Part shown: piece after piece, positions 1-64,000 of the stretch
Position numbering within the stretch: the stretch's first letter is position 1
Layout of the letters: every line of letters begins with the position of its first letter
NCBI GenBank assembly: GCA_904377855.1
Contig: CAJFGS010000005.1
Coordinates: 30,261-94,260, forward strand
Reading direction: 5' to 3'
Length of the DNA stretch: 64,000 bases
Source: Candidatus Avimonas merdigallinarum
GTDB taxonomy: Bacteria > Bacillota > Clostridia > Oscillospirales > Acutalibacteraceae
Program-made: the position numbers and the translations under genes
The notes under the pieces: model-generated
Databases searched by the model: none
Told to the model about the DNA's origin: nothing
The model's input: only the letters and a program-made list of their open reading frames with translations

Positions 1-2
1 TC

Positions 3-725
3 GAGGGGGACCAGTACCTCTGCATGGTCACCCGGAAGGGGATCATCAAGCGGACCCGGCTGGACGCCTATTCCAACGCCCGGAAAAACGGGCTTATCGC
101 CATCGACCTGGACGAGGGGGACGAGCTGGCCTGGGTGCGGATGACCGACGGCTACCAGACCCTGATCGTAGGCACCCGCAAGGGGATGGCCATCCGCTTT
201 GACGAAAACGACGCCCGGGTGGTCGGCCGCACCGCCCGCGGTGTGAAGGCGATCACCCTGGACGAAGGGGACGAGGTCATCGGGATGTCGATCTGCCGGG
301 AGGGCGGGATGCTCCTGACCGTGTCCGAAACCGGGTACGGCCGGCGGAGCGAGCTGTCCGATTACCGCATCCAGTCCCGCGGCGGCAAGGGCCTGACCAA
401 TTACCACACCGAGCAGTTCGGCGACGTCGCGGCCATCAAGGTGGTGGACGAAGGGGACGATATCATCCTGATTGCCTCCGACGGCGTGATTATCCGCATG
501 AGCGCGGACGAGGTGCGGCTCTGCCGCCGCCCGTCCAAGGGGGTGCGGGTGATGCGCCTGGACGAGGGGGCCCGGATCGTCTCCCTGGCCCGCGCGCCCA
601 AGGAAGAGGACGGGCAGGAGGAAGGAGGCTCCGGGGAGGAAAGCGTCCTGCCTTCTAACGGGGACGCCGGCGGGGAAGCGCCGGGCGCCGCCGCGCCGGA
701 CGGCGGGGAGGAAACCGGGGAATAA
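3..725 (+). CDS. gyrA: DNA gyrase subunit A, C-terminal part (5' end outside window)
   Basis: The frame is open from the window edge, so only the C-terminal beta-pinwheel is present. Blades of this domain wrap DNA and give gyrase its negative supercoiling activity. Seen: blade signatures such as GRTARGVKAI, a degenerate GyrA box QSRGGKG (bases 372-392) within YRIQSRGGKG, and RPSKGVRVMRL, the same order as in Firmicute GyrA. The last 35 or so residues form an acidic, Gly/Ala-rich tail, which is common and variable. The GyrA-box resemblance favours GyrA over ParC. Position upstream of the mnmE-parB block fits an origin-proximal location (inference). Confidence 0.93.
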   Translation, partial: EGDQYLCMVTRKGIIKRTRLDAYSNARKNGLIAIDLDEGDELAWVRMTDGYQTLIVGTRKGMAIRFDENDARVVGRTARGVKAITLDEGDEVIGMSICREGGMLLTVSETGYGRRSELSDYRIQSRGGKGLTNYHTEQFGDVAAIKVVDEGDDIILIASDGVIIRMSADEVRLCRRPSKGVRVMRLDEGARIVSLARAPKEEDGQEEGGSGEESVLPSNGDAGGEAPGAAAPDGGEETGE

Positions 726-776
726 GACAACAGGGCGGCGAAAGGAACCGTCCGGCAGTAACGGAGGAAATGCCTT

Positions 777-1379
777 ATGCGGACAGCGTCAACAGTGGCG
801 AAGGTGATTATGTGGATCGCCGTGGTCTTTTACGTACTCCTTCAATTAGCGGCGATCGTGTCAATCCAGTTGGGGAACAATACGACGGTTATCGAACAGG
901 GGCGCCCGGAAGAGGTGTATAACATTGTCCCCCTGCTGGTTACCACCGTGGCGATGCTCGCGGCGGTTATCCTGTTCACCGTATGGAAGAAGCGGCGGTA
1001 TATCGGGGTGTTGATTGCGCTGGCGGCGGGGGTCGCCATCGTGGTGATTGCGTTCGACCTCGGGCGGGAGTTCCCGGTGCGGGTGTCGGGGTACGACACC
1101 GATCCCGGCCTGACGACCTGGAAGCTGGTTTGGCGGCATTTCGGGATGGTGCTGGTCCCGCTGGCGATGATCCCGGCCTGGCTGTGCGAACGGGCGTATA
1201 TGAAAAGCGCGGAATTCCAGATTTCCCTGTCCCGGGAGCCGAGCTATGACCTCTCGGGCGCGGCCATCTTCGTCGACGAGGAGGGGCGCAGGGAGGTCCT
1301 GGCCGAGCACCGCTTGAAGAAATCCCTGCGGAAAAAGCAGCAGGCGGCCGCGAAAAAGGCGGAAAGAAAGGCCGAATAA
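777..1379 (+). CDS. Four-helix membrane protein of unknown function
   Basis: The product of 200 residues is not recognised. Hydrophobic segments lie at about residues 8-30, 48-66, 74-92 and 118-137, with the charged KKRR between the second and third. After the last helix comes a soluble tail of about 60 residues that ends in a Lys/Ala-rich stretch ([20 protein letters not shown]). It starts 51 bases after gyrA with GGAGG-like bases (764-768) before the ATG, so it may be read with gyrA. A GC-rich hairpin follows at about 1382-1404. No catalytic motif is visible. Confidence 0.7.
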
Positions 1380-1414
1380 AGCGGGGGCGGGGCCGCCTCC
1401 CCCGGGCGGCCGTC

Positions 1415-1443
1415 TTGCCAAGCCGCGCAGAATATGATACACT
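1415..1443 (+). promoter_or_regulatory. Sigma-A-type promoter for the yebC gene
   Basis: TTGCCA (1415-1420) and TACACT (1438-1443) are separated by 17 bases, about 100 bases before the YebC start codon. Seen by eye only; no transcript data. Confidence 0.5.
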
Positions 1444-1546
1444 AAGGGGGTTTCCCCGGAAATACCGGCAGGCGGCGGGAGCTCCGTGCGGTATGCGGCG
1501 GGGCCCCTGCGGAAGTTTACTCTATGACGAAAGGGCTGTTTTACCC

Positions 1547-2293
1547 ATGTCGGGACACTCCAAATGGAATAACATCAAGCGGAAAAAAGAGAAGACGGAC
1601 GGCCAGAAGGCCAAGATCTTCACCAAGATGGGGCGGGAAATCGCCGTCGCGGTGAAGGAAGGCGGCAGCGGCGATCCCGCGAGCAACTCCAAGCTCAAGG
1701 ACGCGATCGCCAAGGCCAAGGCCAACAACGTGCCCAACGACAACATCGAGCGGATTATCAAAAAGGCGATGGGCGAGGGCAACGCCGACAATTACGAGGC
1801 CATCCAGTACGAGGGCTATGGGCCGAGCGGCATCGCGGTGATCGTGGAGACCCTCACCGACAACCGCAACCGCACCGCGGGCGACCTGCGCCATTACTTT
1901 GATAAATACGGCGGCAACCTGGGGATGACCGGCTGCGTGGGCTTCCTGTTCCAGAAAAAAGGGGTTTTGGTGATTGAAGCCGAGGGCCTGGACGAGGAAA
2001 AGGTGATGGAGGACGCGCTGGAGGCCGGCGCATCCGATTTTTCCACCGACGGCGACGTGTTCGAAATCACCACCGATCCCGCCGATTTTTCCGGCGTGCG
2101 GGACGACCTGGAAGCCAAGGGCTACGCCTTCGTCTCGGCGGAGGTGGAGCAGGTCCCCGACGTGTACAACCAGATCGAGGATCCGGAAGCGGTTAAAAAG
2201 ATGGAAAAGCTGCTGGAAATGCTGGACGACAACGACGACGTCCAGAACGTCTGGCATAACTGGGACCGCCCGGACGACGAGGAAGAGGAATAA
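1547..2293 (+). CDS. yebC: YebC/PmpR family protein (translation or transcription factor)
   Basis: The 248-residue product opens with [14 protein letters not shown], the near-invariant start of this family, which fixes the start codon at 1547; an in-frame extension to 1415 runs through the promoter and is rejected. Family members act either as DNA-binding regulators or, as shown recently for some, in relieving ribosome stalling at polyproline stretches; which applies here cannot be told. Other family signatures: the [18 protein letters not shown] helix, the IERIIKKA segment and [14 protein letters not shown]. The C terminus is strongly acidic (DDEEEE). Length equals the usual 240-250 residues. 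It is probably a single-gene unit. Confidence 0.93.
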
Positions 2294-2936
2294 AACCGAA
2301 CGCCGTCAGCCCGTCCCCGTGTACTGCCGTACGCGGGGATTTTGCTGGCTGCAGGCTCCCCGGCTCTGCCTCGCGGGGGCCCGCAAAAGGTTTTCCGCCT
2401 TCCGTACTAGTACCGGGCGAAACGGGACGCCGGCGGGGAGGCTTTCCATACCCGCCAAAATGGCAGCCCGCCGTCCACGGGCCGCGGGGAAGGCGGGTGG
2501 GAGCAAATCCGCTGCAGCGTATCCTGGGGCGCCGCCCGGCAGCAGGCCCGAAAAGGGCCGCCCTGTTCGGGCCTGTGCCAGCCTCCGGCTTCGCGGGCAG
2601 CTGCGGCGTGAGGGCCTGCCGGCGTCCCGCTTCCTTGCCCGCTCTTTTCCCTGGCAGGGCTCGGGCTGCCGGGCCGCGGCCATCCTTTTCCGTGCGGCAG
2701 TTATCCCTTTCCGTGTGGCGGCTGCCCTGCCCGTGCGGCGCCTGCCTCCCTTTGGCCGGCGGCCATCCCTTGTTCAGCCGGCGGCCCCTGCGGCGGCGGC
2801 CGCCGATCCGCCGGGCCTCCCCCCGGTGTACCCGACCGGCCCTTATCCCGCCGGGGATCCCGCGCCAGACGGGCGGAGGGAGGGGGAAAACCGTCCGATC
2901 CCGGATAATATCGTATAATAGAAGGGTGATTATACA
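2294..2936. other. GC-rich spacer without a supported gene
   Basis: About 640 bases of GC-rich, low-complexity DNA. Open frames on both strands encode only Pro/Arg/Ala/Gly-rich sequence typical of chance frames in GC-rich DNA, have no ribosome binding site and match no family I recognise. A -10 like TATAAT at 2914-2919 precedes mnmE. Confidence 0.5.
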
Positions 2937-4313
2937 ATGAGTAATTCCCAACCCGTCATCGCGGCGATCTCCACCCCCCTGGCCCCGGCCGGGCTGGGGG
3001 TGATCCGCCTGTCCGGGGAGGGCGCGGTGGAACTGGCGGAACGGGTGTTCCGCCCGGCGTCCAAGACCCGGCGGCTTTCCGGCCTGCCGGGCTACACCGC
3101 GCTGTACGGGACGGTCCATGACCGGGAGGGGGACATCGACGAGTGCGTGGCGCTGGTGTTCCGCGCCCCCCACAGCTATACGGGGGAAGAGGTGGTGGAG
3201 CTCTCCTGCCACGGCGGGCTGTACCTGCTCCAGCGGACCCTGCGGGCGGTGCTGGACGCGGGCGCGCGGCCGGCCGGGGCCGGGGAATTCACCCGCCGCG
3301 CCTTCCTCAACGGCAAGCTGGATTTCACCCGGGCGGAAGCGGTGATGGATCTCATCGCCGCGAACGGGAAGCTGGCGGCGAAGGCGGCGCTGGCGGCCCG
3401 GGAAGGGGCGGTCTACCGCCGGCTGGAGGAGGTCAAGGGGATCCTCCTGGGCGCGGCGGCCAACCTGTCCGCCTATGTGGATTACCCCGACGACGATATC
3501 CCTGAGCTCAGCCCCGAAGCGCTGGGGGCGCAGCTTTCCCAGGCGCGGGACAGGATGCGGGGGCTGCTGGATACCTACGACGCCGGCCGGGTCCTCCGGG
3601 AAGGGGTGGACACCGTCATCGTGGGCAGCCCGAACGTCGGGAAATCCACCCTGATGAACCGGCTGGCGGGGTGCGAGCGGAGCATCGTCACCCCCTTGGC
3701 CGGCACCACGCGGGACGTGGTGGAGGAAACGGTCCGGCTGGGGGACGTCCTGCTGCGGCTGGCGGATACGGCGGGGCTCCGCGCCACCGAGGACGAGGTG
3801 GAGAGCATCGGCGTCCGGCGCGCGCAGTCCCGCATGGAGACGGCCGCCCTCCTGCTGGTGGTGTTCGACGGCTCCCGCCCCCTGACCGAGGACGACCGCC
3901 GCATGGCGGAATCGGCCTCCCGGCAGAACGCGGTGGCGGTCATTAACAAGGCCGATTTGGGGCTCGATGTAAACGAAGAGTATATTCGATCAATATTTCA
4001 ACGGGTAGTGGTTGTTTCCGCCCGGGACGGGGAGGGGATCCCCGTCCTGGAGCAGGCGGTCCGGGAGGCGGTGGGGCTGGCCGGTATCGACGGGACCCAG
4101 CCGCTGCTGGCCAACGAGCGGCAGCGCCGGTGCGCGGCCGCCTGCCTCGACTGCCTGGAGGAGGCGCTGGCGGCCCTCGCCGCCGGCATGACGCTGGACG
4201 CGGTCGGGGTGGACATCGACGGGGCGGTTTCCGCCCTGCTGGAACTGACCGGGGAACGGGCCACCGAAGCGGTGGTGGACGAGGTGTTCGCCCGGTTCTG
4301 CGTGGGGAAATAA
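2937..4313 (+). CDS. mnmE: tRNA modification GTPase MnmE
   Basis: With MnmG this GTPase installs the (carboxymethyl)aminomethyl group on U34 of certain tRNAs. The 458-residue length is normal. Seen: N-terminal folate-binding-type domain beginning IAAISTPLAPAGLGVIRLSG, TGEEVVELSCHGG, the G domain with P loop GSPNVGKST (about residues 224-232), G2 TT of GTTRD, G3 DTAG, G4 NKAD, and the C-terminal FCVGK carrying the catalytic Cys (usual form FCIGK). The ATG follows GAAGGGTGATTATACA. mnmG begins 76 bases downstream. A short AT-rich patch at 3964-4016 interrupts the GC-rich coding sequence. Confidence 0.97.
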   Translation: MSNSQPVIAAISTPLAPAGLGVIRLSGEGAVELAERVFRPASKTRRLSGLPGYTALYGTVHDREGDIDECVALVFRAPHSYTGEEVVELSCHGGLYLLQRTLRAVLDAGARPAGAGEFTRRAFLNGKLDFTRAEAVMDLIAANGKLAAKAALAAREGAVYRRLEEVKGILLGAAANLSAYVDYPDDDIPELSPEALGAQLSQARDRMRGLLDTYDAGRVLREGVDTVIVGSPNVGKSTLMNRLAGCERSIVTPLAGTTRDVVEETVRLGDVLLRLADTAGLRATEDEVESIGVRRAQSRMETAALLLVVFDGSRPLTEDDRRMAESASRQNAVAVINKADLGLDVNEEYIRSIFQRVVVVSARDGEGIPVLEQAVREAVGLAGIDGTQPLLANERQRRCAAACLDCLEEALAALAAGMTLDAVGVDIDGAVSALLELTGERATEAVVDEVFARFCVGK

Positions 4314-4389
4314 ACGCGGGGGCGGCGGGACCGCTTCCAGGAGACAGGGAAAAAGGGTCCGGACAGGCGGACGGGTCAGGGAGAATGTG

Positions 4390-6288
4390 ATGAAATTTTT
4401 TGCGGGCGAATATGAAGTGGCGGTAATCGGCGCGGGGCACGCGGGGATCGAGGCGGCGCTGGCCGCCGCGCGCATGGGCTGTTCCACGGCGGTTTTTACC
4501 ATCAATCTGGACTGGGTGGGGAATATGCCCTGCAACCCCTCGATCGGGGGGACGGCGAAGGGCCACCTGGTGCGGGAGATCGACGCCCTGGGCGGCGAGA
4601 TGGGGAAGGCGGCGGACGCGACCTTCCTGCAATCCCGCATGCTCAACCGGGGGAAGGGCCCGGCCGTGCACTCCCTGCGCGCGCAGATCGACCGGCGGGA
4701 CTATTCCGCCTATATGAAGCATACGCTGGAAACCACCCCGGGGCTGGACATCCACCAGGCCGAGGTGGTCGCCCTCGAACGGGAGGGCGGGAAATGGAAA
4801 TTAACGACAAAACTGGAAGAAGAATACCTTTCACAGACGGTGATCATCGCTTCCGGCACCTTCCTGCAGGGGAAGATCTTTGTGGGGGACGTCTCCTATG
4901 ACGGCGGTCCGGACGGGATGTTCGCGGCGACGGGGCTGACCGGCTCCCTGCGGGGGCTGGGGGTGTCTCTCCGCCGGTTCAAGACCGGGACGCCGGCCCG
5001 GGTGCTCAAGTCCAGCCTCGACTTCACCCGGATGGAGCGGCAGGAGGGGGAGACCCCGGTGGTGCCCTTTTCCTTTGAGACGGGCGGGGTGCTGGAAAAC
5101 CGGGAGGTGTGCCACATCACCTGGACCACGCCCGAGACCAAGGCGGTCATCCTGGCCAACCTGCACCGTTCCCCCCTCTACGGCGGGAAGATCGAGGGGG
5201 TGGGGCCGCGGTACTGCCCGAGCATCGAGGACAAAATCGTCCGTTTCGCGGATAAGGAGCGGCATCAGGTGTTTGTGGAGCCCTGCGGCCTCCACACCGA
5301 CGAGATGTACCTCCAGGGGCTTTCCTCCTCCCTGCCGGTGGACGTGCAGCTGGCCTTCCTGCGCACCATCCCGGGGCTGGAAAAGGTGAAGGTGATGCGG
5401 CCGGCCTACGCCATCGAATACGACTGCTGCGACCCCCTCCAGCTTGACGGGACGCTGGAGTTCCTGGATCTGCCCGGCTTATACGGCGCCGGGCAGTTCA
5501 ACGGCAGCTCCGGGTACGAGGAGGCGGCGGCCCAGGGCCTGGTGGCCGGGATAAATGCCGCCCGGAAGGTGCAGGGGCTGCCGGCCATGCGGCTGGACCG
5601 GGCCTCCAGCTACATCGGGACGCTGGTGGACGATCTGGTGACCAAGGGCTGCACCGACCCTTACCGGATGATGACCTCCCGTTCGGAGTACCGGCTGGTC
5701 CTCCGGCAGGACAACGCGGACGAGCGGCTGACCCCGATTGGGCGGGAGATGGGGCTGGTGGACGACGTCCGCTGGGCGCATTTTGCCCGCCGGCAGGATC
5801 AGAAGCAGGCGGAGCGGCGCCGGCTGCGGGAAACCGTCCTCCCGCCCAGCGAGCGGCTGAACGCCCTGCTTGTTTCATGTGAAACAACGCCGGTTTCCAG
5901 CGGGGTCCGGCTGGAGGAACTCCTCCGCCGCCCTCAGCTCGACTATGCCAGGCTGGAACCGGTGGACGAGGGGCGGCCCGCCCTCGATCCGCTGGTGCGG
6001 GAGCAGATTGAGGTGGAACTGAAGTACGAGGGGTACATCCGCCGCCAGCAGAGTGCCATCCAGGAGATGCGGCGGCTGGAAAACCGGCTGCTGCCGGAAT
6101 CGATTGCCTATGAAACGATCACCGGCCTGACCAAGGAGGCGCAGGAGAAGCTGAACCGGGTGAGGCCCCGCAGCATCGGGCAGGCGTCCCGGATCAGCGG
6201 GGTCAGCCCGGCGGATATCTCGGTGCTGCTGGTGTGGCTCGGCAGCCGGAAGGGCCGGCCGGGCGGAGGGGAGGAACCGCATGATTGA
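4390..6288 (+). CDS. mnmG: tRNA uridine 5-carboxymethylaminomethyl modification enzyme MnmG (GidA)
   Basis: FAD enzyme that partners MnmE in wobble-uridine modification. Seen: dinucleotide-binding motif VIGAGHAGIEAALAAARMG at the N terminus, CNPSIGGTAKGHLVREIDA, GTFLQGKIFVG, and the GSSGYEEAAAQGLVAGINAA segment typical of the family. Its 632 residues are the usual size. ATG 4390 is preferred to the in-frame GTG 4387 because AGGGAG (4378-4383) is then six bases away. The last eight bases overlap rsmG, which indicates translational coupling. A perfect parS-type site is embedded in the coding sequence at 5871-5886. Confidence 0.97.
   Translation: MKFFAGEYEVAVIGAGHAGIEAALAAARMGCSTAVFTINLDWVGNMPCNPSIGGTAKGHLVREIDALGGEMGKAADATFLQSRMLNRGKGPAVHSLRAQIDRRDYSAYMKHTLETTPGLDIHQAEVVALEREGGKWKLTTKLEEEYLSQTVIIASGTFLQGKIFVGDVSYDGGPDGMFAATGLTGSLRGLGVSLRRFKTGTPARVLKSSLDFTRMERQEGETPVVPFSFETGGVLENREVCHITWTTPETKAVILANLHRSPLYGGKIEGVGPRYCPSIEDKIVRFADKERHQVFVEPCGLHTDEMYLQGLSSSLPVDVQLAFLRTIPGLEKVKVMRPAYAIEYDCCDPLQLDGTLEFLDLPGLYGAGQFNGSSGYEEAAAQGLVAGINAARKVQGLPAMRLDRASSYIGTLVDDLVTKGCTDPYRMMTSRSEYRLVLRQDNADERLTPIGREMGLVDDVRWAHFARRQDQKQAERRRLRETVLPPSERLNALLVSCETTPVSSGVRLEELLRRPQLDYARLEPVDEGRPALDPLVREQIEVELKYEGYIRRQQSAIQEMRRLENRLLPESIAYETITGLTKEAQEKLNRVRPRSIGQASRISGVSPADISVLLVWLGSRKGRPGGGEEPHD
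5871..5886. promoter_or_regulatory. parS-type centromere site inside mnmG
   Basis: The 16-base palindrome TGTTTCATGTGAAACA differs from the Firmicute parS consensus TGTTTCACGTGAAACA at one central position. An identical copy lies at 8058-8073. ParB (encoded at 9240) is expected to load here and spread. In-frame it encodes CFM/CET residues of MnmG, so it is compatible with the protein. Confidence 0.88.
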
Positions 6289-7009
6289 CCGCGAAAGCCT
6301 GCGTTGCCAGGCGGCGGAGCAGGGGATCAACCTGTCGGAGGAGATGCTCGCCCGCTTTGACCGGTATGCGGCGCTGCTGGTCGAATGGAATGAGAGAATC
6401 AACCTGACGGCGATTACCGCGCCGGAGGAGATTGTCCGGAAGCATTTTGTGGACAGCCTTACCCTGCTCCCCTGCCTGCCGGAAGGGGAACTGCGGTTGA
6501 TCGACGTGGGGACGGGGGCCGGCTTCCCCGGCGTGGCGCTGGCAATTGCCCGCCCCTCCATCCGGCTCACCCTGCTGGACAGCCTGAATAAACGGCTGGT
6601 TTTCCTGCAGGAGCTCTGCGGCGCCCTGTCCATCCCGGTGACCCTTGTCCACGCCCGGGCGGAGGACGGCGGCCGGAAGCCGGAGCTGCGGGAACAGTTC
6701 GATGCGGCGACCGCCCGCGCCGTGGCCGCGCTGCCCACCCTTTGCGAATACTGCCTGCCCTTTGTCCGGCCGGGCGGCGTCTTTTACGCGATGAAGGGGC
6801 CGGACGGGACGGAAGAGGCCAAAGCCGCCCAGAACGCAGCCCGGCTCCTGGGCGGGCGGATCGGCGTGCCCCGTGCGGTCCGGCTTCCCGGCGGGCCGGG
6901 GGAGGAAGCGCTGGAGCGGCTGCTGATTCCTGTCGACAAGGTATCCGCAACGCCGCCGTCCTATCCCCGCCCTTCGGCAAAAATCGCCAAGCAGGGACCG
7001 CTGAAATAA
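6281..7009 (+). CDS. rsmG: 16S rRNA (guanine527-N7)-methyltransferase RsmG (GidB)
   Basis: SAM-dependent enzyme that methylates G527 of 16S rRNA. Its 242 residues match the family length. Seen: KHFVDSLTLLPCLP before the SAM-binding motif DVGTGAGFPGVALAIARP (about residues 71-88), then RAVAALPTLCEYCLP and the terminal YPRPSAKIAKQGPL, which corresponds to the family's YPR...KKPL ending. It overlaps the mnmG stop by eight bases and so is coupled to it. The next gene, noc, has its own -10 element, so the operon may end here. Confidence 0.96.
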   Translation: MIDRESLRCQAAEQGINLSEEMLARFDRYAALLVEWNERINLTAITAPEEIVRKHFVDSLTLLPCLPEGELRLIDVGTGAGFPGVALAIARPSIRLTLLDSLNKRLVFLQELCGALSIPVTLVHARAEDGGRKPELREQFDAATARAVAALPTLCEYCLPFVRPGGVFYAMKGPDGTEEAKAAQNAARLLGGRIGVPRAVRLPGGPGEEALERLLIPVDKVSATPPSYPRPSAKIAKQGPLK

Positions 7010-7051
7010 CCGTTCGACAACCGGATCCGACACAATTGGAAAAGGCTTCCA

Positions 7052-7060
7052 TGCTATACT
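7052..7060 (+). promoter_or_regulatory. Extended -10 promoter before noc
   Basis: TGCTATACT (7052-7060) is an extended -10 element; no good -35 is visible. The start codon of noc lies about 80 bases downstream. Confidence 0.4.
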
Positions 7061-7142
7061 GGCACCGCAGCGGGTTAATCGGGAGGGAGTTTGTCGGCTT
7101 TCCTTTGATTCCCGGATTGCGCGATAGAAGGGACGTGCCGGT

Positions 7143-8003
7143 ATGGGGATGTTTAAAGCAAAATATAAGACAAGCGGGCGGATCCTGCTGATCCCGACGG
7201 GGGATATCCAGCCCAACCCGGATCAGCCGCGGAAGGAGTTCAGCTACGAGAAGCTGCTGGAATTGGCCCAGAGCATCAATGAAAACGGGCTCATCCATCC
7301 GCTCACCATCCGCTTCCAGCAGGACAAGCCGGTCCTGGTGGCGGGGGAACGGCGGCTGCGCGCCGCAAAAATCGCGGGGATCCGGGAGATCCCCTGCATT
7401 GCCGTGGAAGGGGAAGGGGACCGATCCGCCCTGCTCGCCCTGATCGAGAACCTCCAGCGGGAGGACATGAACTGCTTTGAGGAGGCGGAGGGGATCCGGC
7501 GGCTGATCGCCGTCTACGGGCTGACGCAGGAGGAAGCCGCCAACCGGCTGGGCTGCTCCCAGCCGACGGTGGCCAACCGCCTGCGGCTGCTGCGGCTCGC
7601 GCCGGAGGAGAGGCGGGCGATCCTCGCGGCCGGGCTGACCGAGCGCCATGCCCGCGCGCTCCTGCGGCTGGAGGAGCCGGCCGCCCGCGCCGCCGCCCTC
7701 AAACGGATTATCGAGGGGAAGCTGAACGCTGCGCAGACCGACCGCCTGATCGACGAGATGGTGCAGGGAAAAGCGCAGGGGGCAAAACCGAAGCCGAAGC
7801 GGCCCCTCCCGCTGGTCCGGGATATCCGGCTGTTCCTGAATACGGTCAACAACGCGGTGGACACGATGCGCCGCTCTGGGATTGACGCCAGCGCGGAGAA
7901 GACGGAAACCGAGGAATTCATCCAATACGTCGTCCGGATCCCCAAGGAGCAGGGAGGCAAGTCGCCGCTGGTGCTCCACCGGAAGAAGGACTGCACGGCA
8001 TAA
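7143..8003 (+). CDS. noc: ParB-like nucleoid occlusion protein (Noc type)
   Basis: ParB/Spo0J-superfamily DNA-binding CTP switch protein. Seen: N-terminal ParB domain with IQPNPDQPRKEF, GERRLRAAKIAGI (CTP-binding box, about residues 69-81), ENLQREDMNCFEEAEGIRRL, then a helix-turn-helix, YGLTQEEAANRLGCSQPTVA, and a short C-terminal dimer region. Noc rather than ParB is inferred from its place between rsmG and parA, as in Bacillus, and from the separate ParA-linked parB at 9240. The 286-residue length suits both. GATAGAAGGGA supplies the ribosome binding site. A terminator and a parS-type site follow directly. Confidence 0.85.
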   Translation: MGMFKAKYKTSGRILLIPTGDIQPNPDQPRKEFSYEKLLELAQSINENGLIHPLTIRFQQDKPVLVAGERRLRAAKIAGIREIPCIAVEGEGDRSALLALIENLQREDMNCFEEAEGIRRLIAVYGLTQEEAANRLGCSQPTVANRLRLLRLAPEERRAILAAGLTERHARALLRLEEPAARAAALKRIIEGKLNAAQTDRLIDEMVQGKAQGAKPKPKRPLPLVRDIRLFLNTVNNAVDTMRRSGIDASAEKTETEEFIQYVVRIPKEQGGKSPLVLHRKKDCTA

Positions 8004-8020
8004 GGATACATAAGGATAGA

Positions 8021-8058
8021 AGGGAGCGCTCCGCAAAGAGGCGGGGCGCTCCCTTTTT
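8021..8058 (+). terminator. Rho-independent terminator after noc
   Basis: GGGAGCGCTCCGC (8022-8034) pairs with GCGGGGCGCTCCC (8041-8053) and five T follow. The T run touches the parS-type site. Confidence 0.85.
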
Positions 8059-8073
8059 GTTTCATGTGAAACA
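8058..8073. promoter_or_regulatory. parS-type centromere site behind noc
   Basis: TGTTTCATGTGAAACA, identical to the copy in mnmG at 5871-5886 and one base from the parS consensus. It is intergenic, directly after the noc terminator and upstream of parA. Confidence 0.9.
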
Positions 8074-8336
8074 TTTGCGCTTCTTCTGCAGCCGGAAGGG
8101 AGGCGGGCGCGGGGCGGGGACGCAGAAGCGGGGAGGCAGGAGAAGAGGCCCGGCGGCATCCGGGAAGGCGGGGAAGGGCGGGGAACAGGACAGGCAGGAC
8201 GAGGGGGAAAGGAATGGAGAAAAAAGAGTAAAAAGCGGGGGAGGGGCGCTGAAAATGGGCGGAAAGCGGCCGGAAAGCCGCCAAAGAGGCAAAGGAGGGA
8301 GGAAAATTCCCTCTTTCCCCCTGCAGGGGATTGTGC
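8074..8336 (+). other. Purine-rich spacer between parS and the parA promoter
   Basis: About 260 bases in which the plus strand is almost only G and A. No gene is supported. The parA promoter follows: an extended -10 TGCTATAAT at 8334-8342. Confidence 0.6.
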
Positions 8337-8453
8337 TATAATAAAACCCGAGCCGCCTCTGCCTGGGCTGAAGGGGCCGAAAAGGACGAAAAACAGGCAG
8401 ACGGCGGGAAAAAGACGGCTCAAAGGGCGACGGAAAGGACAGGTGCGGGGCAG

Positions 8454-9215
8454 ATGGCGAAAATCGTTGCGGTCGTGAACCAAAAGGGCGGGGTGGGGAA
8501 AACCACCACCACCGTCAACCTCGCGTCGGCGGTCGGCGCCCGGGGGAAACGCTGCCTGCTGGTGGATGTGGACCCGCAGGGGAACGCGACCAGCGGCCTG
8601 GGCGTGGATAAGCGGGAGACCGCCCAGTCGACCTACGAACTCCTCATCGGGACGGCGGAGCCGGAGGCGGTCCTCCTCCATACCGAATATAAAAACGTCG
8701 ATATCCTGCCCTCCGGCATCCGGCTGGCCGGCGCGGAAATCGAGATGGTGGACCTCAACCGGCGGGAAAGCCGGCTCACCGCGGCCCTGGCGCCGCTGCG
8801 GGGGCAGTACGACTACATTTTTATCGACTGCCCGCCCTCCCTGGGGCTTCTGACGCTGAACGCCCTGTGCGCGGCGGACACCCTGCTGGTGCCTATACAG
8901 TGCGAATACTATGCCTTGGAGGGGCTGTCCCAGCTCATGGCGACCGTGCGGCAGGTCAAGCGGCTGTACAACCCGCAGCTTGAACTGGACGGCGTCCTGC
9001 TGACCATGTACGACGGGCGGCTGAACCTCACCCAGCAGGTGGTGGCCGAGGTGAAGAAATTCTTCCCCCGCAAGGTCTACGCCACCGCCATCCCGCGCAG
9101 CGTCCGGCTTTCGGAAGCGCCCAGCTTCGGGAAGCCCATCAACTACTACGATCGCGCCTCCCGCGGCGCCCAGGCGTACGACGCGCTCGCAGCGGAGTTT
9201 ATGCAGAAGAAATAA
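8454..9215 (+). CDS. parA: Chromosome partitioning ATPase ParA (Soj)
   Basis: Walker-type ATPase that works with ParB and parS in chromosome segregation and, in Firmicutes, replication control through DnaA. Seen at the N terminus: deviant Walker A KGGVGKTTT with IVAVVNQKGG just before it, then VDVDPQGNATSGLG, Walker B IFIDCPPSLG, and PIQCEYYALEGL. The start at 8454 gives 253 residues, the usual size; an in-frame extension to 8331 encodes 41 unrelated polar residues over the promoter region and is rejected. The ribosome binding site (GGAAAGGA) is rather far upstream. parB follows after 24 bases. Confidence 0.96.
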   Translation: MAKIVAVVNQKGGVGKTTTTVNLASAVGARGKRCLLVDVDPQGNATSGLGVDKRETAQSTYELLIGTAEPEAVLLHTEYKNVDILPSGIRLAGAEIEMVDLNRRESRLTAALAPLRGQYDYIFIDCPPSLGLLTLNALCAADTLLVPIQCEYYALEGLSQLMATVRQVKRLYNPQLELDGVLLTMYDGRLNLTQQVVAEVKKFFPRKVYATAIPRSVRLSEAPSFGKPINYYDRASRGAQAYDALAAEFMQKK

Positions 9216-9239
9216 AGGAAAACGAGGGAGGAACGGCGA

Positions 9240-10100
9240 ATGGCGGTAAAAAAAGGCGGATTGGGGAAGGGGCTCGAGGCCCTTTTCGCCGAAAACGCGG
9301 TGGAGGAGCAGGGGAAGACCATCTCCCTGCGGATTTCGGAAATTGAACCGAACCGCGCCCAGCCCCGCAAACAGTTTGACGAGGAATCGCTGGCGGAACT
9401 CGCCGATTCCATTAAGCAGCACGGGGTGCTCCAGCCGCTGCTGGTCCGGCCGCTCAGCGGCGGAAGCTACCAGCTGGTCGCGGGGGAGCGCCGGTGGCGC
9501 GCCTCCCGGCTGGCCGGCCTGACCGAGGTGCCGGTGATCGTCCGGGAGATGACCGACCGGGAAGCGGCCGAACTGGCCCTTATTGAAAACCTCCAGCGGG
9601 AGGATCTCAACCCGATGGAAGAGGCGCTCGGCTTCAAGACGCTCATGGACGGGTACGGCCTGACCCAGGAGGAAACCGCCCAGGCGGTGAATAAATCCCG
9701 CCCCGCGGTCGCCAACGCCCTCCGCCTGCTCAACCTCCCCCAGCCGGTGGCGGATCTGGTCGCCGAGGGGAAGCTTTCGGCCGGCCATGCCCGCGCGGTG
9801 CTTTCCTTCGGCAGCGCGGAGGAACAGGTCGCGGCGGCGCAGGCGGCGGTGCAGGGCGGCCTTTCGGTGCGGGAACTCGAAAAGCAGGCGAAGGCTGCCA
9901 AAACCGGCCGGTCCCGCCCGGCCGCCTCCGCCTTTTCCCGCAGCAGCTTCTACGACGAGGTGGAGCTCTCCCTGACCGAGCATCTCGGCCGGAAGGTCAA
10001 GGTCAGCCAGGGAAGGAAGGGGGGCGTCCTCCAGATCGAGTTCTATTCGCAGGACGACCTCCGGATGCTGGCGAACGACCTGGCCCCGGAGGAAAAATAA
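9240..10100 (+). CDS. parB: Chromosome partitioning protein ParB (Spo0J)
   Basis: CTPase clamp that loads at parS and recruits SMC. The N terminus KKGGLGKGLEALF is the ParA-stimulating peptide typical of ParB and is missing from the Noc-type protein at 7143, which settles the two identities. Then come IEPNRAQPRKQFD, GERRWRASRLAG (CTP box), ENLQREDLNPMEEA, the helix-turn-helix at YGLTQEETAQAVNKSRPAVAN, and a C-terminal dimerisation region. It has 286 residues, and GAGGGAGGAACGGCGA precedes the ATG. It forms an operon with parA. Confidence 0.96.
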   Translation: MAVKKGGLGKGLEALFAENAVEEQGKTISLRISEIEPNRAQPRKQFDEESLAELADSIKQHGVLQPLLVRPLSGGSYQLVAGERRWRASRLAGLTEVPVIVREMTDREAAELALIENLQREDLNPMEEALGFKTLMDGYGLTQEETAQAVNKSRPAVANALRLLNLPQPVADLVAEGKLSAGHARAVLSFGSAEEQVAAAQAAVQGGLSVRELEKQAKAAKTGRSRPAASAFSRSSFYDEVELSLTEHLGRKVKVSQGRKGGVLQIEFYSQDDLRMLANDLAPEEK

Positions 10101-10102
10101 AA

Positions 10103-10135
10103 CCCGCCTGCCCGGAAAGCCGCCGGGTTTTCCAC
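10103..10135 (+). terminator. Weak terminator after parB
   Basis: AAACCCGCC and GCCGGGTTT form an imperfect stem ending in a short T run. Stem quality is modest. Confidence 0.4.
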
Positions 10136-10192
10136 CAAAGGCAGAGCGGATGTGGAAAAATCAGCAGGAGAAAAAGCAGGAGGAACGGATAT

Positions 10193-10672
10193 ATGTCGGT
10201 TGAAACGGTCAAAGAATACCTCTCCCAGTGGGGGAGGGAGAAGGACGTCCTGGAATTCCCGGTTTCCAGCGCTACGGTGGAGCTGGCGGCCCAGGCCCTC
10301 CATACCGCCCCGGGGCAGATTGCGAAAACCCTTTCCTTTGCCCGGGGGGAGGGCTGCCTGCTGGTGGTGGCCGCGGGGGACGCGCGGATTGACAACGCTA
10401 AGTTCAAAGCGGCCCTCGGCACCAAGGCGAAGATGCTGACCCCGGATCAGGTGCTGGCGATGACCGGCCACGCGGTGGGCGGCGTCTGCCCCTTCGCCCT
10501 GCCCGAGGACGTCCCGGTCTATCTGGACGAGTCCCTGCGGGAGAAGGGGGTCGTTTACCCTGCCTGCGGAAGCAGCAATTCCGCGATCCGGCTGACCCTG
10601 GAGGAACTGGCGGCGTATTCCCGCAGCCGCGGCTGGGTGGATGTCTGCAAGCGGACCGAGGCCGCGGAGTAA
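10193..10672 (+). CDS. YbaK/EbsC-type aminoacyl-tRNA deacylase
   Basis: Proteins of this fold hydrolyse mischarged aminoacyl-tRNA, for example Cys-tRNAPro in the YbaK branch. The 159-residue length is right. Seen: FPVSSATVELAAQAL near the N terminus, AKTLSFA, the LVVAAGDARIDNAKFKAAL segment and GHAVGGVCPFALP, the family hallmark around the active pocket, then VYPACGSSNSAIRLT. The exact tRNA substrate is not readable. The gene starts 92 bases after parB, and a thioesterase gene follows 30 bases behind. Confidence 0.9.
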   Translation: MSVETVKEYLSQWGREKDVLEFPVSSATVELAAQALHTAPGQIAKTLSFARGEGCLLVVAAGDARIDNAKFKAALGTKAKMLTPDQVLAMTGHAVGGVCPFALPEDVPVYLDESLREKGVVYPACGSSNSAIRLTLEELAAYSRSRGWVDVCKRTEAAE

Positions 10673-10702
10673 AGCGGAGCAAAATATACGGAGAGTTTAT
10701 TT

Positions 10703-11473
10703 ATGACAAAGTATACAATCGCCCCGGATTATACCTGGGATATCCGGATCCATTCCTATGAAGCCGGGCCCGACCGCCGGCTGCGCTTGTCCAGCCAGCT
10801 CAAGCTGCAGCAGGAGGTGGGGGAGCTCCATTTTTCCGCCGGCGGGCTGGGGTATGACGAACTGTACCGCCATGGGATCGCGTTCGTCCTCACCCGGACC
10901 CACAGCCTGATTTCCCGCGCGCCGGAGCTGGGGGAGCAGGTCCATCTGCGCACCTGGCACCGGAGTTCCCGCGGGGCGCAGTTTTACCGCTGCTACCAGT
11001 TCCTGGACGGCGAGGGCCGGGTGCTCGTGGACAGCGTGACCGCGTTCGCCCTGGTGGATGTGAAGGAGCACAAGCTCCTGCGGCCCACGGTTTTTCAGGA
11101 ATTCGGGCTGGAGGAGCAGCCGGAGCGGAAGGGCGGCTGCCCCGATCCGGCCAAGTGGAGGCTCCCGGCAGGGCTGGAGCCGGCGGGGGAACGGCCCGTC
11201 CGGTGGTCGGACATCGACTACAACGGGCATTTGAACAACACGGTGTACGCCGACATCGCCTGCGACGTGCTGCCGGGCGGGATGGCCGGGCGTCATGTCA
11301 CCGAATTTTCGATCGCCTTTGTGCACGAGGCCGTCGAGGGGGAGGCCCTGACGCTCGCCGCCGGGACGGGATACGGGGAGGATCCCTCCTGCCACTGGGT
11401 GAGCGGGGACCTGCCGGACGGCCGCCGCTGTTTCGAGGCCAAGCTGTTCCTGAGCCCGGATGGATCGGTTTGA
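10703..11473 (+). CDS. Acyl-ACP thioesterase (FatA/FatB-like double hotdog)
   Basis: Releases fatty acids from acyl carrier protein. Seen in 256 residues: first hotdog domain with LQQEVGELHF and GIAFVLTRTH, the RTWHRSSRGAQFYRCYQF strand, and the second domain carrying SDIDYNGHLNNTVYADIA (about residues 170-187), in which Asp, Asn and His match the catalytic set of plant and bacterial FatA/FatB. The start follows CGGAGAG. The last 14 bases overlap the next gene, so the two are co-translated, which ties the unknown neighbour to this enzyme's operon. Confidence 0.9.
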   Translation: MTKYTIAPDYTWDIRIHSYEAGPDRRLRLSSQLKLQQEVGELHFSAGGLGYDELYRHGIAFVLTRTHSLISRAPELGEQVHLRTWHRSSRGAQFYRCYQFLDGEGRVLVDSVTAFALVDVKEHKLLRPTVFQEFGLEEQPERKGGCPDPAKWRLPAGLEPAGERPVRWSDIDYNGHLNNTVYADIACDVLPGGMAGRHVTEFSIAFVHEAVEGEALTLAAGTGYGEDPSCHWVSGDLPDGRRCFEAKLFLSPDGSV

Positions 11474-12203
11474 GCAGGCGCGGGCCCGGGCGCTCGCCGG
11501 ACTGCAGGAACGCCCGGGGATCGGCACCCTGCGGGAGCGGAGCCTGCACGCCATCCTGAAATACTGGGCGGATCCGGACGAAAGCCATCACGAGGCGGCC
11601 CTTCCCTGCCGCCTGATCGCCGACATCTGGGACGGGGAACGGGTGACCGAAATCCAGACCCGGGGCTTCAGCAAGCTGCGGCCCAAGCTGGCGCGGCTGC
11701 TGCCCGACTATGCGGTGACCATCCTCTATCCCGTCGCCCGGACAAAGCGGCTGATCTGGGTGGATCCCGAAAGCGGCGCATTGTCCGCCCCGCGGAAATC
11801 CCCCAAAACCGGGACGGCTTGGGACGCGTTCCGGGAACTGTATTATATCCGGGATTATCTGTGCTCCCCCCGCCTCTCCCTCCGCCTGGTGTATCTGGAG
11901 ATGGAGGAATACCGCCTGCTCAACGGGTGGAGCCGCGACCGGAAAAAGGGATCCTGCCGGGTGGAACGGATCCCCACCGCCCTGCTGGGGGAGGAAACCC
12001 TCTGCGGCCCGGCCGATTTTGCGGCCCTCCTCCCGCCGGGGCTGCCCGCCCCCTTCACCAGCGGCTCCCTGGCGGAGGCGCTGCATATCCCGCCGAAACG
12101 GGCGGGGCAGATAATAAACGTATTGTATTCGATCGGATCGATTATACGAGAAGGAAAATCCGGAAGGGCGTTTTTGTACCGGAACGCCTGGCCGCAGGGC
12201 TGA
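11460..12203 (+). CDS. Conserved clostridial protein of unknown function with C-terminal winged-helix-like segment
   Basis: 247 residues; I do not recognise a named family, though similar unnamed proteins occur in related gut bacteria (recall, not a search). Two parts are visible. Residues 1-180 hold LIADIWDGERVTEIQTRGF followed by SKLRPKLARLLPDYAVTILYPVA, in which D-x14-E-x-Q next to a helix and a strand recalls PD-(D/E)xK nuclease-like cores. Residues 195-247 resemble a winged helix (SLAEALHIPPKRAGQIINVLYSIGSI). The link to nucleases is inference only. It overlaps the thioesterase gene by 14 bases. An AT-rich patch lies at about 12110-12150. Confidence 0.7.
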   Translation: MDRFEQARARALAGLQERPGIGTLRERSLHAILKYWADPDESHHEAALPCRLIADIWDGERVTEIQTRGFSKLRPKLARLLPDYAVTILYPVARTKRLIWVDPESGALSAPRKSPKTGTAWDAFRELYYIRDYLCSPRLSLRLVYLEMEEYRLLNGWSRDRKKGSCRVERIPTALLGEETLCGPADFAALLPPGLPAPFTSGSLAEALHIPPKRAGQIINVLYSIGSIIREGKSGRAFLYRNAWPQG

Positions 12204-12608
12204 AAACGGCCGCGGGCGGCTGCTCCCCGGATAAGCCGGCGTCCGGCCCGGAGCGCGGCTCCCCGCCGGTTCCGCGGAAAAGCGGCCGCCGGGGGCCGGA
12301 ACGCCCGAAAAAAGCCGGCCTCCCTTTTCGCGGGGCGTTTGCCCGAAGGCGGGACGGCCGCGGGAGAGAGGCCCGCGCGGGAAACGAAAAGGGGATTGGG
12401 CGGGACGGCGGTGGTTTTTTCCGCCGCGGCCCGCATAGAATAGAGAATAGAGAGATAAAGAGAGGGAAAGTTAGAGGGAAAGGCGGAAAAGGAAGGGGGA
12501 TTCCCGGCCTGCTGCCGCGCAGCGCCGGGGCGGGAATCCTGCTCGGGGCGTCCGGCCCCGCCCGGGAGGAAGGACGGCCGCCGCCTTGGCAGAAAGGAAT
12601 GGTTTTGC
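12204..12608. other. Spacer without a supported gene
   Basis: About 400 bases, purine-rich on the plus strand from 12330 to 12500 (runs such as AGAGAATAGAGAGATAAAGAG). Long overlapping frames on both strands code only for low-complexity sequence and are not supported. Confidence 0.5.
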
Positions 12609-14552
12609 GTGAAAATCGTGCTGGTCATCGACCAGTTTGACAGCGGCAACAACGGCACCACGGTCACGGCCCGCCGGTTTGCGCAGCAGCTCCAGCGGCG
12701 GGGCCATACCGTGACGGTGCTGGCCTGCGGGGAATCGGGCGTGCTGGAGGACGGGGTGCGGAAGGTCGGCGTGCCGGAGAGCCGCCTCCCCGTTTTCGAC
12801 GGCCTGGTGAAATCCCAGGGGATGCTCTTTGCCCGGCCGGTGGACGAAGCGTATTACCAGGCGTTTAAGGGGGCGGACATCGTCCATTTTTACCTGCCGT
12901 TCCGCTTCTGCCGCCGCGGGGAGGAGATCGCGCGGCAGATGCACATCCCCACCGTGGCGGCTTTTCATATGCAGCCGGAAAACGTGACCTTCACCATCGG
13001 CATGGGGAACCGGAAGGCGGTCAACGATTTCCTGTACGGCTGGTGCTACCGGGAATTTTACAACCGCTTCACCCACATCCACTGCCCGAGCCGGTTTATT
13101 GCGGGGGAACTGGAGCGGCACGGCTATGACGCCAAGCTCTGCGTGATTTCCAACGGGGTGGACGACGCGTTCGTCCCCCGCACGGACGTGTCCCGCCCGG
13201 CCGCGTTTGAAGGGAAGTTCGTCGTCCTCATGGTGGGCCGCCTTTCCGCCGAGAAGCGGCAGGACCTGATTATCGAGGCGGTGAAAAGGAGCCGGCACCG
13301 GGACAAAATCCAGCTGGTGTTCGCGGGGAAGGGGCCCAAGGAGGCCGAATACCGCCGGCTGGGGGAGAGCCTGCCCAACCCGCCCTCCTTCGGCTTTTTC
13401 GGCCAGGAGGAGCTGGTCCGGCTGATGAATTGCTGCGATCTGTATATCCACGCCTCTGACGCCGAGATCGAGGGGATTTCCTGCATGGAGGCGCTGGCCT
13501 GCGGGCTGGTGCCGGTCATCTCCGATTCCTCCCGTTCGGCCACCAACCAGTACGCGCTCGACGAGCGGAGCCTGTTCCGGGCGGGAGACGCCGGATCCCT
13601 CGCGGAAAAGATCGACTACTGGGTGGAGCATCCGGAGGAACGGGCAAAGATGGGGAAGGAATACGCCCGGGTGGGGGACGGCATCCGGGTAAGCGCCTGT
13701 GTGGAAAAGGCGGAGGCGATGTACCGGGACGCGATAAAGGAATACCACGACCACGGGTATAAGCATCCCCGCCAGGGGCCGGTCAAGCGGCTGCTCCATC
13801 CCAACACCGAAAAAATCCAGAGGGCGGAGTTTGAATATTTCCCCTCCGCCCCCTGGAAAAGGGAGCTTTTGTCCCTGCTGACCAACCTGCTGACCCCGCT
13901 GCTCTGCCTTATCGATACGCTGTATTTCGGCCTGACGGTGGAGGGGCGACATTACCTGCGGGGGATCGGGGGCGGCGGCGTCACCGTGATGAACCACGTC
14001 CACCCCATGGACTGCACCATGGTGAAGCTGGCCACCTTCCCGCGGCGGCTGTACTTCATCAGCCTGCGCCGGAACCTGGAGCTCCCCTTTACCGGCTGGC
14101 TGGTGCGGCTGTTCGGCGGGGTGCCCCTCCCGGACACCCCGGGGGAAATGCTCCGGTTCCAGCGGCAGGCGGAGGAAGCGGTGGCGCGGGGGGAACTCGT
14201 CCACTTCTACCCCGAAGGGCAGCTGGTGCGGTACCATGAGTCCCTGCGGGATTTCCACCGCGGCGCCTTTTTCACCGCGGTGCGGACCGGGCGGCCGATC
14301 CTCCCGATGGTGCTGACCTACCGGGAGCCGGGGCCGCTGCTCTCCCTGTTTAAGAAAAAGCCCTGCTTCCGGCTGCTCGTCTGCGCCCCGCAGTTCCCGG
14401 ATCCCACCCTTTCCCGCAGCGCGGCGGTGCAGGAGCTCATGGATCGGACCCGGCGGGTCATGAAGGCCCGGGCCAACGGCGCGTCGCCGGATTACCAGCT
14501 CCAGCCGGCCGAATCCGGCGACGTCGAAGCGTACGACGGGTACAACGGATAG
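12609..14552 (+). CDS. Fusion of a GT4-type glycosyltransferase and a PlsC-type acyltransferase
   Basis: 647 residues, starting at GTG. The N-terminal two thirds form a GT-B glycosyltransferase: IVLVIDQFDSGNNGTTV at the start, VGRLSAEKRQDLIIEAVK, then EIEGISCMEALACGLVPVISD, the E-x7-E donor-site motif of family GT4 (about residues 285-300). The C-terminal part, about 440-625, is a PlsC acyltransferase: NHVHPMD gives the H-x4-D catalytic pair and FYPEGQLV the acceptor motif (usual FPEG). A hydrophobic stretch at about 418-436 may anchor it at the membrane. Joint glycosyl and acyl transfer suggests synthesis of a glycolipid or phosphoglycolipid (inference). Confidence 0.88.
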   Translation: MKIVLVIDQFDSGNNGTTVTARRFAQQLQRRGHTVTVLACGESGVLEDGVRKVGVPESRLPVFDGLVKSQGMLFARPVDEAYYQAFKGADIVHFYLPFRFCRRGEEIARQMHIPTVAAFHMQPENVTFTIGMGNRKAVNDFLYGWCYREFYNRFTHIHCPSRFIAGELERHGYDAKLCVISNGVDDAFVPRTDVSRPAAFEGKFVVLMVGRLSAEKRQDLIIEAVKRSRHRDKIQLVFAGKGPKEAEYRRLGESLPNPPSFGFFGQEELVRLMNCCDLYIHASDAEIEGISCMEALACGLVPVISDSSRSATNQYALDERSLFRAGDAGSLAEKIDYWVEHPEERAKMGKEYARVGDGIRVSACVEKAEAMYRDAIKEYHDHGYKHPRQGPVKRLLHPNTEKIQRAEFEYFPSAPWKRELLSLLTNLLTPLLCLIDTLYFGLTVEGRHYLRGIGGGGVTVMNHVHPMDCTMVKLATFPRRLYFISLRRNLELPFTGWLVRLFGGVPLPDTPGEMLRFQRQAEEAVARGELVHFYPEGQLVRYHESLRDFHRGAFFTAVRTGRPILPMVLTYREPGPLLSLFKKKPCFRLLVCAPQFPDPTLSRSAAVQELMDRTRRVMKARANGASPDYQLQPAESGDVEAYDGYNG

Positions 14553-14864
14553 GGTTGGCCGGCCGCGGAGGGGTATGGCCGCCGCAATCCTAAAGATACC
14601 GGCGGCGGGGTGGCGGTGCCGGAACGGCGCACCCCGGCGCATGGGCGGCGTGTTTTTCCCGCCCATGGGGCTCCGAAAAAGGGGGGGCGGGTGCCGGGAT
14701 GGGACCGCGGAGGCTTCCGGGCGGTTGTGGAAAACTCGGTTGAAATTGGTGAAAGTTGGCATGCCCTGCCCGTTTTCCCGCAGGAAAGCCGGAAAAAAGT
14801 GGATGATGCCGGGGATTCACGGAAATAGAGCGCTGCAAAAATGGATTATGCAGCACTCCCCTTG

Positions 14865-14910
14865 AAAAAAGCGCTTGAGGGCGGTCGTGGCAGCCCTCAA
14901 GCGCTTTTTT
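14865..14910. terminator. Bidirectional terminator between the fusion gene and mscS
   Basis: The 18-base arms at 14865-14882 and 14893-14910 are fully complementary, built from a run of six A/T, GCGCTTGAGGGC and its complement. It serves the plus-strand gene on its left and the minus-strand gene on its right. The rest of 14553-15032 shows no gene. Confidence 0.93.
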
Positions 14911-15032
14911 GGTGTATCGTTCCACCACGCGACAGTCCGGCCCCCCGCCCGGGAGGGGAGCGGGGCCCGCACAGGCGGGAATTTTTCCACCCTTTCCAAA
15001 GCCGCTGTGGAAAAATGCAGAGCCGGAACGGA

Positions 15033-15881
15033 TTATTCCCCTTTGGGCGGGGCGGCGTCCGGCGGGCAGAGGTGGACGTCCAGCTGGTTGTACGGGATGA
15101 CAATCCCGTTTTGGTCGAACAGCGCTTTCACCTTTTCGTTCAGGTCAAAGCGGAGGTTCCAGTACTCCGAACTGCTGCACCAGAGCTGGGCGGTCAGGTT
15201 GATGGAAGAGGCGGCGTATTCCGTCACCACCACGCGGGGAGGGGCCGGCTCCTTGAGCACAAGAGGATGGCTTTCCACCAGCTCGGTCAAAAGGGCTTTG
15301 GCCTGGAGCAGATCGTTCTCATAGCTGATGGAAAAGACCATATCCTGCCGCCGGCAGTCGTGGGCGGAATAGTTCACCAGGGTTTCGGTCATCATTTTGG
15401 TGTTGGGCACGGCGATGCGGGTGTTCCCGGGCGTGTCGAGATAGGTCTGCATCAGTTCGATCTCGGTGACCGTCCCCCCCAGGTCGCCGATTTCGATGTA
15501 ATCGCCCGCCTTGAACGGCTTGGTGAAAAGCAGCACCACGCCGGAAGCGAGGTTGGCGAGATTATCCCGGATGGCGAGGGCCACCGCTGCGCCGACCGCC
15601 GCGAGGACGGTGAGGAGGCTGGTGACCGGGATCCCGAGCTTATCCAGCGCCATGACCGCGATCAGCACCCAGAGGGAGATTTTGATCACCCTCTGGACAT
15701 ATTTGATTGCCACCGGGTCGATGCTGGTCCGCCTGAGCATCGCGTTGACCGGCTTGGGGAGGATCCGGACCGCCAGGAGGCCGATGACGAGGATCAGGAC
15801 CGCCTGCAGAAGATGGGGGAGGAAGGCGAGCAGGCCGGCGGTAAAGGAGTTCCATGCAGCGTATAAATGTTCCATAGACAT
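15033..15881 (-). CDS. mscS: Small-conductance mechanosensitive channel (MscS family)
   Basis: Membrane tension-gated channel protecting against osmotic down-shock. 282 residues with helices near 14-35, 60-82 and 88-110. The pore helix and vestibule entry are recognisable: AVGAAVALAIRDNLANLASG, then KPFKAGDYIEIGDLGGTVTEI and PNTKMMTETLVNYS, all MscS signatures. Start chosen at 15881 because AAAGGA lies seven bases ahead; the open frame continues upstream to 16283 with Pro-rich nonsense and is rejected. It stands alone between terminator-like hairpins. Confidence 0.92.
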   Translation of the reverse strand: MSMEHLYAAWNSFTAGLLAFLPHLLQAVLILVIGLLAVRILPKPVNAMLRRTSIDPVAIKYVQRVIKISLWVLIAVMALDKLGIPVTSLLTVLAAVGAAVALAIRDNLANLASGVVLLFTKPFKAGDYIEIGDLGGTVTEIELMQTYLDTPGNTRIAVPNTKMMTETLVNYSAHDCRRQDMVFSISYENDLLQAKALLTELVESHPLVLKEPAPPRVVVTEYAASSINLTAQLWCSSSEYWNLRFDLNEKVKALFDQNGIVIPYNQLDVHLCPPDAAPPKGE

Positions 15882-16373
15882 CGTTATCCTTTCTACGACC
15901 GATTCGTTTACCGTCCCGCCCTCCGCGGGGAGGGGGAATGCCGGGAACCGGGACGACATGACAGGGTTCCTCCTTTCCATTTTAGGGAAAAGCGCCGGCG
16001 CTGTCAACGGGACTTTTGGGGAAAAGGCGGGAAAAGGCGCGCCTCGACCCGCCGGCGCCTCCGGCCGGGAGCAGTGGTGGAGGGAGCGGCGGGCCGGGAG
16101 GCGGCAGATGGACGCCGGCGGGGCGGGGCAGAGAGGGGAAAACGGCGGGAGCAGGGGAGGGAGGACAGGGCCGGACCGGGGAAGATAGGGGATGACAGGG
16201 GACACGGGGAGAAAAGGCGGGAAAGAGATACGCAGAAAGCCGGGCAGAAAACCGGTTTTTTTGTGCGAAGGGGCATTTTTCAAAGGCCCCCCTTGAAAAA
16301 TACGGCATTCTATTATAAACTATTCTATTAGAGGACTTGTTTACTTTTTAACAAAAGAAAAGAAAGGGTGTCC
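15882..16373. other. Spacer between mscS and pgk
   Basis: About 490 bases: a purine-rich plus strand at 16020-16260, then an imperfect inverted repeat TTTTTCAAAGG...CCTTGAAAAA (16276-16300), then AT-rich DNA with a possible pgk promoter, TTGAAA at 16293-16298 and TATAAA near 16314-16319. No gene is supported. Confidence 0.45.
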
Positions 16374-17567
16374 GTGTTGAACTACCTGAACAAAAAGACG
16401 ATTGAAGACATTGACGTCTCCGGCAAAAAGGTGCTGGTGCGCTGCGACTTCAACGTGCCGCTGGCCGACGGCGTCATCACCGACGACAAGCGGATCCGCG
16501 AGTCCATCCCCACCATCCAGTACCTGGTGGACCACGGCGCGGCCGTGATCCTCTGCTCCCACCTCGGCCGGCCGAAGGACGAGGAATCCAAGAAGAAATG
16601 CACCCTCGCCCCGGTTGCCAAGCGCCTGTCCGAACTCATGGGCCGGGAAGTGAAATTCACCACCGACATCATCGGGGAGGAAGCCCACGCCATGGCCGCC
16701 GCCCTCAAGCCCGGCGAAATCATGGTGATTGAAAACGTCCGCTTCTACAAAGAGGAGACCAAGAACGATCCCGACTTTGCGAAGGCGCTCGCGTCCCTGG
16801 CGGATATCTATGTCAACGATGCGTTCGGCACCGCCCACCGCGCCCACGCCTCCACCGCCGGCGTGGCCGATTACCTGCCCGCCGTCTGCGGCTACCTCAT
16901 CCAGAAGGAAATCAAGGTGATGGGCGGCGCGCTGGAAAACCCGAAGCGCCCGTTCGTCGCGATCCTGGGCGGGGCGAAGGTTTCGGACAAGATCGGCGTT
17001 ATCACCAACCTTATCGACAAGGTGGACACCCTCATCATCGGCGGGGCGATGGCCTACACCTTCAACGCGGCCCGCGGCATCAAGATCGGCGACTCCAAGT
17101 TCGAAGCGGACAAGGTGGATCTGGCGAAAGAGATCCTCGCCAAGGCGCAGGCCAAGGGGATCAAATTCCTGCTGCCGGTGGATAACGTGGCGGCGGACGC
17201 GTTCGACGTGAACGCCAACACCAAGGTGTTCGAAGGGGATATCGACGACGGCTGGATGGGCCTGGATATCGGCCCGAAGACCCAGGCGCTCTTTGCGGAA
17301 GCGGTCAAGGACGCCGGCACGGTTATCTGGAACGGCCCGATGGGCGTGTTTGAGATGGCTCCCTTCGCCAAGGGCACCATCGCGGTGGCCAAGGCGATCG
17401 CCGACTCGGATGCGATCTCCATCATCGGCGGCGGCGATTCCGCGGCGGCGGTTGAGCAGCTCGGCTTCGCGGACAAGATGACCCACATCTCCACCGGCGG
17501 CGGCGCGTCGCTGGAGTTCCTGGAAGGGCTGGAGCTGCCGGGCATCGCCTGCCTGAACGACAAATAA
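16374..17567 (+). CDS. pgk: Phosphoglycerate kinase
   Basis: Transfers phosphate from 1,3-bisphosphoglycerate to ADP in glycolysis. Seen: [11 protein letters not shown] at the N terminus, HLGRPKDE, the [12 protein letters not shown] substrate loop, [12 protein letters not shown], and the nucleotide-site motif [14 protein letters not shown] followed by [13 protein letters not shown]. No ATG start exists; candidates are GTG 16368, GTG 16374 and TTG 16377. AAAGGG (16363-16368) rules against the first, and TTG 16377 would give the family-typical [12 protein letters not shown], so the true start is 16374 or 16377. Length is about 397 residues. It leads a glycolytic cluster with tpiA and gpmI. Confidence 0.96.
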
Positions 17568-17580
17568 AACCCTTTCCGCT

Positions 17581-17607
17581 GCCTGCCCGGGGTTTGCCCG
17601 GGCAGGC
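17581..17607 (+). other. Hairpin between pgk and tpiA
   Basis: GCCTGCCCGG and CCGGGCAGGC enclose a short loop, with no T run. It could adjust relative transcript levels of the two genes rather than stop transcription. Confidence 0.5.
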
Positions 17608-17647
17608 GCGGCCGTATTATCACCAGATAAAGGAAGGAAACGTGACT

Positions 17648-18403
17648 ATGAGCCGTAAATATGTCATTGCCGGCAACTGGAAGATGAACAAGAACCCGGT
17701 GGAGGCCACTGCGCTGATCAATGAACTCAAGCCCCTGGTGGCGGACGCCTCCTGCGACGTGGTGGTGGGCGTGCCGTTCGTGGATCTGCCCGCCGCGCTG
17801 GACGCGGTGAAGGGCACCCGGATCGGGGTGGCCGCGCAGAACTGCCATTGGGAAAAATCCGGCGCCTTTACCGGGGAGGTATCGGCGGAGATGCTCAAAA
17901 GCATGGGGGTCGGCTACGTCATCCTCGGCCACAGCGAGCGCCGCACCTATTTCGGGGACACCGACGTGACCGTACAGAAGCGGGTGCGCGCCGCGCTGGA
18001 CGCCGGGCTGACCGTGATCCTCTGCGTGGGCGAGTACCTCGAGCAGCGGGAACAGGGCGTGACCGGCGAGGTGGTGGCCATGCAGACCAAAATCGCGCTG
18101 GGCGGCGTGTCGGAGGAAGAGATGGCCCGCGTTATCATCGCGTACGAGCCGGTCTGGGCGATCGGCACCGGCCGCACCGCGACGGCCCAGCAGGCCAACG
18201 AGGTGTGCAAGCTCATCCGTGAGACGATTGCGGGCCTGTACAACGCGGCGGTGGCCGACAGCGCCGTCATCCAGTACGGCGGCTCGATGAACGCCGGCAA
18301 CGCGGCGGAGCTTCTCGCGCAGCCGGACGTAGACGGCGGCTTAATCGGCGGCGCGTCCCTGAAGCCGGCGGACTTTGCGGTGATCGTGAAAGCGGCGGAA
18401 TAA
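17648..18403 (+). CDS. tpiA: Triosephosphate isomerase
   Basis: Interconverts dihydroxyacetone phosphate and glyceraldehyde 3-phosphate. 251 residues. Seen: AGNWKMNKN with the catalytic Asn and Lys, the catalytic His in GYVILGHSERR, the catalytic Glu in IIAYEPVWAIGTGRTAT, which also carries the phosphate-gripping loop, and the closing QYGGSMNAGN and LIGGASL. ATG 17648 is chosen because AAGGAAGG precedes it; the longer frame from 17594 is not supported. It follows pgk by 80 bases and is probably co-transcribed. Confidence 0.97.
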   Translation: MSRKYVIAGNWKMNKNPVEATALINELKPLVADASCDVVVGVPFVDLPAALDAVKGTRIGVAAQNCHWEKSGAFTGEVSAEMLKSMGVGYVILGHSERRTYFGDTDVTVQKRVRAALDAGLTVILCVGEYLEQREQGVTGEVVAMQTKIALGGVSEEEMARVIIAYEPVWAIGTGRTATAQQANEVCKLIRETIAGLYNAAVADSAVIQYGGSMNAGNAAELLAQPDVDGGLIGGASLKPADFAVIVKAAE

Positions 18404-18475
18404 AGCCCGCAGAGAAAACGGCCGGCCCGCTCCGCCGGGGGAATCCATCCGGCGGAACACAAGGGCCCGGCCTGG

Positions 18476-18518
18476 CGGGGCGGCGGTGGAAGCGCCGCCG
18501 CCCTGTTTGTTTTTTTGG
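18476..18518 (+). terminator. Rho-independent terminator after tpiA
   Basis: GGGCGGCGG (18478-18486) pairs with CCGCCGCCC (18495-18503 region) around TGGAAGCG, followed by TGTTTGTTTTTTT. Confidence 0.85.
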
Positions 18519-18580
18519 AAGGGGCCGGGCGGCGCATAAAACCGCCGCCCGGACAAAGGATAGAAGGGTAGGGAAGAACG

Positions 18581-19252
18581 ATGCGGTATACGATTGAAGG
18601 CGGCAACCTCCCGGTGGCGATCTGCACCCTGAGCGACGGGGAGCAGATGCTGACCGAGAAAGGCGCCATGAGCTGGATGACCCCGAATATGGAGATGAAA
18701 ACCTCGATGGAGGGCGGCCTGGGGAAGGCGTTCGGCCGGGCGTTCAGCGGGGAATCGATGTTTATGAACACCTATACCTGCCGGGGCGGGGAAGGGATGA
18801 TTGCCTTCGCCAGCAGCTTCCCCGGCCGGATCCTGGCCGTCCCGATCGCCCCCGGGGCCGAAATCGTCGTGCAGAAGACCGCGTTCCTGGCGGCGGAAGC
18901 CGGGGTGCAGCTGAGCATCCACTTCAGCCGGAAGGCCAGCGCCGGGTTCTTCGGGGGCGAAGGCTTTATCATGCAGCGCCTGTCCGGGCAGGGGATGGCC
19001 TTCCTGGAACTGGACGGCCATGTGGTGGAATACGATCTGGCACCCGGCCAGTCCCTGATGATCGATTCGGGGCATCTCGCCGCGATGACCGCCTCCGTCC
19101 AGCTCACGGTGGAGACGGTCAAGGGCGTGAAAAACGTCGTGTTCGGCGGGGAAGGCCTGTTCAACACCCGCCTGACCGGCCCGGGGCATATCTGGCTCCA
19201 GACCATGCCCTTCAGCAAGCTGGCCGGCCTGCTCGCCATTGGGAAGCAATAA
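18581..19252 (+). CDS. AIM24 / TIGR00266 family protein
   Basis: Beta-helical protein of a widespread family whose biochemical role is unsettled (the yeast AIM24 member is mitochondrial). 223 residues. Seen: start at GDGEQMLTEKGAMSWM-like sequence (SDGEQMLTEKGAMSWM), Gly-rich turn repeats such as GGEGFIMQRLSGQGMAFLE, and the family ending VVFGGEGLFNTRLTGPGHIWLQTMP. GATAGAAGGGTAGGGAAG provides the ribosome binding site. Its place between tpiA and gpmI is separated by a terminator, so no functional tie to glycolysis follows. Confidence 0.88.
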   Translation: MRYTIEGGNLPVAICTLSDGEQMLTEKGAMSWMTPNMEMKTSMEGGLGKAFGRAFSGESMFMNTYTCRGGEGMIAFASSFPGRILAVPIAPGAEIVVQKTAFLAAEAGVQLSIHFSRKASAGFFGGEGFIMQRLSGQGMAFLELDGHVVEYDLAPGQSLMIDSGHLAAMTASVQLTVETVKGVKNVVFGGEGLFNTRLTGPGHIWLQTMPFSKLAGLLAIGKQ

Positions 19253-19378
19253 TCAAAACAAATTGTATAGACGAAAGCCGTTTCAACCGCGGGTTTTACA
19301 CGGGGCCGGGGCCGGCGCCTGTTTCGGACGGACCGCGCCGCGGGGCGCCGCGCTTTCACGGGAAAGGAAGTCACAGCA

Positions 19379-20914
19379 ATGAAAAAACCGGTTACTCTGA
19401 TCATCATGGACGGGTTCGGGATGAACCCGGACGCCCGCGGCAACGCCGTCAAAGCGGCCCGCACCCCCAACCTTGACCGCCTGTTTGCCCAGAACCCCTT
19501 CACCACGATCGGCGCGTCGGGGATGGACGTGGGCCTGCCGGACGGGCAGATGGGCAACAGCGAGGTCGGCCACACCAACATCGGCGCCGGCCGGGTGGTG
19601 TACCAGGAGTTGACCCGGATCACCAAATCGATCCAGGACGGGGATTTCTTTGAAAACCCGGTGCTCAAGGAAGCGATGGAAAACGCCAAAAAGCCGGGTG
19701 CGGCCCTCCACCTGATGGGGCTGCTGTCGGACGGCGGTGTGCACAGCCATAACGCCCACCTCTTCGCCCTGCTGGAGATGGCCAAGCGGAACGGGGTGGA
19801 AAACGTCTATGTCCACGCGATGCTGGACGGCCGCGACGTCCCCCCCGCGTCCGGCAAGGAATATGTCGAGGAACTGGAAGCGAAGCTCAAGGAAATCGGC
19901 GTGGGCAAAATCGCCACCCTGATGGGCCGGTACTACGGCATGGACCGCGACACCCAGTGGGGCCGGGTGCAGAAGGCCTACGACGCGATGGTGCTGAGGG
20001 AAGGGATCCAGGCGGACGATCCGGCCGCCGCGGTCGCCAAGTCCTACGAGACCATCGACGAGGAAGGCAAGCACATCACCGACGAGTTCGTGATCCCCAC
20101 CGTGGTGGCCGGCGGCGCGCCGGTGAAGAGCGGGGACAGCGTGATCTTCTTCAACTTCCGCCCGGACCGCGCCCGCGAGCTGACCCGCGCCTTTGTGGAC
20201 CCGGATTTCTCCGGCTTTGAGCGCCGGGGCGGGATGCTCTCCCTCGATTTTGTCTGCATGACCGAGTATGACGCGACCATGCCGAACGTCAAGGTCGCCT
20301 TCGCCCCCAAGGAGCTCACCATGACCATGGGCGAGACGGTCAGCAAGGCCGGCAAGACCCAGCTGCGCATCGCCGAAACCACCAAGTACGCCCACGTCAC
20401 CTTCTTCTTTAACGGCGGGGAGGAAGTGAAGTTCCCCGGCGAGGACCGGGTGCTGATCCCGACCCCCGATGTGGCGACCTTCGACCTCAAGCCGGAGATG
20501 AGCGCCTATCCCGTGTGCGACGCGGTGGTGGAGCGGATCCGCTCCGGGGAGTACGACATGGTGGTGCTCAACTTCGCCAACTGCGATATGGTCGGGCACA
20601 CCGGCATCTTCGACGCGGCGGTCAAGGCGGTGGAAACGGTGGACGAATGCGTCGGCCGGGTGGTGGAGGCCACCCTGTCGATGGGCGGCGTCGCGCTGAT
20701 TACCGCGGACCACGGCAACGCCGACAAGATGAGCGAGCCGGACGGCACCCCGTTCACCGCCCACACCACCTTCCCGGTGCCCTTCTGCGTGGTCGGGCAT
20801 CCCTGCAAGCTGCGGGAAGGCGGTCGGCTGGCGGATATCGCGCCGACCATGCTCCAGCTCATGGGCCTGCCCCAGCCGGAGGAGATGGACGGCAAGAGCC
20901 TGATCGTGGGATAA
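19379..20914 (+). CDS. gpmI: 2,3-bisphosphoglycerate-independent phosphoglycerate mutase
   Basis: Converts 3- to 2-phosphoglycerate by way of a phosphoserine intermediate with two Mn ions. 511 residues, the usual size. Seen: IIMDGFG with a metal-binding Asp, the catalytic Ser in [29 protein letters not shown], the LDGRDVPP loop, [12 protein letters not shown], the metal site DMVGHTG, and [29 protein letters not shown] precedes the ATG. A perfect 40-base palindrome terminates it. Confidence 0.97.
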
Positions 20915-20956
20915 TCGCCCCTTTTCCAAAGGATACGGAAAGCCCCAAAAAGATAC

Positions 20957-20996
20957 ACAAAGAGCCCCGCGCCGGTACCGGCGCGGGGCTCTTTGT
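20957..20996. terminator. Perfect 40-base palindromic terminator after gpmI
   Basis: The sequence reads the same on both strands from 20957 to 20996, centred on GGTACC, with GAGCCCCGCGCC arms ending in CTTTGT. It can fold only with a small loop forced at the centre. Likely bidirectional. Confidence 0.85.
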
Positions 20997-21000
20997 ATTG

Positions 21001-21530
21001 CCCGCTGAAGCGCTGCGGAACCGCCCGTTCCGCTGGCGGCAGGGGGAGGCAATTATGCCACTGCTCCGTTCGCAGGCGGCGGGGCGGGAAATGGCAGCGC
21101 TCGATGGCCCCTTGGGGGGTAAAATCAGATAGTACACCCCCGCCAGTGCCTGTGAATACCGATAACTCACGGCTTTTTGCGGGGGAGCGGGGGCATCCCG
21201 CCGGATACCTTTCCAGCCAGCGTTCCGGCGATAAGCGCGGGAAACCGGATAGCCGCCGCTCCCGGCCTGGGGCCTTTCACGGGCCGGGCAGAGACGGGCC
21301 GCCTGCCCCGCCCTCCGGCGTAAGCGGGAATGTGCCGCCCGGGGCGCCTCCCCATAACCGGGGGCAAAAAGTCCGTGCCGGTTGCCAATCAACAGCGGCG
21401 GCCGGCACTTCCTCTTTTTGTTTAACTGTTCCCGGCGCGTCCCTTTTTATCCGGCACCGGAAAGCTTCTGCAAAGCGGGAGAAAAAACTCGCGCTTATGG
21501 CCGGGCAATAAAAAAGCAGCCGGCAACCCA
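21001..21530. other. Spacer without a supported gene
   Basis: About 530 bases between the gpmI terminator and a minus-strand lipoprotein gene. GC-rich, with frames on both strands that look non-coding. A run CCCCTTGGGGGG at about 21109-21119 is notable only as simple sequence. Confidence 0.45.
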
Positions 21531-22088
21531 TTACAAATTGCCGGCCGCAGCCTGTTCCGCCTGTATCCGGATGATCTCGCGGACGTCCTCGACGGAAGCG
21601 GGGGGCGGATCGTGCGCATACCCTTCCGATGCCAGCCGGTCCCAATCCGGGTTCTCCAGCGCGCCGCTATCCGCGATGCGCACGGCCCACCAGGGATTGT
21701 CCTCCATATATCCGATCGGCACGGTTTCGTAATCCTCCGGGACCGGGACGGCAAAAAACAGGTACGTCTGCCCTTCCTCTACCCAGTCCAGGTATCTTGC
21801 CGGCAGCTCGGCGGGGATATCACTGCCCGCCGGGACATCCCCCTTGAGGGCTTCTTCCACCCTGACCGTGGCCGAGATGAAATCCCAGCCGGGCTCGCCT
21901 TCGCCCCGCCCGAATTTTACATAGGACGCGGGATCAATGCTGGCCACCCTGCCGGTATAGATGTTTTCGGAGAGGAGGACGGCGTCCCAGGCCGGCAGGA
22001 TCCGCGCGGGATCGATGTTGGGCTGCCCCCTGCACCCGCTCAGCAGAAGCAGCGCGAGGATGGTGATGGACGACAGTACCTTCTTCAT
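21531..22088 (-). CDS. Lipoprotein of unknown function
   Basis: 185 residues. The N terminus MKKVLSSITILALLLLSGC is a lipoprotein signal peptide with lipobox LSGC, so the mature protein should be attached to the outer face of the membrane. The rest is rich in acidic and aromatic residues (YTGRVASIDPASYVKF, SATVRVEEALKGDV, GQTYLFFAVPVP), which looks like a single beta-rich domain; the VEEALKGDV...G.TYLFF pattern resembles TIMP/OB-like exported proteins, an impression only. The ribosome binding site AAAGGAGGGCCGT before ATG is strong. It has no operon partner. Confidence 0.75.
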   Translation of the reverse strand: MKKVLSSITILALLLLSGCRGQPNIDPARILPAWDAVLLSENIYTGRVASIDPASYVKFGRGEGEPGWDFISATVRVEEALKGDVPAGSDIPAELPARYLDWVEEGQTYLFFAVPVPEDYETVPIGYMEDNPWWAVRIADSGALENPDWDRLASEGYAHDPPPASVEDVREIIRIQAEQAAAGNL

Positions 22089-22281
22089 ACGGCCCTCCTT
22101 TTTTCACGGTTTTAAACGAAATGCAGAGGGGAACAAATGAGGGCAAAACGGGAACAACTTACGAAGGAAATTCTACCATAAAGCCGCCGGGTCCGCAAGC
22201 GCCCGTGCCCATCCCGTGCCTCCCCGCGCCTGCCTAACGCCTGCCCCGCGGCCTGGGCGTTTTCCCGCGCCGGGGAGGGAG

Positions 22282-24447
22282 TTACTGCCGCGCCTCCGGG
22301 GCGGGCGGCTTCATGGTCAGGGAGATCCGCTTTTTGGCCACGTCCACCGACAGCACCCAGACCTTGATCACGTCCCCGACCTTTACCACCTCGGAAGGGT
22401 GCTTGATGAAGCGGCCGGCCATCTGCGAAATGTGGACCAGCCCGTCCTGGTGCACCCCGATGTCCACAAACGCGCCGAAATCGATGACGTTGCGGACGGT
22501 GCCGTCCAGCTCCATGCCCGGCCTGAGGTCCTCCAGCCCCATCACGTCGGTGCGCAGCAGCGGGGGAGGGAGCTCGTCCCGCGGGTCGCGGCCGGGCTTG
22601 GCCAGTTCCGCCGCGATGTCGCGCAGGGTGGGCGCCCCCACCCCGATTTCCGCCGCGAGGGTTTCCTCCCCCAGTTCCCGGATTTTTTCGGGCAGGGAGC
22701 CGAGCGCGCCGCTTTTCACGTCGGCTTCGGTCGCCCCGCAGCGGGAGAGGAGCCGCCTGGCCGCTTCGTAGCTTTCGGGGTGGACGGCGGTGTTGTCCAG
22801 CACGTTTTCGCTTTCGGGCACCCTCAGGAAGCCCGCACACTGCTCGAACGCCTTCGGCCCGAGCTTCGGCACCTTTTTGAGCGCGGCGCGGGAGAGGAAG
22901 GCGCCGTTTTCCTCCCGGTAGGCGACGATGTTCTTCGCCACCGTCCCGTTGACCCCGGCCACCCGGGCGAGCAGGGGGGCGGAGGCGGTGTTCAGGTCCA
23001 CCCCCACCGCGTTTACGCAGTCCTCCACCACCCCGCCGAGGGCTTCGGAGAGCCGGGCCTGGGGCATATCGTGCTGGTATTGGCCCACCCCGATGGCCTT
23101 GGGGTCGATCTTCACCAGCTCGGCGAGCGGGTCCTGCAGCCGGCGGGCAATGGATACCGCCGAGCGCAGGGAGACGTCGTAGTCGGGGAATTCCTCCGCC
23201 GCCAGCTTGGAGGCGGAATACACCGACGCGCCGGCTTCGCTCACCACCATGTAGGACAGGCCGCAGTCCAGTTCTTTGATCAGCCCCGCGGCAAAGACCT
23301 CCGTTTCGTGGGAGGCGGTGCCGTTGCCGATGGCGATAATCTGCACCCCGTGCTTCTGGATGAGCCGGGTAAGGAGGGCTTTCGCCTCCGCCGTCTTATT
23401 GTGGGGCGGGGCGGGGTAGATGACGCCGGTGTCCAGCACCTTGCCGGTGCCGTCCACCACCGCCACCTTGCAGCCGGTGCGGTATCCCGGGTCCAAGCCG
23501 AGGGCGACCTTCCCCTTGACCGGCGGCTGCATCAGCAGGTGGCGCAGGTTGAGGGAAAACACCTTGATGGCCGCCTCGTCCGCCCGTTCGGTCAGTTCGT
23601 TCCGCAGTTCCCGTTCAATGGAGGGGAAGATCAGCCGGTCGTAGGCGTCCTCGGCTGCCGCGCGGACGGTTTCGGTGCAGGGCGAGCCCTCCTTGACATG
23701 GGTGGAGGCGGTGATGGCAACCCCCTTGTCCCGGTCGAAGGCGACGGAAGCCTTCAGCACCCCTTCCCGTTCCCCGCGGTTGACCGCGAGGATCCGGTGC
23801 CCGGCGACTTTCCGCAGCGGCTCCCGGAACTCCTTATACATTTCATATACGCCGAGATCCTCCTGCGCGCCCTTGGCGGTCAGCTCCCCGTTCGCCATGC
23901 AGACCACCCGGAGCCGCCGGCGGATCCCCGCGTCGTCCGAAAACTGCTCGGCCAGGATGTCCTGCGCGCCCTGGAGGGCGTCCTGCGCCGTCTCCACCCC
24001 CCGTTCCTCCGACACGTAGGCCGCCGCCAGTTCCAGCGGGGCGGGGGAGTGCTTGTCCTGGGCATAAACCGCGTCGGCCAGGGGCTGCAGCCCCTTCTCC
24101 CGGGCGATCGAAGCGCGGGTTTTCCGCTTGGGGCGGTAGGGGCGGTAGAGATCCTCCACCTCGGTCAGGGTGGCGGCGGCCTCCAGCGCGGCGGCGAGTT
24201 CCTCAGTCAGCTTCCCCTGCTCCTCAATCGCGGCCCGCACCTTTTCCCTTTGCTCGTCCAGGCTGCGCAGATAGGAAAGCCGCTCGTCCAGCGCGCGGAG
24301 CACCTGATCGTCCAGCGAGCCGGTCATTTCCTTGCGGTACCGTGCGATAAAAGGGATGGTATTGCCGTCGTCGATGAGTTTCAGGGTGTTTTCAACCTGG
24401 GCGGGGCGCAGATGGAATTCCTGCGCCAGTACAGCGGGTATATTCAT
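22282..24447 (-). CDS. tex: Tex-family RNA-binding transcription accessory protein
   Basis: 721 residues. Seen in order: helical N-terminal domain starting IPAVLAQEFHLRPAQVENTL, with FIARYRKEMTGSLDDQVLR, the LYRPYRPKRKTRASIAREKGL segment, the YqgF RNase-H-like domain at VALGLDPGYRTGCKVAVVD, the helix-hairpin-helix part with VGQYQHDM and LNTASAPLLARVAGV, and the terminal S1 domain GTVRNVIDFGAFVDIGVHQD. Tex binds nucleic acids and acts at stalled transcription complexes in several species. The start at 24447 drops a 55-residue upstream extension that crosses the promoter. Confidence 0.95.
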   Translation of the reverse strand: MNIPAVLAQEFHLRPAQVENTLKLIDDGNTIPFIARYRKEMTGSLDDQVLRALDERLSYLRSLDEQREKVRAAIEEQGKLTEELAAALEAAATLTEVEDLYRPYRPKRKTRASIAREKGLQPLADAVYAQDKHSPAPLELAAAYVSEERGVETAQDALQGAQDILAEQFSDDAGIRRRLRVVCMANGELTAKGAQEDLGVYEMYKEFREPLRKVAGHRILAVNRGEREGVLKASVAFDRDKGVAITASTHVKEGSPCTETVRAAAEDAYDRLIFPSIERELRNELTERADEAAIKVFSLNLRHLLMQPPVKGKVALGLDPGYRTGCKVAVVDGTGKVLDTGVIYPAPPHNKTAEAKALLTRLIQKHGVQIIAIGNGTASHETEVFAAGLIKELDCGLSYMVVSEAGASVYSASKLAAEEFPDYDVSLRSAVSIARRLQDPLAELVKIDPKAIGVGQYQHDMPQARLSEALGGVVEDCVNAVGVDLNTASAPLLARVAGVNGTVAKNIVAYREENGAFLSRAALKKVPKLGPKAFEQCAGFLRVPESENVLDNTAVHPESYEAARRLLSRCGATEADVKSGALGSLPEKIRELGEETLAAEIGVGAPTLRDIAAELAKPGRDPRDELPPPLLRTDVMGLEDLRPGMELDGTVRNVIDFGAFVDIGVHQDGLVHISQMAGRFIKHPSEVVKVGDVIKVWVLSVDVAKKRISLTMKPPAPEARQ

Positions 24448-24487
24448 GAACCAAAGCCTCTCTTTTCTCCGGGAATAATTAACATAA

Positions 24488-24516
24488 AGTATAACATACC
24501 GGCGGGGGCGATGCAA
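24488..24516 (-). promoter_or_regulatory. Promoter of tex
   Basis: On the minus strand, TTGCAT (24516-24511) and TATACT (24493-24488) with a 17-base spacer. A LexA-type box lies 12 bases upstream of the -35. Confidence 0.65.
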
Positions 24517-24528
24517 TCCGAAAAAAAT

Positions 24529-24542
24529 CGAACCGATGTTCG
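24529..24542. promoter_or_regulatory. LexA-type SOS box 1
   Basis: CGAACCGATGTTCG is a perfect match to the Firmicute LexA consensus CGAAC-N4-GTTCG. It sits between two divergent promoters, upstream of tex and of the small membrane protein gene. Confidence 0.7.
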
Positions 24543-24561
24543 ATTTTTTCTTCCAAACCCC

Positions 24562-24589
24562 TTGCAATTTCCTTTCGTTCGTGTATAAT
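24562..24589 (+). promoter_or_regulatory. Promoter of the small membrane protein gene
   Basis: TTGCAA (24562-24567) and TATAAT (24584-24589) with a 16-base spacer. The transcript should start near 24596, just before LexA-type boxes 2 and 3. Confidence 0.75.
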
Positions 24590-24605
24590 AGGGGTACATC
24601 GAAAC

Positions 24606-24632
24606 CGAACACTTGTTCCGAACGAACGTTTA
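24606..24632. promoter_or_regulatory. LexA-type SOS boxes 2 and 3
   Basis: CGAACACTTGTTCC (24606-24619) and CGAACGAACGTTTA (24619-24632) each keep GAAC-N4-GTTY and lie 13 bases apart, centre to centre, just downstream of the expected transcription start. That is a placement suited to repression. Confidence 0.62.
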
Positions 24633-24683
24633 TGCGGCGCCGGCCCGGACGCGGCCGGCCGTCTGCGGAAAGGATGAAGAAAG

Positions 24684-25073
24684 ATGATCCTCAGCCTGTG
24701 CAGCATCCTTGCCATGACCGGGATGTTCCTGTATATGTTCAATAAGGCGGTGCTGACGAGCACCCGGAAGATGGCGCTGCTCCCGCTGCTCTGCGCGGTA
24801 ATCGAGGGGCTGGCCGCCGGCGCGCTCACCCCCTCCCTTTTCCCGGGGCTGACCGCGGTGCTGGTGGTCCTCCGGCTGGCGATTCTGCTGTGCTGCGCGG
24901 GCGCGATGCGGCGGGATGCCGCCGCTGCCCGCCGCCGGGAAAGGAATCGCCGCCGCCGTGCCGCCGAACAGCGGGCCGAAGCGATGGTCACCCTCCCGGT
25001 GGCGCGCCTGCTGTCCATGGCTCCCTCCGCCGCGCAGAAGGGCGCCCGCCCGACGGCCGGCCGCTGCGCCTGA
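24684..25073 (+). CDS. Small membrane protein, probably SOS-regulated
   Basis: 129 residues, family unknown. Three hydrophobic segments lie at about 2-20, 30-48 and 54-74, followed by a very Arg/Ala-rich region (MRRDAAAARRRERNRRRRA) and a short tail. The ATG follows AAAGGATGAAGAAAG. One LexA-type box upstream of the promoter and two behind it suggest DNA-damage induction. In Firmicutes, small membrane proteins under LexA control (YneA and others) often halt division; that parallel is inference, as no YneA-like LysM domain is seen. Confidence 0.68.
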   Translation: MILSLCSILAMTGMFLYMFNKAVLTSTRKMALLPLLCAVIEGLAAGALTPSLFPGLTAVLVVLRLAILLCCAGAMRRDAAAARRRERNRRRRAAEQRAEAMVTLPVARLLSMAPSAAQKGARPTAGRCA

Positions 25074-25205
25074 TCCCATCGGTTACAGCCGCTCTCCCCG
25101 GCGGTTTGTAATACATAGGGTTCCCGCGGGCCGTCCTTCCCCTGGCCGGCCGGCGGAACCCGCATGGGCGCGCTGCCTCAGGCAGCAACACGCCCCATGT
25201 CCCCT

Positions 25206-25251
25206 GAAAAGGCCTGCCGCAAAACCCAAAGTTTTGCGGCAGGCCTTTTTT
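25206..25251 (+). terminator. Rho-independent terminator
   Basis: GAAAAGGCCTGCCGCAAAAC pairs with GTTTTGCGGCAGGCCTTTTT around a CCAAA loop; the T run reaches 25251. It ends the transcript of the small membrane protein gene. Confidence 0.93.
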
Positions 25252-25454
25252 CTGGTTGCGGAACTCGCCAGCTCTGCCGGGTTGCGGAAAAGCCTTGGCG
25301 TTCCATGGGAAAATCCTATGGAAAAAGAAGACGGGGCGGGGCCGGCAGGCGCTTTTACGGACGTCCTGTCGGGCGGCGCGGCCGGCGTCCCGTCCCGCCG
25401 GGGGGACAGCGTTCGACGGATTTCAAAAAATATGAACAAACTTTGTACAGGAAC

Positions 25455-25483
25455 TTGATTTTTCCTTATTCTTCTACTATACT
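25455..25483 (+). promoter_or_regulatory. Promoter of the NCS2 permease gene
   Basis: TTGATT (25455-25460) and TATACT (25478-25483) with a 17-base spacer, about 70 bases ahead of the start codon. Confidence 0.65.
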
Positions 25484-25554
25484 GAAGTAGTGAATTTCCC
25501 ATCCGGGAATCGCGTTTTCTGTATGGTTCCAATAGAAATATGAGGGGGAAGAAC

Positions 25555-26967
25555 ATGGACAGGTTGTTTAAACTCAAGGAGAACGGTACGAATGTGCGCA
25601 CCGAAATCGTGGCGGGTATCACCACCTTTTTCGCCATGGCGTACATTATTATCGTGAATCCGAACATGCTGGCCCAGACGGGCATGCCCTGGGGCGCGGT
25701 ATTCCTGGCGACCATCATCGCTTCGGTGATCGGCACCCTGGTGATGGGGCTGTTTGCCAACGTCCCGTATGCGCAGGCTCCCGGCATGGGGCTGAACGCG
25801 TTTTTTGTGTATACGGTGTGCTTCGGCCTGGGCTTCACCTGGCAGCAGGCGCTGGCGATGGTGTTTATCTGCGGCATCGTGAATATCATCATTACCGTCA
25901 CCAAAGTGCGCAAGCTGATTATCAAATCGATCCCGGAAGGGCTGCAGAACGCTATTGGCGGCGGTATCGGCATCTTTATCGCCTACATCGGCATTAAAAA
26001 CGCCGGGCTGATTCAGTTTACCTCCGATCCCGGCACCTACACCCTGCTGGAAAGCGGGACCGTAGTGGCCAGCAGCAGCGCGGTTCCGGCGATTGTGACC
26101 CTGAACACTCCCGCAGTCTGGCTGGCGCTCATCGGGCTGGCGCTGACCGTGGTGCTTCTGGTGCTCAAGGTCAAGGGCGCTATCCTCATTAGCATCGTGG
26201 CGACCACGATCCTGGGCATCCCGATGGGACTGACCAGCATGGGAAGCACGCCGATCAGCTTCATTGACGCGTTCCAGCAGCTCCCCACCACCTTTGGCGC
26301 GGCCTTTGGCAGCGAAGGGATGGGCTCCCTGTTCTCGGATGTTTCCAAGCTGCCCCTGGTCCTGATGACGATTTTTGCCTTCAGCCTGTCGGATACCTTC
26401 GACACCATCGGCACCTTTATCGGTACCGGCCGGAAGTCGGGGATCTTCAGCGCGGAGGATCAGGAAGCGCTGGAAAGCAGCAACGGCTTCAAGTCCAAGA
26501 TGGACCGGGCCCTGTGCGCCGACGCGGTGGCCACTTCGGTTGGCGCGGTTTTGGGCACCTCCAACACCACCACCTATGTGGAAAGCGCGGCGGGCATCGG
26601 CGCCGGCGGGCGGACCGGCCTGACCAGCGTGGTCACGGCCCTGCTCTTCATTGTCAGCATCTTCTTCGCCCCGCTGGTCAGCGCGGTGCCGTCGGCGGCG
26701 ACCGCCCCGGCCCTGATTGCGGTGGGCATCATGATGCTCAGCGCCTTCAAGGAGATCAAGTGGGAAGAGCTTGAGGATGCGATCCCGGCTTTCTTCGCCG
26801 GCATCTTTATGGCGCTGTGCTACAGCATTTCCTACGGCATTGCGGCCGGCTTCATCTTCTACTGCATCGTGAAGACGGTCCGCGGCAAGGCGAAGGAAAT
26901 CCATCCGATCCTCTGGGTCGCGACCGGGCTTTTCGTGCTGAACTTTATCGTTCTGGCGTTGCTGTAA
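25555..26967 (+). CDS. NCS2-family purine permease (AzgA/PbuG type)
   Basis: Polytopic membrane importer for hypoxanthine, guanine or adenine by family. 470 residues with about 12-14 hydrophobic segments. Seen: RTEIVAGITTFFAMAYIIIVNP at the N terminus, the AzgA signature YAQAPGMGLNAFF, AIGGGIGIFIAYIGIKNAG, DTFDTIGTFIGTG and GTSNTTTYVESAAGIGAGGRTGL, the substrate-site region. Start ATG 25555 follows GAGGGGGAAGAAC. The gene stands alone between its own promoter and terminator. Which purine is carried cannot be read from sequence. Confidence 0.92.
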   Translation: MDRLFKLKENGTNVRTEIVAGITTFFAMAYIIIVNPNMLAQTGMPWGAVFLATIIASVIGTLVMGLFANVPYAQAPGMGLNAFFVYTVCFGLGFTWQQALAMVFICGIVNIIITVTKVRKLIIKSIPEGLQNAIGGGIGIFIAYIGIKNAGLIQFTSDPGTYTLLESGTVVASSSAVPAIVTLNTPAVWLALIGLALTVVLLVLKVKGAILISIVATTILGIPMGLTSMGSTPISFIDAFQQLPTTFGAAFGSEGMGSLFSDVSKLPLVLMTIFAFSLSDTFDTIGTFIGTGRKSGIFSAEDQEALESSNGFKSKMDRALCADAVATSVGAVLGTSNTTTYVESAAGIGAGGRTGLTSVVTALLFIVSIFFAPLVSAVPSAATAPALIAVGIMMLSAFKEIKWEELEDAIPAFFAGIFMALCYSISYGIAAGFIFYCIVKTVRGKAKEIHPILWVATGLFVLNFIVLALL

Positions 26968-26999
26968 TCCACACGGCGCCGGGAAACCGTACAAACGCA

Positions 27000-27040
27000 G
27001 GGAAGCGGGTACCCCACCGGGGTTCCCGCTTCCCTTTTGC
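27000..27040. terminator. Terminator behind the permease gene
   Basis: GGGAAGCGGG pairs with CCCGCTTCCC around a GGGG/CCCC inner stem, with TTTT at the end. It may serve both the permease gene and the opposing small gene. Confidence 0.88.
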
Positions 27041-27052
27041 CTGCGCGTCCGC

Positions 27053-27304
27053 TCAGTCCGCCGCACCCTTGTGCTCCGCCAGCCATTTTTCCGCGTTGGC
27101 GGCGGACAGGGGCTTGATCATTTCCTTTTTATAAGGGGATTCCTCCCCACCCAGCGCGTAAAGGAAAAAATGCCCGTCCGCCGTGCGGTACAGCGTCTCG
27201 CTGTATCCGGCCGGATCGCCGAAATAGCTGACGTTGCAAACGAAAAGCGGTTCGGCCGTCCCGGTATCGTAAACCCGGCCGCGAAAGGTCTTCTTCATAT
27301 CCAA
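27053..27304 (-). CDS. Small conserved protein of unknown function
   Basis: 83 residues, with no signal peptide or membrane segment. The central stretch SYFGDPAGYSETLYRTADG and FLYALGGEESPYKKEMI has the regular look of a small beta-rich fold with an Asp/Gly turn. The C terminus is a short helix (SAANAEKWLAEHKG). TTG at 27304 is preferred as start because AAAGGA lies six bases ahead; ATG 27298 is the alternative. It lies alone and I cannot name a function. Confidence 0.7.
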   Translation of the reverse strand: MDMKKTFRGRVYDTGTAEPLFVCNVSYFGDPAGYSETLYRTADGHFFLYALGGEESPYKKEMIKPLSAANAEKWLAEHKGAAD

Positions 27305-27555
27305 TTCCCGTCCTTTCCGGGCCTCCGCCCGCCGTGCGGGGCCCCTGGCAGCAAGCGGAGCCTGTCCTTGAGGGAACGGGGCTGCGCCGGTTCCTGCGGC
27401 GGGAGGCCGGCTCCGGTGGTTGCCCGGATTCCCCTCCCGCAGCTTCCCCGCGGCGGGAAATCCGGATGGCTGTCTTCCTTAATTATAGAAGGGATGCGGG
27501 GAAAGTTCAACGGGAAAAAGCGCGGATTTTCTGAATCCCGCAAAAAACAGAAAAA

Positions 27556-27596
27556 CCCGGCAGGCCGGGGGCGGGCGCCTCCGGCTTGCCGGGCCG
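27556..27596 (-). terminator. Terminator of the spoVAE gene
   Basis: On the minus strand CCCGGCAAGCCGG and CCGGCCTGCCGGG form a stem with one mismatch, then TTTTTCTGTTTTTT. The remaining spacer 27305-27555 has no supported gene. Confidence 0.8.
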
Positions 27597-27599
27597 TGC

Positions 27600-27965
27600 T
27601 CAGGATTTGTCCCCCGATTTTGCAACCAGGGCGCAGAGGAACCCCAGGAATATCGAGGCGGCCACGCCGCCCGCCGTGGCGGTAATGCCGCCGGTCAGGG
27701 CGCCGATTAGCCCCTGCTCCTTCACCGCTTCCTCCACCCCCTTGGCCAGGGAATAGCCGAACCCGGTCAGCGGGACGGTCGCGCCGCCGCCGGCAAACTG
27801 CACCAGCGGCTCGTACAGCCCGACCGCGGTGAGCGCCACCCCCATGGTCACGAAGAGGACCAAAATCCGCGCCGGCGTCATCGCCGTGTAGTCGATGAGC
27901 AGCTGGCCGATTACGCAGATCCCGCCCCCCACCAGGAACGCCTTGAGAATCATCATCCAGTCCAT
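27600..27965 (-). CDS. spoVAE: Stage V sporulation protein AE
   Basis: Component of the SpoVA channel that moves dipicolinic acid into the forespore and out at germination. 121 residues, four hydrophobic segments. Seen: FLVGGGICVIGQLLIDYT at the start and PLVQFAGGGATVPLTGFGYSLAKGV, both hallmarks of the family, then ALTGGITATAGGVAASI. Start at 27965, with GGAAAGGG upstream; the frame extends to 28025 without support. spoVAC and spoVAD, the usual neighbours, are not in this window. Its presence points to a spore-former. Confidence 0.9.
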   Translation of the reverse strand: MDWMMILKAFLVGGGICVIGQLLIDYTAMTPARILVLFVTMGVALTAVGLYEPLVQFAGGGATVPLTGFGYSLAKGVEEAVKEQGLIGALTGGITATAGGVAASIFLGFLCALVAKSGDKS

Positions 27966-28069
27966 ACGCCATCCAACCCTTTCCGCAGCCCGTTGCCGGG
28001 TATTTACGGGCATAGCATGCGCCAAAAGGGGGGCGATTATTCCGGAAGCCTTCCAAAGCGAAGGGAAAG

Positions 28070-28540
28070 CTACCGGAACTCGTCAAAGGGGAGGATGTAC
28101 CGGCATTCCCGGCGGTCCCCCTGCCGGTAGAGGGGATGATCGGGCGGCAGGAGGACGGTATTCCGCAGCTTGGCCCCCAGTTCCTCACAGACGCGGCGGG
28201 AAGGGAGGTTGTCCGGCCGGCAGGTGATCACCACCTGCGGCATGCGGTGGAGCCTGGCCAGATCCAGCAGGAGGCGGCAGGCTTTCAGGGCGTAATGGTG
28301 GCCGCGGTAGGGCTCGTCCACGTGGTAGCCGATATTTCCCGCGTAATACAGTACCTCGCTGAACCCTACCCGCAGCTCACAGCCGCCCACCGCCCGGCCG
28401 TCGGCCTGGCGGACGATAGCGAAGCGGTAGGTTGGCACGCCGCCCAGTTCCGGCGGGGCGGGGAGGGTCGCGGTCTGCCGCAGCTGGATCTCCCCGTCCT
28501 CCAGGGAAAGACCGTTGATAAAGGGGAAAACAGCCTCCAT
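28070..28540 (-). CDS. GNAT-family N-acetyltransferase
   Basis: 156 residues. The acetyl-CoA site is seen in NIGYHVDEPYRGHHYALKACRLLLDLA, where RGHHYA matches the R/Q-x-x-G-x-A motif loosely; this is followed by VVITCRPDNLPSRRVCEELGA, the second helix-strand of the fold with the Asn-Ser-Arg element. RimJ/RimL-like small-molecule or protein acetyltransferases have this layout; the substrate is unknown. AGGAGGTGG precedes the ATG at 28540, which fixes the start. It is monocistronic or follows no close neighbour. Confidence 0.88.
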   Translation of the reverse strand: MEAVFPFINGLSLEDGEIQLRQTATLPAPPELGGVPTYRFAIVRQADGRAVGGCELRVGFSEVLYYAGNIGYHVDEPYRGHHYALKACRLLLDLARLHRMPQVVITCRPDNLPSRRVCEELGAKLRNTVLLPPDHPLYRQGDRRECRYILPFDEFR

Positions 28541-28843
28541 TTTTCGCCACCTCCTTTGTTTCGCTTTTTCTTTATATCGCTCCCCGGTGGATTTGTCAAG
28601 CGCTGTCGGGAGGTCTTTGCGCCGGGGAATCGGACGGCGGCAGCGGGCCATTTGCGGGGCGCGGGACCGGCAGGCGCCGGGACACCGCCCTGCCGATCCC
28701 ACACGTGTCCGCCAGCTCCCCGGACGTGTAGCTGGGCTGCCGGGCGGCGGCCTCTGCCCGGGAAAATGGATGCGGAAGGGCCGGGCCGATCGCGCAGAAC
28801 CGATCGGCCCGGCCCCTGTCCTTGTGCGGGGAAACGCCGGGAA
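28541..28843. other. Spacer with a hairpin behind the coat gene
   Basis: About 300 bases without a supported gene. GGGCCGGGCCGATCG (28778-28792) pairs with CGATCGGCCCGGCCC (28801-28815), a stem that could end the minus-strand coat operon, although the T run is poor. Confidence 0.5.
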
Positions 28844-29089
28844 TCAGGAATTGGCAAATTTCTGCTTGACCTGCTGGAGCTTCTGCTGCTCCGCCTGCTC
28901 GGACGGGTACCAGCCTTTGGCCGCCATCTTTTTATAAAGGTCGTCCTGCATGGCCAGGCAGTCCTTCAGCGCCGCGTCAAAGGCGCTGTGCACGTTCATG
29001 GTGCTGGACTCGATGGTGCCGTGCAGGTACAGGTCGCAGGCGCCCTTGGTGGTAAGCAGAAGGTTTTCCATTACGCATTGATCGTTCAT
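28844..29089 (-). CDS. CotF-type spore coat protein
   Basis: 81 residues. The pattern ENLLLTTKGACDLYLHGTIE...VHSAFDAALKDCLAMQDDLYKKMAAKGWYP is typical of short clostridial Coat F domain proteins: a helical bundle with one helix ending in the conserved K-G-W-Y-P. The tail AEQQKLQQVKQKFAN is a further helix. It is expected to lie in the spore coat. The start follows AAAGAGGAGAATGCAGC. A 57-residue gene directly upstream probably shares its transcript. Confidence 0.87.
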   Translation of the reverse strand: MNDQCVMENLLLTTKGACDLYLHGTIESSTMNVHSAFDAALKDCLAMQDDLYKKMAAKGWYPSEQAEQQKLQQVKQKFANS

Positions 29090-29172
29090 GCTGCATTCTC
29101 CTCTTTCCGCCCGCCCCGGCAGAGGCTCCGCCTGCCGCCGGCTGCATGCGGGCGATGGTTTGATGGGAAAGG

Positions 29173-29346
29173 CTAGACCAGCTGATAGAAGCTGTCGAAC
29201 AGCTGCTGATGCTTATTGAGCATCTGCTGGACGCAGTTTTTCAGGTCCCCGTCCTGCAGGGTCTGGACTGCGTCCTGGCACTGGGTTTTCAGAAATTTTT
29301 CGTGGCCCAGTGCGTCTTCGATATACATCAGTTCCTTCGGGCTCAT
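29173..29346 (-). CDS. 57-residue helical protein, companion of the CotF-type gene
   Basis: Short frame beginning MSPKELMYIEDALGHEKFL and ending QQLFDSFYQLV, with Cys at two positions (TQCQDAV, KNCVQQML). It appears fully helical. A textbook ribosome binding site, GGAGGTGAAAAGCG, stands before the ATG, which supports real translation in spite of its size. It lies 83 bases upstream of the CotF-type gene on the same strand. Such tiny helical partners of Coat F proteins are common in clostridia (recall), so a coat role is likely but unproven. Confidence 0.78.
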   Translation of the reverse strand: MSPKELMYIEDALGHEKFLKTQCQDAVQTLQDGDLKNCVQQMLNKHQQLFDSFYQLV

Positions 29347-29537
29347 CGCTTTTCACCTCCGGGGGTAGTATTCCACCCGCCCGGGGGGCTTATCCGCCCG
29401 GGAGGAGAAATTTTCCCCGAAAGGCCGCCCGGCCGTCCCCGTCTTCCCGCCGGCCCGCGCCGCCGCCTGGCGGGAGGCGCCTGCCCGCCGGGCATCCCCG
29501 CGCCGGGAGCAGATTCCGGGGAGGATGGCCGGGCAAA

Positions 29538-29587
29538 AAAGAGAAAACCGGCAGGAGGGGTGGGGACCCTCCGCCGGTTTTCTCTTT
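29538..29587. terminator. Bidirectional terminator between coat genes and the glycan locus
   Basis: AAAGAGAAAACCGGC and GCCGGTTTTCTCTTT form the arms, with an inner GAGGGTGGGGACCCTC stem. It closes the minus-strand glycan operon at its 3' end. Confidence 0.9.
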
Positions 29588-29625
29588 GGAAAATATAGGG
29601 AACCAAAAATAAGGGGAACGCGTGG

Positions 29626-31284
29626 TCAGCGGTAATACACCGCCAGTTCGGAAATCCCGGTATAGGTCCAGGTGCCGCCCGGGGTACCGATGATCCGGAT
29701 CCCGTCGCCGTCGATTTCGTCGAAGGTGAGGGTGTAGGTGGTGAAAGGCTCCACGTTCGCGTCGTAGGAATACTCGGGGGAGACGGTAAGCCCCTCCACG
29801 TCGACCCATTCGAACCCGCGCCGCACCTGGACGCGCAGATCGGTAAAGAACCCGCCTTCCGCGGCGACGTTGCCGGTGGTGTATTCCACGGTGTTGAAGT
29901 TTTTGTAATCCGAATAGGTGTAGCCCCAGAAATCCTCGTCTTTGTTTTCGCCGGTCCAGCTGTCCTCGGCCGAGGTCTTATCCTCGTCGTTAAGGACAAA
30001 TTCCTTCCCGTACCGGCCGCTGCGGGTATAGGGGACGGCGTCCTCCAGGGCGAGGTTTTTGTCGGATTTCGCATTGGACGCGCCCTCGGGATCGTAGGGC
30101 TCCACCGTCAGCTTGCGGGCAGTGAAGCGGTACTGCTGCGCGCCCCCGGCAAAGGTGGCGGATAGCACCCACATCTCCGTCCCGTCCTCGCTGATGAACT
30201 TGGAGGGGATGGTGCAGGCATAGCCGCCGTGCTTATCGGCCGTCCAGGGATAGCCGCCGAAATCCTTCTGCAAAAAGAGCTTCCAGGGGCCGTAGGGGGT
30301 GGGGGACTCGTAGAACTCGAAGGTATATTCGGTCCAGGAGGTGTAGATATACCGGTCGAGCGGCTTATTGTACACGATGCTTCCCTGGGAAATCACCGAC
30401 ATGTTGTTCGCGCCGGTGTAAGCCGGGTTGACGTTGGAATACACCCGCCTCTCGTCATGGAGGACCGCCTGGCGCTCGGCGATGTCGCTGCTCCACAGCG
30501 GCTGGCCGTCCCCGTCGGTGCCGGCGAAGAACTCCCACTGGGAGCGGTCCTGGACGGCGTCCTTGGGTACGCGGGCGAGGTACAGGTCCACCGGATCGAT
30601 CACCCGGTTGGTAAAGGAATCCCGCCAGTTGTTGTCCAGGCCGTAGGCGTACACATAGTCGTCGGGGCAGTTCTCGCTGTTCTTCCCGTAGTCGAGGAAC
30701 ATGACGGTGGTAAAGGTGTAGTTGTCGAACATGGGCTCGTCGGTCCCCGTCCAGGTCAGGCCCTTGTCGGTGGACTTATAGATGGAGGCGGCGGGCACGT
30801 CGTCAAAGATGCCGATGGTGGTTTTCCGCAGGTCCTGCACCGCCAGATACAGCACCCCGTCCACGCAGACCATGCCGGTGGGCTTGCGGTTGTACTGGGT
30901 GGGGTCGCTCCAGACCTTCGCCACGTCGTCGGCCCAGGCCAGGTTGGTGCCGGTGAGGCTGTTGTCCCACGGGTTCCCCCGCACCCGGCCCACGACAATA
31001 TCCTGCCAGGAAGCGGAGGTATTCAGCCCTTTGCCGTCGCCGTTGGCGACATACAGGAAATCATCGTCCGCCCAGGCGGAAGGCCAGAGATCCCCGTCGC
31101 TCAGCGGGATGGAGACGGTGTTTTTCTCCTCGATATGCACGGTGGAGAAGAAGGTGCTGTTGGTTTCGCTTTCCACAACGGATGGCGTTTCTTTCATGGT
31201 GGAACCTCCTAAATTACAGCCAGATATAAAGAGGATGGCTGCACAGGCCATAGCGGAAATGGCGGCGCTTTTTCTCTTTCGCAT
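29626..31284 (-). CDS. Lipoprotein with DUF4185 (GH183)-like propeller and C-terminal galactose-binding-like domain
   Basis: 552 residues. The signal peptide ends in lipobox ISGC, so the protein should be anchored outside the cell. Residues about 60-400 show a repeated-blade layout: GDLWPSAWADDDFLYVANGDG, YNRKPTGMVCVDGVLYLAVQ, SIYKSTDKGLTWTG, DYVYAYGLDNNWRDSF, DLYLARVPKD, YIYTSWTEYTFEFYE and PTPYGPW. I read this as a DUF4185 domain, a family with proven endo-D-arabinanases (GH183). Residues 420-552 (FNTVEYTTG, DLRVQVRRG, GIRIIGTPGGTW, ELAVYYR) look like an F5/8C carbohydrate-binding fold. Family call by memory; a general propeller hydrolase is the alternative. Confidence 0.68.
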   Translation of the reverse strand: MRKRKSAAISAMACAAILFISGCNLGGSTMKETPSVVESETNSTFFSTVHIEEKNTVSIPLSDGDLWPSAWADDDFLYVANGDGKGLNTSASWQDIVVGRVRGNPWDNSLTGTNLAWADDVAKVWSDPTQYNRKPTGMVCVDGVLYLAVQDLRKTTIGIFDDVPAASIYKSTDKGLTWTGTDEPMFDNYTFTTVMFLDYGKNSENCPDDYVYAYGLDNNWRDSFTNRVIDPVDLYLARVPKDAVQDRSQWEFFAGTDGDGQPLWSSDIAERQAVLHDERRVYSNVNPAYTGANNMSVISQGSIVYNKPLDRYIYTSWTEYTFEFYESPTPYGPWKLFLQKDFGGYPWTADKHGGYACTIPSKFISEDGTEMWVLSATFAGGAQQYRFTARKLTVEPYDPEGASNAKSDKNLALEDAVPYTRSGRYGKEFVLNDEDKTSAEDSWTGENKDEDFWGYTYSDYKNFNTVEYTTGNVAAEGGFFTDLRVQVRRGFEWVDVEGLTVSPEYSYDANVEPFTTYTLTFDEIDGDGIRIIGTPGGTWTYTGISELAVYYR

Positions 31285-31306
31285 GGCATTCCCGTCCTTT
31301 CTTGGG

Positions 31307-33202
31307 TCAGCGGTAATACACCGCGAGCTCCGTCACAGTGGTGTACCGCCTGGAGCCGCCCGGCCGCCCGATAATCCGGATGGCGTCGCCGGAAATCTCG
31401 TCAAAGCGGATGGTATAGGTCGTATTGGAGCCGGTGCTCATGGTCTTGGGATAATTGGGGGATACCGAGCCGTTTGACACGTTCACCCATTTGCCGTTCT
31501 GCCGGACCTGGACGCCGAGGGTGGCAAACCAGCCGCCGTTGTTTTTCATCTCGCCGGTGGTGTACTCGATGGTATTGAACCGGCAGATCTTGTTAAAGCT
31601 GTATCCCCAGCAGTCGATATCCTTCATTTCGCCGGTCCAGCTCTGCTCCTCGTATTCGACGGAACCGTCGTTGAGGCGGTGGGGCCGCCCGTTCCCGTTG
31701 CTGGTGCTGATGATCACCGGGTTCAGGCTGTCGTCCATCGCCAGGTTGTTGGAGCCCTTGGCGTTGTTCGCCTGCGTTTTGGGGGCGAGGGACACCGTCA
31801 TCTTCCGCATATTGTAACCGTACTGCTGGACTCCGTCGACAAAAGTGTTGGAAATGATATACATTTCCAGCCCATTGGAGCTGATGAACTTGGAGGGGAT
31901 CACACAGCCGTAGCCGCCGTACTTCTGGCTATCCCAGGGATAGGAGCCGAAATCCTTGCGCGCGAAAAGGTTGAACGGGCCGTAGGGGGTGGGGGACTCG
32001 TAAAATTCGTAGGTATATTCCGTCCAGGAGGTGTAGATGTAGCGGTCCAGCGGCTCGTTATATACGATGCTGCCCTGGGAAAGCACCGACATGTCCCGCA
32101 CGCCGGGCACGCCGTCGGTCACCCGCTCATACACCCGGCGGGTATCGGTCAGCACCGGCTTGCGGGCGTTGATGTCCTTGCTCCACTGGGGGGAAGAAGA
32201 GGTCCCGGAGAAGAATTCCCACTTGGAGCGGTCCATGATGCTGTTCGCCGGCACCCGCGCCAGGTACAGGTTGACCGGATCGTCCACCTTCCCGGAGAAG
32301 GAATCCCGCCAGTTGTTGTCCAGGCCGTAGGCGTAGACGTAGCCGTCCGGGCTGTTTTCGTTGTCCTTGCCGTAGTCGAGGAACATGATGGTGGTGAAAA
32401 CATAGTTGTCGAACATCGGCTCGGAGGTGCCGGTCCAGGTCTTGCCCTTGTCGGTGGACTTGTAGATGGAGGCGGCGGGCGCTTCGTCGAACAGCCCGTC
32501 GGAGGTGGAGCGCAGGTCCTGCACCGCCAGGTACAGCACCCCGTCCACCGAGACCATGCCGGTGGGCTTGCGGTTAAACTCGGAACCGGACCAGATCTCG
32601 GCGACGCTGTCGCCATAGGCCAGCCCTTCCCCTTTTATGCCGGTGGAAGGGGTGCCGCTGATACGGCTGACCACGATATCCGAATTGACGCTCCCGAAGC
32701 CGGTGCCGTCGCCGTTGGCGACATACAGGTAATCGTCGTCCGACCAGGCGCCCGGCCAGAGGTCGCCGTTGCTTCCCGGGGCGGTATAGGTGTTCCGCTC
32801 CTCAATTTCCACCGAGCCAAAGAAGGTGCTGGTGATATCGTCGTCGGTAGAGACCGTATCCAGCGGCGTGCCGGAGGATGCCGGGGGCGACGTCTGGGAG
32901 GAGTCGGAGGAACCTGGGTCGGATGAGGAATTGTCGCCCCCTCCCGATCCGCTGTCCGGAACCGAGCCGCCGGTCCCGCCGGACGGATTGGAAGAGGCGC
33001 CGCCCGTCCCCGTGGTGCCGCCTTCCCCCGTCGTCCCGGTGCCGCCGGTACCGGTGGTGCCGTCGGCACCGGAGGACGTGGGAGAAGAGCTGGGATCCGA
33101 CGGGGTGGATTCCGTGTTCCCGCCGCAGGCGGTCAGGAACAGCAGGGCGCCGCAGAGCAGGCAGGCTGTCAGCGGGCGCAGCCGGTAAAACAGACTTTTC
33201 AT
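31307..33202 (-). CDS. Second DUF4185 (GH183)-like lipoprotein, paralogue of its neighbour
   Basis: 631 residues. Lipobox LTAC follows a hydrophobic signal segment, then comes a linker of about 95 residues made of Gly, Ser, Thr and Pro that lifts the catalytic part off the surface. The rest follows the paralogue at 29626 nearly motif for motif (GDLWPGAWSDDDYLYVANGDG, YVYAYGLDNNWRDSF, YIYTSWTEYTYEFYESPTPY) and ends in the same F5/8C-like domain. Tandem duplication is evident; the linker is the chief difference. Only 22 bases separate the two genes. Function by inference: endo-acting hydrolase on extracellular glycan. Confidence 0.68.
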   Translation of the reverse strand: MKSLFYRLRPLTACLLCGALLFLTACGGNTESTPSDPSSSPTSSGADGTTGTGGTGTTGEGGTTGTGGASSNPSGGTGGSVPDSGSGGGDNSSSDPGSSDSSQTSPPASSGTPLDTVSTDDDITSTFFGSVEIEERNTYTAPGSNGDLWPGAWSDDDYLYVANGDGTGFGSVNSDIVVSRISGTPSTGIKGEGLAYGDSVAEIWSGSEFNRKPTGMVSVDGVLYLAVQDLRSTSDGLFDEAPAASIYKSTDKGKTWTGTSEPMFDNYVFTTIMFLDYGKDNENSPDGYVYAYGLDNNWRDSFSGKVDDPVNLYLARVPANSIMDRSKWEFFSGTSSSPQWSKDINARKPVLTDTRRVYERVTDGVPGVRDMSVLSQGSIVYNEPLDRYIYTSWTEYTYEFYESPTPYGPFNLFARKDFGSYPWDSQKYGGYGCVIPSKFISSNGLEMYIISNTFVDGVQQYGYNMRKMTVSLAPKTQANNAKGSNNLAMDDSLNPVIISTSNGNGRPHRLNDGSVEYEEQSWTGEMKDIDCWGYSFNKICRFNTIEYTTGEMKNNGGWFATLGVQVRQNGKWVNVSNGSVSPNYPKTMSTGSNTTYTIRFDEISGDAIRIIGRPGGSRRYTTVTELAVYYR

Positions 33203-33248
33203 AAGCGCTCCTTCTTCATCAAAGAGTCAAAGGGGTGAAACCGCCCGG

Positions 33249-34337
33249 TTAGATGACTTCCAGGTAATCCTTGTCCGCCAGCGGGGGGAAGGGAGCGGTC
33301 GGCAGGGTCTGGTACCAGAAGGCCACCGAAGCGATGTCGTCCTGCAGGGGCAGGTACCGGCCTCCCTCCCGCCAGCCGAGGGCCTGGATGGTGACCCGCA
33401 GATCCGTCTCAAAGCGGATGGGATCGGTGATGTGCCAGCGGTACAGCCCGAACCGCATCTGGCTGCTGTACAGCTTGTTCGGCGTGATCACCTGGTGCAG
33501 GCCGGAATAGGGGGTGGTGAAGGGGACGTATCCATCGTGGGTGACGGGGTTTTCAAAATTGTAGGATCCGCAGAAATAGTCCTCGGTGCCGGTGCCGCAG
33601 ATGGTGGGATATTCGCCGTCGCCGTCCATGTAGAACTTGATTTCGCCTTCGCCCCACCAGCCGCAGTTGTTGACGCCCCAGGCCATGTAGGTGCCGACAT
33701 ACTGGCCGCGGCCCTTCACGCCGTCCAGGATGGTGTAAACTTCCTTGTAGGGCAGGGGGTTGACCCGGTTGAAGCGGGCGTGGAAGTACGCACAGTCCTC
33801 CGGGATCTCGGTCAGGGTGTAGTCGATCTGATAGTAGTAGGTCACCGGTTCCGCGTCCCGGTTTTCCAGGGTGATGCGGCAGCTCTTGCGGAAGGGCATC
33901 TGCCAGTAGCAGTTGAACGCGCTGCCCGGATTGACGCAAACCGCCAGGGAAGAAAGCTGGGCGTACTGGTTCCAGCCGGAGCAGAAGAAATCGCCGACCG
34001 GCGCTTCCACCGAAGGATTCTCCTGGCCGTCCCAGTACATCCGGATGATGGTGTTGCGCCATTTGCCGGTGGGGGTCATCCAAATGTGCTGGATACAGCC
34101 CATCCCCTCAATCGCGGCGATCTCAAAGGTTTCCCCGGCGGGGATGACGATATAGGGATTGACCTTCCAGCCGGTGCCCAGATCGCGGGCCGCATAGCGG
34201 GCGCTGCCTTCTTCCAAGGGGCACATGCCGCCCTTGCCCTTCTCCCCGGTGAAATTTTCCGGGCAGATGGAACGGGTGCGGGCGTCCGAAAGACGCGTCA
34301 GATCTCCCATTGAATTGCAGATTCCGTTGAATTTCAT
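33249..34337 (-). CDS. DUF2961 / GH172 family glycoside hydrolase
   Basis: 362 residues, without a signal peptide, so probably cytoplasmic. Seen: GICNSMGDLTRLSDARTRS at the start, GWKVNPYIVIPAGETFEIA, GMGCIQHIWMTP, WDGQENPSVEAPVGDFFC, NCYWQMPFRKSCRITLEN, CGWWGEGEIKFYMDGDGEYP and CGTGTEDYFCGSYNF, all matching DUF2961, now GH172, whose known members split alpha-D-fructofuranosides or alpha-D-arabinofuranosides. The two acidic residues in GEGEIKF and TGTEDYF are candidates for catalysis by family analogy. It leads the minus-strand operon; start 34337 follows GAAAGGA at a wide spacing. Confidence 0.82.
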   Translation of the reverse strand: MKFNGICNSMGDLTRLSDARTRSICPENFTGEKGKGGMCPLEEGSARYAARDLGTGWKVNPYIVIPAGETFEIAAIEGMGCIQHIWMTPTGKWRNTIIRMYWDGQENPSVEAPVGDFFCSGWNQYAQLSSLAVCVNPGSAFNCYWQMPFRKSCRITLENRDAEPVTYYYQIDYTLTEIPEDCAYFHARFNRVNPLPYKEVYTILDGVKGRGQYVGTYMAWGVNNCGWWGEGEIKFYMDGDGEYPTICGTGTEDYFCGSYNFENPVTHDGYVPFTTPYSGLHQVITPNKLYSSQMRFGLYRWHITDPIRFETDLRVTIQALGWREGGRYLPLQDDIASVAFWYQTLPTAPFPPLADKDYLEVI

Positions 34338-34529
34338 TGTGATGACCATTCCTTTCTTCGTATCCGGAGGAATGCGGCGGGCCGCATCCTCCTTCCCAAG
34401 GGGGCGGGAAGCCCCCCTTTTTGACGTGTGCCGTGAATTTTTCTGAAACCGGGGCCCGAAAAACGGAAACACGAAAAGGCCATATGGTTTCCAGTGGTTT
34501 CCATACAGCCCGCGGTCTCCGTTTTCCGT

Positions 34530-34547
34530 TGTGACATCAATGTTACA
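34530..34547. promoter_or_regulatory. LacI-type operator 1, at the start of the GH172-GH183 transcript
   Basis: TGTGACATCAATGTTACA is a palindrome with 7 of 9 pairs matched. It covers the expected start of the minus-strand transcript and shares its core with sites at 35970 and 36168. Confidence 0.6.
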
Positions 34548-34550
34548 TCC

Positions 34551-34579
34551 AGCATACCCAAGGAAACGAAAAAAGTCAA
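34551..34579 (-). promoter_or_regulatory. Promoter of the GH172-GH183 operon
   Basis: Minus strand TTGACT (34579-34574) and TATGCT (34556-34551) with a 17-base spacer. Confidence 0.7.
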
Positions 34580-34675
34580 TATAGAATTTCAAAAACAGGG
34601 ATATATTTGTAATAAATTCCATTTTACAAACGATTGATTATGTATATAGCACAAATTTTTATCCCAAAAATCGAT

Positions 34676-34705
34676 TTGACATGTGACACTGCTGTGTGAT
34701 ATAAT
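34676..34705 (+). promoter_or_regulatory. Promoter of the LacI-family regulator, with an operator-like spacer
   Basis: TTGACA (34676-34681) and TATAAT (34700-34705) are 18 bases apart. The spacer holds TGACACTGCTGTGTGA (34684-34699), an imperfect palindrome with 6 of 8 pairs, a possible autoregulation site. The DNA around it, 34560-34740, is markedly AT-rich. Confidence 0.75.
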
Positions 34706-34766
34706 CCATCGCAGACAGAGAGGTGCGTAGACATAGCCCGAATGATTACGGGTTGGAGGCGGCTTT

Positions 34767-35786
34767 ATGAGTAATATCTATGAAATCGCGAAAAAGACCA
34801 AGCTTTCCCCGTCTACGGTGGCGCGTGCCCTCAGCGGGCGGGGATACTGCAGCCAAAGGGCGCGGGAGATCGTACTGAAAGCGGCAGAGGAAATGAATTA
34901 TGTACCCTCCCAGGCGGCCAAAACCCTTCGCAGCAACATCACCAACAAGATCCTCCTCTGCATTCCGGATATTTACAACCCCTTCTATTTCCGGATGATT
35001 AAGGGGGTCGGGGATATCTGCGAAAAGTTCCAGTACCGGACAATCCTGGTACATACCAACCACTCGTTCGAGAAGGAAATCCAGACGGTGGAATCCATGC
35101 GGGAGAAGTTTGCCGACGGCCTGATTATGGTGTCCTTCAACTTCAACGAACCGCTGATCGAGCGGATCAAGCGGTGCGCCGTACCGGTCGTGCTGACCAA
35201 CTATTACGAGGATTACAGCGAAAAAAGCAATTTCGACTGCGTTTATGTGGATCACACCAAGGCGACCTACCTCGCCACCAACCACCTAATCCAGAACGGG
35301 CACCGGCAGATCGTTTTCGTCGGCGGCAGCCGGGAGGAGCAGACAGGCGGCGAACGGCTGCAGGGGTATATCAAGGCGCTGGGCGCCAGCGGCCTCCCGT
35401 TTCAGGAAGAGTACTTCCTCCCGGCGGATTTCCGGCGGGAACTGGCCCGGGATAAATTCCGTGAATTTCTGGATTCCGGCCGGCCGGTGTCGGCGGTGGT
35501 CGCAGCCAACGACCTCATGGGGGAGGGGGTTATCGATGTCTGCCATGAGCGGGGACTCCGGGTCCCGGACGACCTCTCGATCGTGACGCTGGACAACACC
35601 GACTACTGCACCTGTATCTATCCCAACCTGACCTCGGTGGATATGAAGCAGGAGGATATTGGCGCAATGGCGGCGGAGCTGCTGTTCGAGCGGATTCGAA
35701 ACCACCGGGGCTTCCGGAAAAGCGTGGTTCTGGAGCCGGCGTTGGTACCCCGCGGCTCGGTAATGGCGCATAAGGCGGATCTGTAA
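34767..35786 (+). CDS. LacI/GalR-family transcriptional regulator
   Basis: 339 residues. The N terminus has the LacI helix-turn-helix (IYEIAKKTKLSPSTVARALSGRG) and hinge (NYVPSQAAKTLRSN), followed by a periplasmic-binding-protein-like sensor domain from about residue 60 (NKILLCIPDIYNPFYFRMIKG, DGLIMVSFNF, VAANDLMGEGVIDVCHERGL). It lies between the divergent enzyme and transporter arms and is the obvious local regulator. Base composition is lower in GC than its neighbours. Operator-like sites with a common core lie in both promoter regions. The inducer is probably the imported sugar (inference). Confidence 0.93.
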   Translation: MSNIYEIAKKTKLSPSTVARALSGRGYCSQRAREIVLKAAEEMNYVPSQAAKTLRSNITNKILLCIPDIYNPFYFRMIKGVGDICEKFQYRTILVHTNHSFEKEIQTVESMREKFADGLIMVSFNFNEPLIERIKRCAVPVVLTNYYEDYSEKSNFDCVYVDHTKATYLATNHLIQNGHRQIVFVGGSREEQTGGERLQGYIKALGASGLPFQEEYFLPADFRRELARDKFREFLDSGRPVSAVVAANDLMGEGVIDVCHERGLRVPDDLSIVTLDNTDYCTCIYPNLTSVDMKQEDIGAMAAELLFERIRNHRGFRKSVVLEPALVPRGSVMAHKADL

Positions 35787-35824
35787 TTGTTCACAAATAA
35801 AATGAAAGAAATTTTAAGAATGTA

Positions 35825-35853
35825 TTGACAAATTTCGTTGTCGGCACTATGAT
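35825..35853 (+). promoter_or_regulatory. Promoter P1 of the ABC operon
   Basis: TTGACA (35825-35830) and TATGAT (35848-35853) with a 17-base spacer; far from the first gene, so its transcript would carry a leader of more than 500 bases. Confidence 0.65.
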
Positions 35854-35969
35854 GAAATCGAAGTCAGAACGAAGTCAAAGTGATGTTGTTTATATTTGGC
35901 ACAATTTTGTTGGTAGCTGTGGAGAAAACCGCCAGGCATACCCAAAAGTTGTGCTTGTTTTAGAGGAAT

Positions 35970-35987
35970 TGAGACATCGATATCACT
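35970..35987. promoter_or_regulatory. LacI-type operator candidate in the leader
   Basis: TGAGACATCGATATCACT agrees with operator 1 at 13 of 18 positions and is centred on ATCGAT. Confidence 0.45.
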
Positions 35988-36117
35988 TTCTTGCGGTTCA
36001 CAAGGAGCTGTAAGGGGGAAAGAGCAAAAAATCAGCTGAAACGGCCGAGAAAAATTGCTGTTAATGCACATCGGTTGAAATAAAATAGAGGCTTTAGACA
36101 ACTTCATTCGACAAGCT

Positions 36118-36146
36118 TTGACGAATTGAGAGGGAGGGCCAATTAT
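36118..36146 (+). promoter_or_regulatory. Promoter P2 of the ABC operon
   Basis: TTGACG (36118-36123) and AATTAT (36141-36146), spacer 17 bases. The -10 is weak. The operator at 36168-36185 would lie just after the transcription start. Confidence 0.45.
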
Positions 36147-36167
36147 CCGCGGTGCGAAGGCACGTTG

Positions 36168-36185
36168 TATGACATCGATGTTATT
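36168..36185. promoter_or_regulatory. LacI-type operator candidate downstream of P2
   Basis: TATGACATCGATGTTATT agrees with operator 1 at 14 of 18 positions; its core ACATCGATGT (36172-36181) is a perfect palindrome with the central CG usual for LacI-family operators. Confidence 0.6.
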
Positions 36186-36393
36186 TTGACTTGGGGGGTG
36201 TCGTCCGCCACACTGCCGCCGGACCCGGCGGTTCCCCGGCTGCCTGTGCAGCCGGCTCCCTGGATTTCCGCGGAGCTTTTCTGTGATTGGGAAGGCCCGC
36301 GGAAAGGTTTGTATGGTTTTCAATTTGGACGCAGAAACCCTGCGTCTGCATCCGGAATATCCGGAAATATTTCTGAAAAGGAGAGATTACCCA

Positions 36394-37875
36394 ATGAAAA
36401 AAATCGCAAGATTGTTCAGCGTGCTTTGCGCGGCGACCTTGGTGGCAGGGTTCGCGGCCGGCTGCGCGCCGGGCGCCGAAGACAGCACGCCGGGCGGAGG
36501 CGACGGCCAGGAAACCGTTACCATTACGCTGGCGAGCTGGGAGACCAACGCGCTGAAAGCGCCCTGGATGGACAAGTTCATGGAAGATCACCCGAATATT
36601 AAAGTGGAGCTGGCTGAGGAAGGGAAATGGCTCGGCACCGAAGACCTGGCGCAGCTGGCGGCGGCCAGCAAGATGCCGGACATCATCAACGTGGAGAACA
36701 TTTACACGCCGGTCAAGAACAACTGGCTCATCGACCTGTCCTCGTATTATGAGGCGGACGAAAACAAGGCGATTTACGAAAACTTCATCGAATTCGGCTC
36801 GATCGGCGATAAGCTGTATGTCCTGCCGAGCAACGTGTTCCTGCATGGGATTAAGGTAAACCTCACCCTGCTGGAGGACCTGAACATCGAGAAGCCTGGC
36901 TATGACTGGACCATCGACGAATTTATGGACATTATGGAAGCCGCGTCGGTGCCGGGCGAATCCATTGGCGCCAACAACATCATCTGGCTTATGAAGCACC
37001 TGCCGGCGCAGATGAACGACGACCTCGGCTGGGCGACCTACAATTACGAAACCCAGCAGTATTCCCTCGGCAGCGAGTGGATCGAGACCGTGAACATGAT
37101 GAAGACCATCGTGGACCGGGATTACGTCATCTGGGAAAACATCGACGCCATGGGCCTGCCCGCCAACTTCGAAGAAGGCTCTGCGGAGCAGGAAGCGCTG
37201 ATTGAACAGCGCAACGATTACCTCATGCAGACGGTGGGCACCACCGAGAACCCCTGGCCGCTCGGCAGGGTCGCCTTCCAGGAAGACTTCTCCTGGACCC
37301 TGCGGTTTGACAAGACCGACCCGGCCTACACCGGCTTTGAATGGGACTATTATCCTTTCCCGTCCTCGGGTGAAGGCGACGTATCCCGCCCGGGCCTGAG
37401 CGTGGACTATTACGGCATCACCACCAGCTGCGAGAACCCCGACGCGGCGTGGGAGCTCATCCGGTACATGAGCTATGACCTGGAAGGCTTCCGCGACAAG
37501 GTGGACATCATCAACAACTACGATAAAGCGGCCACCGCGGAGAAATACCCGGAAATCGCCGCCGACCTGCCGGACGCCATCGAATCCCTGTCCCTGCCGC
37601 CGATCAACGATCCCGAGGCGATCGAGCTGTGGAAGAGCATGGACGTCGGCTACAAGCCCGGCATCGATTATATGCTGGAGAACTTCGGCCGCGGCTATGT
37701 GGACTGCTGGCGGATTGTGCCGGAGTATCCCAACACCTGGGAAACCCTGGTGACCAACCAGGTGACGCAGAATATCCTGTACACCGGCTCCCAGACCGCC
37801 GCGGACATCGCCCAGACCCTCCAGGATACCATCAACTCAACGACGGAGCGGGCCTGGAACGACGTCACCGGCTGA
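36394..37875 (+). CDS. Sugar ABC transporter substrate-binding lipoprotein
   Basis: 493 residues. The signal peptide has an AAGC lipobox (VAGFAAGC), followed by a short Gly/Asp/Thr linker and a family 1 solute-binding domain: VTITLASWETNALKAPWMDKF, HPNIKVELAE, DLAQLAAASKMPDIINVE, and the C-terminal half from about residue 230 onward. Such proteins capture oligosaccharides outside the membrane and hand them to the permeases. AAAGGAGAG precedes ATG 36394. A hairpin without T run follows and may raise its level relative to downstream genes. Ligand unknown; locus context suggests arabinan-derived oligosaccharides. Confidence 0.9.
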   Translation: MKKIARLFSVLCAATLVAGFAAGCAPGAEDSTPGGGDGQETVTITLASWETNALKAPWMDKFMEDHPNIKVELAEEGKWLGTEDLAQLAAASKMPDIINVENIYTPVKNNWLIDLSSYYEADENKAIYENFIEFGSIGDKLYVLPSNVFLHGIKVNLTLLEDLNIEKPGYDWTIDEFMDIMEAASVPGESIGANNIIWLMKHLPAQMNDDLGWATYNYETQQYSLGSEWIETVNMMKTIVDRDYVIWENIDAMGLPANFEEGSAEQEALIEQRNDYLMQTVGTTENPWPLGRVAFQEDFSWTLRFDKTDPAYTGFEWDYYPFPSSGEGDVSRPGLSVDYYGITTSCENPDAAWELIRYMSYDLEGFRDKVDIINNYDKAATAEKYPEIAADLPDAIESLSLPPINDPEAIELWKSMDVGYKPGIDYMLENFGRGYVDCWRIVPEYPNTWETLVTNQVTQNILYTGSQTAADIAQTLQDTINSTTERAWNDVTG

Positions 37876-37908
37876 CCGATATCAGTAAAAACCGATTGAA
37901 AGCATGAG

Positions 37909-37940
37909 CCCGGCCGCCCGCAATCCTGCGGGCGGCCGGG
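37909..37940 (+). other. Hairpin between the first and second binding protein genes
   Basis: CCCGGCCGCCCGCA and TGCGGGCGGCCGGG are fully complementary around ATCC, with no T run. It may protect the upstream mRNA, as intercistronic hairpins do in other sugar transport operons. Confidence 0.65.
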
Positions 37941-37965
37941 ATATCCAGATAAGGAGGCGTCCGCA

Positions 37966-40908
37966 ATGCAAAGCCGAATGAAACGCGTTGGGGCGGCCGG
38001 GACGGCAATGATCCTGGCGGCGTTCGTTTTCCTGGCCTGTCCGCCTTTTCCGGCGGGCTCGCTGACGATGGATACGCTTCCTTCCTATTACCAGTCGATG
38101 GACGAACGGCTGGAAAGCTTGGTGGACGCCGGCGCGGCGTTTACCGTCTCACCGGACGATATCCAGCTGACGGAAGACGCCTCCGGGGTGACTCGGACGG
38201 AAGGAACCGACGAGGAAGGAGCAGCTATCCCCATCCTAGCGCTGGAGGAGCAGGCGCGCCTTTCGTTTACCGTCGACTGCGCCGTGGCGGGCGGCTACAT
38301 TATCAGCCTGGATTACCGGATCCCGGAGGAAAGCACCCAGGATCTGGCGATTTCCGTACAGGTGAACGGCGAATATCCCTTTACCGACAGCCGGGAAATC
38401 ACCCTCCCGTCGGTCTGGAAGGACGAGTCCCAGGATTATAAGACCGACCGTTTCAACAACGAGGTGTATCCCCAGCCGGTCCATGTCCCCACCTGGCAGA
38501 AAAAGGCCCTCAACAGCACGGTGTACAACCTGAAAATCCCGCTGGTTTTCGAACTGGAGCAGGGGACCAACGTGATTGACATCCAGCTCAACGCCCTTTC
38601 CTGCGAAATCCGGGGGATCGAGTTCGGGACCTATGAAGAGCGGCCCTCCTATTCCGGATACGCCCAGTCCATCGCTTCCGAGGAGAGCACGGTGACGGAG
38701 GATACCCAGGCCATCGTGCTGGAAGCGGAAAAGTATACTTCCAAGTCGCATTCCTACATCCGCGGGGAAAAGACCCGCGACTACAACTGCACCCCCTATT
38801 CGCCCGATTCCAGCCGGATCAACATGCTCTCGGCCTGGATGTGGGCCGATCCGGGAAGCGCGGTGTCCTACACGTTCAACGTCGAGCAGAGCGGCGTGTA
38901 TTACCTGGCTTTCCGGTACAGCCAGTCGGACAAGACCGATATGCCGGTCTTCCGCAATATTTACATCGACGGGGAAGCGCCGTTTAACGAGCTGCTCAGC
39001 TATTCCTTCCCCTATACCGGGCACGGCATGGATACCGCCACGGTGAGCGTGGACGGGGCGCCGGCCGGCATCTACCTGACCGCGGGGGAACATACCCTGA
39101 CGGTGGAAACCACCGCCTCCCCCCTGTTTGAAACCTATGAGATGCTCCAGGAAGCGATCAACCAGATCAACAGCATCGCCCTGGAGGTCAAGAAAGTCAC
39201 CGGCAATAAAATTGACGAAGAACGGGACTGGAACCTGGAAGAGTTCCTTCCCGATATCCGGTCGCAGCTGGCGGACATCGCCGGCATGGTGGGCAGCGCC
39301 TATGAGGTGGTGTCGGCCATGGCGGACGGGAAGGATGTTTCCGCCATCTCCGACCTCCAGGTCGCGGCGACTACCCTGACGCGGTATTCGGAGGATCTGG
39401 ATTATTTCGTAAACAACATCACCTATTTCTCGGAGGGCAGCGGCTCGGTTGCCGAGCGGGTGTCCCTGATTATGGACGAGCTGCTGGATCAGCCCATGGG
39501 GGTGGACGAAATCCTGCTTTCCCCCCGTACCGAGGATCTGGAGCACCACGAAGTGGGGTTCTTCGCCTCCATCTGGAAGCAGATTGAAAAGCTGTTCTAC
39601 ACCTTTACCGCGGATTACGACGTGGCCTCCAACACCTCGGAGGACGAGCTGAACGTCTGGGTCGGCCGTTCGACTTACCATGTGGAGGCGCTGCGGGAGC
39701 TGGCGGAGCGCAGCTATGGGGACGGGGTCAACTTCTCCCTGATGGCGGACGAGCAGAAGCTGCTCTTCGCGGTGTCGGCGGGCAGCGCCCCCGATGTGGT
39801 GCTGGGCACCACCACCTACCGGCCGTTTGACTTCGGGCTGCGCGGCGCGCTGTACGACCTGCGGCAGTTCCCGGATTTCGGGGAGGTCATCCAGGACTTC
39901 CATTCGGAAATGATCACGATTTTCTGTGTGGACGACAAGTGCTACGGCCTGCCGGAAACCTCCAACTTCGTGGTCCAGTTTTACCGCAAGGACATCATGG
40001 AGAACCTGGGGCTGGAAGTGCCGGAAACCTGGGATGACGTGCTGGAAATCCTGCCGGTGCTCAGCCGGTACGGGATGAGCTACAACACCTACCTGGCCAA
40101 CCTGGAATCCCTCAAGCACTTCGGCGCGACCATGCCGTTTATCAACCAGTTCGGCGGCAAGCTGTATTCGGAGGACGGCAGCCAGGTGCTGCTCGGCGAC
40201 CCGGATACGGTGGAAGCGTTCACCCTGATGACCGATCTGTACACCCGGTACAGCCTGCCCATCTCCATCCCCAACTTCTACAACAACTTCAAGAAGGGGA
40301 TTACCCCGATCGGCATGTCGGATATCTCTACGTACATCCTGCTCAAAAACGCCGCGCCCGAAATCAAGGGGCAGTGGGGCATCGCCCTGTCGGTCGGCGT
40401 GGAGCAGGAGGACGGCACCATCAACCGCAGCCAGCTGTCGGTCAGCAACGGCTGCGTGATCATGCAGGACAGCGACAAGCATCAGGAGGCGTGGGATTTC
40501 CTGAAATGGTGGCTTTCCGCCCAGACCCAGATCGACTATACCCGCGAGATGTACCTGAAAAACGGGCCGGAGTATATCTGGAACACCGCCAACCTCACCG
40601 CCCTGAAGGAAAGCACCGCCTTTGAGCCGGAGGATCTGGAGATTATCCTGGAGCAGATCGAGCAGACCAAGGAGGTCCCCCGCAACCCGGCGTACTATGC
40701 GGTGGAACGCGAGCTGTCCAACGCCTGGAACAGCGTGGTGTACAGCGGGGAAACGCCCCGTGCCGCCCTGGACAAGGCGATCCTCACCTGCAACCGTGAA
40801 ATTGCCCTGAAGCTTCAGGAGTTCGGGTATATGGACGCGCAGGGGAATATGGTAAAGCCCTTTAAGACCGTCACCGGCGAGGAGGTGGACCAGTGGAAAC
40901 AGGAGTAA
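37966..40908 (+). CDS. Carbohydrate-binding-like domains fused to an ABC substrate-binding domain
   Basis: 980 residues, about twice the size of a normal binding protein. A secretion signal (about 1-32, possible weak lipobox FLAC) is followed by a beta-sandwich of about 200 residues (ARLSFTVDCAVAGGYIISLDYRIP), a second one starting VLEAEKYTSKSHSYIRG that recalls CBM35/CBM6 domains, a helical spacer (LFETYEMLQEAINQINSIALEV to about 530), and a complete family 1 binding domain from about 545 (LNVWVGRSTYHVEALRELAE, DVVLGTTTYRPFDFG, SNGCVIMQDSDKHQEAWDF). The 3' end overlaps the permease gene by 16 bases. The architecture suggests capture of polymer close to the importer (inference). Confidence 0.88.
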   Translation: MQSRMKRVGAAGTAMILAAFVFLACPPFPAGSLTMDTLPSYYQSMDERLESLVDAGAAFTVSPDDIQLTEDASGVTRTEGTDEEGAAIPILALEEQARLSFTVDCAVAGGYIISLDYRIPEESTQDLAISVQVNGEYPFTDSREITLPSVWKDESQDYKTDRFNNEVYPQPVHVPTWQKKALNSTVYNLKIPLVFELEQGTNVIDIQLNALSCEIRGIEFGTYEERPSYSGYAQSIASEESTVTEDTQAIVLEAEKYTSKSHSYIRGEKTRDYNCTPYSPDSSRINMLSAWMWADPGSAVSYTFNVEQSGVYYLAFRYSQSDKTDMPVFRNIYIDGEAPFNELLSYSFPYTGHGMDTATVSVDGAPAGIYLTAGEHTLTVETTASPLFETYEMLQEAINQINSIALEVKKVTGNKIDEERDWNLEEFLPDIRSQLADIAGMVGSAYEVVSAMADGKDVSAISDLQVAATTLTRYSEDLDYFVNNITYFSEGSGSVAERVSLIMDELLDQPMGVDEILLSPRTEDLEHHEVGFFASIWKQIEKLFYTFTADYDVASNTSEDELNVWVGRSTYHVEALRELAERSYGDGVNFSLMADEQKLLFAVSAGSAPDVVLGTTTYRPFDFGLRGALYDLRQFPDFGEVIQDFHSEMITIFCVDDKCYGLPETSNFVVQFYRKDIMENLGLEVPETWDDVLEILPVLSRYGMSYNTYLANLESLKHFGATMPFINQFGGKLYSEDGSQVLLGDPDTVEAFTLMTDLYTRYSLPISIPNFYNNFKKGITPIGMSDISTYILLKNAAPEIKGQWGIALSVGVEQEDGTINRSQLSVSNGCVIMQDSDKHQEAWDFLKWWLSAQTQIDYTREMYLKNGPEYIWNTANLTALKESTAFEPEDLEIILEQIEQTKEVPRNPAYYAVERELSNAWNSVVYSGETPRAALDKAILTCNREIALKLQEFGYMDAQGNMVKPFKTVTGEEVDQWKQE

Positions 40909-41834
40909 CCGTTAAAAAAGCGAAGGCGTCCCGCGGCCGCAAGGGGCGGCATCTGGGGGATATCTTTGCGAATTCCGTGCTGCTGGGCCCCTACGCCCTG
41001 CTGTTCCTGTTTTTCGTCGCCGCGCCGATCGTGGTGGCGATTATCCTCAGCTTCACCTATTTCAACATGGTCAACCCGCCGGAATGGAACGGCCTGGCTA
41101 ATTATATCCAGGCGCTCACCCAGGACGACGTGCTCATGCGCAGCGTCCTGCCCAACATGATCATTTTCTCGGTGGTTGTGGGCGCGGGCGGCTTTGTTCT
41201 CCAGTTCCTGCTCGCCTGGTCGCTGGCGCAGATTTCCCGGTGGCCCCGCACCATCCTGGCGCTGATTTTCTACTCCCCCTCGATGACCGCCGGCGTCACC
41301 CTGTCGGTGGTGTGGAAGGTGGTCTTCGCCGGGGACGAGTACGGCTACCTCAACAACCTGCTGCTTACGCTCGGGTTTATCGACACGCCAATCCAATGGC
41401 TGGTGTCGCCCAATTACATCCTGCCGATTATGATTGTCGCCTCCCTCTGGTCCAGCATGGGCGTGGGCTTCCTGTCCATGCTCGCCGGGGTACTCAACGG
41501 CGACACCGAGATTTACGAGGCGGGGTATATCGACGGGGTGCGCAACCGCTTCCAGGAGATCGTGTACATCACCCTGCCGTCGATGAAGCCCCAGATGCTT
41601 TTCGGCGCGGTCATGGCGATTGTCAACGCGTTTTCGGCCGGCCAGATCGGCATCGACCTGACCGGGGCCAACCCGACGCCCCAATACGCCGGGCAGACCA
41701 TGGTCAGCCATATCATGGACGAAGGGTTCCTGCAGTACAACATGGGGTATGCGTCGGCGCTGTCCGTCCTGCTGCTGCTGCTCATCCTTCTGGTTTCCCA
41801 GCTGGCGAATAAATTCTTTGCGGAGCGCGATTAA
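40893..41834 (+). CDS. Sugar ABC transporter permease (UgpA/LplB type), first pair
   Basis: 313 residues, six hydrophobic segments. The cytoplasmic loop that contacts the ATPase is seen as EAGYIDGVRNRFQEIVYITLPSMKP (EAA motif). The basic N terminus (KKAKASRGRKGRH) agrees with an inside orientation. The start overlaps the preceding binding-protein gene by 16 bases, so translation is coupled and the two should form one transporter with the following permease. No ATPase gene is in the locus. Confidence 0.92.
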   Translation: METGVTVKKAKASRGRKGRHLGDIFANSVLLGPYALLFLFFVAAPIVVAIILSFTYFNMVNPPEWNGLANYIQALTQDDVLMRSVLPNMIIFSVVVGAGGFVLQFLLAWSLAQISRWPRTILALIFYSPSMTAGVTLSVVWKVVFAGDEYGYLNNLLLTLGFIDTPIQWLVSPNYILPIMIVASLWSSMGVGFLSMLAGVLNGDTEIYEAGYIDGVRNRFQEIVYITLPSMKPQMLFGAVMAIVNAFSAGQIGIDLTGANPTPQYAGQTMVSHIMDEGFLQYNMGYASALSVLLLLLILLVSQLANKFFAERD

Positions 41835-41857
41835 CGAGGGAAGGAGAGAAGCCCAGA

Positions 41858-42733
41858 ATGTCCAGTTTCCAAGGCAGCAAAATCAACCCCAGCCGGTTCA
41901 GCCTGTCCCAGGTGAAGATTTACGCTTATCTTCTGCCGCTGGCCGTGGTGATGCTGCTTCCCATCATCTATATCTTTTCCACGGCGTTCAAGCCAATGGA
42001 CGAGCTGTTTGCCTATCCGCCCCGCTTTTTCGTGCAGAGGCCCACGCTGGAAAATTTCTATGACATCTCCTCCTCGATTGCCGCCTCCGGCGTCCCGCTG
42101 TCGCGGTATCTGTTCAACAGCGTGCTTTCCTCCCTGCTGGCGGTGGTGTTCACCCTGGTGATTTCCCTGAACGCGGGCTATGTGCTTTCCAAAAAGCAGT
42201 TCCGCGGGAAGGGCCTGCTCTTCACCATCAACACCATGGCGCTGATGTTCGTCCCGCAGGCGGTGCAGATCCCGCGGTACCTGATTGTGGAAAAGACCCA
42301 CCTCATCGACCAGTTCGTGGTGCTGTTCCTGCCGCTGCTGGCCATGCCGGTGGGGCTGTTCCTGGTCAAGCAGTTCATCGACCAGGTCCCGAACGCGCTG
42401 ATTGAGGCCGCCCGGATCGACGGGGCGGGGGATTTCCGGATTGTTTACAGCATCGTCGCCCCGATTGTAAAGCCGGCGCTGGCGACGGTGGCGATTCTGG
42501 CCTTCCAGAACTCCTGGAACAACGTGGAGATCTCCACCTATTATGTGGACAACGACCTGATGCGGACCTTTGCGTTTTACCTCTCCAGCCTGATTGTGGG
42601 CATGGGGAACACGGTGGCTGGCCGGGGCGTCCTGGCTGCCGCGACCCTTATTATGTTCGTCCCGAACCTGATTATCTTTATCTTCATGCAGAACAAGGTG
42701 CTCAACACCATGGCGCATTCGGGGATCAAATGA
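41858..42733 (+). CDS. Sugar ABC transporter permease (UgpE/AraQ type), first pair
   Basis: 291 residues, six hydrophobic segments, EAA motif EAARIDGAGDFRIVYSIVAPIVKP. The N terminus LSQVKIYAYLLPLAVVMLLPIIYIFSTAFKP is typical of the second permease of carbohydrate uptake type 1 importers. GGAAGGAGAGAAGCCCAGA precedes the ATG. It partners the permease at 40893. Confidence 0.92.
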   Translation: MSSFQGSKINPSRFSLSQVKIYAYLLPLAVVMLLPIIYIFSTAFKPMDELFAYPPRFFVQRPTLENFYDISSSIAASGVPLSRYLFNSVLSSLLAVVFTLVISLNAGYVLSKKQFRGKGLLFTINTMALMFVPQAVQIPRYLIVEKTHLIDQFVVLFLPLLAMPVGLFLVKQFIDQVPNALIEAARIDGAGDFRIVYSIVAPIVKPALATVAILAFQNSWNNVEISTYYVDNDLMRTFAFYLSSLIVGMGNTVAGRGVLAAATLIMFVPNLIIFIFMQNKVLNTMAHSGIK

Positions 42734-42786
42734 GGACGGGAACGGCAAAGGGAAAAGACCGTTATGTCCGAGAAAGGAAGGGAGCC

Positions 42787-44820
42787 ATGAAACGCCGTAT
42801 TCTCCGCCGCGGCCTCCTGACGGCGCTGATGATTTTGTCGCTGTGCCCGGCCGTCCTGGCGGACGCCGGTTCCACCAGCTATACCGTCTCGCCCACCATT
42901 AACGGCGGGATGGAAATTTCCCCCGACGCCTATCTCCCCGTCGGCGTGTACAGCGGCCTGGGACTCAACCATGCCCAGGACCTGTACGTACAGGGGCATA
43001 CCCTTTATATCGCGGACAGCGGCAACCAGCGGGTGATCGTCCTGGATACCCAGGAGGAAACCGCTTTCACGGTGGGGGAAGGGATCCTGTCCAACCCCCA
43101 GGGCGTGGCCGCCGACGAAGAAGGGCGGATTTATGTGGCCGATACGGGGAACGGCCTGGCCTACCGGTTTTCCCCCGAGGGGGAAGTGGAACAGGTGTTT
43201 GAACGCCCGACCACCCCGGCCTTCGGGAAAAACACCCGGTTCTCCCCGCTGAAGATTGCCGCTGCCGGAGCCGGCGGCGTCTACATCATCAGCGAGGATT
43301 CCACCACCGGTATCATCCATATGGACGGCACCGGGGAGTTCCTGGGCTTTTTCGCCTCCAACGACGTGAGCAAAAGCCTGTTTGAAAAGCTCCTCGACGT
43401 CGTGCTGACCGAAGAACAGCTCAACCAGTTCCTCCCCAGCATCCCGCCGAGTTACGGGAGCATTTTCACCGGGGCGGACGGGCTGGTGTATACCATCAAC
43501 AAGCAGTCGGGCTCCACCGTCCAGCGCCACAGCCTGAACGGCGTGGATCTCTTTTCCGGCCGCAGCTACCTCCCCACCTTTGATTCGGCGGGCGACCTCT
43601 TTGTGACCGAGGACGGCCGGATGCTGGTGGTGGACAACGCGGGCTATATCACCGTGGTGGATCAGGACGGGCATTTCCTCTGCCGGTTCGGGGGGAACTC
43701 CAACGGCACCGAACGGGTCGGCCTGTTTGACCTGGCCACCGGGATCGGCGAGGACGAGGACGGGCGGCTGTACGTGCTCGACTCCCAGCGGAACTATATC
43801 CAGATTTTTGAGCCGACCGACGTCCAGCAGAATATCTATACGGCCCTCGACCTTTATTCCGACGGGCAGTACGACGAAAGCCGGACCATCCTGGAATCGG
43901 TCCTCAAGCGCAACAGCACCTCCTACTTTGTGCGGCTGTATATGGGCCAGAACTATATGCAGCAGGGCGAATACGCCCAGGCGATTGAGGAATTCCGGAT
44001 AGCCGGCGCGAAGGACGAATACAGCGAAGCCTACTGGGAACTGCGCAACCTCTGGCTGCAGGACAATATGCTGTATATCCTGCTGGTGCTGCTGGGGCTG
44101 GCGGTCCTGGCGGTGGCAATCAAAACGATACGGCACCGGCCGAAGAAAGCGGCGGCGACGGCGGCAGCGCTCCCGGCCGGGCAGGCGCCCAGCCCCGCGA
44201 GGAAGCTGGGGCAGGACCTGCTCCTCATCAAGCGGTTTGCCATGCACCCGATCGACACCGCCTACGAGGTGCAGGCCGGGCGTGCGGGCAGCGTGCTCTC
44301 CGCCACCCTGGTGTACCTCATCTTCTTCGTGCTGTATGTGGTGTACCAGCTGGCTTCGGGCTTCCTCTTCTCCCAGAAGGCGGAGGATTTCTCGGTCCTG
44401 ACGACCTTCCTGTACCTCACCGCCGCGTTCGGGCTGTTCATCCTCGGCAATTTCTTCATCAGCTCGATCCAGGACGGGAAAGGCTCCCTGCGTTCCATCT
44501 ACATTGTGACCATTTACAGCTTTTCCCCGGCGATTATGCTGCTGCCGTTCCTCACGCTGGTGCTCAACGCCCTGACCTATAACGAGCAGTTTATCCAGCA
44601 GATGGCCCTGCTGTTCATCATCGCGTGGGTGGTCAGCGCCCTCATGGCGTCGCTGATACAAATCCACGACTACTCCTTCGGAAAGCTGATTAAAAACCTG
44701 CTTCTGACCGCCTTTTTCATGCTGGTCGCCATACTGGTGCTTTCGCTGGCCTACCTGCTGGTCAAGCAGATCTTCACCTTTATCGGCGATATCATAACGG
44801 AGGTGAGCCTGCGTGATTAA
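42787..44820 (+). CDS. NHL-propeller/TPR protein with C-terminal Yip1 membrane domain
   Basis: 677 residues. After a signal segment (RGLLTALMILSLCPAVLADA) come NHL-type repeats up to about residue 375 (DLYVQGHTLYIADSGNQRVIVLD, NPQGVAADEEGRIYVADTGN, LATGIGEDEDGRLYVLDSQRN), two TPR-like helices (ALDLYSDGQYDESRTILESVL and YMGQNYMQQGEYAQAIEEF), one membrane helix (about 440-460), and a five-helix Yip1 domain from about 490 (LIKRFAMHPIDTAYEVQAGR). Start 42787 follows GAAAGGAAGGGAGCC. The extracellular propeller could sense or hold glycan next to the importers; role unknown. It overlaps the next gene by eight bases. Confidence 0.85.
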   Translation: MKRRILRRGLLTALMILSLCPAVLADAGSTSYTVSPTINGGMEISPDAYLPVGVYSGLGLNHAQDLYVQGHTLYIADSGNQRVIVLDTQEETAFTVGEGILSNPQGVAADEEGRIYVADTGNGLAYRFSPEGEVEQVFERPTTPAFGKNTRFSPLKIAAAGAGGVYIISEDSTTGIIHMDGTGEFLGFFASNDVSKSLFEKLLDVVLTEEQLNQFLPSIPPSYGSIFTGADGLVYTINKQSGSTVQRHSLNGVDLFSGRSYLPTFDSAGDLFVTEDGRMLVVDNAGYITVVDQDGHFLCRFGGNSNGTERVGLFDLATGIGEDEDGRLYVLDSQRNYIQIFEPTDVQQNIYTALDLYSDGQYDESRTILESVLKRNSTSYFVRLYMGQNYMQQGEYAQAIEEFRIAGAKDEYSEAYWELRNLWLQDNMLYILLVLLGLAVLAVAIKTIRHRPKKAAATAAALPAGQAPSPARKLGQDLLLIKRFAMHPIDTAYEVQAGRAGSVLSATLVYLIFFVLYVVYQLASGFLFSQKAEDFSVLTTFLYLTAAFGLFILGNFFISSIQDGKGSLRSIYIVTIYSFSPAIMLLPFLTLVLNALTYNEQFIQQMALLFIIAWVVSALMASLIQIHDYSFGKLIKNLLLTAFFMLVAILVLSLAYLLVKQIFTFIGDIITEVSLRD

Positions 44821-47077
44821 CAGGATAAAAGCGAAACGGTGGCTGCTTTGCGCGGCTTCCCTCCTCGGCGTGGCCGCCCTCCTGACCGGGAGCGCGGTGC
44901 TGGGGGCGGAGGACGAGGCGGAAGAGATCGCCCCCCTCCTCCCGGAGGCCAGCTACGACTATACGGTGAAAAAGGACATCGAGGGGACGGCGCAGAGCGA
45001 GACGCTGCTCGAAACCGACCGGCTTGTCTGCGAGAACGACCGCCTGGCGCTTTATGTGGACGAGGAGGAGTTCATCCTCAAGGTGCTGGATAAGCAGGGG
45101 GATTACCTCTGGTCCAGCGGCGCGGCGGAAAACGAGGCGCAGCAGATGACCGGCACCTGGCGGCGTTTCTCCCAGGCGTTCCTGACCATGGATTACTTCA
45201 ATTCCACCGGCGCGAGTCTGCGCTCCTCCGCCCGGTACAGCAAGGAAACCGCCGACCTGGAGTATACCGGGGACGGCCTGGCCGCCACCCTGCGGTTCCA
45301 GGAACCGGACGCCACCGTCCGCGTTTACATTACCCTGACCGACGAGGGCTTCTCCGTCCGGGTGCCGGACGACGAAATCGTCTTCAATAAAGAGGAAAAC
45401 AAGCTTGCCAGGCTGTATGTCATGCCTTTCCTCGGCTCGGTCTACGCGGACAGCATCCCGGGCTACTTCTTCATCCCGGACGGGTGCGGCGCGCTGATGC
45501 GGTTTGAGGAGCCCAACACCTACAATTCCTCCACCCTCCTGCGGGTGTACGGCACGGATTACAGCGTCCAGGCGCCGACCGCCTACCAGAACGGGCTGGC
45601 GCCCACCCCCGTCCGGAACCTGCTTTTCCCGGTCTACGGGGCCGTGCACGGCTACAACCAGAACGGCTTCATGGGGGTGATCACCGGCGGGGAGGCCTAT
45701 TCCGGCTTTGAAATCAGCCCCGCGGGGGTGAAGATCGACTTCCACTGGATGTCCCCCGTCTTCATTTACCGGGAGCAGTACCGCCAGTCCACCGGCTCGT
45801 CGGAGGGCTTCAGCGTGGTGCAGCAGACCCCGAACACCGTCAACGCCGAAGTGACCTACACCCTGCTCAGCGGGGAAGACGCCAGCTACGCGGGGATGGC
45901 GGAGGCCTACCGCGGGCAGCTCCTGGAGCAGGGCGGCCTCCCGGAGAAGCAGGAAGCCCTGGAGCATATCCCGCTGTACGTGCAGGCGTTTATGGCGGAC
46001 CAGGCTTCTTCCCTGTTCGGCACCACCACCAAGGTGTTCACCACCCTGGAGGATGTGACGGACTGGGTCGGCCGGCTGCGGGAGGAAGGGATCCCCAACC
46101 TCCTGGTTTCCCTGTACGGCTTTGAAAAGGGCGGGTACAGCGGCGGGGACGCCGGCAGCTATAAGCTGGAGAGGCGCGTGGGCAGCGAAAAGGAGCTCGA
46201 AGCGCTTTACAACACCCTGAACACGGCGGGTTCCGGGCTCCTGCTCAGCAAGGAATTCCTCCGCGCCTATGAAGGCCAGTACAAGGAAAGCGGGTTCCTG
46301 TACGCCATCAACCGGGTGTTCACCTATACCCCGGACACCGGCTACCTGTTCGACCGCCGGTACTATCTGGACGCGCCCACCGTGTCCCGCCTGGTGGAGT
46401 CCTATACGTCCCTGCCGTCCTATAAGCGCAACGCCGCCCTGCCGGGGATCGGCAGCGCCCTGTACAGCAATTTCAAGGAAGGGCAGGAGATGTCCCGCGC
46501 CGACATGCTGGAGGCGACGCAGGAAAACCTGAAGGCCCTGCGGGAAGCCAGCGGGATTGTCGCGCTGGAGGCGCCCTCCCAGTATGCGCTGGCGTATGCG
46601 GACGTCCTCTACAACGTGGACATGCAGCATTCGCGCTACATCTTTGAAACCGACACCGTCCCCTTTGCGCAGATGGTGACCGGCGGGCACATCCAGAGCT
46701 TCGCCCCCTGGCAGAACCTCAGCGCGGGCGGGAGCTCGGCCATCCTCCAGATGATCGATTACAACACCTATCCCGCCTACCTGCTCACCGAAGCGGCGTC
46801 GGACGAATTTGTCCAGTGCCACACCAACACGGTGTATTCCTCCCGCTTCGACGACTACCTGCAGGAGATTTCCGAGGTATACAAGACGGTGGACGCGGTG
46901 CTCTCCCAGGTGTCGGGGGCGGCGGTCGTGGGGCGGAGCTGCCCTGAGGACGGCGTCTCGGTCATCCGGTACGACAACGGCCGGACGATCCTGGTGAATT
47001 ACAACAGCTACGAAGTCGAGATTGACGGCGCCACCGTCCCTGCGGAGCAGGCCGTCTGCATCCAATCGATGGAATAA
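44813..47077 (+). CDS. DUF5696-type exported protein
   Basis: 754 residues. Signal segment with about 20 hydrophobic residues, then a beta-rich domain (LVCENDRLALYVDEEEFILKV) and, from about 380, what looks like an alpha/beta barrel (YVQAFMADQASS, VTDWVGRLREEGIPNLLVSLYG, VGSEKELEALYNTL, DRRYYLDAPTVSRLVESY). I assign DUF5696 from memory of this layout next to Yip1 and ABC genes. A hydrolase-like barrel outside the cell fits glycan trimming, yet no reaction is known to me. Coupled by overlap to the Yip1 gene. Confidence 0.72.
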   Translation: MINRIKAKRWLLCAASLLGVAALLTGSAVLGAEDEAEEIAPLLPEASYDYTVKKDIEGTAQSETLLETDRLVCENDRLALYVDEEEFILKVLDKQGDYLWSSGAAENEAQQMTGTWRRFSQAFLTMDYFNSTGASLRSSARYSKETADLEYTGDGLAATLRFQEPDATVRVYITLTDEGFSVRVPDDEIVFNKEENKLARLYVMPFLGSVYADSIPGYFFIPDGCGALMRFEEPNTYNSSTLLRVYGTDYSVQAPTAYQNGLAPTPVRNLLFPVYGAVHGYNQNGFMGVITGGEAYSGFEISPAGVKIDFHWMSPVFIYREQYRQSTGSSEGFSVVQQTPNTVNAEVTYTLLSGEDASYAGMAEAYRGQLLEQGGLPEKQEALEHIPLYVQAFMADQASSLFGTTTKVFTTLEDVTDWVGRLREEGIPNLLVSLYGFEKGGYSGGDAGSYKLERRVGSEKELEALYNTLNTAGSGLLLSKEFLRAYEGQYKESGFLYAINRVFTYTPDTGYLFDRRYYLDAPTVSRLVESYTSLPSYKRNAALPGIGSALYSNFKEGQEMSRADMLEATQENLKALREASGIVALEAPSQYALAYADVLYNVDMQHSRYIFETDTVPFAQMVTGGHIQSFAPWQNLSAGGSSAILQMIDYNTYPAYLLTEAASDEFVQCHTNTVYSSRFDDYLQEISEVYKTVDAVLSQVSGAAVVGRSCPEDGVSVIRYDNGRTILVNYNSYEVEIDGATVPAEQAVCIQSME

Positions 47078-47100
47078 CCGGAAAGGAGGGGAAAGCCGGC

Positions 47101-48051
47101 GTGAAAGTCATGAAATATTCCACACGGAAGAAGCTGTTCGGTTTCTGCCTGATCCTGCCGTGGCTCATCGGGTTCCTGGTGTTTTTGGTTTACCCGCTGT
47201 CCCAGACCATCCTGTACAGCTTTTCCAACGTTACCATTACCCCGACCGGCACCCAGACCACGCCGGTGGGGCTGAAGAATTACACCGACGTTCTGTTTAC
47301 CGACCCGGACTTTACCCTGGGGATTCCCACCTATCTCCAGCAGATGTTCTTTATGGTGCCGATGATTGTGGTGTTCTCCCTGCTTTTTGCGCTGATGCTG
47401 AACAGCCACATCCGCGGCCAGCGGATTTACCGGGCGATTTTTTTCCTGCCGGTTATCCTAATCAGCGGCCCGATCCTGGAAAAGGTACGGGACGTGGGGG
47501 CGACCGAGCTCCCCGGCGTGGGCGATTTCTTTGTCTTTGAATTTATCAACACCCAGGTGCCGTCCCTTCTGGCGGCCCCCATTCAGTATATCATCCAGAA
47601 CATTGTGCTGATTTTCTGGTTCAGCGGGGTGCAGATCCTGATTTTCCTGTCCGGCCTGCAGAAGGTGGACCGCTCGCTGTACGAAGCTTCGATGGTGGAC
47701 GGCGCCTCGTCCTGGCAGCAGTTCTGGAAGATCACCATCCCGATGGTCAAGCCGTTTATCCTGCTGATTGCGGTGTACACCGTGGTGGACATCTCGATGT
47801 CCTCCCTCAGCCCGTTTATCAGCGTGATTAAGGACGGGATGTTCGCCCCGTCGCAGGGCTTCGGCTTCTCCTCGGCGGCGTCCTGGCTGTACTTCCTGTT
47901 CATCCTGGCGGCCCTGGCCATTGCGTTCCTCGTCTTCGGCCGGAAGGAAAAGGATATCCTCAAGCAGAAGGAAAAGGATCTCCGCAAGCGCCGCCGCCGT
48001 TTGGCCCGGCAGCAGAAACGGCTGGCCAGGCGGTATGGGGTCAAGGGGTAA
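47101..48051 (+). CDS. Sugar ABC transporter permease, second pair (first subunit)
   Basis: 316 residues, six hydrophobic segments; EAA motif EASMVDGASSWQQFWKITIPMVKP. It ends in a very basic tail (KEKDLRKRRRRLARQQKRLARR) of about 40 residues, unusual for a permease of this type. GAAAGGAGGGGAAAGCCGGC precedes the GTG at 47101. It pairs with the permease at 48082. Confidence 0.9.
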   Translation: MKVMKYSTRKKLFGFCLILPWLIGFLVFLVYPLSQTILYSFSNVTITPTGTQTTPVGLKNYTDVLFTDPDFTLGIPTYLQQMFFMVPMIVVFSLLFALMLNSHIRGQRIYRAIFFLPVILISGPILEKVRDVGATELPGVGDFFVFEFINTQVPSLLAAPIQYIIQNIVLIFWFSGVQILIFLSGLQKVDRSLYEASMVDGASSWQQFWKITIPMVKPFILLIAVYTVVDISMSSLSPFISVIKDGMFAPSQGFGFSSAASWLYFLFILAALAIAFLVFGRKEKDILKQKEKDLRKRRRRLARQQKRLARRYGVKG

Positions 48052-48081
48052 CCGTTTTTCATGAAAGGAAGGGTAAGCCGC

Positions 48082-49032
48082 ATGACAAAATCGCGTTCGT
48101 CCCGCCTGGCGTCGAAGGTGCGGGTGAGGCGGCTGATCACCGGCTCCGGCGGCAAAGCGTCGATCCTGTCCCGGGTGATCATCTATATCCTGCTCACCGG
48201 CGTCAGCTTTACGTTCCTCTATCCAATCCTCTGCTTCCTTTCCGCCAGCGGGAAGGACGCGTACGACCTGGTGGATCCCCTGGTGCGCTGGATTCCCAGC
48301 CAATTCAATACCGATAACTTCGTCAAGGCGTATAACGCGCTGGGCGGTTACAAAACCGCGCTGACCACCCTGGTGTGCATGGGGATTATCGCCGTGGTGC
48401 AGACCGCCGTTTCCGCGATGATCGCGTACGGGTTTGCCAAGCACGATTTCCCGTTCAAGAAGATCCTGTTTGGGCTGATGATAGCCACCTTCTTTATCCC
48501 GAGCCAGGTATCCTTCCTGCCGGAATACGTGATGTTCACCTCATACAGGCTGGATAATTCCATCCTGCCGGTGCTGCTCCCCACCCTTCTCGGGCAGGGG
48601 CTCAAGCAGTCGATTTTCATCCTGATTTATTACCAGTTCTTCCGGATGTCCCCGCCCTCGCTGGACGAGGCCGCGTCGATCGACGGGGCGAGCCAGCTGG
48701 GGATCTTCCTGAAAATCAACCTGCGCACCGCGACGCCGGCCACCATTGTCGTCTTCATCTTCTCCCTGGTGTGGAACTGGAACGACACCTCGGCGGCGGA
48801 CACCTATTTCGGCAGCGACCTGGTCACCCTCCCGCTGGCGCTCGAGCAGTTCCGCGATAACTTCCTGCGGATGTATCCCTCGGTGGATACCAGCAGCATC
48901 GAGGCCCAGCTGAACGAAGGGATCGAAATGGCGGCGGCCGTGCTTTCCATCATCCCGCTCCTGCTGATTTACGTCCTGGTGGAACGCAAGCTGATTGAAA
49001 GCATTGACAAGAGCGGGATTACCGGGGAATAA
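48082..49032 (+). CDS. Sugar ABC transporter permease, second pair (second subunit)
   Basis: 316 residues. The EAA-type loop reads DEAASIDGASQLGIFLKINLRTATP. ATG 48082 is preferred to the in-frame ATG 48061 because GAAAGGAAGGG lies eight bases ahead of it. The N terminus is strongly basic (KSRSSRLASKVRVRRL). It presumably works with the permease before it and one of the two binding proteins; which binding protein pairs with which permease set is open. Confidence 0.9.
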   Translation: MTKSRSSRLASKVRVRRLITGSGGKASILSRVIIYILLTGVSFTFLYPILCFLSASGKDAYDLVDPLVRWIPSQFNTDNFVKAYNALGGYKTALTTLVCMGIIAVVQTAVSAMIAYGFAKHDFPFKKILFGLMIATFFIPSQVSFLPEYVMFTSYRLDNSILPVLLPTLLGQGLKQSIFILIYYQFFRMSPPSLDEAASIDGASQLGIFLKINLRTATPATIVVFIFSLVWNWNDTSAADTYFGSDLVTLPLALEQFRDNFLRMYPSVDTSSIEAQLNEGIEMAAAVLSIIPLLLIYVLVERKLIESIDKSGITGE

Positions 49033-49108
49033 GGTCTGCCCCTTCCGGGCGGCTTATTCATAGATTTGTCCATACACAAGGAAGAGAATTTATTAAGGAG
49101 GTCACTGT

Positions 49109-50602
49109 ATGAAAACCGTGAAAAAGGCATTGTCCCTGGTTCTGTCCCTCTCCATGGTGTTCGCCGCGTCGGCGACGGCGTTTGCCGCCGAGCCCGGCAC
49201 TGTCTATGAGTGGGATATCAACAACTTCTGCACCGGCGGCGATTTTGAAGACGCGCCGGCCGGCGCCCTGCCCACCCTGGAGGCGACGCCGGCAGACGAC
49301 ACAGGGCTAGAGGCGACCGGCGGCTGGTTCTCCAACATATGGGATATTCCTGGCACTGTCGCGGAAGGCGAAGGCTTCAATGGCGGCGACGCCCTGAAGA
49401 TTGCCGGCAACGGGAGCAGTCCCTACGGCGCGGCGTTTTACAAGCTGCCGGTGAGCGCCGAGGAATTCGGCGATAAGGACGTCATTGCGGTTTCCTTCCT
49501 CTACAAGCTCTCCGACGCGATGAAGGAAGGCGGCGTCCAGCTCCACGCCCATATCATTACCGGGAATTCCGTAACCGCTGCAGGCGAGCAGATTATCGGC
49601 ATCAAGAACGATCCGGGCGAGAATATTACTTACGGCATCACCGAGGTCGGCACCCCGGTAGGGGACGGCTGGTACCGCGTGACCGGCACCATCGCCTGCG
49701 AAACATTCGGCGACCGCCAGAGCCTGCGGCTGTTCGCGGACTTCCGCCAGCCGGAAGGGGTCCTCGGCAGCGACGCGTACGTCCTGTTTGACGACGTGCA
49801 GGTCGGCGAGGCGGCCCTGGCCGTGGACGCCGACGCGCAGGAGAACCGCAGCACCACCAACCTGATCAAGGCCGGCGACTTCGAGGATTACGGCCTGGGC
49901 GAGCAGCTTGCCACCACCTATGACGACAACGGCTGGGGCTCCACCACCTGGGATTATGAGTCCACCTCCATCATGCGGGACGGCGATTCCAAGGTCCTCC
50001 GCCTGGCGGGGAACGATTCCCTGGCCTACGGCGTGGCGCTGTACCAGCTTCCCGAACTGACGGCAGACCACACCTACCGCCTGTCCTTCGACTACAAGTT
50101 CATCGACAACACCGACGAAATCAGCCTGCAGGCCCATGCGGAAATCCTCAACGACGGGGCCGTGCAGACCCTGGGCGCCGGCGGGCTGTACAACATCAAC
50201 CTGCTCACCAACCCCGGCGAGGAGCTGGACAACGGGTATACCCGCGTGACCATGGACTTCACCCCCTCGGCGTTTGAGACCTCGCTGTTCACCGACCTGC
50301 GGTTCTTCATCCAGCTGGGCGGCGCCGGCGCCGACACCGGCATCTACCTCGACAACGTCTCGCTGTACGATCTCGCGGACGTAGACGAGACGGGCGACAC
50401 CACTACGACCGTGGAGGGCGGTTCCACCACCACGACCGTGGAGGGCGGCGCCACCACAGCGACCAACCCGACGACAGAGCCGACGGACGCTGACGGTACG
50501 AACGATCCGGATACCGGCGTTGCTTCCGCCGTTGTCCCGGCCCTGCTGCTGACGGCCGCTTCCGCCATGGCGATCGGGGCGTCCCGCCGCCGCCGCGGAT
50601 AA
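49109..50602 (+). CDS. Surface protein with two carbohydrate-binding-like domains and sortase-type tail
   Basis: 497 residues. Signal peptide with AFAA cleavage site. Two similar beta-sandwich modules of about 180 residues follow: NNFCTGGDFEDAPAG...ALKIAGNG and TTNLIKAGDFEDYGLG...VLRLAGND, each with an aromatic YGAA/YGVA strand and a DNVxL/DDVQV ending, the layout of CBM4/9-like jelly rolls. Then a Thr-rich linker with a repeated TTTTVEGG, a DPDTG motif, a hydrophobic stretch and RRRRG, which resembles a variant sortase signal. AAGGAGGTCACTGT precedes ATG. It should display glycan-binding modules on the wall. Confidence 0.82.
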   Translation: MKTVKKALSLVLSLSMVFAASATAFAAEPGTVYEWDINNFCTGGDFEDAPAGALPTLEATPADDTGLEATGGWFSNIWDIPGTVAEGEGFNGGDALKIAGNGSSPYGAAFYKLPVSAEEFGDKDVIAVSFLYKLSDAMKEGGVQLHAHIITGNSVTAAGEQIIGIKNDPGENITYGITEVGTPVGDGWYRVTGTIACETFGDRQSLRLFADFRQPEGVLGSDAYVLFDDVQVGEAALAVDADAQENRSTTNLIKAGDFEDYGLGEQLATTYDDNGWGSTTWDYESTSIMRDGDSKVLRLAGNDSLAYGVALYQLPELTADHTYRLSFDYKFIDNTDEISLQAHAEILNDGAVQTLGAGGLYNINLLTNPGEELDNGYTRVTMDFTPSAFETSLFTDLRFFIQLGGAGADTGIYLDNVSLYDLADVDETGDTTTTVEGGSTTTTVEGGATTATNPTTEPTDADGTNDPDTGVASAVVPALLLTAASAMAIGASRRRRG

Positions 50603-50632
50603 TCTGTCCCGTTAAGGGAGGAGGCAAAACCC

Positions 50633-52318
50633 ATGAAAAAAATAATCAGCCTGGTTGCAGCGGCCCTCGTGCTGCTGACGTCTGCCGCCATCCCGGCGGC
50701 GGCTGAGAACCAGTCGGGCACCGCATACCGGGTCACCGCCGGAGAAAACTTCTGCACCAGCGGGACCTTTGAGTCGGTGCCGCTGACCGATCCGGGAAAA
50801 CTGCCCCAGGATGGCACCTATGAGGAGCTCACGGAGACCCTGGGCTGGCGCACCAACAAGTTCGACTATCCGACCGTCAGCATTGCGAACGAGGGCTACC
50901 AGGGCGGGCGCTGCCTGAAAATTGCGGGCAACGGCGAAAACCAGTACGGCGCCGCCTATTACATCTTCCCCACTGGGAATATCCAGCGCTCGGAAACCTA
51001 CCAGGTCAGCTTCATGTATAAGGTGACCGACAACCTGACCAAGACCAACCAGCTCCACTGCGACGTCATGGACGGCGGCTGGGGCGACGTCCACGACATC
51101 ATCGCCGGCCTGGCGCCCCTGCCCGGGGAAGAGCTGGAGGACGGCTGGCGGAAGGTGACCGGCACCTTTGTGGTGGAATCGCCCGGCTCCTTCAAGGCGA
51201 TCCGCTTCTTTGCAGATTTCGCGTACAGCGGCTCTATGCTCGGCGCCGACGACTACCTGCTGATAGACAACGTGGAGGTTTCCAAGCTGAGCCTGACTGC
51301 CGGCACTACCGAGGCGGTGAACCTCTCCTCCACCAACCTGGTGAAGGGCGGCGACTTCGAGTACAAGGAAATCGACAGCCTGTACGATCCCGCCTTCGAT
51401 GTAAACGGCTGGTGGACCGTGGACGGCGACAAGATGGCCTCCACCGTGGTCGAGGACGGCGGCTCCAAGGTGCTGCAGATGCAGGGCAACATGATGCTCA
51501 AGTACGGCTCGGCCTATGTCAATTTCCAGGAGAAGCTGCAGGCGGGCAAGACCTACCGCCTGATGTTCGACTACAAGTTCCTGGGCACCACCCGGGAGGA
51601 CAGTTTGCAGGCCCACGTCGCCTTCATGGCGGACGCGGACATGCAGGTGGGCAACCCCGGCGGCTGGAGCAACGTCAACCTGATAAAGAACGACGTCGGG
51701 GAAACCCTCTCGAACGGCTATAAGCGGGTGATTGTGGAATACACCCCCACGGCGTTCGAGGCGGAGGCGATTTACGGCCTGCGGCTGTTCATCAACCTGG
51801 CGCAGCAGCCCGCCGGCTTCGGCATCATGTTTGACAACGTCCGTGTGAGCGAAGTGCTCGGCGCGGCCAGCAGCGAAGAGACGCAGCCCCCTTCGGGCGG
51901 CGGGGACGACGAGCCTTCCGACGAACCGTCGACTCCGGGCGACGAATCTTCCGATCCCGACAGCTCGGACGTATCCGGTGAGACGACCACCGATCCCACC
52001 GATACCGGCGACGGTACCACCGGGGATGAGACCAGCACCACCGGCGACGGCAGCGAAACCGATTCCTCGGTGACCGATCCGGCCAATCCGGTTGGCGGGG
52101 ACGACGGGGAGTCGTCTTCCGGCGGGCTCCCCGGCTGGGGGATCGCGCTGATTGTGGTGGCCGTGGTTATCGTTCTTGGCGGCGGCGGGTTCTGCCTCTG
52201 GTACTTTGTGATCCGGCCGAAAATGGGCGGGACCACCCCTCCGGACGGCGGGGAAACCCCTCCCGATGACGGCGCTTCCCCGTCGGACAACGGGACGCCG
52301 CCCGCGGACGCGGAATAA
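50633..52318 (+). CDS. Membrane-anchored paralogue of the preceding surface protein
   Basis: 561 residues. Signal peptide (AALVLLTSAAIPAAA), two modules that follow the neighbour's plan (ENFCTSGTFESVPL, CLKIAGNG, NQYGAAYY; STNLVKGGDFEYKE, VLQMQGN, DNVRVSEV), a linker of about 95 residues rich in Asp, Ser, Thr and Gly, one membrane helix (GWGIALIVVAVVIVLGGGGF), and a short Pro/Asp-rich end. Anchoring differs from the sortase-like tail of its sister. Thirty bases separate the genes, and AGGGAGGAGGC precedes the ATG. Likely glycan capture at the surface. Confidence 0.82.
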   Translation: MKKIISLVAAALVLLTSAAIPAAAENQSGTAYRVTAGENFCTSGTFESVPLTDPGKLPQDGTYEELTETLGWRTNKFDYPTVSIANEGYQGGRCLKIAGNGENQYGAAYYIFPTGNIQRSETYQVSFMYKVTDNLTKTNQLHCDVMDGGWGDVHDIIAGLAPLPGEELEDGWRKVTGTFVVESPGSFKAIRFFADFAYSGSMLGADDYLLIDNVEVSKLSLTAGTTEAVNLSSTNLVKGGDFEYKEIDSLYDPAFDVNGWWTVDGDKMASTVVEDGGSKVLQMQGNMMLKYGSAYVNFQEKLQAGKTYRLMFDYKFLGTTREDSLQAHVAFMADADMQVGNPGGWSNVNLIKNDVGETLSNGYKRVIVEYTPTAFEAEAIYGLRLFINLAQQPAGFGIMFDNVRVSEVLGAASSEETQPPSGGGDDEPSDEPSTPGDESSDPDSSDVSGETTTDPTDTGDGTTGDETSTTGDGSETDSSVTDPANPVGGDDGESSSGGLPGWGIALIVVAVVIVLGGGGFCLWYFVIRPKMGGTTPPDGGETPPDDGASPSDNGTPPADAE

Positions 52319-52355
52319 TCCCCCGCATTCGCACTGATTTTCAAAAACCTATTGC

Positions 52356-52392
52356 GGAAAGCCGCCGGCAGGACTGCCGGCGGCTTCCTTTC
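52356..52392 (+). terminator. Terminator at the end of the glycan locus
   Basis: GGAAAGCCGCCGGCA pairs with TGCCGGCGGCTTCC around GGAC, then TTTC. Confidence 0.75.
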
Positions 52393-52468
52393 GTTGGGCG
52401 GGGCTCCCATGGCCCCGCGCGCAGGGCCCTCAGGCCTTATCCGGAGGCCGGGCGGGGGAAAACGGCGC

Positions 52469-52496
52469 AAAAAAGCCGCGGACAATCGTCCGCGGC
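52469..52496 (-). terminator. Terminator of the tRNA gene
   Basis: On the minus strand GCCGCGGAC and GTCCGCGGC form the stem with a four-base loop, followed by six T. Confidence 0.85.
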
Positions 52497-52499
52497 GGG

Positions 52500-52574
52500 T
52501 GGCACCCCCTACCTGAGTCGAACAGGTGATTAGCCCTTAGGAGGGGCTTGTTATATCCACTTAACTAAGGGGGC
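52500..52574 (-). tRNA. tRNA-Arg (CCU)
   Basis: 75 bases including an encoded CCA. Acceptor stem GCCCCCU/AGGGGGU with G1-U72 wobble, anticodon stem AGCCC/GGGCU around loop CUCCUAA, giving anticodon CCU, and T arm ACCUG-UUCGACU-CAGGU. It reads AGG codons. It is followed by its own terminator. Confidence 0.93.
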
Positions 52575-52785
52575 GTGTCGGCGCGCGCCGGAAGGCCGGC
52601 GGCCCTGGATAACAGGGAATAGTGTACACCATGCGGGGGGGATTTGTCAATTCCCAAGCGGGACTTCTCCCGCATTTTGTGGTATACTATCCCTGGAACC
52701 CTCCGGAAGGCCTGAGCGGTCGGGGAGCCCGGCAGGACGGCGGCCTTTCGGGGAGAAAATACGGAAATTTTCAGGAGGGATCGGC
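52575..52785. other. Spacer with a hairpin and an extended -10
   Basis: GCGGGACTTCTCCCGC (52659-52674) is a small hairpin; TGGTATACT (52680-52688) looks like an extended -10 for the MNT-HEPN pair. Nothing else is seen. Confidence 0.4.
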
Positions 52786-53097
52786 ATGGAACAGAAAGCC
52801 GCGATGCTCGACGCGCTGCGGGACGGGATTGTACGCCTCTGCTCGCCTCTGCGGATTTATGTGTACAACCAGAAAACCAGCACGGCGGGGGAGCTTTCCT
52901 CGGTGAAGCTCTGCGTCGTTATCCCGGACGGGGATTCCCGGGAGGTGGAATGCCGCCTGTATATGGAACTGGAATCCGACCTGCCCTTTGACGTGCTGGT
53001 GTATACCGAGGCGGAATGGCAGGCCCTGCTGGAGACCAAGCTGAGCTTCGCCCAGCATATCCGGGAGACGGGGAGGCTGCTGTATGCGATCGACTAG
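52786..53097 (+). CDS. Degenerate MNT-type nucleotidyltransferase-like protein
   Basis: 103 residues. The fold is suggested by IYVYNQKTS...SSVKLCVVIPDG and LPFDVLVYTEAEWQALLE, the strand-helix ending of minimal nucleotidyltransferases. The GS motif and the D-x-D pair of active enzymes are not seen, so it is probably catalytically dead or only binds its partner. It overlaps the HEPN gene by 14 bases. In active MNT-HEPN systems the MNT enzyme blocks the HEPN toxin; here neutralisation would have to be by binding (inference). Confidence 0.72.
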   Translation: MEQKAAMLDALRDGIVRLCSPLRIYVYNQKTSTAGELSSVKLCVVIPDGDSREVECRLYMELESDLPFDVLVYTEAEWQALLETKLSFAQHIRETGRLLYAID

Positions 53098-53512
53098 GCA
53101 CTCCAAGGACAGCCGGAAATATTTTGACTGGCTGGAGATAGCGGCGGGGGATCTGCTCGCCGCCCGCCTGCTGATTGAGCAGGAGCAGTGCGCGGAGGCT
53201 GCGGCCTTCCACTGCCAGCAGGGGATGGAAAAGGCGTTCAAGGCCTACCTCATCGACCGGACCGGCGCGCTGGTGGACGGGCATAACCTGACCTGGCTCT
53301 GCCGCCAGGCGATGAAGCACAGCCGCGGCTTCTCCCGCTGGCTGGACGCCACGGCGAAGATGAACCGCCTGTATATCGAAACGCGGTACCCGTCCGACAT
53401 CGATTTGCGGCTGTCGGACGAGCGGGTGCGGGAGATATACCAGACCGCGCGGGAAGTATACGACTACGTCTGCACCGAGGTGTATGGGGAAGAGGCGATG
53501 GAGGACGAATAG
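53084..53512 (+). CDS. HEPN-domain protein
   Basis: 142 residues, all helical. Seen: YFDWLEIAAGDLLAARLLIEQ, AAAFHCQQGMEKAFKAYLI and DGHNLTWLCRQA, the core helices of PF05168-type HEPN domains. The R-x4-6-H ribonuclease motif is not clear, although RYPSDIDLR occurs late. GGGGAGG lies before the ATG, which overlaps the MNT-like gene. The pair resembles HEPN-MNT toxin-antitoxin modules but both active sites look degenerate. Confidence 0.85.
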   Translation: MRSTRHSKDSRKYFDWLEIAAGDLLAARLLIEQEQCAEAAAFHCQQGMEKAFKAYLIDRTGALVDGHNLTWLCRQAMKHSRGFSRWLDATAKMNRLYIETRYPSDIDLRLSDERVREIYQTAREVYDYVCTEVYGEEAMEDE

Positions 53513-53634
53513 GGCTCCCGCCGGGAGCCCTGCCCGCGTCAGGCGGGACGGGCGGCCTGCGGGGTGAGGGCCCGGTTCCGCCGCCTGCCCGAGGGCGGGG
53601 ACGCAGGGAAGGGGCGGAGGGAAGGCCTCCGCCC
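53513..53634. other. Convergent spacer with two hairpins
   Basis: GGGCTCCCG/CGGGAGCCC at 53513-53530 follows the HEPN gene, and GGGGCGGAGG/CCTCCGCCCC at 53611-53635 closes the minus-strand ABC gene. Confidence 0.55.
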
Positions 53635-54351
53635 CTATTCCCCGGCCGGCCTGGCGGAGGGGACGGCGCTCCCCGGCCCGTCCTCCACAATCCGGCCGTC
53701 CTGGATCCGCACCACCCGCCGGGCGGAGGCGGCGATGCCGCTGTCGTGGGTGATGAGGATGACGGTGCGTCCCTCCCCGTTGAGATCCTGCAGGATCTGC
53801 ATCACCTCCCGGCCGGAAGCGGTATCCAGGTTGCCGGTGGGCTCGTCCGCCAGGAGGATGGGCGGGCGGGCGGCGATGGCCCGGGCGATGGCCACCCGCT
53901 GCTGCTGGCCGCCCGACATCTCGGCCGGCCGGTGCCGGAGCCGTTCCCCCAGCCCCACCCGGGCCAGGCTTTCCGCCGCGATCCGCCGCCGCTCGTCCCG
54001 GGGCATCCCCCGGTAGAGCAGGGGCAGCTCGACGTTTTCCAGCGCGTCCAGGCTGGGGATCAGGTGGAACCCCTGGAAAATAAAGCCGATATGGAGGTTC
54101 CGGATATCCGAAAGCTCCCGATCGGAGAGATGGGCGACGTTTTTCCCTTCCAGCCAGTACTCCCCTTCGGTGGGGGAATCCAGGCAGCCGAGCATGTTCA
54201 TCAGGGTGGATTTGCCCGACCCGGACTGGCCGACGATGGCAACGAACGCCCCTTCCTCCACGGTGAGGGACACGCCGTCCAGCGCCCGCACCTCCCCCGG
54301 GCCGGGGTTATAGATTTTATACATATTCTGGATACGGATGATGTCCGCCAT
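53635..54351 (-). CDS. ABC transporter ATP-binding protein (MacB/LolD type)
   Basis: 238 residues. Walker A GQSGSGKST (about 39-47), Q loop FIFQGFHLIPSL, signature MSGGQQQR, Walker B ILLADEP, D loop GNLD and H loop LITHD are all intact, so it should hydrolyse ATP. The EYWLEGKNVAHLSDREL region and overall form match the family that drives MacB/FtsX-like permeases. No permease is adjacent: the gene is an orphan between convergent and divergent neighbours. It is not of the sugar-importer MsmX type, so it is unlikely to energise the glycan locus. Confidence 0.92.
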   Translation of the reverse strand: MADIIRIQNMYKIYNPGPGEVRALDGVSLTVEEGAFVAIVGQSGSGKSTLMNMLGCLDSPTEGEYWLEGKNVAHLSDRELSDIRNLHIGFIFQGFHLIPSLDALENVELPLLYRGMPRDERRRIAAESLARVGLGERLRHRPAEMSGGQQQRVAIARAIAARPPILLADEPTGNLDTASGREVMQILQDLNGEGRTVILITHDSGIAASARRVVRIQDGRIVEDGPGSAVPSARPAGE

Positions 54352-54607
54352 ATGCGGGACCCCTTTCTGCGGCTGCCGCTTTTTTGCTGTACGCAAGATA
54401 GTATGTCCCGTTTCCCCTCCCTGCCGGCGGGGAAAGCGGCGAAAGGAAAAATAAAAACCGATTGCCGGGCAAAATTTGCACTCCCCCTGCGCAGGCCCTC
54501 CCTTCCTGCGGAAAATGCAGATGACAAAGCCGCAGGGAAACGGTATAATAGGCGGTAGCAGCCGGGGAAGAGGGAAAGCCGCCCGGAAACGAAAGGAAAG
54601 AACATCT

Positions 54608-56131
54608 ATGTTGAATGCCGATTGGAAACATTTCAAGAGCGGGACCGACATCCGCGGCGTCGCCGTCGACGGGGTGGCGGGGGAACCGCTGGATTTGACC
54701 GACGAAGCGGTGCAGGCCATGGCCGCCGGGTTTGCGGCCTGGCTTTCGGAGCGGGTGGGGAAGCCCGCGGATAAACTGACCGTATCGGTGGGGCGGGACA
54801 GCCGGATTTCCGGCCCCCGCCTGCGGGACGCGGTGACGGCGGCCCTGACCGCGGCGGGCGTCACCGTGCTGGACTGCGGGCTGGCCTCCACCCCGGCGAT
54901 GTTTATGACCACGGTGGATCTCGGGTGCGACGGCGCGGTGCAGATTACCGCCAGCCACCATCCCTACCACCGCAACGGGCTGAAATTCTTCCTCCCCTCC
55001 GGCGGACTGGAGGGGAGCGACATCGAGGCGGTGCTAAAGAACGCCCAGGACGGCGTGAAGCCCGCCCCGGCGGAAGGGACCTGCCGTGCGGTGGATTACA
55101 TGACCCAATATGCGGCCCGGCTCCGCCGCCTCATCTGCGAGGGGGTGGGCGCCGCCGATTACGATCACCCGCTCGCCGGGTTCCACATCGTGGTGGACGC
55201 GGGCAACGGCGTGGGTGGCTTCTACGCCGGCGAGGTGCTGGCCCCCCTGGGGGCCGACGTTTCGGGCAGCCAGTTCCTCGACCCGGACGGCCGTTTCCCC
55301 AACCATATCCCCAACCCCGAAAACGAGGACGCGATGCGTTCGATTTGTGAAGCGACCGTCCGCGCCGGGGCGGACCTCGGCGTTATCTTCGATACCGACG
55401 TGGACCGCGCGGGCTGCGTGGACGGGCAGGGCCGGGAAATCAACCGGAACCGGCTGGTCGCGCTCGCGGCGGCGATTGCGCTGGAGGGGAACCCCGGCGG
55501 CACCGTCGTCACCGACTCCATTACCTCGAGCGGGCTGAAAACCTTTCTTGAAAAGGAGCTCGGCGGGGTGCACTGCCGGTTTAAGCGGGGGTACAAAAAC
55601 GTCATTAACGAAGCTATCCGCCTGAACAAGGAGGGGGTCAACTGCCCCCTGGCGATCGAGACCTCCGGCCACGCCGCCCTGCGGGAGAACTATTTCCTGG
55701 ACGACGGCGCCTACCTCATGACCAAGATCATCATCAAGGCGGCCCGGCTGCGGGCCCAGGGGAAGACGCTGGACAGCCTGATTGCAAGCCTTGCCGAGCC
55801 GGTGGAGGGGGCCGAGCTGCGCTTCCCCATCCGGGAGGAGGATTTCCGCGCCTGCGGGACCGCCGTGCTGACGGGGCTGGAAGCCTACGCCCGGGAAAAG
55901 GGCTGGGCGGTCGCGGACGATTCCCGGGAAGGGGTGCGTGTCTCCTTCGGCAAAGGGGAGGGGGACGGCTGGTTCCTGCTCCGCCTGAGCGTCCACGATC
56001 CGGTGATGCCCCTGAACATCGAGAGCGACACGGCCGGCGGCTGCCGGGTTATCGCGCAGAAGCTGGCGGGATACCTGGCCGGGTGCGCGGGCCTCGACCA
56101 GTCCGCGCTGCGGGACTACCTCGCGGAGTGA
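54608..56131 (+). CDS. Phosphohexomutase (phosphomannomutase/phosphoglucomutase family)
   Basis: 507 residues of the alpha-D-phosphohexomutase family. Seen: FKSGTDIRGVAVDG at the start, VGRDSRISG, the phosphoserine loop TASHHPYHRNGLKF (usual TASHNP), the metal loop FDTDVDRAG, and the sugar-binding motif IETSGHAALRENYFLDD. The substitution of His for Asn after the catalytic Ser-His pair is unusual but occurs in some clostridial members. Start 54608 follows GAAAGGAAAGAACATCT. Substrate (mannose, glucose or glucosamine phosphate) is not resolved. Confidence 0.9.
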   Translation: MLNADWKHFKSGTDIRGVAVDGVAGEPLDLTDEAVQAMAAGFAAWLSERVGKPADKLTVSVGRDSRISGPRLRDAVTAALTAAGVTVLDCGLASTPAMFMTTVDLGCDGAVQITASHHPYHRNGLKFFLPSGGLEGSDIEAVLKNAQDGVKPAPAEGTCRAVDYMTQYAARLRRLICEGVGAADYDHPLAGFHIVVDAGNGVGGFYAGEVLAPLGADVSGSQFLDPDGRFPNHIPNPENEDAMRSICEATVRAGADLGVIFDTDVDRAGCVDGQGREINRNRLVALAAAIALEGNPGGTVVTDSITSSGLKTFLEKELGGVHCRFKRGYKNVINEAIRLNKEGVNCPLAIETSGHAALRENYFLDDGAYLMTKIIIKAARLRAQGKTLDSLIASLAEPVEGAELRFPIREEDFRACGTAVLTGLEAYAREKGWAVADDSREGVRVSFGKGEGDGWFLLRLSVHDPVMPLNIESDTAGGCRVIAQKLAGYLAGCAGLDQSALRDYLAE

Positions 56132-56184
56132 CCGGGAAACCAAAGCGGGGCGGGTGAGCCCGCCCCGGATAGGAAAGGATGGGG

Positions 56185-57108
56185 ATGCGCATGGACTGGA
56201 CCGAAGTGAAGATTACCGTCCCGGCAGCCGATACCGACCGGGCGGCGGATATTGCCAACATGGTGGTGCCCTACGGGGTGTATATCGAGGATTACAGCGA
56301 TCTCATCGAAGGCGCGCGGGAGATTGCCCATATCGACCTGATTGACGAGGAGCTTTTGTCCCGCGACCGCACCCGGTCGGTTATCCATGTTTACATCTCC
56401 CCGGAGGAGAACCCCGCCGAGGCGGTGGCCTTCCTGCGGGAGCGGTACACGGCGGCAGGGATCCCGCACGAGGTGCTGACCGGCGAGGTCAGAGAGGATG
56501 ACTGGGCCAACAACTGGAAAAAGTACTTCAAGCCCCTGCCGGTGGGGGAGCGGCTGCTCATCTGCCCGACCTGGGAGGATACGCCGGAGGCGGCGGGGCG
56601 GGCCCTGCTTCATATCGACCCCGGCATGGCCTTCGGCACCGGCGGGCACGACACCACCCGACTGGTGCTGGAAACGCTGGAGAACCATATCCACGGCGGG
56701 GAAACGCTGCTGGACGTGGGGTGCGGGAGCGGCATCCTTTCGATTGCCGCCCTGCTGCTCGGGGCCAAAAGCGCCGTCGGGGTGGACATCGACCCCCTCG
56801 CGGTGAAGACCGCCGTGGAAAACGGGGAGCTTAACGGCCTGCGCCCCCCCGCATACTCCATCCGCCAGGGGAACCTGGTGGACGCGGTGGAGGGGACGTT
56901 CGACATCGTGGCGGCCAATATTGTGGCGGATGCGATCATCGCCCTTTCCGCCGGCATCCGCCCCTTCCTGAAGCCGGGCGGCCTGTACATCATGTCCGGG
57001 ATCATCGACACCCGGGAGCAGGACGTGCTCGGCGCGCTGGCCCGCTGCGGCTTCACGGTGCGGGAGCGGCTCGAGCACGGCGGCTGGCTCTGCCTGGTGG
57101 CCCAATAA
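56185..57108 (+). CDS. prmA: Ribosomal protein L11 methyltransferase
   Basis: SAM-dependent trimethylation of ribosomal protein L11. About 307 residues. The N-terminal recognition domain (WTEVKITVPAADTDRAADIA) leads to DWANNWKKYFKPLPVGERL and the catalytic domain: IDPGMAFGTGGHDTTRLVLE, the PrmA hallmark, then LDVGCGSGILSIAALLLGA and IVAANIVADAII. Among ATG codons at 56179, 56185 and 56191, the second has best spacing from AGGAAAGGA (56171-56179). rsmE follows two genes later, in a common clostridial order. Confidence 0.95.
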   Translation: MRMDWTEVKITVPAADTDRAADIANMVVPYGVYIEDYSDLIEGAREIAHIDLIDEELLSRDRTRSVIHVYISPEENPAEAVAFLRERYTAAGIPHEVLTGEVREDDWANNWKKYFKPLPVGERLLICPTWEDTPEAAGRALLHIDPGMAFGTGGHDTTRLVLETLENHIHGGETLLDVGCGSGILSIAALLLGAKSAVGVDIDPLAVKTAVENGELNGLRPPAYSIRQGNLVDAVEGTFDIVAANIVADAIIALSAGIRPFLKPGGLYIMSGIIDTREQDVLGALARCGFTVRERLEHGGWLCLVAQ

Positions 57109-57219
57109 CCGAAAACGGTTTGTTGAATGAACGGAATTGAACCATCACCATAGAGTATCCTGCGGCGGGCGGGGGCCGGCGGCTCCGCCGCCCCGCGGGG
57201 AAGGGAAAGGAAGCGGAGG

Positions 57220-57951
57220 ATGCAGGAGTGGCTTTCCAGGGAAGCGATGCTGCTCGGCCGGGAAGCGGTGGAGCGGCTGGAACAGGCGTCGGTCGCCGTT
57301 TTCGGGCTGGGCGGGGTCGGTTCCTACACGGCGGAGGCACTCGCCCGCGCCGGGATAGGCCGGCTGGTGCTGGTGGACGGGGATACGGTGTCGGACACCA
57401 ACCGGAACCGGCAGCTCGGCGCGCTGGTTTCTACAATCGGCCTTTCCAAGGCGGAGGTGACGGCCGCCCGGGTGCGGGACATCAACCCCGTCTGCCGGGT
57501 GGAAGCGCACACCCTGTTTTACCTCCCGGGGGAGGAAGGGGGGCTGCTCGACGGGCTGGACTATGCGGCCGACGCGGTGGATACCGTGGCGGCCAAGCTT
57601 TCCCTGGCCGAAGAGTGCCGCCGCCGGGGGATCCCGCTGGTCAGCGCCATGGGCTGCGGCAACAAGCTGGACCCCACCGCTTTCCGGGCGGCGGACATCT
57701 ATGACACAAAGGTCTGCCCCCTCTGCCGGGTGATGCGGCGGGAACTCAAGGCGCGGGGGATCCCTTCGCTCCGGGTGGTGTATTCGGAAGAGCCGCCCCT
57801 CACGCCCCTTCCCGGCGGGGAGGAGCCGGCGGAGGGGAAGCGTGCCCTGCCGGGGAGCGTGTCCTTTGTGCCGGGGGCGGCGGGGCTGATCCTGGCCGGG
57901 GAGATTATCAAGGGCCTCGCCGGCCTCGGGCCGGAGGCGGGGCGGGAATAA
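57220..57951 (+). CDS. tcdA: tRNA threonylcarbamoyladenosine dehydratase (TcdA/CsdL)
   Basis: E1-like enzyme that cyclises t6A37 of tRNA to ct6A with ATP. 243 residues. Seen: VAVFGLGGVGSYTAEALARAG (nucleotide site), LVDGDTVSDTNRNRQLGA, DAVDTVAAKLSLAEEC, CGNKLDPTAFRAADIYDTKVCPLCRVMR with the Cys pair, and the VPGAAGLILAGEIIKGL ending. GGAAAGGAAGCGGAGG precedes the ATG. It lies between prmA and rsmE, so three RNA or ribosome modification genes stand in a row. Confidence 0.92.
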   Translation: MQEWLSREAMLLGREAVERLEQASVAVFGLGGVGSYTAEALARAGIGRLVLVDGDTVSDTNRNRQLGALVSTIGLSKAEVTAARVRDINPVCRVEAHTLFYLPGEEGGLLDGLDYAADAVDTVAAKLSLAEECRRRGIPLVSAMGCGNKLDPTAFRAADIYDTKVCPLCRVMRRELKARGIPSLRVVYSEEPPLTPLPGGEEPAEGKRALPGSVSFVPGAAGLILAGEIIKGLAGLGPEAGRE

Positions 57952-58048
57952 ACGTCCCCGCCCGCGGGAAGCCGCCGGGCGGACGGCGGGGAGGCGGCGG
58001 GGCTGCCGCGCCCCCGCCCGATTGAGACAGCAGGAAGGGGGCGGCGGG

Positions 58049-58774
58049 ATGCCGCGTTTTTTCACAGAGGTTCCCGGCGGGGAATCGGCCCTCATCACCG
58101 GGCAGGATGCGGTGCATATCCGCCGCGCCCTGCGCATGAAGCCGGGGGAGAATCTCACCCTCTGCGACGGGCAGGGGACCGACTATTTCTGCGAGATCAC
58201 GGGGTTTGAGGGGGAGGATGTGCGGCTGAAGGTGCTGTACCACACCCCCACCGCCTGCGAGCCCTCGGTGGAAATCACCCTGTACCAGGGGCTCCCCAAG
58301 GGGGAGAAGATGGAGTGGATCCTCCAGAAGGCGGTGGAACTGGGGGTGTCGGCCGTCGTCCCGGTGGCCATGGCGCGCAGCGTGGCCCGGCTGGACGGCA
58401 AGGAGGAACGCAAGCGCGCCCGCTGGCAGAAGATTGCCGACGAAGCGGCCGGGCAGTCCGGGCGGGGGATCCTCCCGCCGGTGGAGCCGCCCCACTCCTG
58501 GAAAGGGGCGCTGGAGCGCATGAAAGCCGCCGGCGTCCCGGTGGTCGCCTTCTATGAAGGGGGCGGCCTCCCGCTGGCAGAACTGGTGGGACGGGAAACC
58601 CGCCGCCTGGCGGTGGTCGTCGGGCCGGAGGGCGGGTTTGAGCCGTCGGAGATCGAGGACCTGCGCGCGCTCGGCGCACAGGTGGCCACCCTCGGCCCCC
58701 GGATCCTGCGGTGCGAAACGGCGCCGCTCGCCGCCCTCGCGGTGATTATGGCGCTGACCGGCAATATGGAATAG
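58049..58774 (+). CDS. rsmE: 16S rRNA (uracil1498-N3)-methyltransferase
   Basis: SPOUT-class enzyme that methylates U1498. 241 residues. Seen: PRFFTEVPGG at the start, HIRRALRMKPGENLTLCDG (PUA-like part), LYQGLPKGEKMEWILQKAVELGV, VPVAMARSVARL, and the knot region VVVGPEGGFEPSEIE with LGPRILRCETAPLAALAVI. The start at 58049 (MPRFF) is preferred to 58022; GGAAGGGGGCGGG lies before it. A hairpin without T run follows at 58792-58827. Confidence 0.95.
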   Translation: MPRFFTEVPGGESALITGQDAVHIRRALRMKPGENLTLCDGQGTDYFCEITGFEGEDVRLKVLYHTPTACEPSVEITLYQGLPKGEKMEWILQKAVELGVSAVVPVAMARSVARLDGKEERKRARWQKIADEAAGQSGRGILPPVEPPHSWKGALERMKAAGVPVVAFYEGGGLPLAELVGRETRRLAVVVGPEGGFEPSEIEDLRALGAQVATLGPRILRCETAPLAALAVIMALTGNME

Positions 58775-58996
58775 CCGGCGGGGGGACAGCGGCCCGGCCC
58801 TTCCCGGGCAGCCGGGAAAGGCCGGGCGGATACGCTGCCCGAGGCCGGCCACACTCTGGTTCAGCCGTGCGGCTGCTTCGCGGGGGAGCGGGCGGCTTCC
58901 CTCTCCCCGGAGGCCGGGGCCGCGTATCCCCGCAGTATAATTGAAACGGAAAAGGGCGCGGGGCGGGGACGCCGGCGCCCGGAAAGGCGGTTTTCC

Positions 58997-59587
58997 ATGA
59001 TCCTGCATGACATCAGCCGGGAGCTGTTGGGCTGCCCGGTGTACCCCGGTGATCCCGCGCCCAGGCTGGAGCCGCTCTGCCGGCTCGAGTGGGGGGATCC
59101 GTGCAACACGTCGGCCCTGTCCGCCTGCCTGCATAACGCCACCCACCTGGACGCGCCCCGGCATTTTGTGCGGGAGGGGGCGGACGCCGCCGCCCTGCCG
59201 CTGGACCTCTGCGTGGGGGAGTGCAGCGTGGCCGCGTTTGAGGGGATCCTCCTGGGCGCGCAGGCGGAGGAAATGCTCCCCCGCCTGCATAAGCGGGTGC
59301 TGTTCAAGGGGGAGATGGAAATCAGCCCCAGCGCCGCCTTTGTGCTGGGGGACGCGGGGCTTAAGCTGGTCGGGGTGGAGGCGCAGTCGGTCGCCGGGCC
59401 GGAGCATACCGCCGCCGTCCACCGGCAGCTGCTCGGCAGCGGGATGGCCCTGCTGGAGGGGCTGGACCTGTCCCGCGTCCGGCCGGGGGATTACTTCCTT
59501 TTCGCCGCGCCGCTGAAAATCGCCGGCGCGGACGGGACGCCGGTGCGGGCGGTGCTGGTGGAAAAGGAACGGCTGGATATCGGCTAG
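58997..59587 (+). CDS. Cyclase-family metal-dependent hydrolase
   Basis: 196 residues of the KynB-like cyclase family. Seen: LHDISRELLGCPVYPGDP at the start and CLHNATHLDAPRHFVREG, the metal-binding motif (usual HxGTHxDxPxHF, here with Ala for Gly). Members split N-formylkynurenine, isatin or other cyclic amides; substrate unknown. A TATAAT-like element at 58934-58939 and GGAAAGGCGGTTTTCC before the ATG suggest its own transcript. A GC hairpin follows at 59631-59660. Confidence 0.85.
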   Translation: MILHDISRELLGCPVYPGDPAPRLEPLCRLEWGDPCNTSALSACLHNATHLDAPRHFVREGADAAALPLDLCVGECSVAAFEGILLGAQAEEMLPRLHKRVLFKGEMEISPSAAFVLGDAGLKLVGVEAQSVAGPEHTAAVHRQLLGSGMALLEGLDLSRVRPGDYFLFAAPLKIAGADGTPVRAVLVEKERLDIG

Positions 59588-59765
59588 GCGGGGCGTACGG
59601 GCAGCGTATATATAACGTATATAAGATGCGCGGGAGGGGAGAGGGCCGCCTCCCCTCCCGCCCGGCAGGGGCGGTCCCCCCGGCCGGGGCAGGGCGGAAA
59701 CGGCGGTTGCTTTTCCCGCCGGGATCGGGTATAATGAAAGCAATTGCAGAAAGGAAGGGATGCGT

Positions 59766-60293
59766 ATGCCTTCGCAGGCGGAAACGGTGATCGCCGTAAA
59801 TGTAATCGGGTTTGTCCTGGCCATGCTTCTGATCTGGGCGATTGTGGTGGCCGGCGCGGTGTTCCTCGGGCTGTGCGTGTATAACGACGCGCGTTACCGG
59901 CAGAACCCCAACGCGGGCCTCTGGGGGGTGCTCTCCGGCTTTTTCTCCATTGCCGCGCTGATCTACCTGATTGTGACCCTGACGACGAAGGACCAGCCCC
60001 GGCGGTGCGTGCGCTGCGGGAATTTCCTGCCCTCCAGTTATCCGGGTTATCCCGGCTATCCCGGCTATAACGTTCCCGGCGGGGAATTTTGCCCCTTCTG
60101 CGGCCAGCCGGCGCCTTTCCTGCACCCGGCGGAGGCCGAACTGTATGCCCGCCGCCGCAAGCGGTACCTGATCCTGTGGATCGGGTCGATGATCCTTGCC
60201 GTGGTCCTGGCCGTGGTCCTGGCGGTCGCCTCGGCCGCGATGTCCATCATGGCGATGACGCCCTTTATGGCGATGACGCCCTTTGCGTATTGA
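59766..60293 (+). CDS. Zinc-ribbon membrane protein of unknown function
   Basis: 175 residues. One long hydrophobic N-terminal segment (VIAVNVIGFVLAMLLIWAIVV), a second (GLWGVLSGFFSIAALIYLIV), then a cytoplasmic-type zinc ribbon with CVRCGNF and CPFCGQP interrupted by a short tyrosine repeat (YPGYPGYPGYN), and a third helix before a Met-rich end with MAMTPF repeated twice. AAGGAAGGG lies six bases before ATG 59766, so that start is preferred to 59760. Function cannot be named. Confidence 0.78.
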   Translation: MPSQAETVIAVNVIGFVLAMLLIWAIVVAGAVFLGLCVYNDARYRQNPNAGLWGVLSGFFSIAALIYLIVTLTTKDQPRRCVRCGNFLPSSYPGYPGYPGYNVPGGEFCPFCGQPAPFLHPAEAELYARRRKRYLILWIGSMILAVVLAVVLAVASAAMSIMAMTPFMAMTPFAY

Positions 60294-60398
60294 TCCTGCG
60301 GCCAGCCCGGTTTGGGGCGGATTTTCCGCCGGCTGAGGGGCGGGCAGAACCGGCTTCCCGGCGGCCGCAAAAAATTTTCAAAAAAATGAAAAAAGTAC

Positions 60399-60427
60399 TT
60401 GCATTTCCCCGCGGGGTATGGTATAGT
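60399..60427 (+). promoter_or_regulatory. Strong promoter of the 5S rRNA gene
   Basis: TTGCAT (60399-60404) and TATAGT (60422-60427), 17-base spacer, preceded by an A-rich stretch (60369-60394) that could act as UP element. The start would lie 20-25 bases before the mature 5S end. Confidence 0.7.
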
Positions 60428-60454
60428 ACTATTCGTTCCCCACAGAAGGAACCA

Positions 60455-60570
<116 letters not shown>

Positions 60571-60613
60571 ACAAAAGCGTCGGCCCCGCTCCTCGGATCA
60601 GGAGGGTGCCGGA

Positions 60614-60658
60614 TATAAAGAAAGGGCAGACGAGATTATCGCCTGCCCTTTCTTTATA
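60614..60658 (+). terminator. Terminator after 5S rRNA
   Basis: TATAAAGAAAGGGCAG and CTGCCCTTTCTTTATA are fully complementary arms around a 13-base loop. Confidence 0.9.
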
Positions 60659-60659
60659 C

Positions 60660-61618
60660 ATATTCTTACTATTATCAATCAAATGCGAAAAGCGGGACGG
60701 ATCCGCGCGGGCCTTAGCTGCCTCCCTGGTTGCCGCCTTTTGTGCGGGGGAAGGAAGGCAGCCGTCCCGGCGGGAACGAAGGGGCCTGCCTCCCCCTTCC
60801 CTAACAGCCGTCCGGACAGGCCGGCGCCCCTCCGGAAGGAACGGCCCGCGGCAGGGCGCGCCGATGCTGCGACTATGCTCCGGCGTTTTTCTAGGCGTCC
60901 GGCTTTGCGCAGCCGGAGCGGGAGGATATCCCGGCGGCCGGGGCGGGAACGCGCCGCCTATACGGGCGGGAACGGCTCTGCATGGCCGGACTTACTTTGC
61001 TCCCGCAGACTTCTGCCTACCCTTTTGCCTTCTTTTGCTTTATAAAATGCGGCAGAGAGGGTTCCGGATGCCGGCAGACAGAACCAGGCGGGGAAAAGAA
61101 AACAGCTATCTTTGATGCGGTGGGCTTGATAAACGGGCATGGCCGGCTCCTAGCTAAAATTCGGGAACAGGGGATTCTGCCTGGATTTATAGCGGCGGAG
61201 AGCGCCGGCTGCGCAAAGCCGGCGCTCTGGGCCTTTTGCCAATTGTCCATATGTCACAGGGATCCCGGCCGGTGTATAGGCATAACTCTAAGATCCCTCC
61301 GGCCAATACCGCTTTTATGAAAATACCGCAAATTGAGACCACAAAAAGCATAAAGCGTGACATTGTATTTGGAAGATTTCGTATGTATGCTAGGAAGTGT
61401 AAAGGACAAAGCAGAACCAGTGGGGGGATATTCGGCGTACAGCTCCGGCTTGCTCCGTCCCGGTACTTTGGGAGCGGGCGGGAAGCCGCGGGCGAACGCG
61501 GGGGAATCGCATGGGCTGCCGATATCTCGGCGGATGCAAAACACGGCGGCGGGGCTGGACAACGCCCCCGATTTGGCCGTGGCGGGGAGAGCGGCGCTCT
61601 TTGTCAAAGGGGATGGGA
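60660..61618. other. About 950 bases without a supported gene
   Basis: Several overlapping short frames, none with a ribosome binding site or family signal. A hairpin with GAGCGCCGGCT/AGCCGGCGCTC (61199-61227) and a trailing CTTTT looks like a terminator with no gene in front of it, which may point to a decayed gene. A promoter-like TTGTAT (61363-61368)/TATGCT (61386-61391), 17-base spacer, lies ahead of the AraC-type gene in AT-richer DNA. Confidence 0.45.
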
Positions 61619-62590
61619 ATGATGAAGAAGGAAGAGAAAGAGATCCGGATTGGGAAGCATTTCCACTTCGATAAGAATTTTTGGAGCTGCCCGATACGCC
61701 TGGGGGTTCTGGACCTTTACCAGATCGGCGAGCTCTGCTGTGAGCGCGGCTTCAAGGTGGATAGGCACGAGCAGAGCGTGTATGAGATCACTTACGTGAT
61801 TTCCGGCAACGGGTTTTCCTATACCGACGGGGAAAAGATCCCCTTGACCAAAGGGGACATCCTGATTAATTCGGTGGGGCACTGGCACGCAATGGAGGCG
61901 GCGGAAACCGATATTTTCCGTTATGCCTACATCGGCTTCCTTTTCAGCGAAGAGGAGGGCGAGGGGCTGGGCGACGGCGCGGCGGCCGGCCTGAAAAAGC
62001 GCTATGACGAAAAGCCGTGGCGGCTGCTGAAAAATCAGAGCGACATTTTTCTGCCCTTTATGCAGTGCATCGACGAATTCTATACCCAGACGCTTTACAG
62101 CCGGCGGATGATCCGGAACTACTGTGAAGCCATCGTGATTATGGCCATACGGGGGACGGATTCCACCCAAAAAGTGCCCTCCCACACCAGCCAGCGCCCG
62201 CAGTCGGATCGGCCCGCGGTATACGCGGCGATCCGTTATGTGGAGGAAAACATCTTTACCATCGGCACAATCCAGAAGATGGCACAGGATCTGGGATACA
62301 GCTATACCTATCTATCCCACCTGTTCCGGGCGCAGACCGGCACCACCCTGCAGAATTACATCCACCTGAAGAAAATCGAGCGTTCCGTACAGCTTTTGCG
62401 CTACGGCGGGCTGAGTATTACCCAGGTCGCCGCCATGCTCAATTATGAAAGCGTTCAGACCTTCAGCAAATCCTTCCGCACGATTATGGGGATCGCCCCC
62501 ACGCAGTACATCCGCATGGACTCGGACGGCGGCCAAGCGGCGGCCCCGCTGCCGGAGGGCTCGCCCGAACAGCCCGGGCGGAAGGAATAA
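61619..62590 (+). CDS. AraC-family transcriptional regulator
   Basis: 323 residues. N-terminal cupin-like sensor (about 20-135: YEITYVISGNGFSYTDGEKIPLTKGDILINSVG), and C-terminal double helix-turn-helix (about 205-305: AIRYVEENIFTIGTIQKMAQ, YLSHLFRAQTGTTLQNYIHLKKIE, ITQVAAMLNYESVQTFSKSFR, GIAPTQYIRM). Such layouts usually regulate sugar catabolism. AAAGGGG lies before ATG 61619; an in-frame extension to 61511 has no support. It stands 186 bases ahead of the oxidoreductase gene it probably controls (inference). Confidence 0.92.
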   Translation: MMKKEEKEIRIGKHFHFDKNFWSCPIRLGVLDLYQIGELCCERGFKVDRHEQSVYEITYVISGNGFSYTDGEKIPLTKGDILINSVGHWHAMEAAETDIFRYAYIGFLFSEEEGEGLGDGAAAGLKKRYDEKPWRLLKNQSDIFLPFMQCIDEFYTQTLYSRRMIRNYCEAIVIMAIRGTDSTQKVPSHTSQRPQSDRPAVYAAIRYVEENIFTIGTIQKMAQDLGYSYTYLSHLFRAQTGTTLQNYIHLKKIERSVQLLRYGGLSITQVAAMLNYESVQTFSKSFRTIMGIAPTQYIRMDSDGGQAAAPLPEGSPEQPGRKE

Positions 62591-62776
62591 GGGCGCGGAA
62601 AAGCGGGCCGGCCTCCAGGCCGCTCCCGCCGCGGCTTTGCGGGATCCGGGAAAGCGGCCGCTTGACGGAGGGAATCCCGCCGCGCCGTGCTTGTTCAGGA
62701 AGGCGTGGGGCTTTGCCGGCGTGACAGCAGGGCCTCAGACCATATATTTTATTATTAAGCATAGGAGGAGACAATC

Positions 62777-63826
62777 ATGAAGGTAGCAGTTATCGGATGC
62801 GGAAATATCGCCAACAACGCGCATATTCCCGCCTACATGAAAAACCCGGACGCGGAAATCGCCTATTTCTGCGACATCATCCCCGAGCGTGCCCAGGCGG
62901 CTGTGGAAAAGTACGGCTGCGGCAAGGCGATCGTCGATTACAAGGAAGCGCTGGCGGATCCGGAAGTGGAAGCGGTTTCTGTCTGCACGCCCAACAACGT
63001 CCACCCGCTGATTGCCATCGACGCCCTGCGCGCCGGGAAGAATGTGCTGTGCGAGAAGCCGGCGGCGAGGACCTATGCCGAAGCGCTGGAGATGCAGAAG
63101 GTGCAGCACGAAACGGGGAAGGTGCTCAACATCGGCGTCGTTAACCGCTTTAACGACAGCGTCAACCGGATTAAGGACTATATCGATTCGGGCAAGCTGG
63201 GCGAGGTTTATCATGTGTACATCAGCTTCCGTTCCCACCGCAGCATCCCGGGCCTGGGCGGCGATTTCACCACCAAGGCCGTGGCAGGCGGCGGCGCGCT
63301 CATCGACTGGGGCGTGCATTTCCTGGATATCGTGATGTACTGCTGCGGCGATCCGAAGCCCCTCACGGTGACCGGCGAAACTTTCTGCAAGCTGGGCAAG
63401 GAGATGGGCGGCTATGTCTACACCAACATGTGGGCCGGCCCTCCGAAGCTGGACGGGACGTATGACGTGGACGACTCCGTGACGGGCATGGTGCGCACCA
63501 GCGGGCCGGTGATCACCTTTAACGGCGCCTGGGCGCAGAACATCGGCGAGGACGAAACGTACATTGATTTCCTCGGCACGAAGGCCGGCATCCGCCTGCA
63601 GTACGGCCAGGGCTTCACCCTGTACACCACCGAAAACAACGCGTTGATCGCCTACGCACCGAAATTCACGATGCGCAACCATTTTGAAACCGAAATCGAC
63701 TCGTTCCTCCGCTGCATTCGTACGGGCGAAAAACTGCCTTCCCACATCGATACCGTGGTCATCACGGCGCAGATGATGCAGGCGATTTATGATTCGGCGA
63801 ATGCACATCGGGAAATCGAGCTGTAA
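62777..63826 (+). CDS. Gfo/Idh/MocA-family oxidoreductase
   Basis: 349 residues. NAD(P)-binding start VAVIGCGNIANNAHIPAY, CTPNNVHPLIAIDALRAGKNVLCEKPAA with the family Glu-Lys-Pro motif, and GGGALIDWGVHFLDIV, which carries the catalytic-site Asp and His of this family. Members oxidise inositols or sugars. TAGGAGGAGACAATC before the ATG is a strong ribosome binding site. The next gene, an isomerase/epimerase, is 20 bases behind; the pair is typical of inositol- or sugar-type catabolic operons. Confidence 0.92.
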   Translation: MKVAVIGCGNIANNAHIPAYMKNPDAEIAYFCDIIPERAQAAVEKYGCGKAIVDYKEALADPEVEAVSVCTPNNVHPLIAIDALRAGKNVLCEKPAARTYAEALEMQKVQHETGKVLNIGVVNRFNDSVNRIKDYIDSGKLGEVYHVYISFRSHRSIPGLGGDFTTKAVAGGGALIDWGVHFLDIVMYCCGDPKPLTVTGETFCKLGKEMGGYVYTNMWAGPPKLDGTYDVDDSVTGMVRTSGPVITFNGAWAQNIGEDETYIDFLGTKAGIRLQYGQGFTLYTTENNALIAYAPKFTMRNHFETEIDSFLRCIRTGEKLPSHIDTVVITAQMMQAIYDSANAHREIEL

Positions 63827-63846
63827 CCGGAAAGGGGAGAGGAACA

Positions 63847-64000
63847 ATGGCTGCGTTTTCGATTGGAATCATGGCGGATTCCCTGCGGCTGCCTTTTGCT
63901 GAAAGCCTGAAAAAATGCCGGGAATTGGGCGCGGACGGCGTGCAGCTGTATGCGGTGGAAGGGGAGATGTCCCCGGAAGCGCAGACCCCGGAGACCATCG
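63847..64000 (+). CDS. Sugar phosphate isomerase/epimerase-like protein (cut by window end)
   Basis: The first 51 residues are present: FSIGIMADSLRLPFAESLKK, CRELGADGVQLYAVEGEM. This N terminus (strand, helix, then G-A-D-G-V-Q-L) is characteristic of xylose-isomerase-like TIM barrels. GGAAAGGGGAGAGGAACA precedes the ATG. The gene runs off the window, so family length and catalytic residues are not visible. Confidence 0.8.
   Translation, partial: MAAFSIGIMADSLRLPFAESLKKCRELGADGVQLYAVEGEMSPEAQTPETI

Follow-up and report, generated by a model that had tools for sequence, protein, structure and literature searches.

The window, a 64,000-nucleotide stretch of the Candidatus Avimonas merdigallinarum genome, contains an island in which an enzyme operon on the minus strand and a transport operon on the plus strand lie to either side of a lacI-type gene. 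All named genes are open at the following coordinates (ORF check).

29535..29585, minus strand: terminator of the enzyme operon, a hairpin then a T run (by eye)
29626..31284, minus strand: DUF4185 lipoprotein a (P0001), 552 aa, predicted endo-acting furanosidase, GH183-like (PF13810, 45.0 bits; lipobox ISGC by eye)
31307..33202, minus strand: DUF4185 lipoprotein b (P0002), 631 aa, EndoMA1-like propeller plus a C-terminal domain, catalytic Asp pair D147/D165 (PF13810, 53.4 bits)
33249..34337, minus strand: GH172 enzyme (DUF2961; P0003), predicted cytoplasmic exo-alpha-D-arabinofuranosidase (PF11175, 328.9 bits; ExoMA1 8ic8, 431 bits)
34532..34545, plus strand: predicted LacI operator TGACATCAATGTTA, upstream of the enzyme operon (identical sequence in the G008 locus)
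34676..34705, plus strand: sigma-70-like promoter ahead of lacI (12/12 matches)
34767..35786, plus strand: LacI-family regulator (PF00356, PF13377)
35972..35985, plus strand: predicted operator AGACATCGATATCA, weaker (pattern search)
36170..36183, plus strand: predicted LacI operator TGACATCGATGTTA, upstream of the transport operon (identical sequence in G008)
36391..37875, plus strand: solute-binding lipoprotein 1, SBP_bac_1 (Pfam; G008 orthologue, 1007 bits)
37966..40908, plus strand: cassette gene 1, 980-aa solute-binding protein whose C-terminal SBP domain follows a long N-terminal extension (CBM_35 match weak, under the cut-off) (Pfam)
40893..41834, plus strand: cassette gene 2, ABC permease 1 (ABC permease model)
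41858..42733, plus strand: cassette gene 3, ABC permease 2 (ABC permease model)
42730..44820, plus strand: cassette gene 4, NHL/TPR/Yip1 membrane protein (Pfam)
44813..47077, plus strand: cassette gene 5, DUF5696 protein of GH129 fold, predicted non-catalytic (DUF5696, 482.3 bits)
47101..48051, plus strand: cassette gene 6, ABC permease 3 (ABC permease model)
48061..49032, plus strand: cassette gene 7, ABC permease 4 (ABC permease model)
49109..50602, plus strand: predicted surface glycan-binding protein 1 (resembles the 50633 protein, 249 bits)
50633..52318, plus strand: predicted surface glycan-binding protein 2, with CBM_4_9 in two stretches (51.6 bits) and a C-terminal membrane segment by eye
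52359..52386, plus strand: terminator of the transport operon (12-pair stem)

The gene inventory of the first-pass annotation is borne out by ORFs and Pfam matches at the places it gave, and its terminators near 29538 and 52356 correspond to hairpins with T runs at about 29535-29585 (minus strand) and 52359-52386. Gram-positive polysaccharide utilisation loci bring a regulator, an ABC transporter and glycosidases together in one locus, as the island does. In G008, a Candidatus Avimonas relative, both DUF4185 genes and those for GH172, LacI, the first solute-binding protein and the seven-gene cassette stand in identical order, so the island is not a product of chance; the orthologue of lipoprotein a (L005/G008) scores 1070 bits. 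The operator pattern was derived from the window itself, the independent tests coming from G008 and from the organism's own genome (G000) outside the window. As a control, the reversed pattern matched at no site in G000, forward or reverse, and at one site in each direction in G008. One further operator-like site (G000:C22:19460), with one mismatch and located before a cupin/GFO-IDH-MocA pair, was not counted, because one-mismatch sites are roughly estimated at a few per genome and in view of the reversed-pattern control. A plasmid search returned four records, one of which (Haloprofundus) covers 80% of the query.

Placement of the enzyme at 33249 in DUF2961/GH172 holds, its PF11175 score standing against a cut-off of 27 bits; the accession first given for DUF2961, PF11958, was wrong. 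The start at 34622 has been replaced by 34337 as the most likely, giving 362 aa, as in most homologues among the matches listed; no signal peptide was seen by eye. Residues 12-361 align with ExoMA1 (8ic8), a D-arabinofuranosidase and the closest solved relative. The motifs WWGEG (found in 119 of 120 homologues) and GTGTED are both present, and in our reading of the sequence these motifs would contain the two glutamates identified in DgGH172c. The GH172 family also includes alphaFFase1, and the island might accordingly be directed at fructans, difructose anhydrides or other alpha-D-fructofuranosides, the enzyme then being an alpha-D-fructofuranosidase. The match to alphaFFase1 is 159 bits, however, far weaker than the 431 bits to ExoMA1, and eight residues beyond the Glu of GTGTED, at ExoMA1 position 253, the enzyme has the fructose-blocking Asn, with Gly in none of 121 sequences; Asn in place of Gly at this position marks the D-arabinofuranosidase type (PMC10509167). 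A fructan, which the first-pass annotation had kept as an alternative and not as its main reading, is weakened by the score gap and the Asn and appears very unlikely. The predicted activity is that of an exo-alpha-D-arabinofuranosidase. P0003-like GH172 proteins occur in 31 of 148 relatives, 25 of these 31 having no DUF4185 match, so that GH172 by itself is no pointer to a polymer.

The equation of DUF4185 with GH183 stands in part: both lipoproteins lie above the PF13810 cut-off (39.5 bits), but as divergent members in which one active-site residue is changed. Canonical members (G130, L021, L024) score 128-211 bits against 45.0 and 53.4 in the island, and other weak members within the order score similarly to the island pair; DUF4185 membership of the pair, judged by these scores, is real but distant. 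In a structure comparison whose alignment lists (VIA-align) span only structures ranked by Foldseek, the model of lipoprotein b matches the propeller of EndoMA1, as expected of a GH183-type fold; EndoMA1 is an arabinanase, and the match also argues against a fructan. By sequence, a profile built from 47 close DUF4185 rows picked up neither EndoMA1 nor any other GH183 structure at E values up to 1, giving weak matches only, mostly to sialidase repeats; a broader DUF4185 profile does find EndoMA1. The catalytic Asp pair, with a spacing of 18, is invariant in 47 of 47 rows. The third acidic residue of GH183/DUF4185 (Glu243 in EndoMA1) aligns in a broad profile alignment with Gln376, which is invariant in the island subfamily; in a MAFFT alignment the Glu of a canonical DUF4185 member faces a Ser, and neither alignment has an acid here. 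Nor is the EndoMA1 cleft residue Trp138 conserved in the subfamily alignments. Because the third acidic residue is replaced, the pair is named GH183-like, a candidate for CAZy GH183, with a predicted endo-D-arabinanase activity.

The Gln lends some support to the view that the pair consists of catalytically weak or inactive glycan-binding lipoproteins, in a locus that merely scavenges oligosaccharides released by others, since the E243Q change almost abolished EndoMA1 activity (PMC10509167). We consider this improbable: both catalytic Asp residues are invariant, DgGH4185b with the matching change E381A was still broadly active (PMC10115798), and in some loci (L007, L011) the island-type relative is the sole DUF4185 protein recognised. 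Alternatively, the altered active site, with the Gln and without the Trp, could reflect a substrate other than mycobacterial-type arabinan, namely a different D-arabinofuranose-bearing or related furanoside glycan of LPS, pilin or capsule. PMC10115798 tested pilin oligosaccharides and suggests that D-Araf present in some LPS structures could explain the occurrence of the activity in the gut. Six Streptomyces loci carry a canonical DUF4185 protein in addition, as if the two kinds divided the labour, and in two Avimonas genomes GH172 adjoins GH20C. In other respects (GH172, ABC transporter, isomerase, kinase) the loci agree with the published locus for arabinogalactan/LAM, and the Subtercola DUF4185 copy bears LGFP repeats; such a substrate, which partly overlaps with the D-arabinan we favour, seems rather unlikely. 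LGFP repeats are known from envelope proteins of mycolate-making bacteria.

No isomerase or kinase gene lies within the island, and an L-fucose/D-arabinose isomerase (PF07881, PF02952) was not found in the organism's own genome, which is 88% complete; one FGGY kinase gene region lies elsewhere in it. The D-arabinose isomerase step is present in relatives. G008 has a fucI-FGGY-fucU-aldolase cluster, and isomerase-like and kinase genes of the D-arabinose kind accompany relatives of the DUF4185 pair in 8 of 20 loci, which again speaks against a fructan. The Paenibacillus aestuarii counterpart is a full L-fucose isomerase. The Subtercola protein matched no solved structure at E 0.01, and is called isomerase-like because of a weak Fucose_iso_C match (23.7 bits, below the cut-off of 29.3) and its place beside an FGGY kinase. 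GH172 was not found in 9 of the 20 loci, the Nocardia ones included, within the stretch examined (in some, a contig end truncates the locus); among those with GH172, the seven from Streptomyces and Subtercola are related and do not count as independent. The GH116-type domain PF04685 (DUF608), which we take to be the GH116 catalytic domain, was found in none of 12 genomes of the genus.

The two solute-binding proteins carry SBP_bac_1 and SBP_bac_8 domains (Pfam). The four permeases match ABC permease models with every score below the curated cut-off, Yip1 is marginally below its own (28.1 against 28.6 bits), and a Pfam search with the 49109 protein gave no match. The first-pass view that the transport genes are substrate-specific does not hold for most of them, which form one copy of a seven-gene cassette repeated across the genome, each copy with different enzymes; the cassette recurs in other genomes of the order. 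One copy in the organism's own genome adjoins a GH32 enzyme, which makes fructans plausible foods and is a point in favour of the fructan alternative.

The modelled DUF5696 protein has a GH129 fold. The NagBb quadruple mutant 5wzq has Ala in place of an Asp that is presumably one of the NagBb catalytic pair; none of 23 DUF5696 rows has Asp at this position. For the other Asp of the pair, a residue that is not alignable by sequence, a candidate column (P0244 residue 553) holds Asn in the protein of the window; 14 of the 23 rows have Asp there. Unlike GH129 (NagBb; ZgGH129/DagB, PMC5698469), the DUF5696 gene sits within an ABC cassette; DagB itself has been argued not to be GH129 (PMC5698469). 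The DUF5696 protein was considered as the missing beta-D-arabinofuranosidase and rejected, as it recurs beside unrelated enzymes and without a GH129 Asp.

An exported DUF4185 pair, an unexported GH172 enzyme (both judged by eye) and an ABC importer thus occur together in the island, and D-arabinan, or a closely related alpha-D-arabinofuranoside polymer, is probably the substrate, as far as can be read from sequence. The lipoproteins would cut the polymer outside the cell; the surface proteins, the solute-binding proteins and the DUF5696 protein would hold the released pieces; the permeases would bring oligosaccharides into the cell, where GH172 would strip D-arabinose. LacI would repress both operons until a sugar signal arrives. 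This is the scheme of the first-pass annotation, now supported by a matching gene for each step, and it is the one published for Microbacterium, with cutting outside the cell, import by an ABC transporter and trimming by GH172 inside (PMC10509167).

The Microbacterium arabinogalactanolyticum locus (EndoMA1/2, ExoMA1, ExoMA2; PMC10509167) shares with the island an exported DUF4185, a signal-less ExoMA1-type GH172, an SBP/ABC importer and the division of labour between outside and inside, here predicted. In contrast, the island has a Clostridia host, a divergent DUF4185 in the form of a tandem lipoprotein pair, a LacI with twin operator-like sites, no isomerase or kinase of its own and no GH116-type domain found in the genus; it adds two permease pairs, the NHL/Yip1 and DUF5696 proteins and surface CBM proteins. 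Dysgonomonas gadei PUL42 (DgGH172, DgGH4185a/b; PMC10115798) likewise combines DUF4185 and DUF2961 enzymes for D-arabinan, but is a Bacteroidota locus in a Gram-negative host. DgGH172a groups with ExoMA1, and DgGH172c lies near alphaFFase1 (PMC10509167).

"Firmicutes" is absent from the main text of both enzyme papers (PMC10509167, PMC10115798). Literature searches, which covered few subscription papers, gave nothing on D-arabinan in Bacillota or the gut among the matches listed, no occurrence of DUF5696, and no naming of the seven-gene NHL/Yip1/DUF5696 cassette in titles or abstract openings among the matches listed. We tentatively propose that the cassette may be a new Gram-positive glycan importer, a Clostridia counterpart of SusCD that combines a giant solute-binding protein and two pairs of permeases with an NHL/Yip1 membrane scaffold and a GH129-fold enzyme retired to the role of surface receptor; it would have been multiplied to many copies per genome and adapted by exchange of enzymes. 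The copy here might work with a new subfamily of DUF4185 that, through its altered subsite, opens D-arabinan without GH116.

D-arabinan is an unusual sugar polymer of mycobacterial-type cell walls, and enzymes that open it are useful tools for the study of such walls. With this island, a candidate system for using D-arabinan is located in gut Clostridia. The analysis also sets apart a divergent subfamily of DUF4185, marked by a particular change in the active site, and an import cassette that is, as far as the literature searches show, previously undescribed.

The island comprises a minus-strand enzyme operon, a LacI gene and a plus-strand transport operon, arranged as follows.

34337 (start), minus strand: GH172; DUF2961 match of 328.9 bits
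Downstream of GH172, to 29626, minus strand: two DUF4185 lipoproteins; 53.4, then 45.0 bits (cut-off 39.5)
34767, divergent to the enzyme operon: LacI
After LacI: ten genes, namely SBP1, SBP2 (solute-binding proteins; SBP2 has 980 aa), two permeases, an NHL/TPR/Yip1 protein, a DUF5696 protein, two permeases and two surface proteins

The gene set that the first-pass annotation had placed between terminators is recovered throughout, in reading frames, domains and the hairpin with T run that bounds either end, and both lipoproteins exceed the DUF4185 cut-off, as had been proposed. Reading frames place GH172 first in the enzyme operon (minus strand, 34337 to 29626), and its start agrees with the many homologues of 362 aa. 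The genome (2.53 Mb, 88% complete; the window lies on its contig C5) shares the island with G008, also of the genus Candidatus Avimonas (Clostridia; 113,114-base contig), and with record CAJFTG010000002.1 (Candidatus Avimonas caecicola isolate Chicken_7_mag_176; contig of equal length). The genome and G008 are the only two of the 12 genus genomes with a DUF4185 match.

The operator pattern TGACATCRATGTYA was taken from the window itself. Allowing up to two mismatches, it occurs at four sites in the 64-kb window, every one within 34532-36183, giving eight strand matches versus 0.36 expected; none of 100 shuffles gave as many. Exact matches number two in the genome's own contigs and two in G008, all upstream of the island's enzyme and transport operons. 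We infer that these predicted operators are bound by LacI. A one-mismatch palindrome upstream of a cupin and GFO/IDH/MocA gene elsewhere in the genome (C22, L147:8438-9974) may mark a further regulon member, or be a chance occurrence.

The substrate had been proposed to be D-arabinan or a related furanoside polymer, with a fructan or difructose anhydride as the main alternative. Among solved chains, the window GH172 scores 431 bits against ExoMA1 (8ic8; residues 12-361), versus 159 for alphaFFase1, 138 for 4kq7 and 130 for 8ah3. ExoMA1 is an exo-alpha-D-arabinofuranosidase, and according to PMC10509167 its Asn253 blocks fructose, alphaFFase1 having Gly299 instead. The window enzyme carries Asn at this position. 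Across it and 120 listed homologues of 8000 scored (n=121), the residue is Asn in 70, Asp in 50, Ala in one and Gly in none; in 23 distinct GH172 genes of the fetched loci (28 rows minus repeats) it is Asn in 19 and Asp in two, the motif being absent from two (L008 and L024, 139-143 bits). For the predicted substrate, the D-arabinan reading holds better than the fructan reading, which the proximity to ExoMA1 and the Asn weaken; the predicted endo-enzyme is divergent.

GH172 of the window type is widespread, with a match in 31 of 148 relatives, 25 of them without DUF4185. A second, partial copy lies on a short contig of the same genome (C59, L051:4990-5589; 89% identity over residues 164-362, two in-frame stops).

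Scanning GTDB species genomes once with a short pattern gave 20 named loci, and the counts cover the fetched stretches. GH172 is present in 11 (nine above 400 bits) and was not seen in nine, including four Nocardia and three Streptomyces loci, some cut by contig ends. An isomerase-like gene and FGGY kinase occur in eight, and canonical DUF4185 in six (Pfam check on one, L021); by Pfam, L024 is a seventh (128.5 bits). Seven loci, one from Subtercola and six of the nine from Streptomyces, have in common a divergent DUF4185 protein, GH172, a kinase and an isomerase-like protein, and six of these seven also show SBP, permeases and LacI (L012 begins at GH172). The Paenibacillus aestuarii locus combines GH172, kinase and a full-length L-fucose isomerase. 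Six Streptomyces loci (L009, L010, L012, L019, L021, L023) carry canonical and divergent DUF4185 with GH172, kinase and isomerase-like protein, and are candidate soil D-arabinan loci. The Subtercola DUF4185 protein (L011:9878-11884) has LGFP repeats at its C-terminus, and a divergent-subfamily member (47% identity) is found on plasmid NZ_CP083667.1 of the salt-lake Haloprofundus halobius.

E. coli FucI acts on D-arabinose. PF07881 and PF02952 are absent from the 88%-complete genome, which has one FGGY kinase region, appearing as two frames; G008 has a fucI-FGGY-fucU-aldolase cluster. PF07881 occurs in six of 12 genus genomes, and PF04685, which we take to be the GH116 domain, in none of the 12.

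The seven-gene import cassette (window 37966-49032) recurs in the genome beside differing enzymes (L118-L124) and is also found in other genera (L149-L167). Of 148 relatives, 86 have a DUF5696 match at E 0.001, and in 78 of them it exceeds the cut-off; the genome itself has at least eight matches (eight scored of 12 first-look candidates). All seven other loci there (L118-L124) keep the order SBP2, permeases 1 and 2, NHL/Yip1, DUF5696, permeases 3 and 4; NHL/Yip1 is split into two genes in some, and in L121 was found by profile alone. The 13 neighbours scanned at these seven loci match GH32, GH28, GH66, DUF4978, PFL-like, GFO/IDH/MocA, nucleoside hydrolase, BNR, DHDPS, SBP and CBM domains, among others; two of the 13 have no match. 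With profiles made from genus copies only, 16 of 20 hand-picked, mostly higher-scoring loci of other genera show the full order; L151, L160 and L166 end at contig edges with the remainder in order, and L168 is DUF5696 alone. In two other Avimonas genomes the cassette adjoins GH172 and a GH20C enzyme (L134:769-5310, also with an ADP-ribosylglycohydrolase-like gene; L129:7748-10845), which hints at another GH172-linked glycan.

The predicted D-arabinan locus is a variant of a system already published; its predicted endo-enzyme is divergent and its importer side wider.
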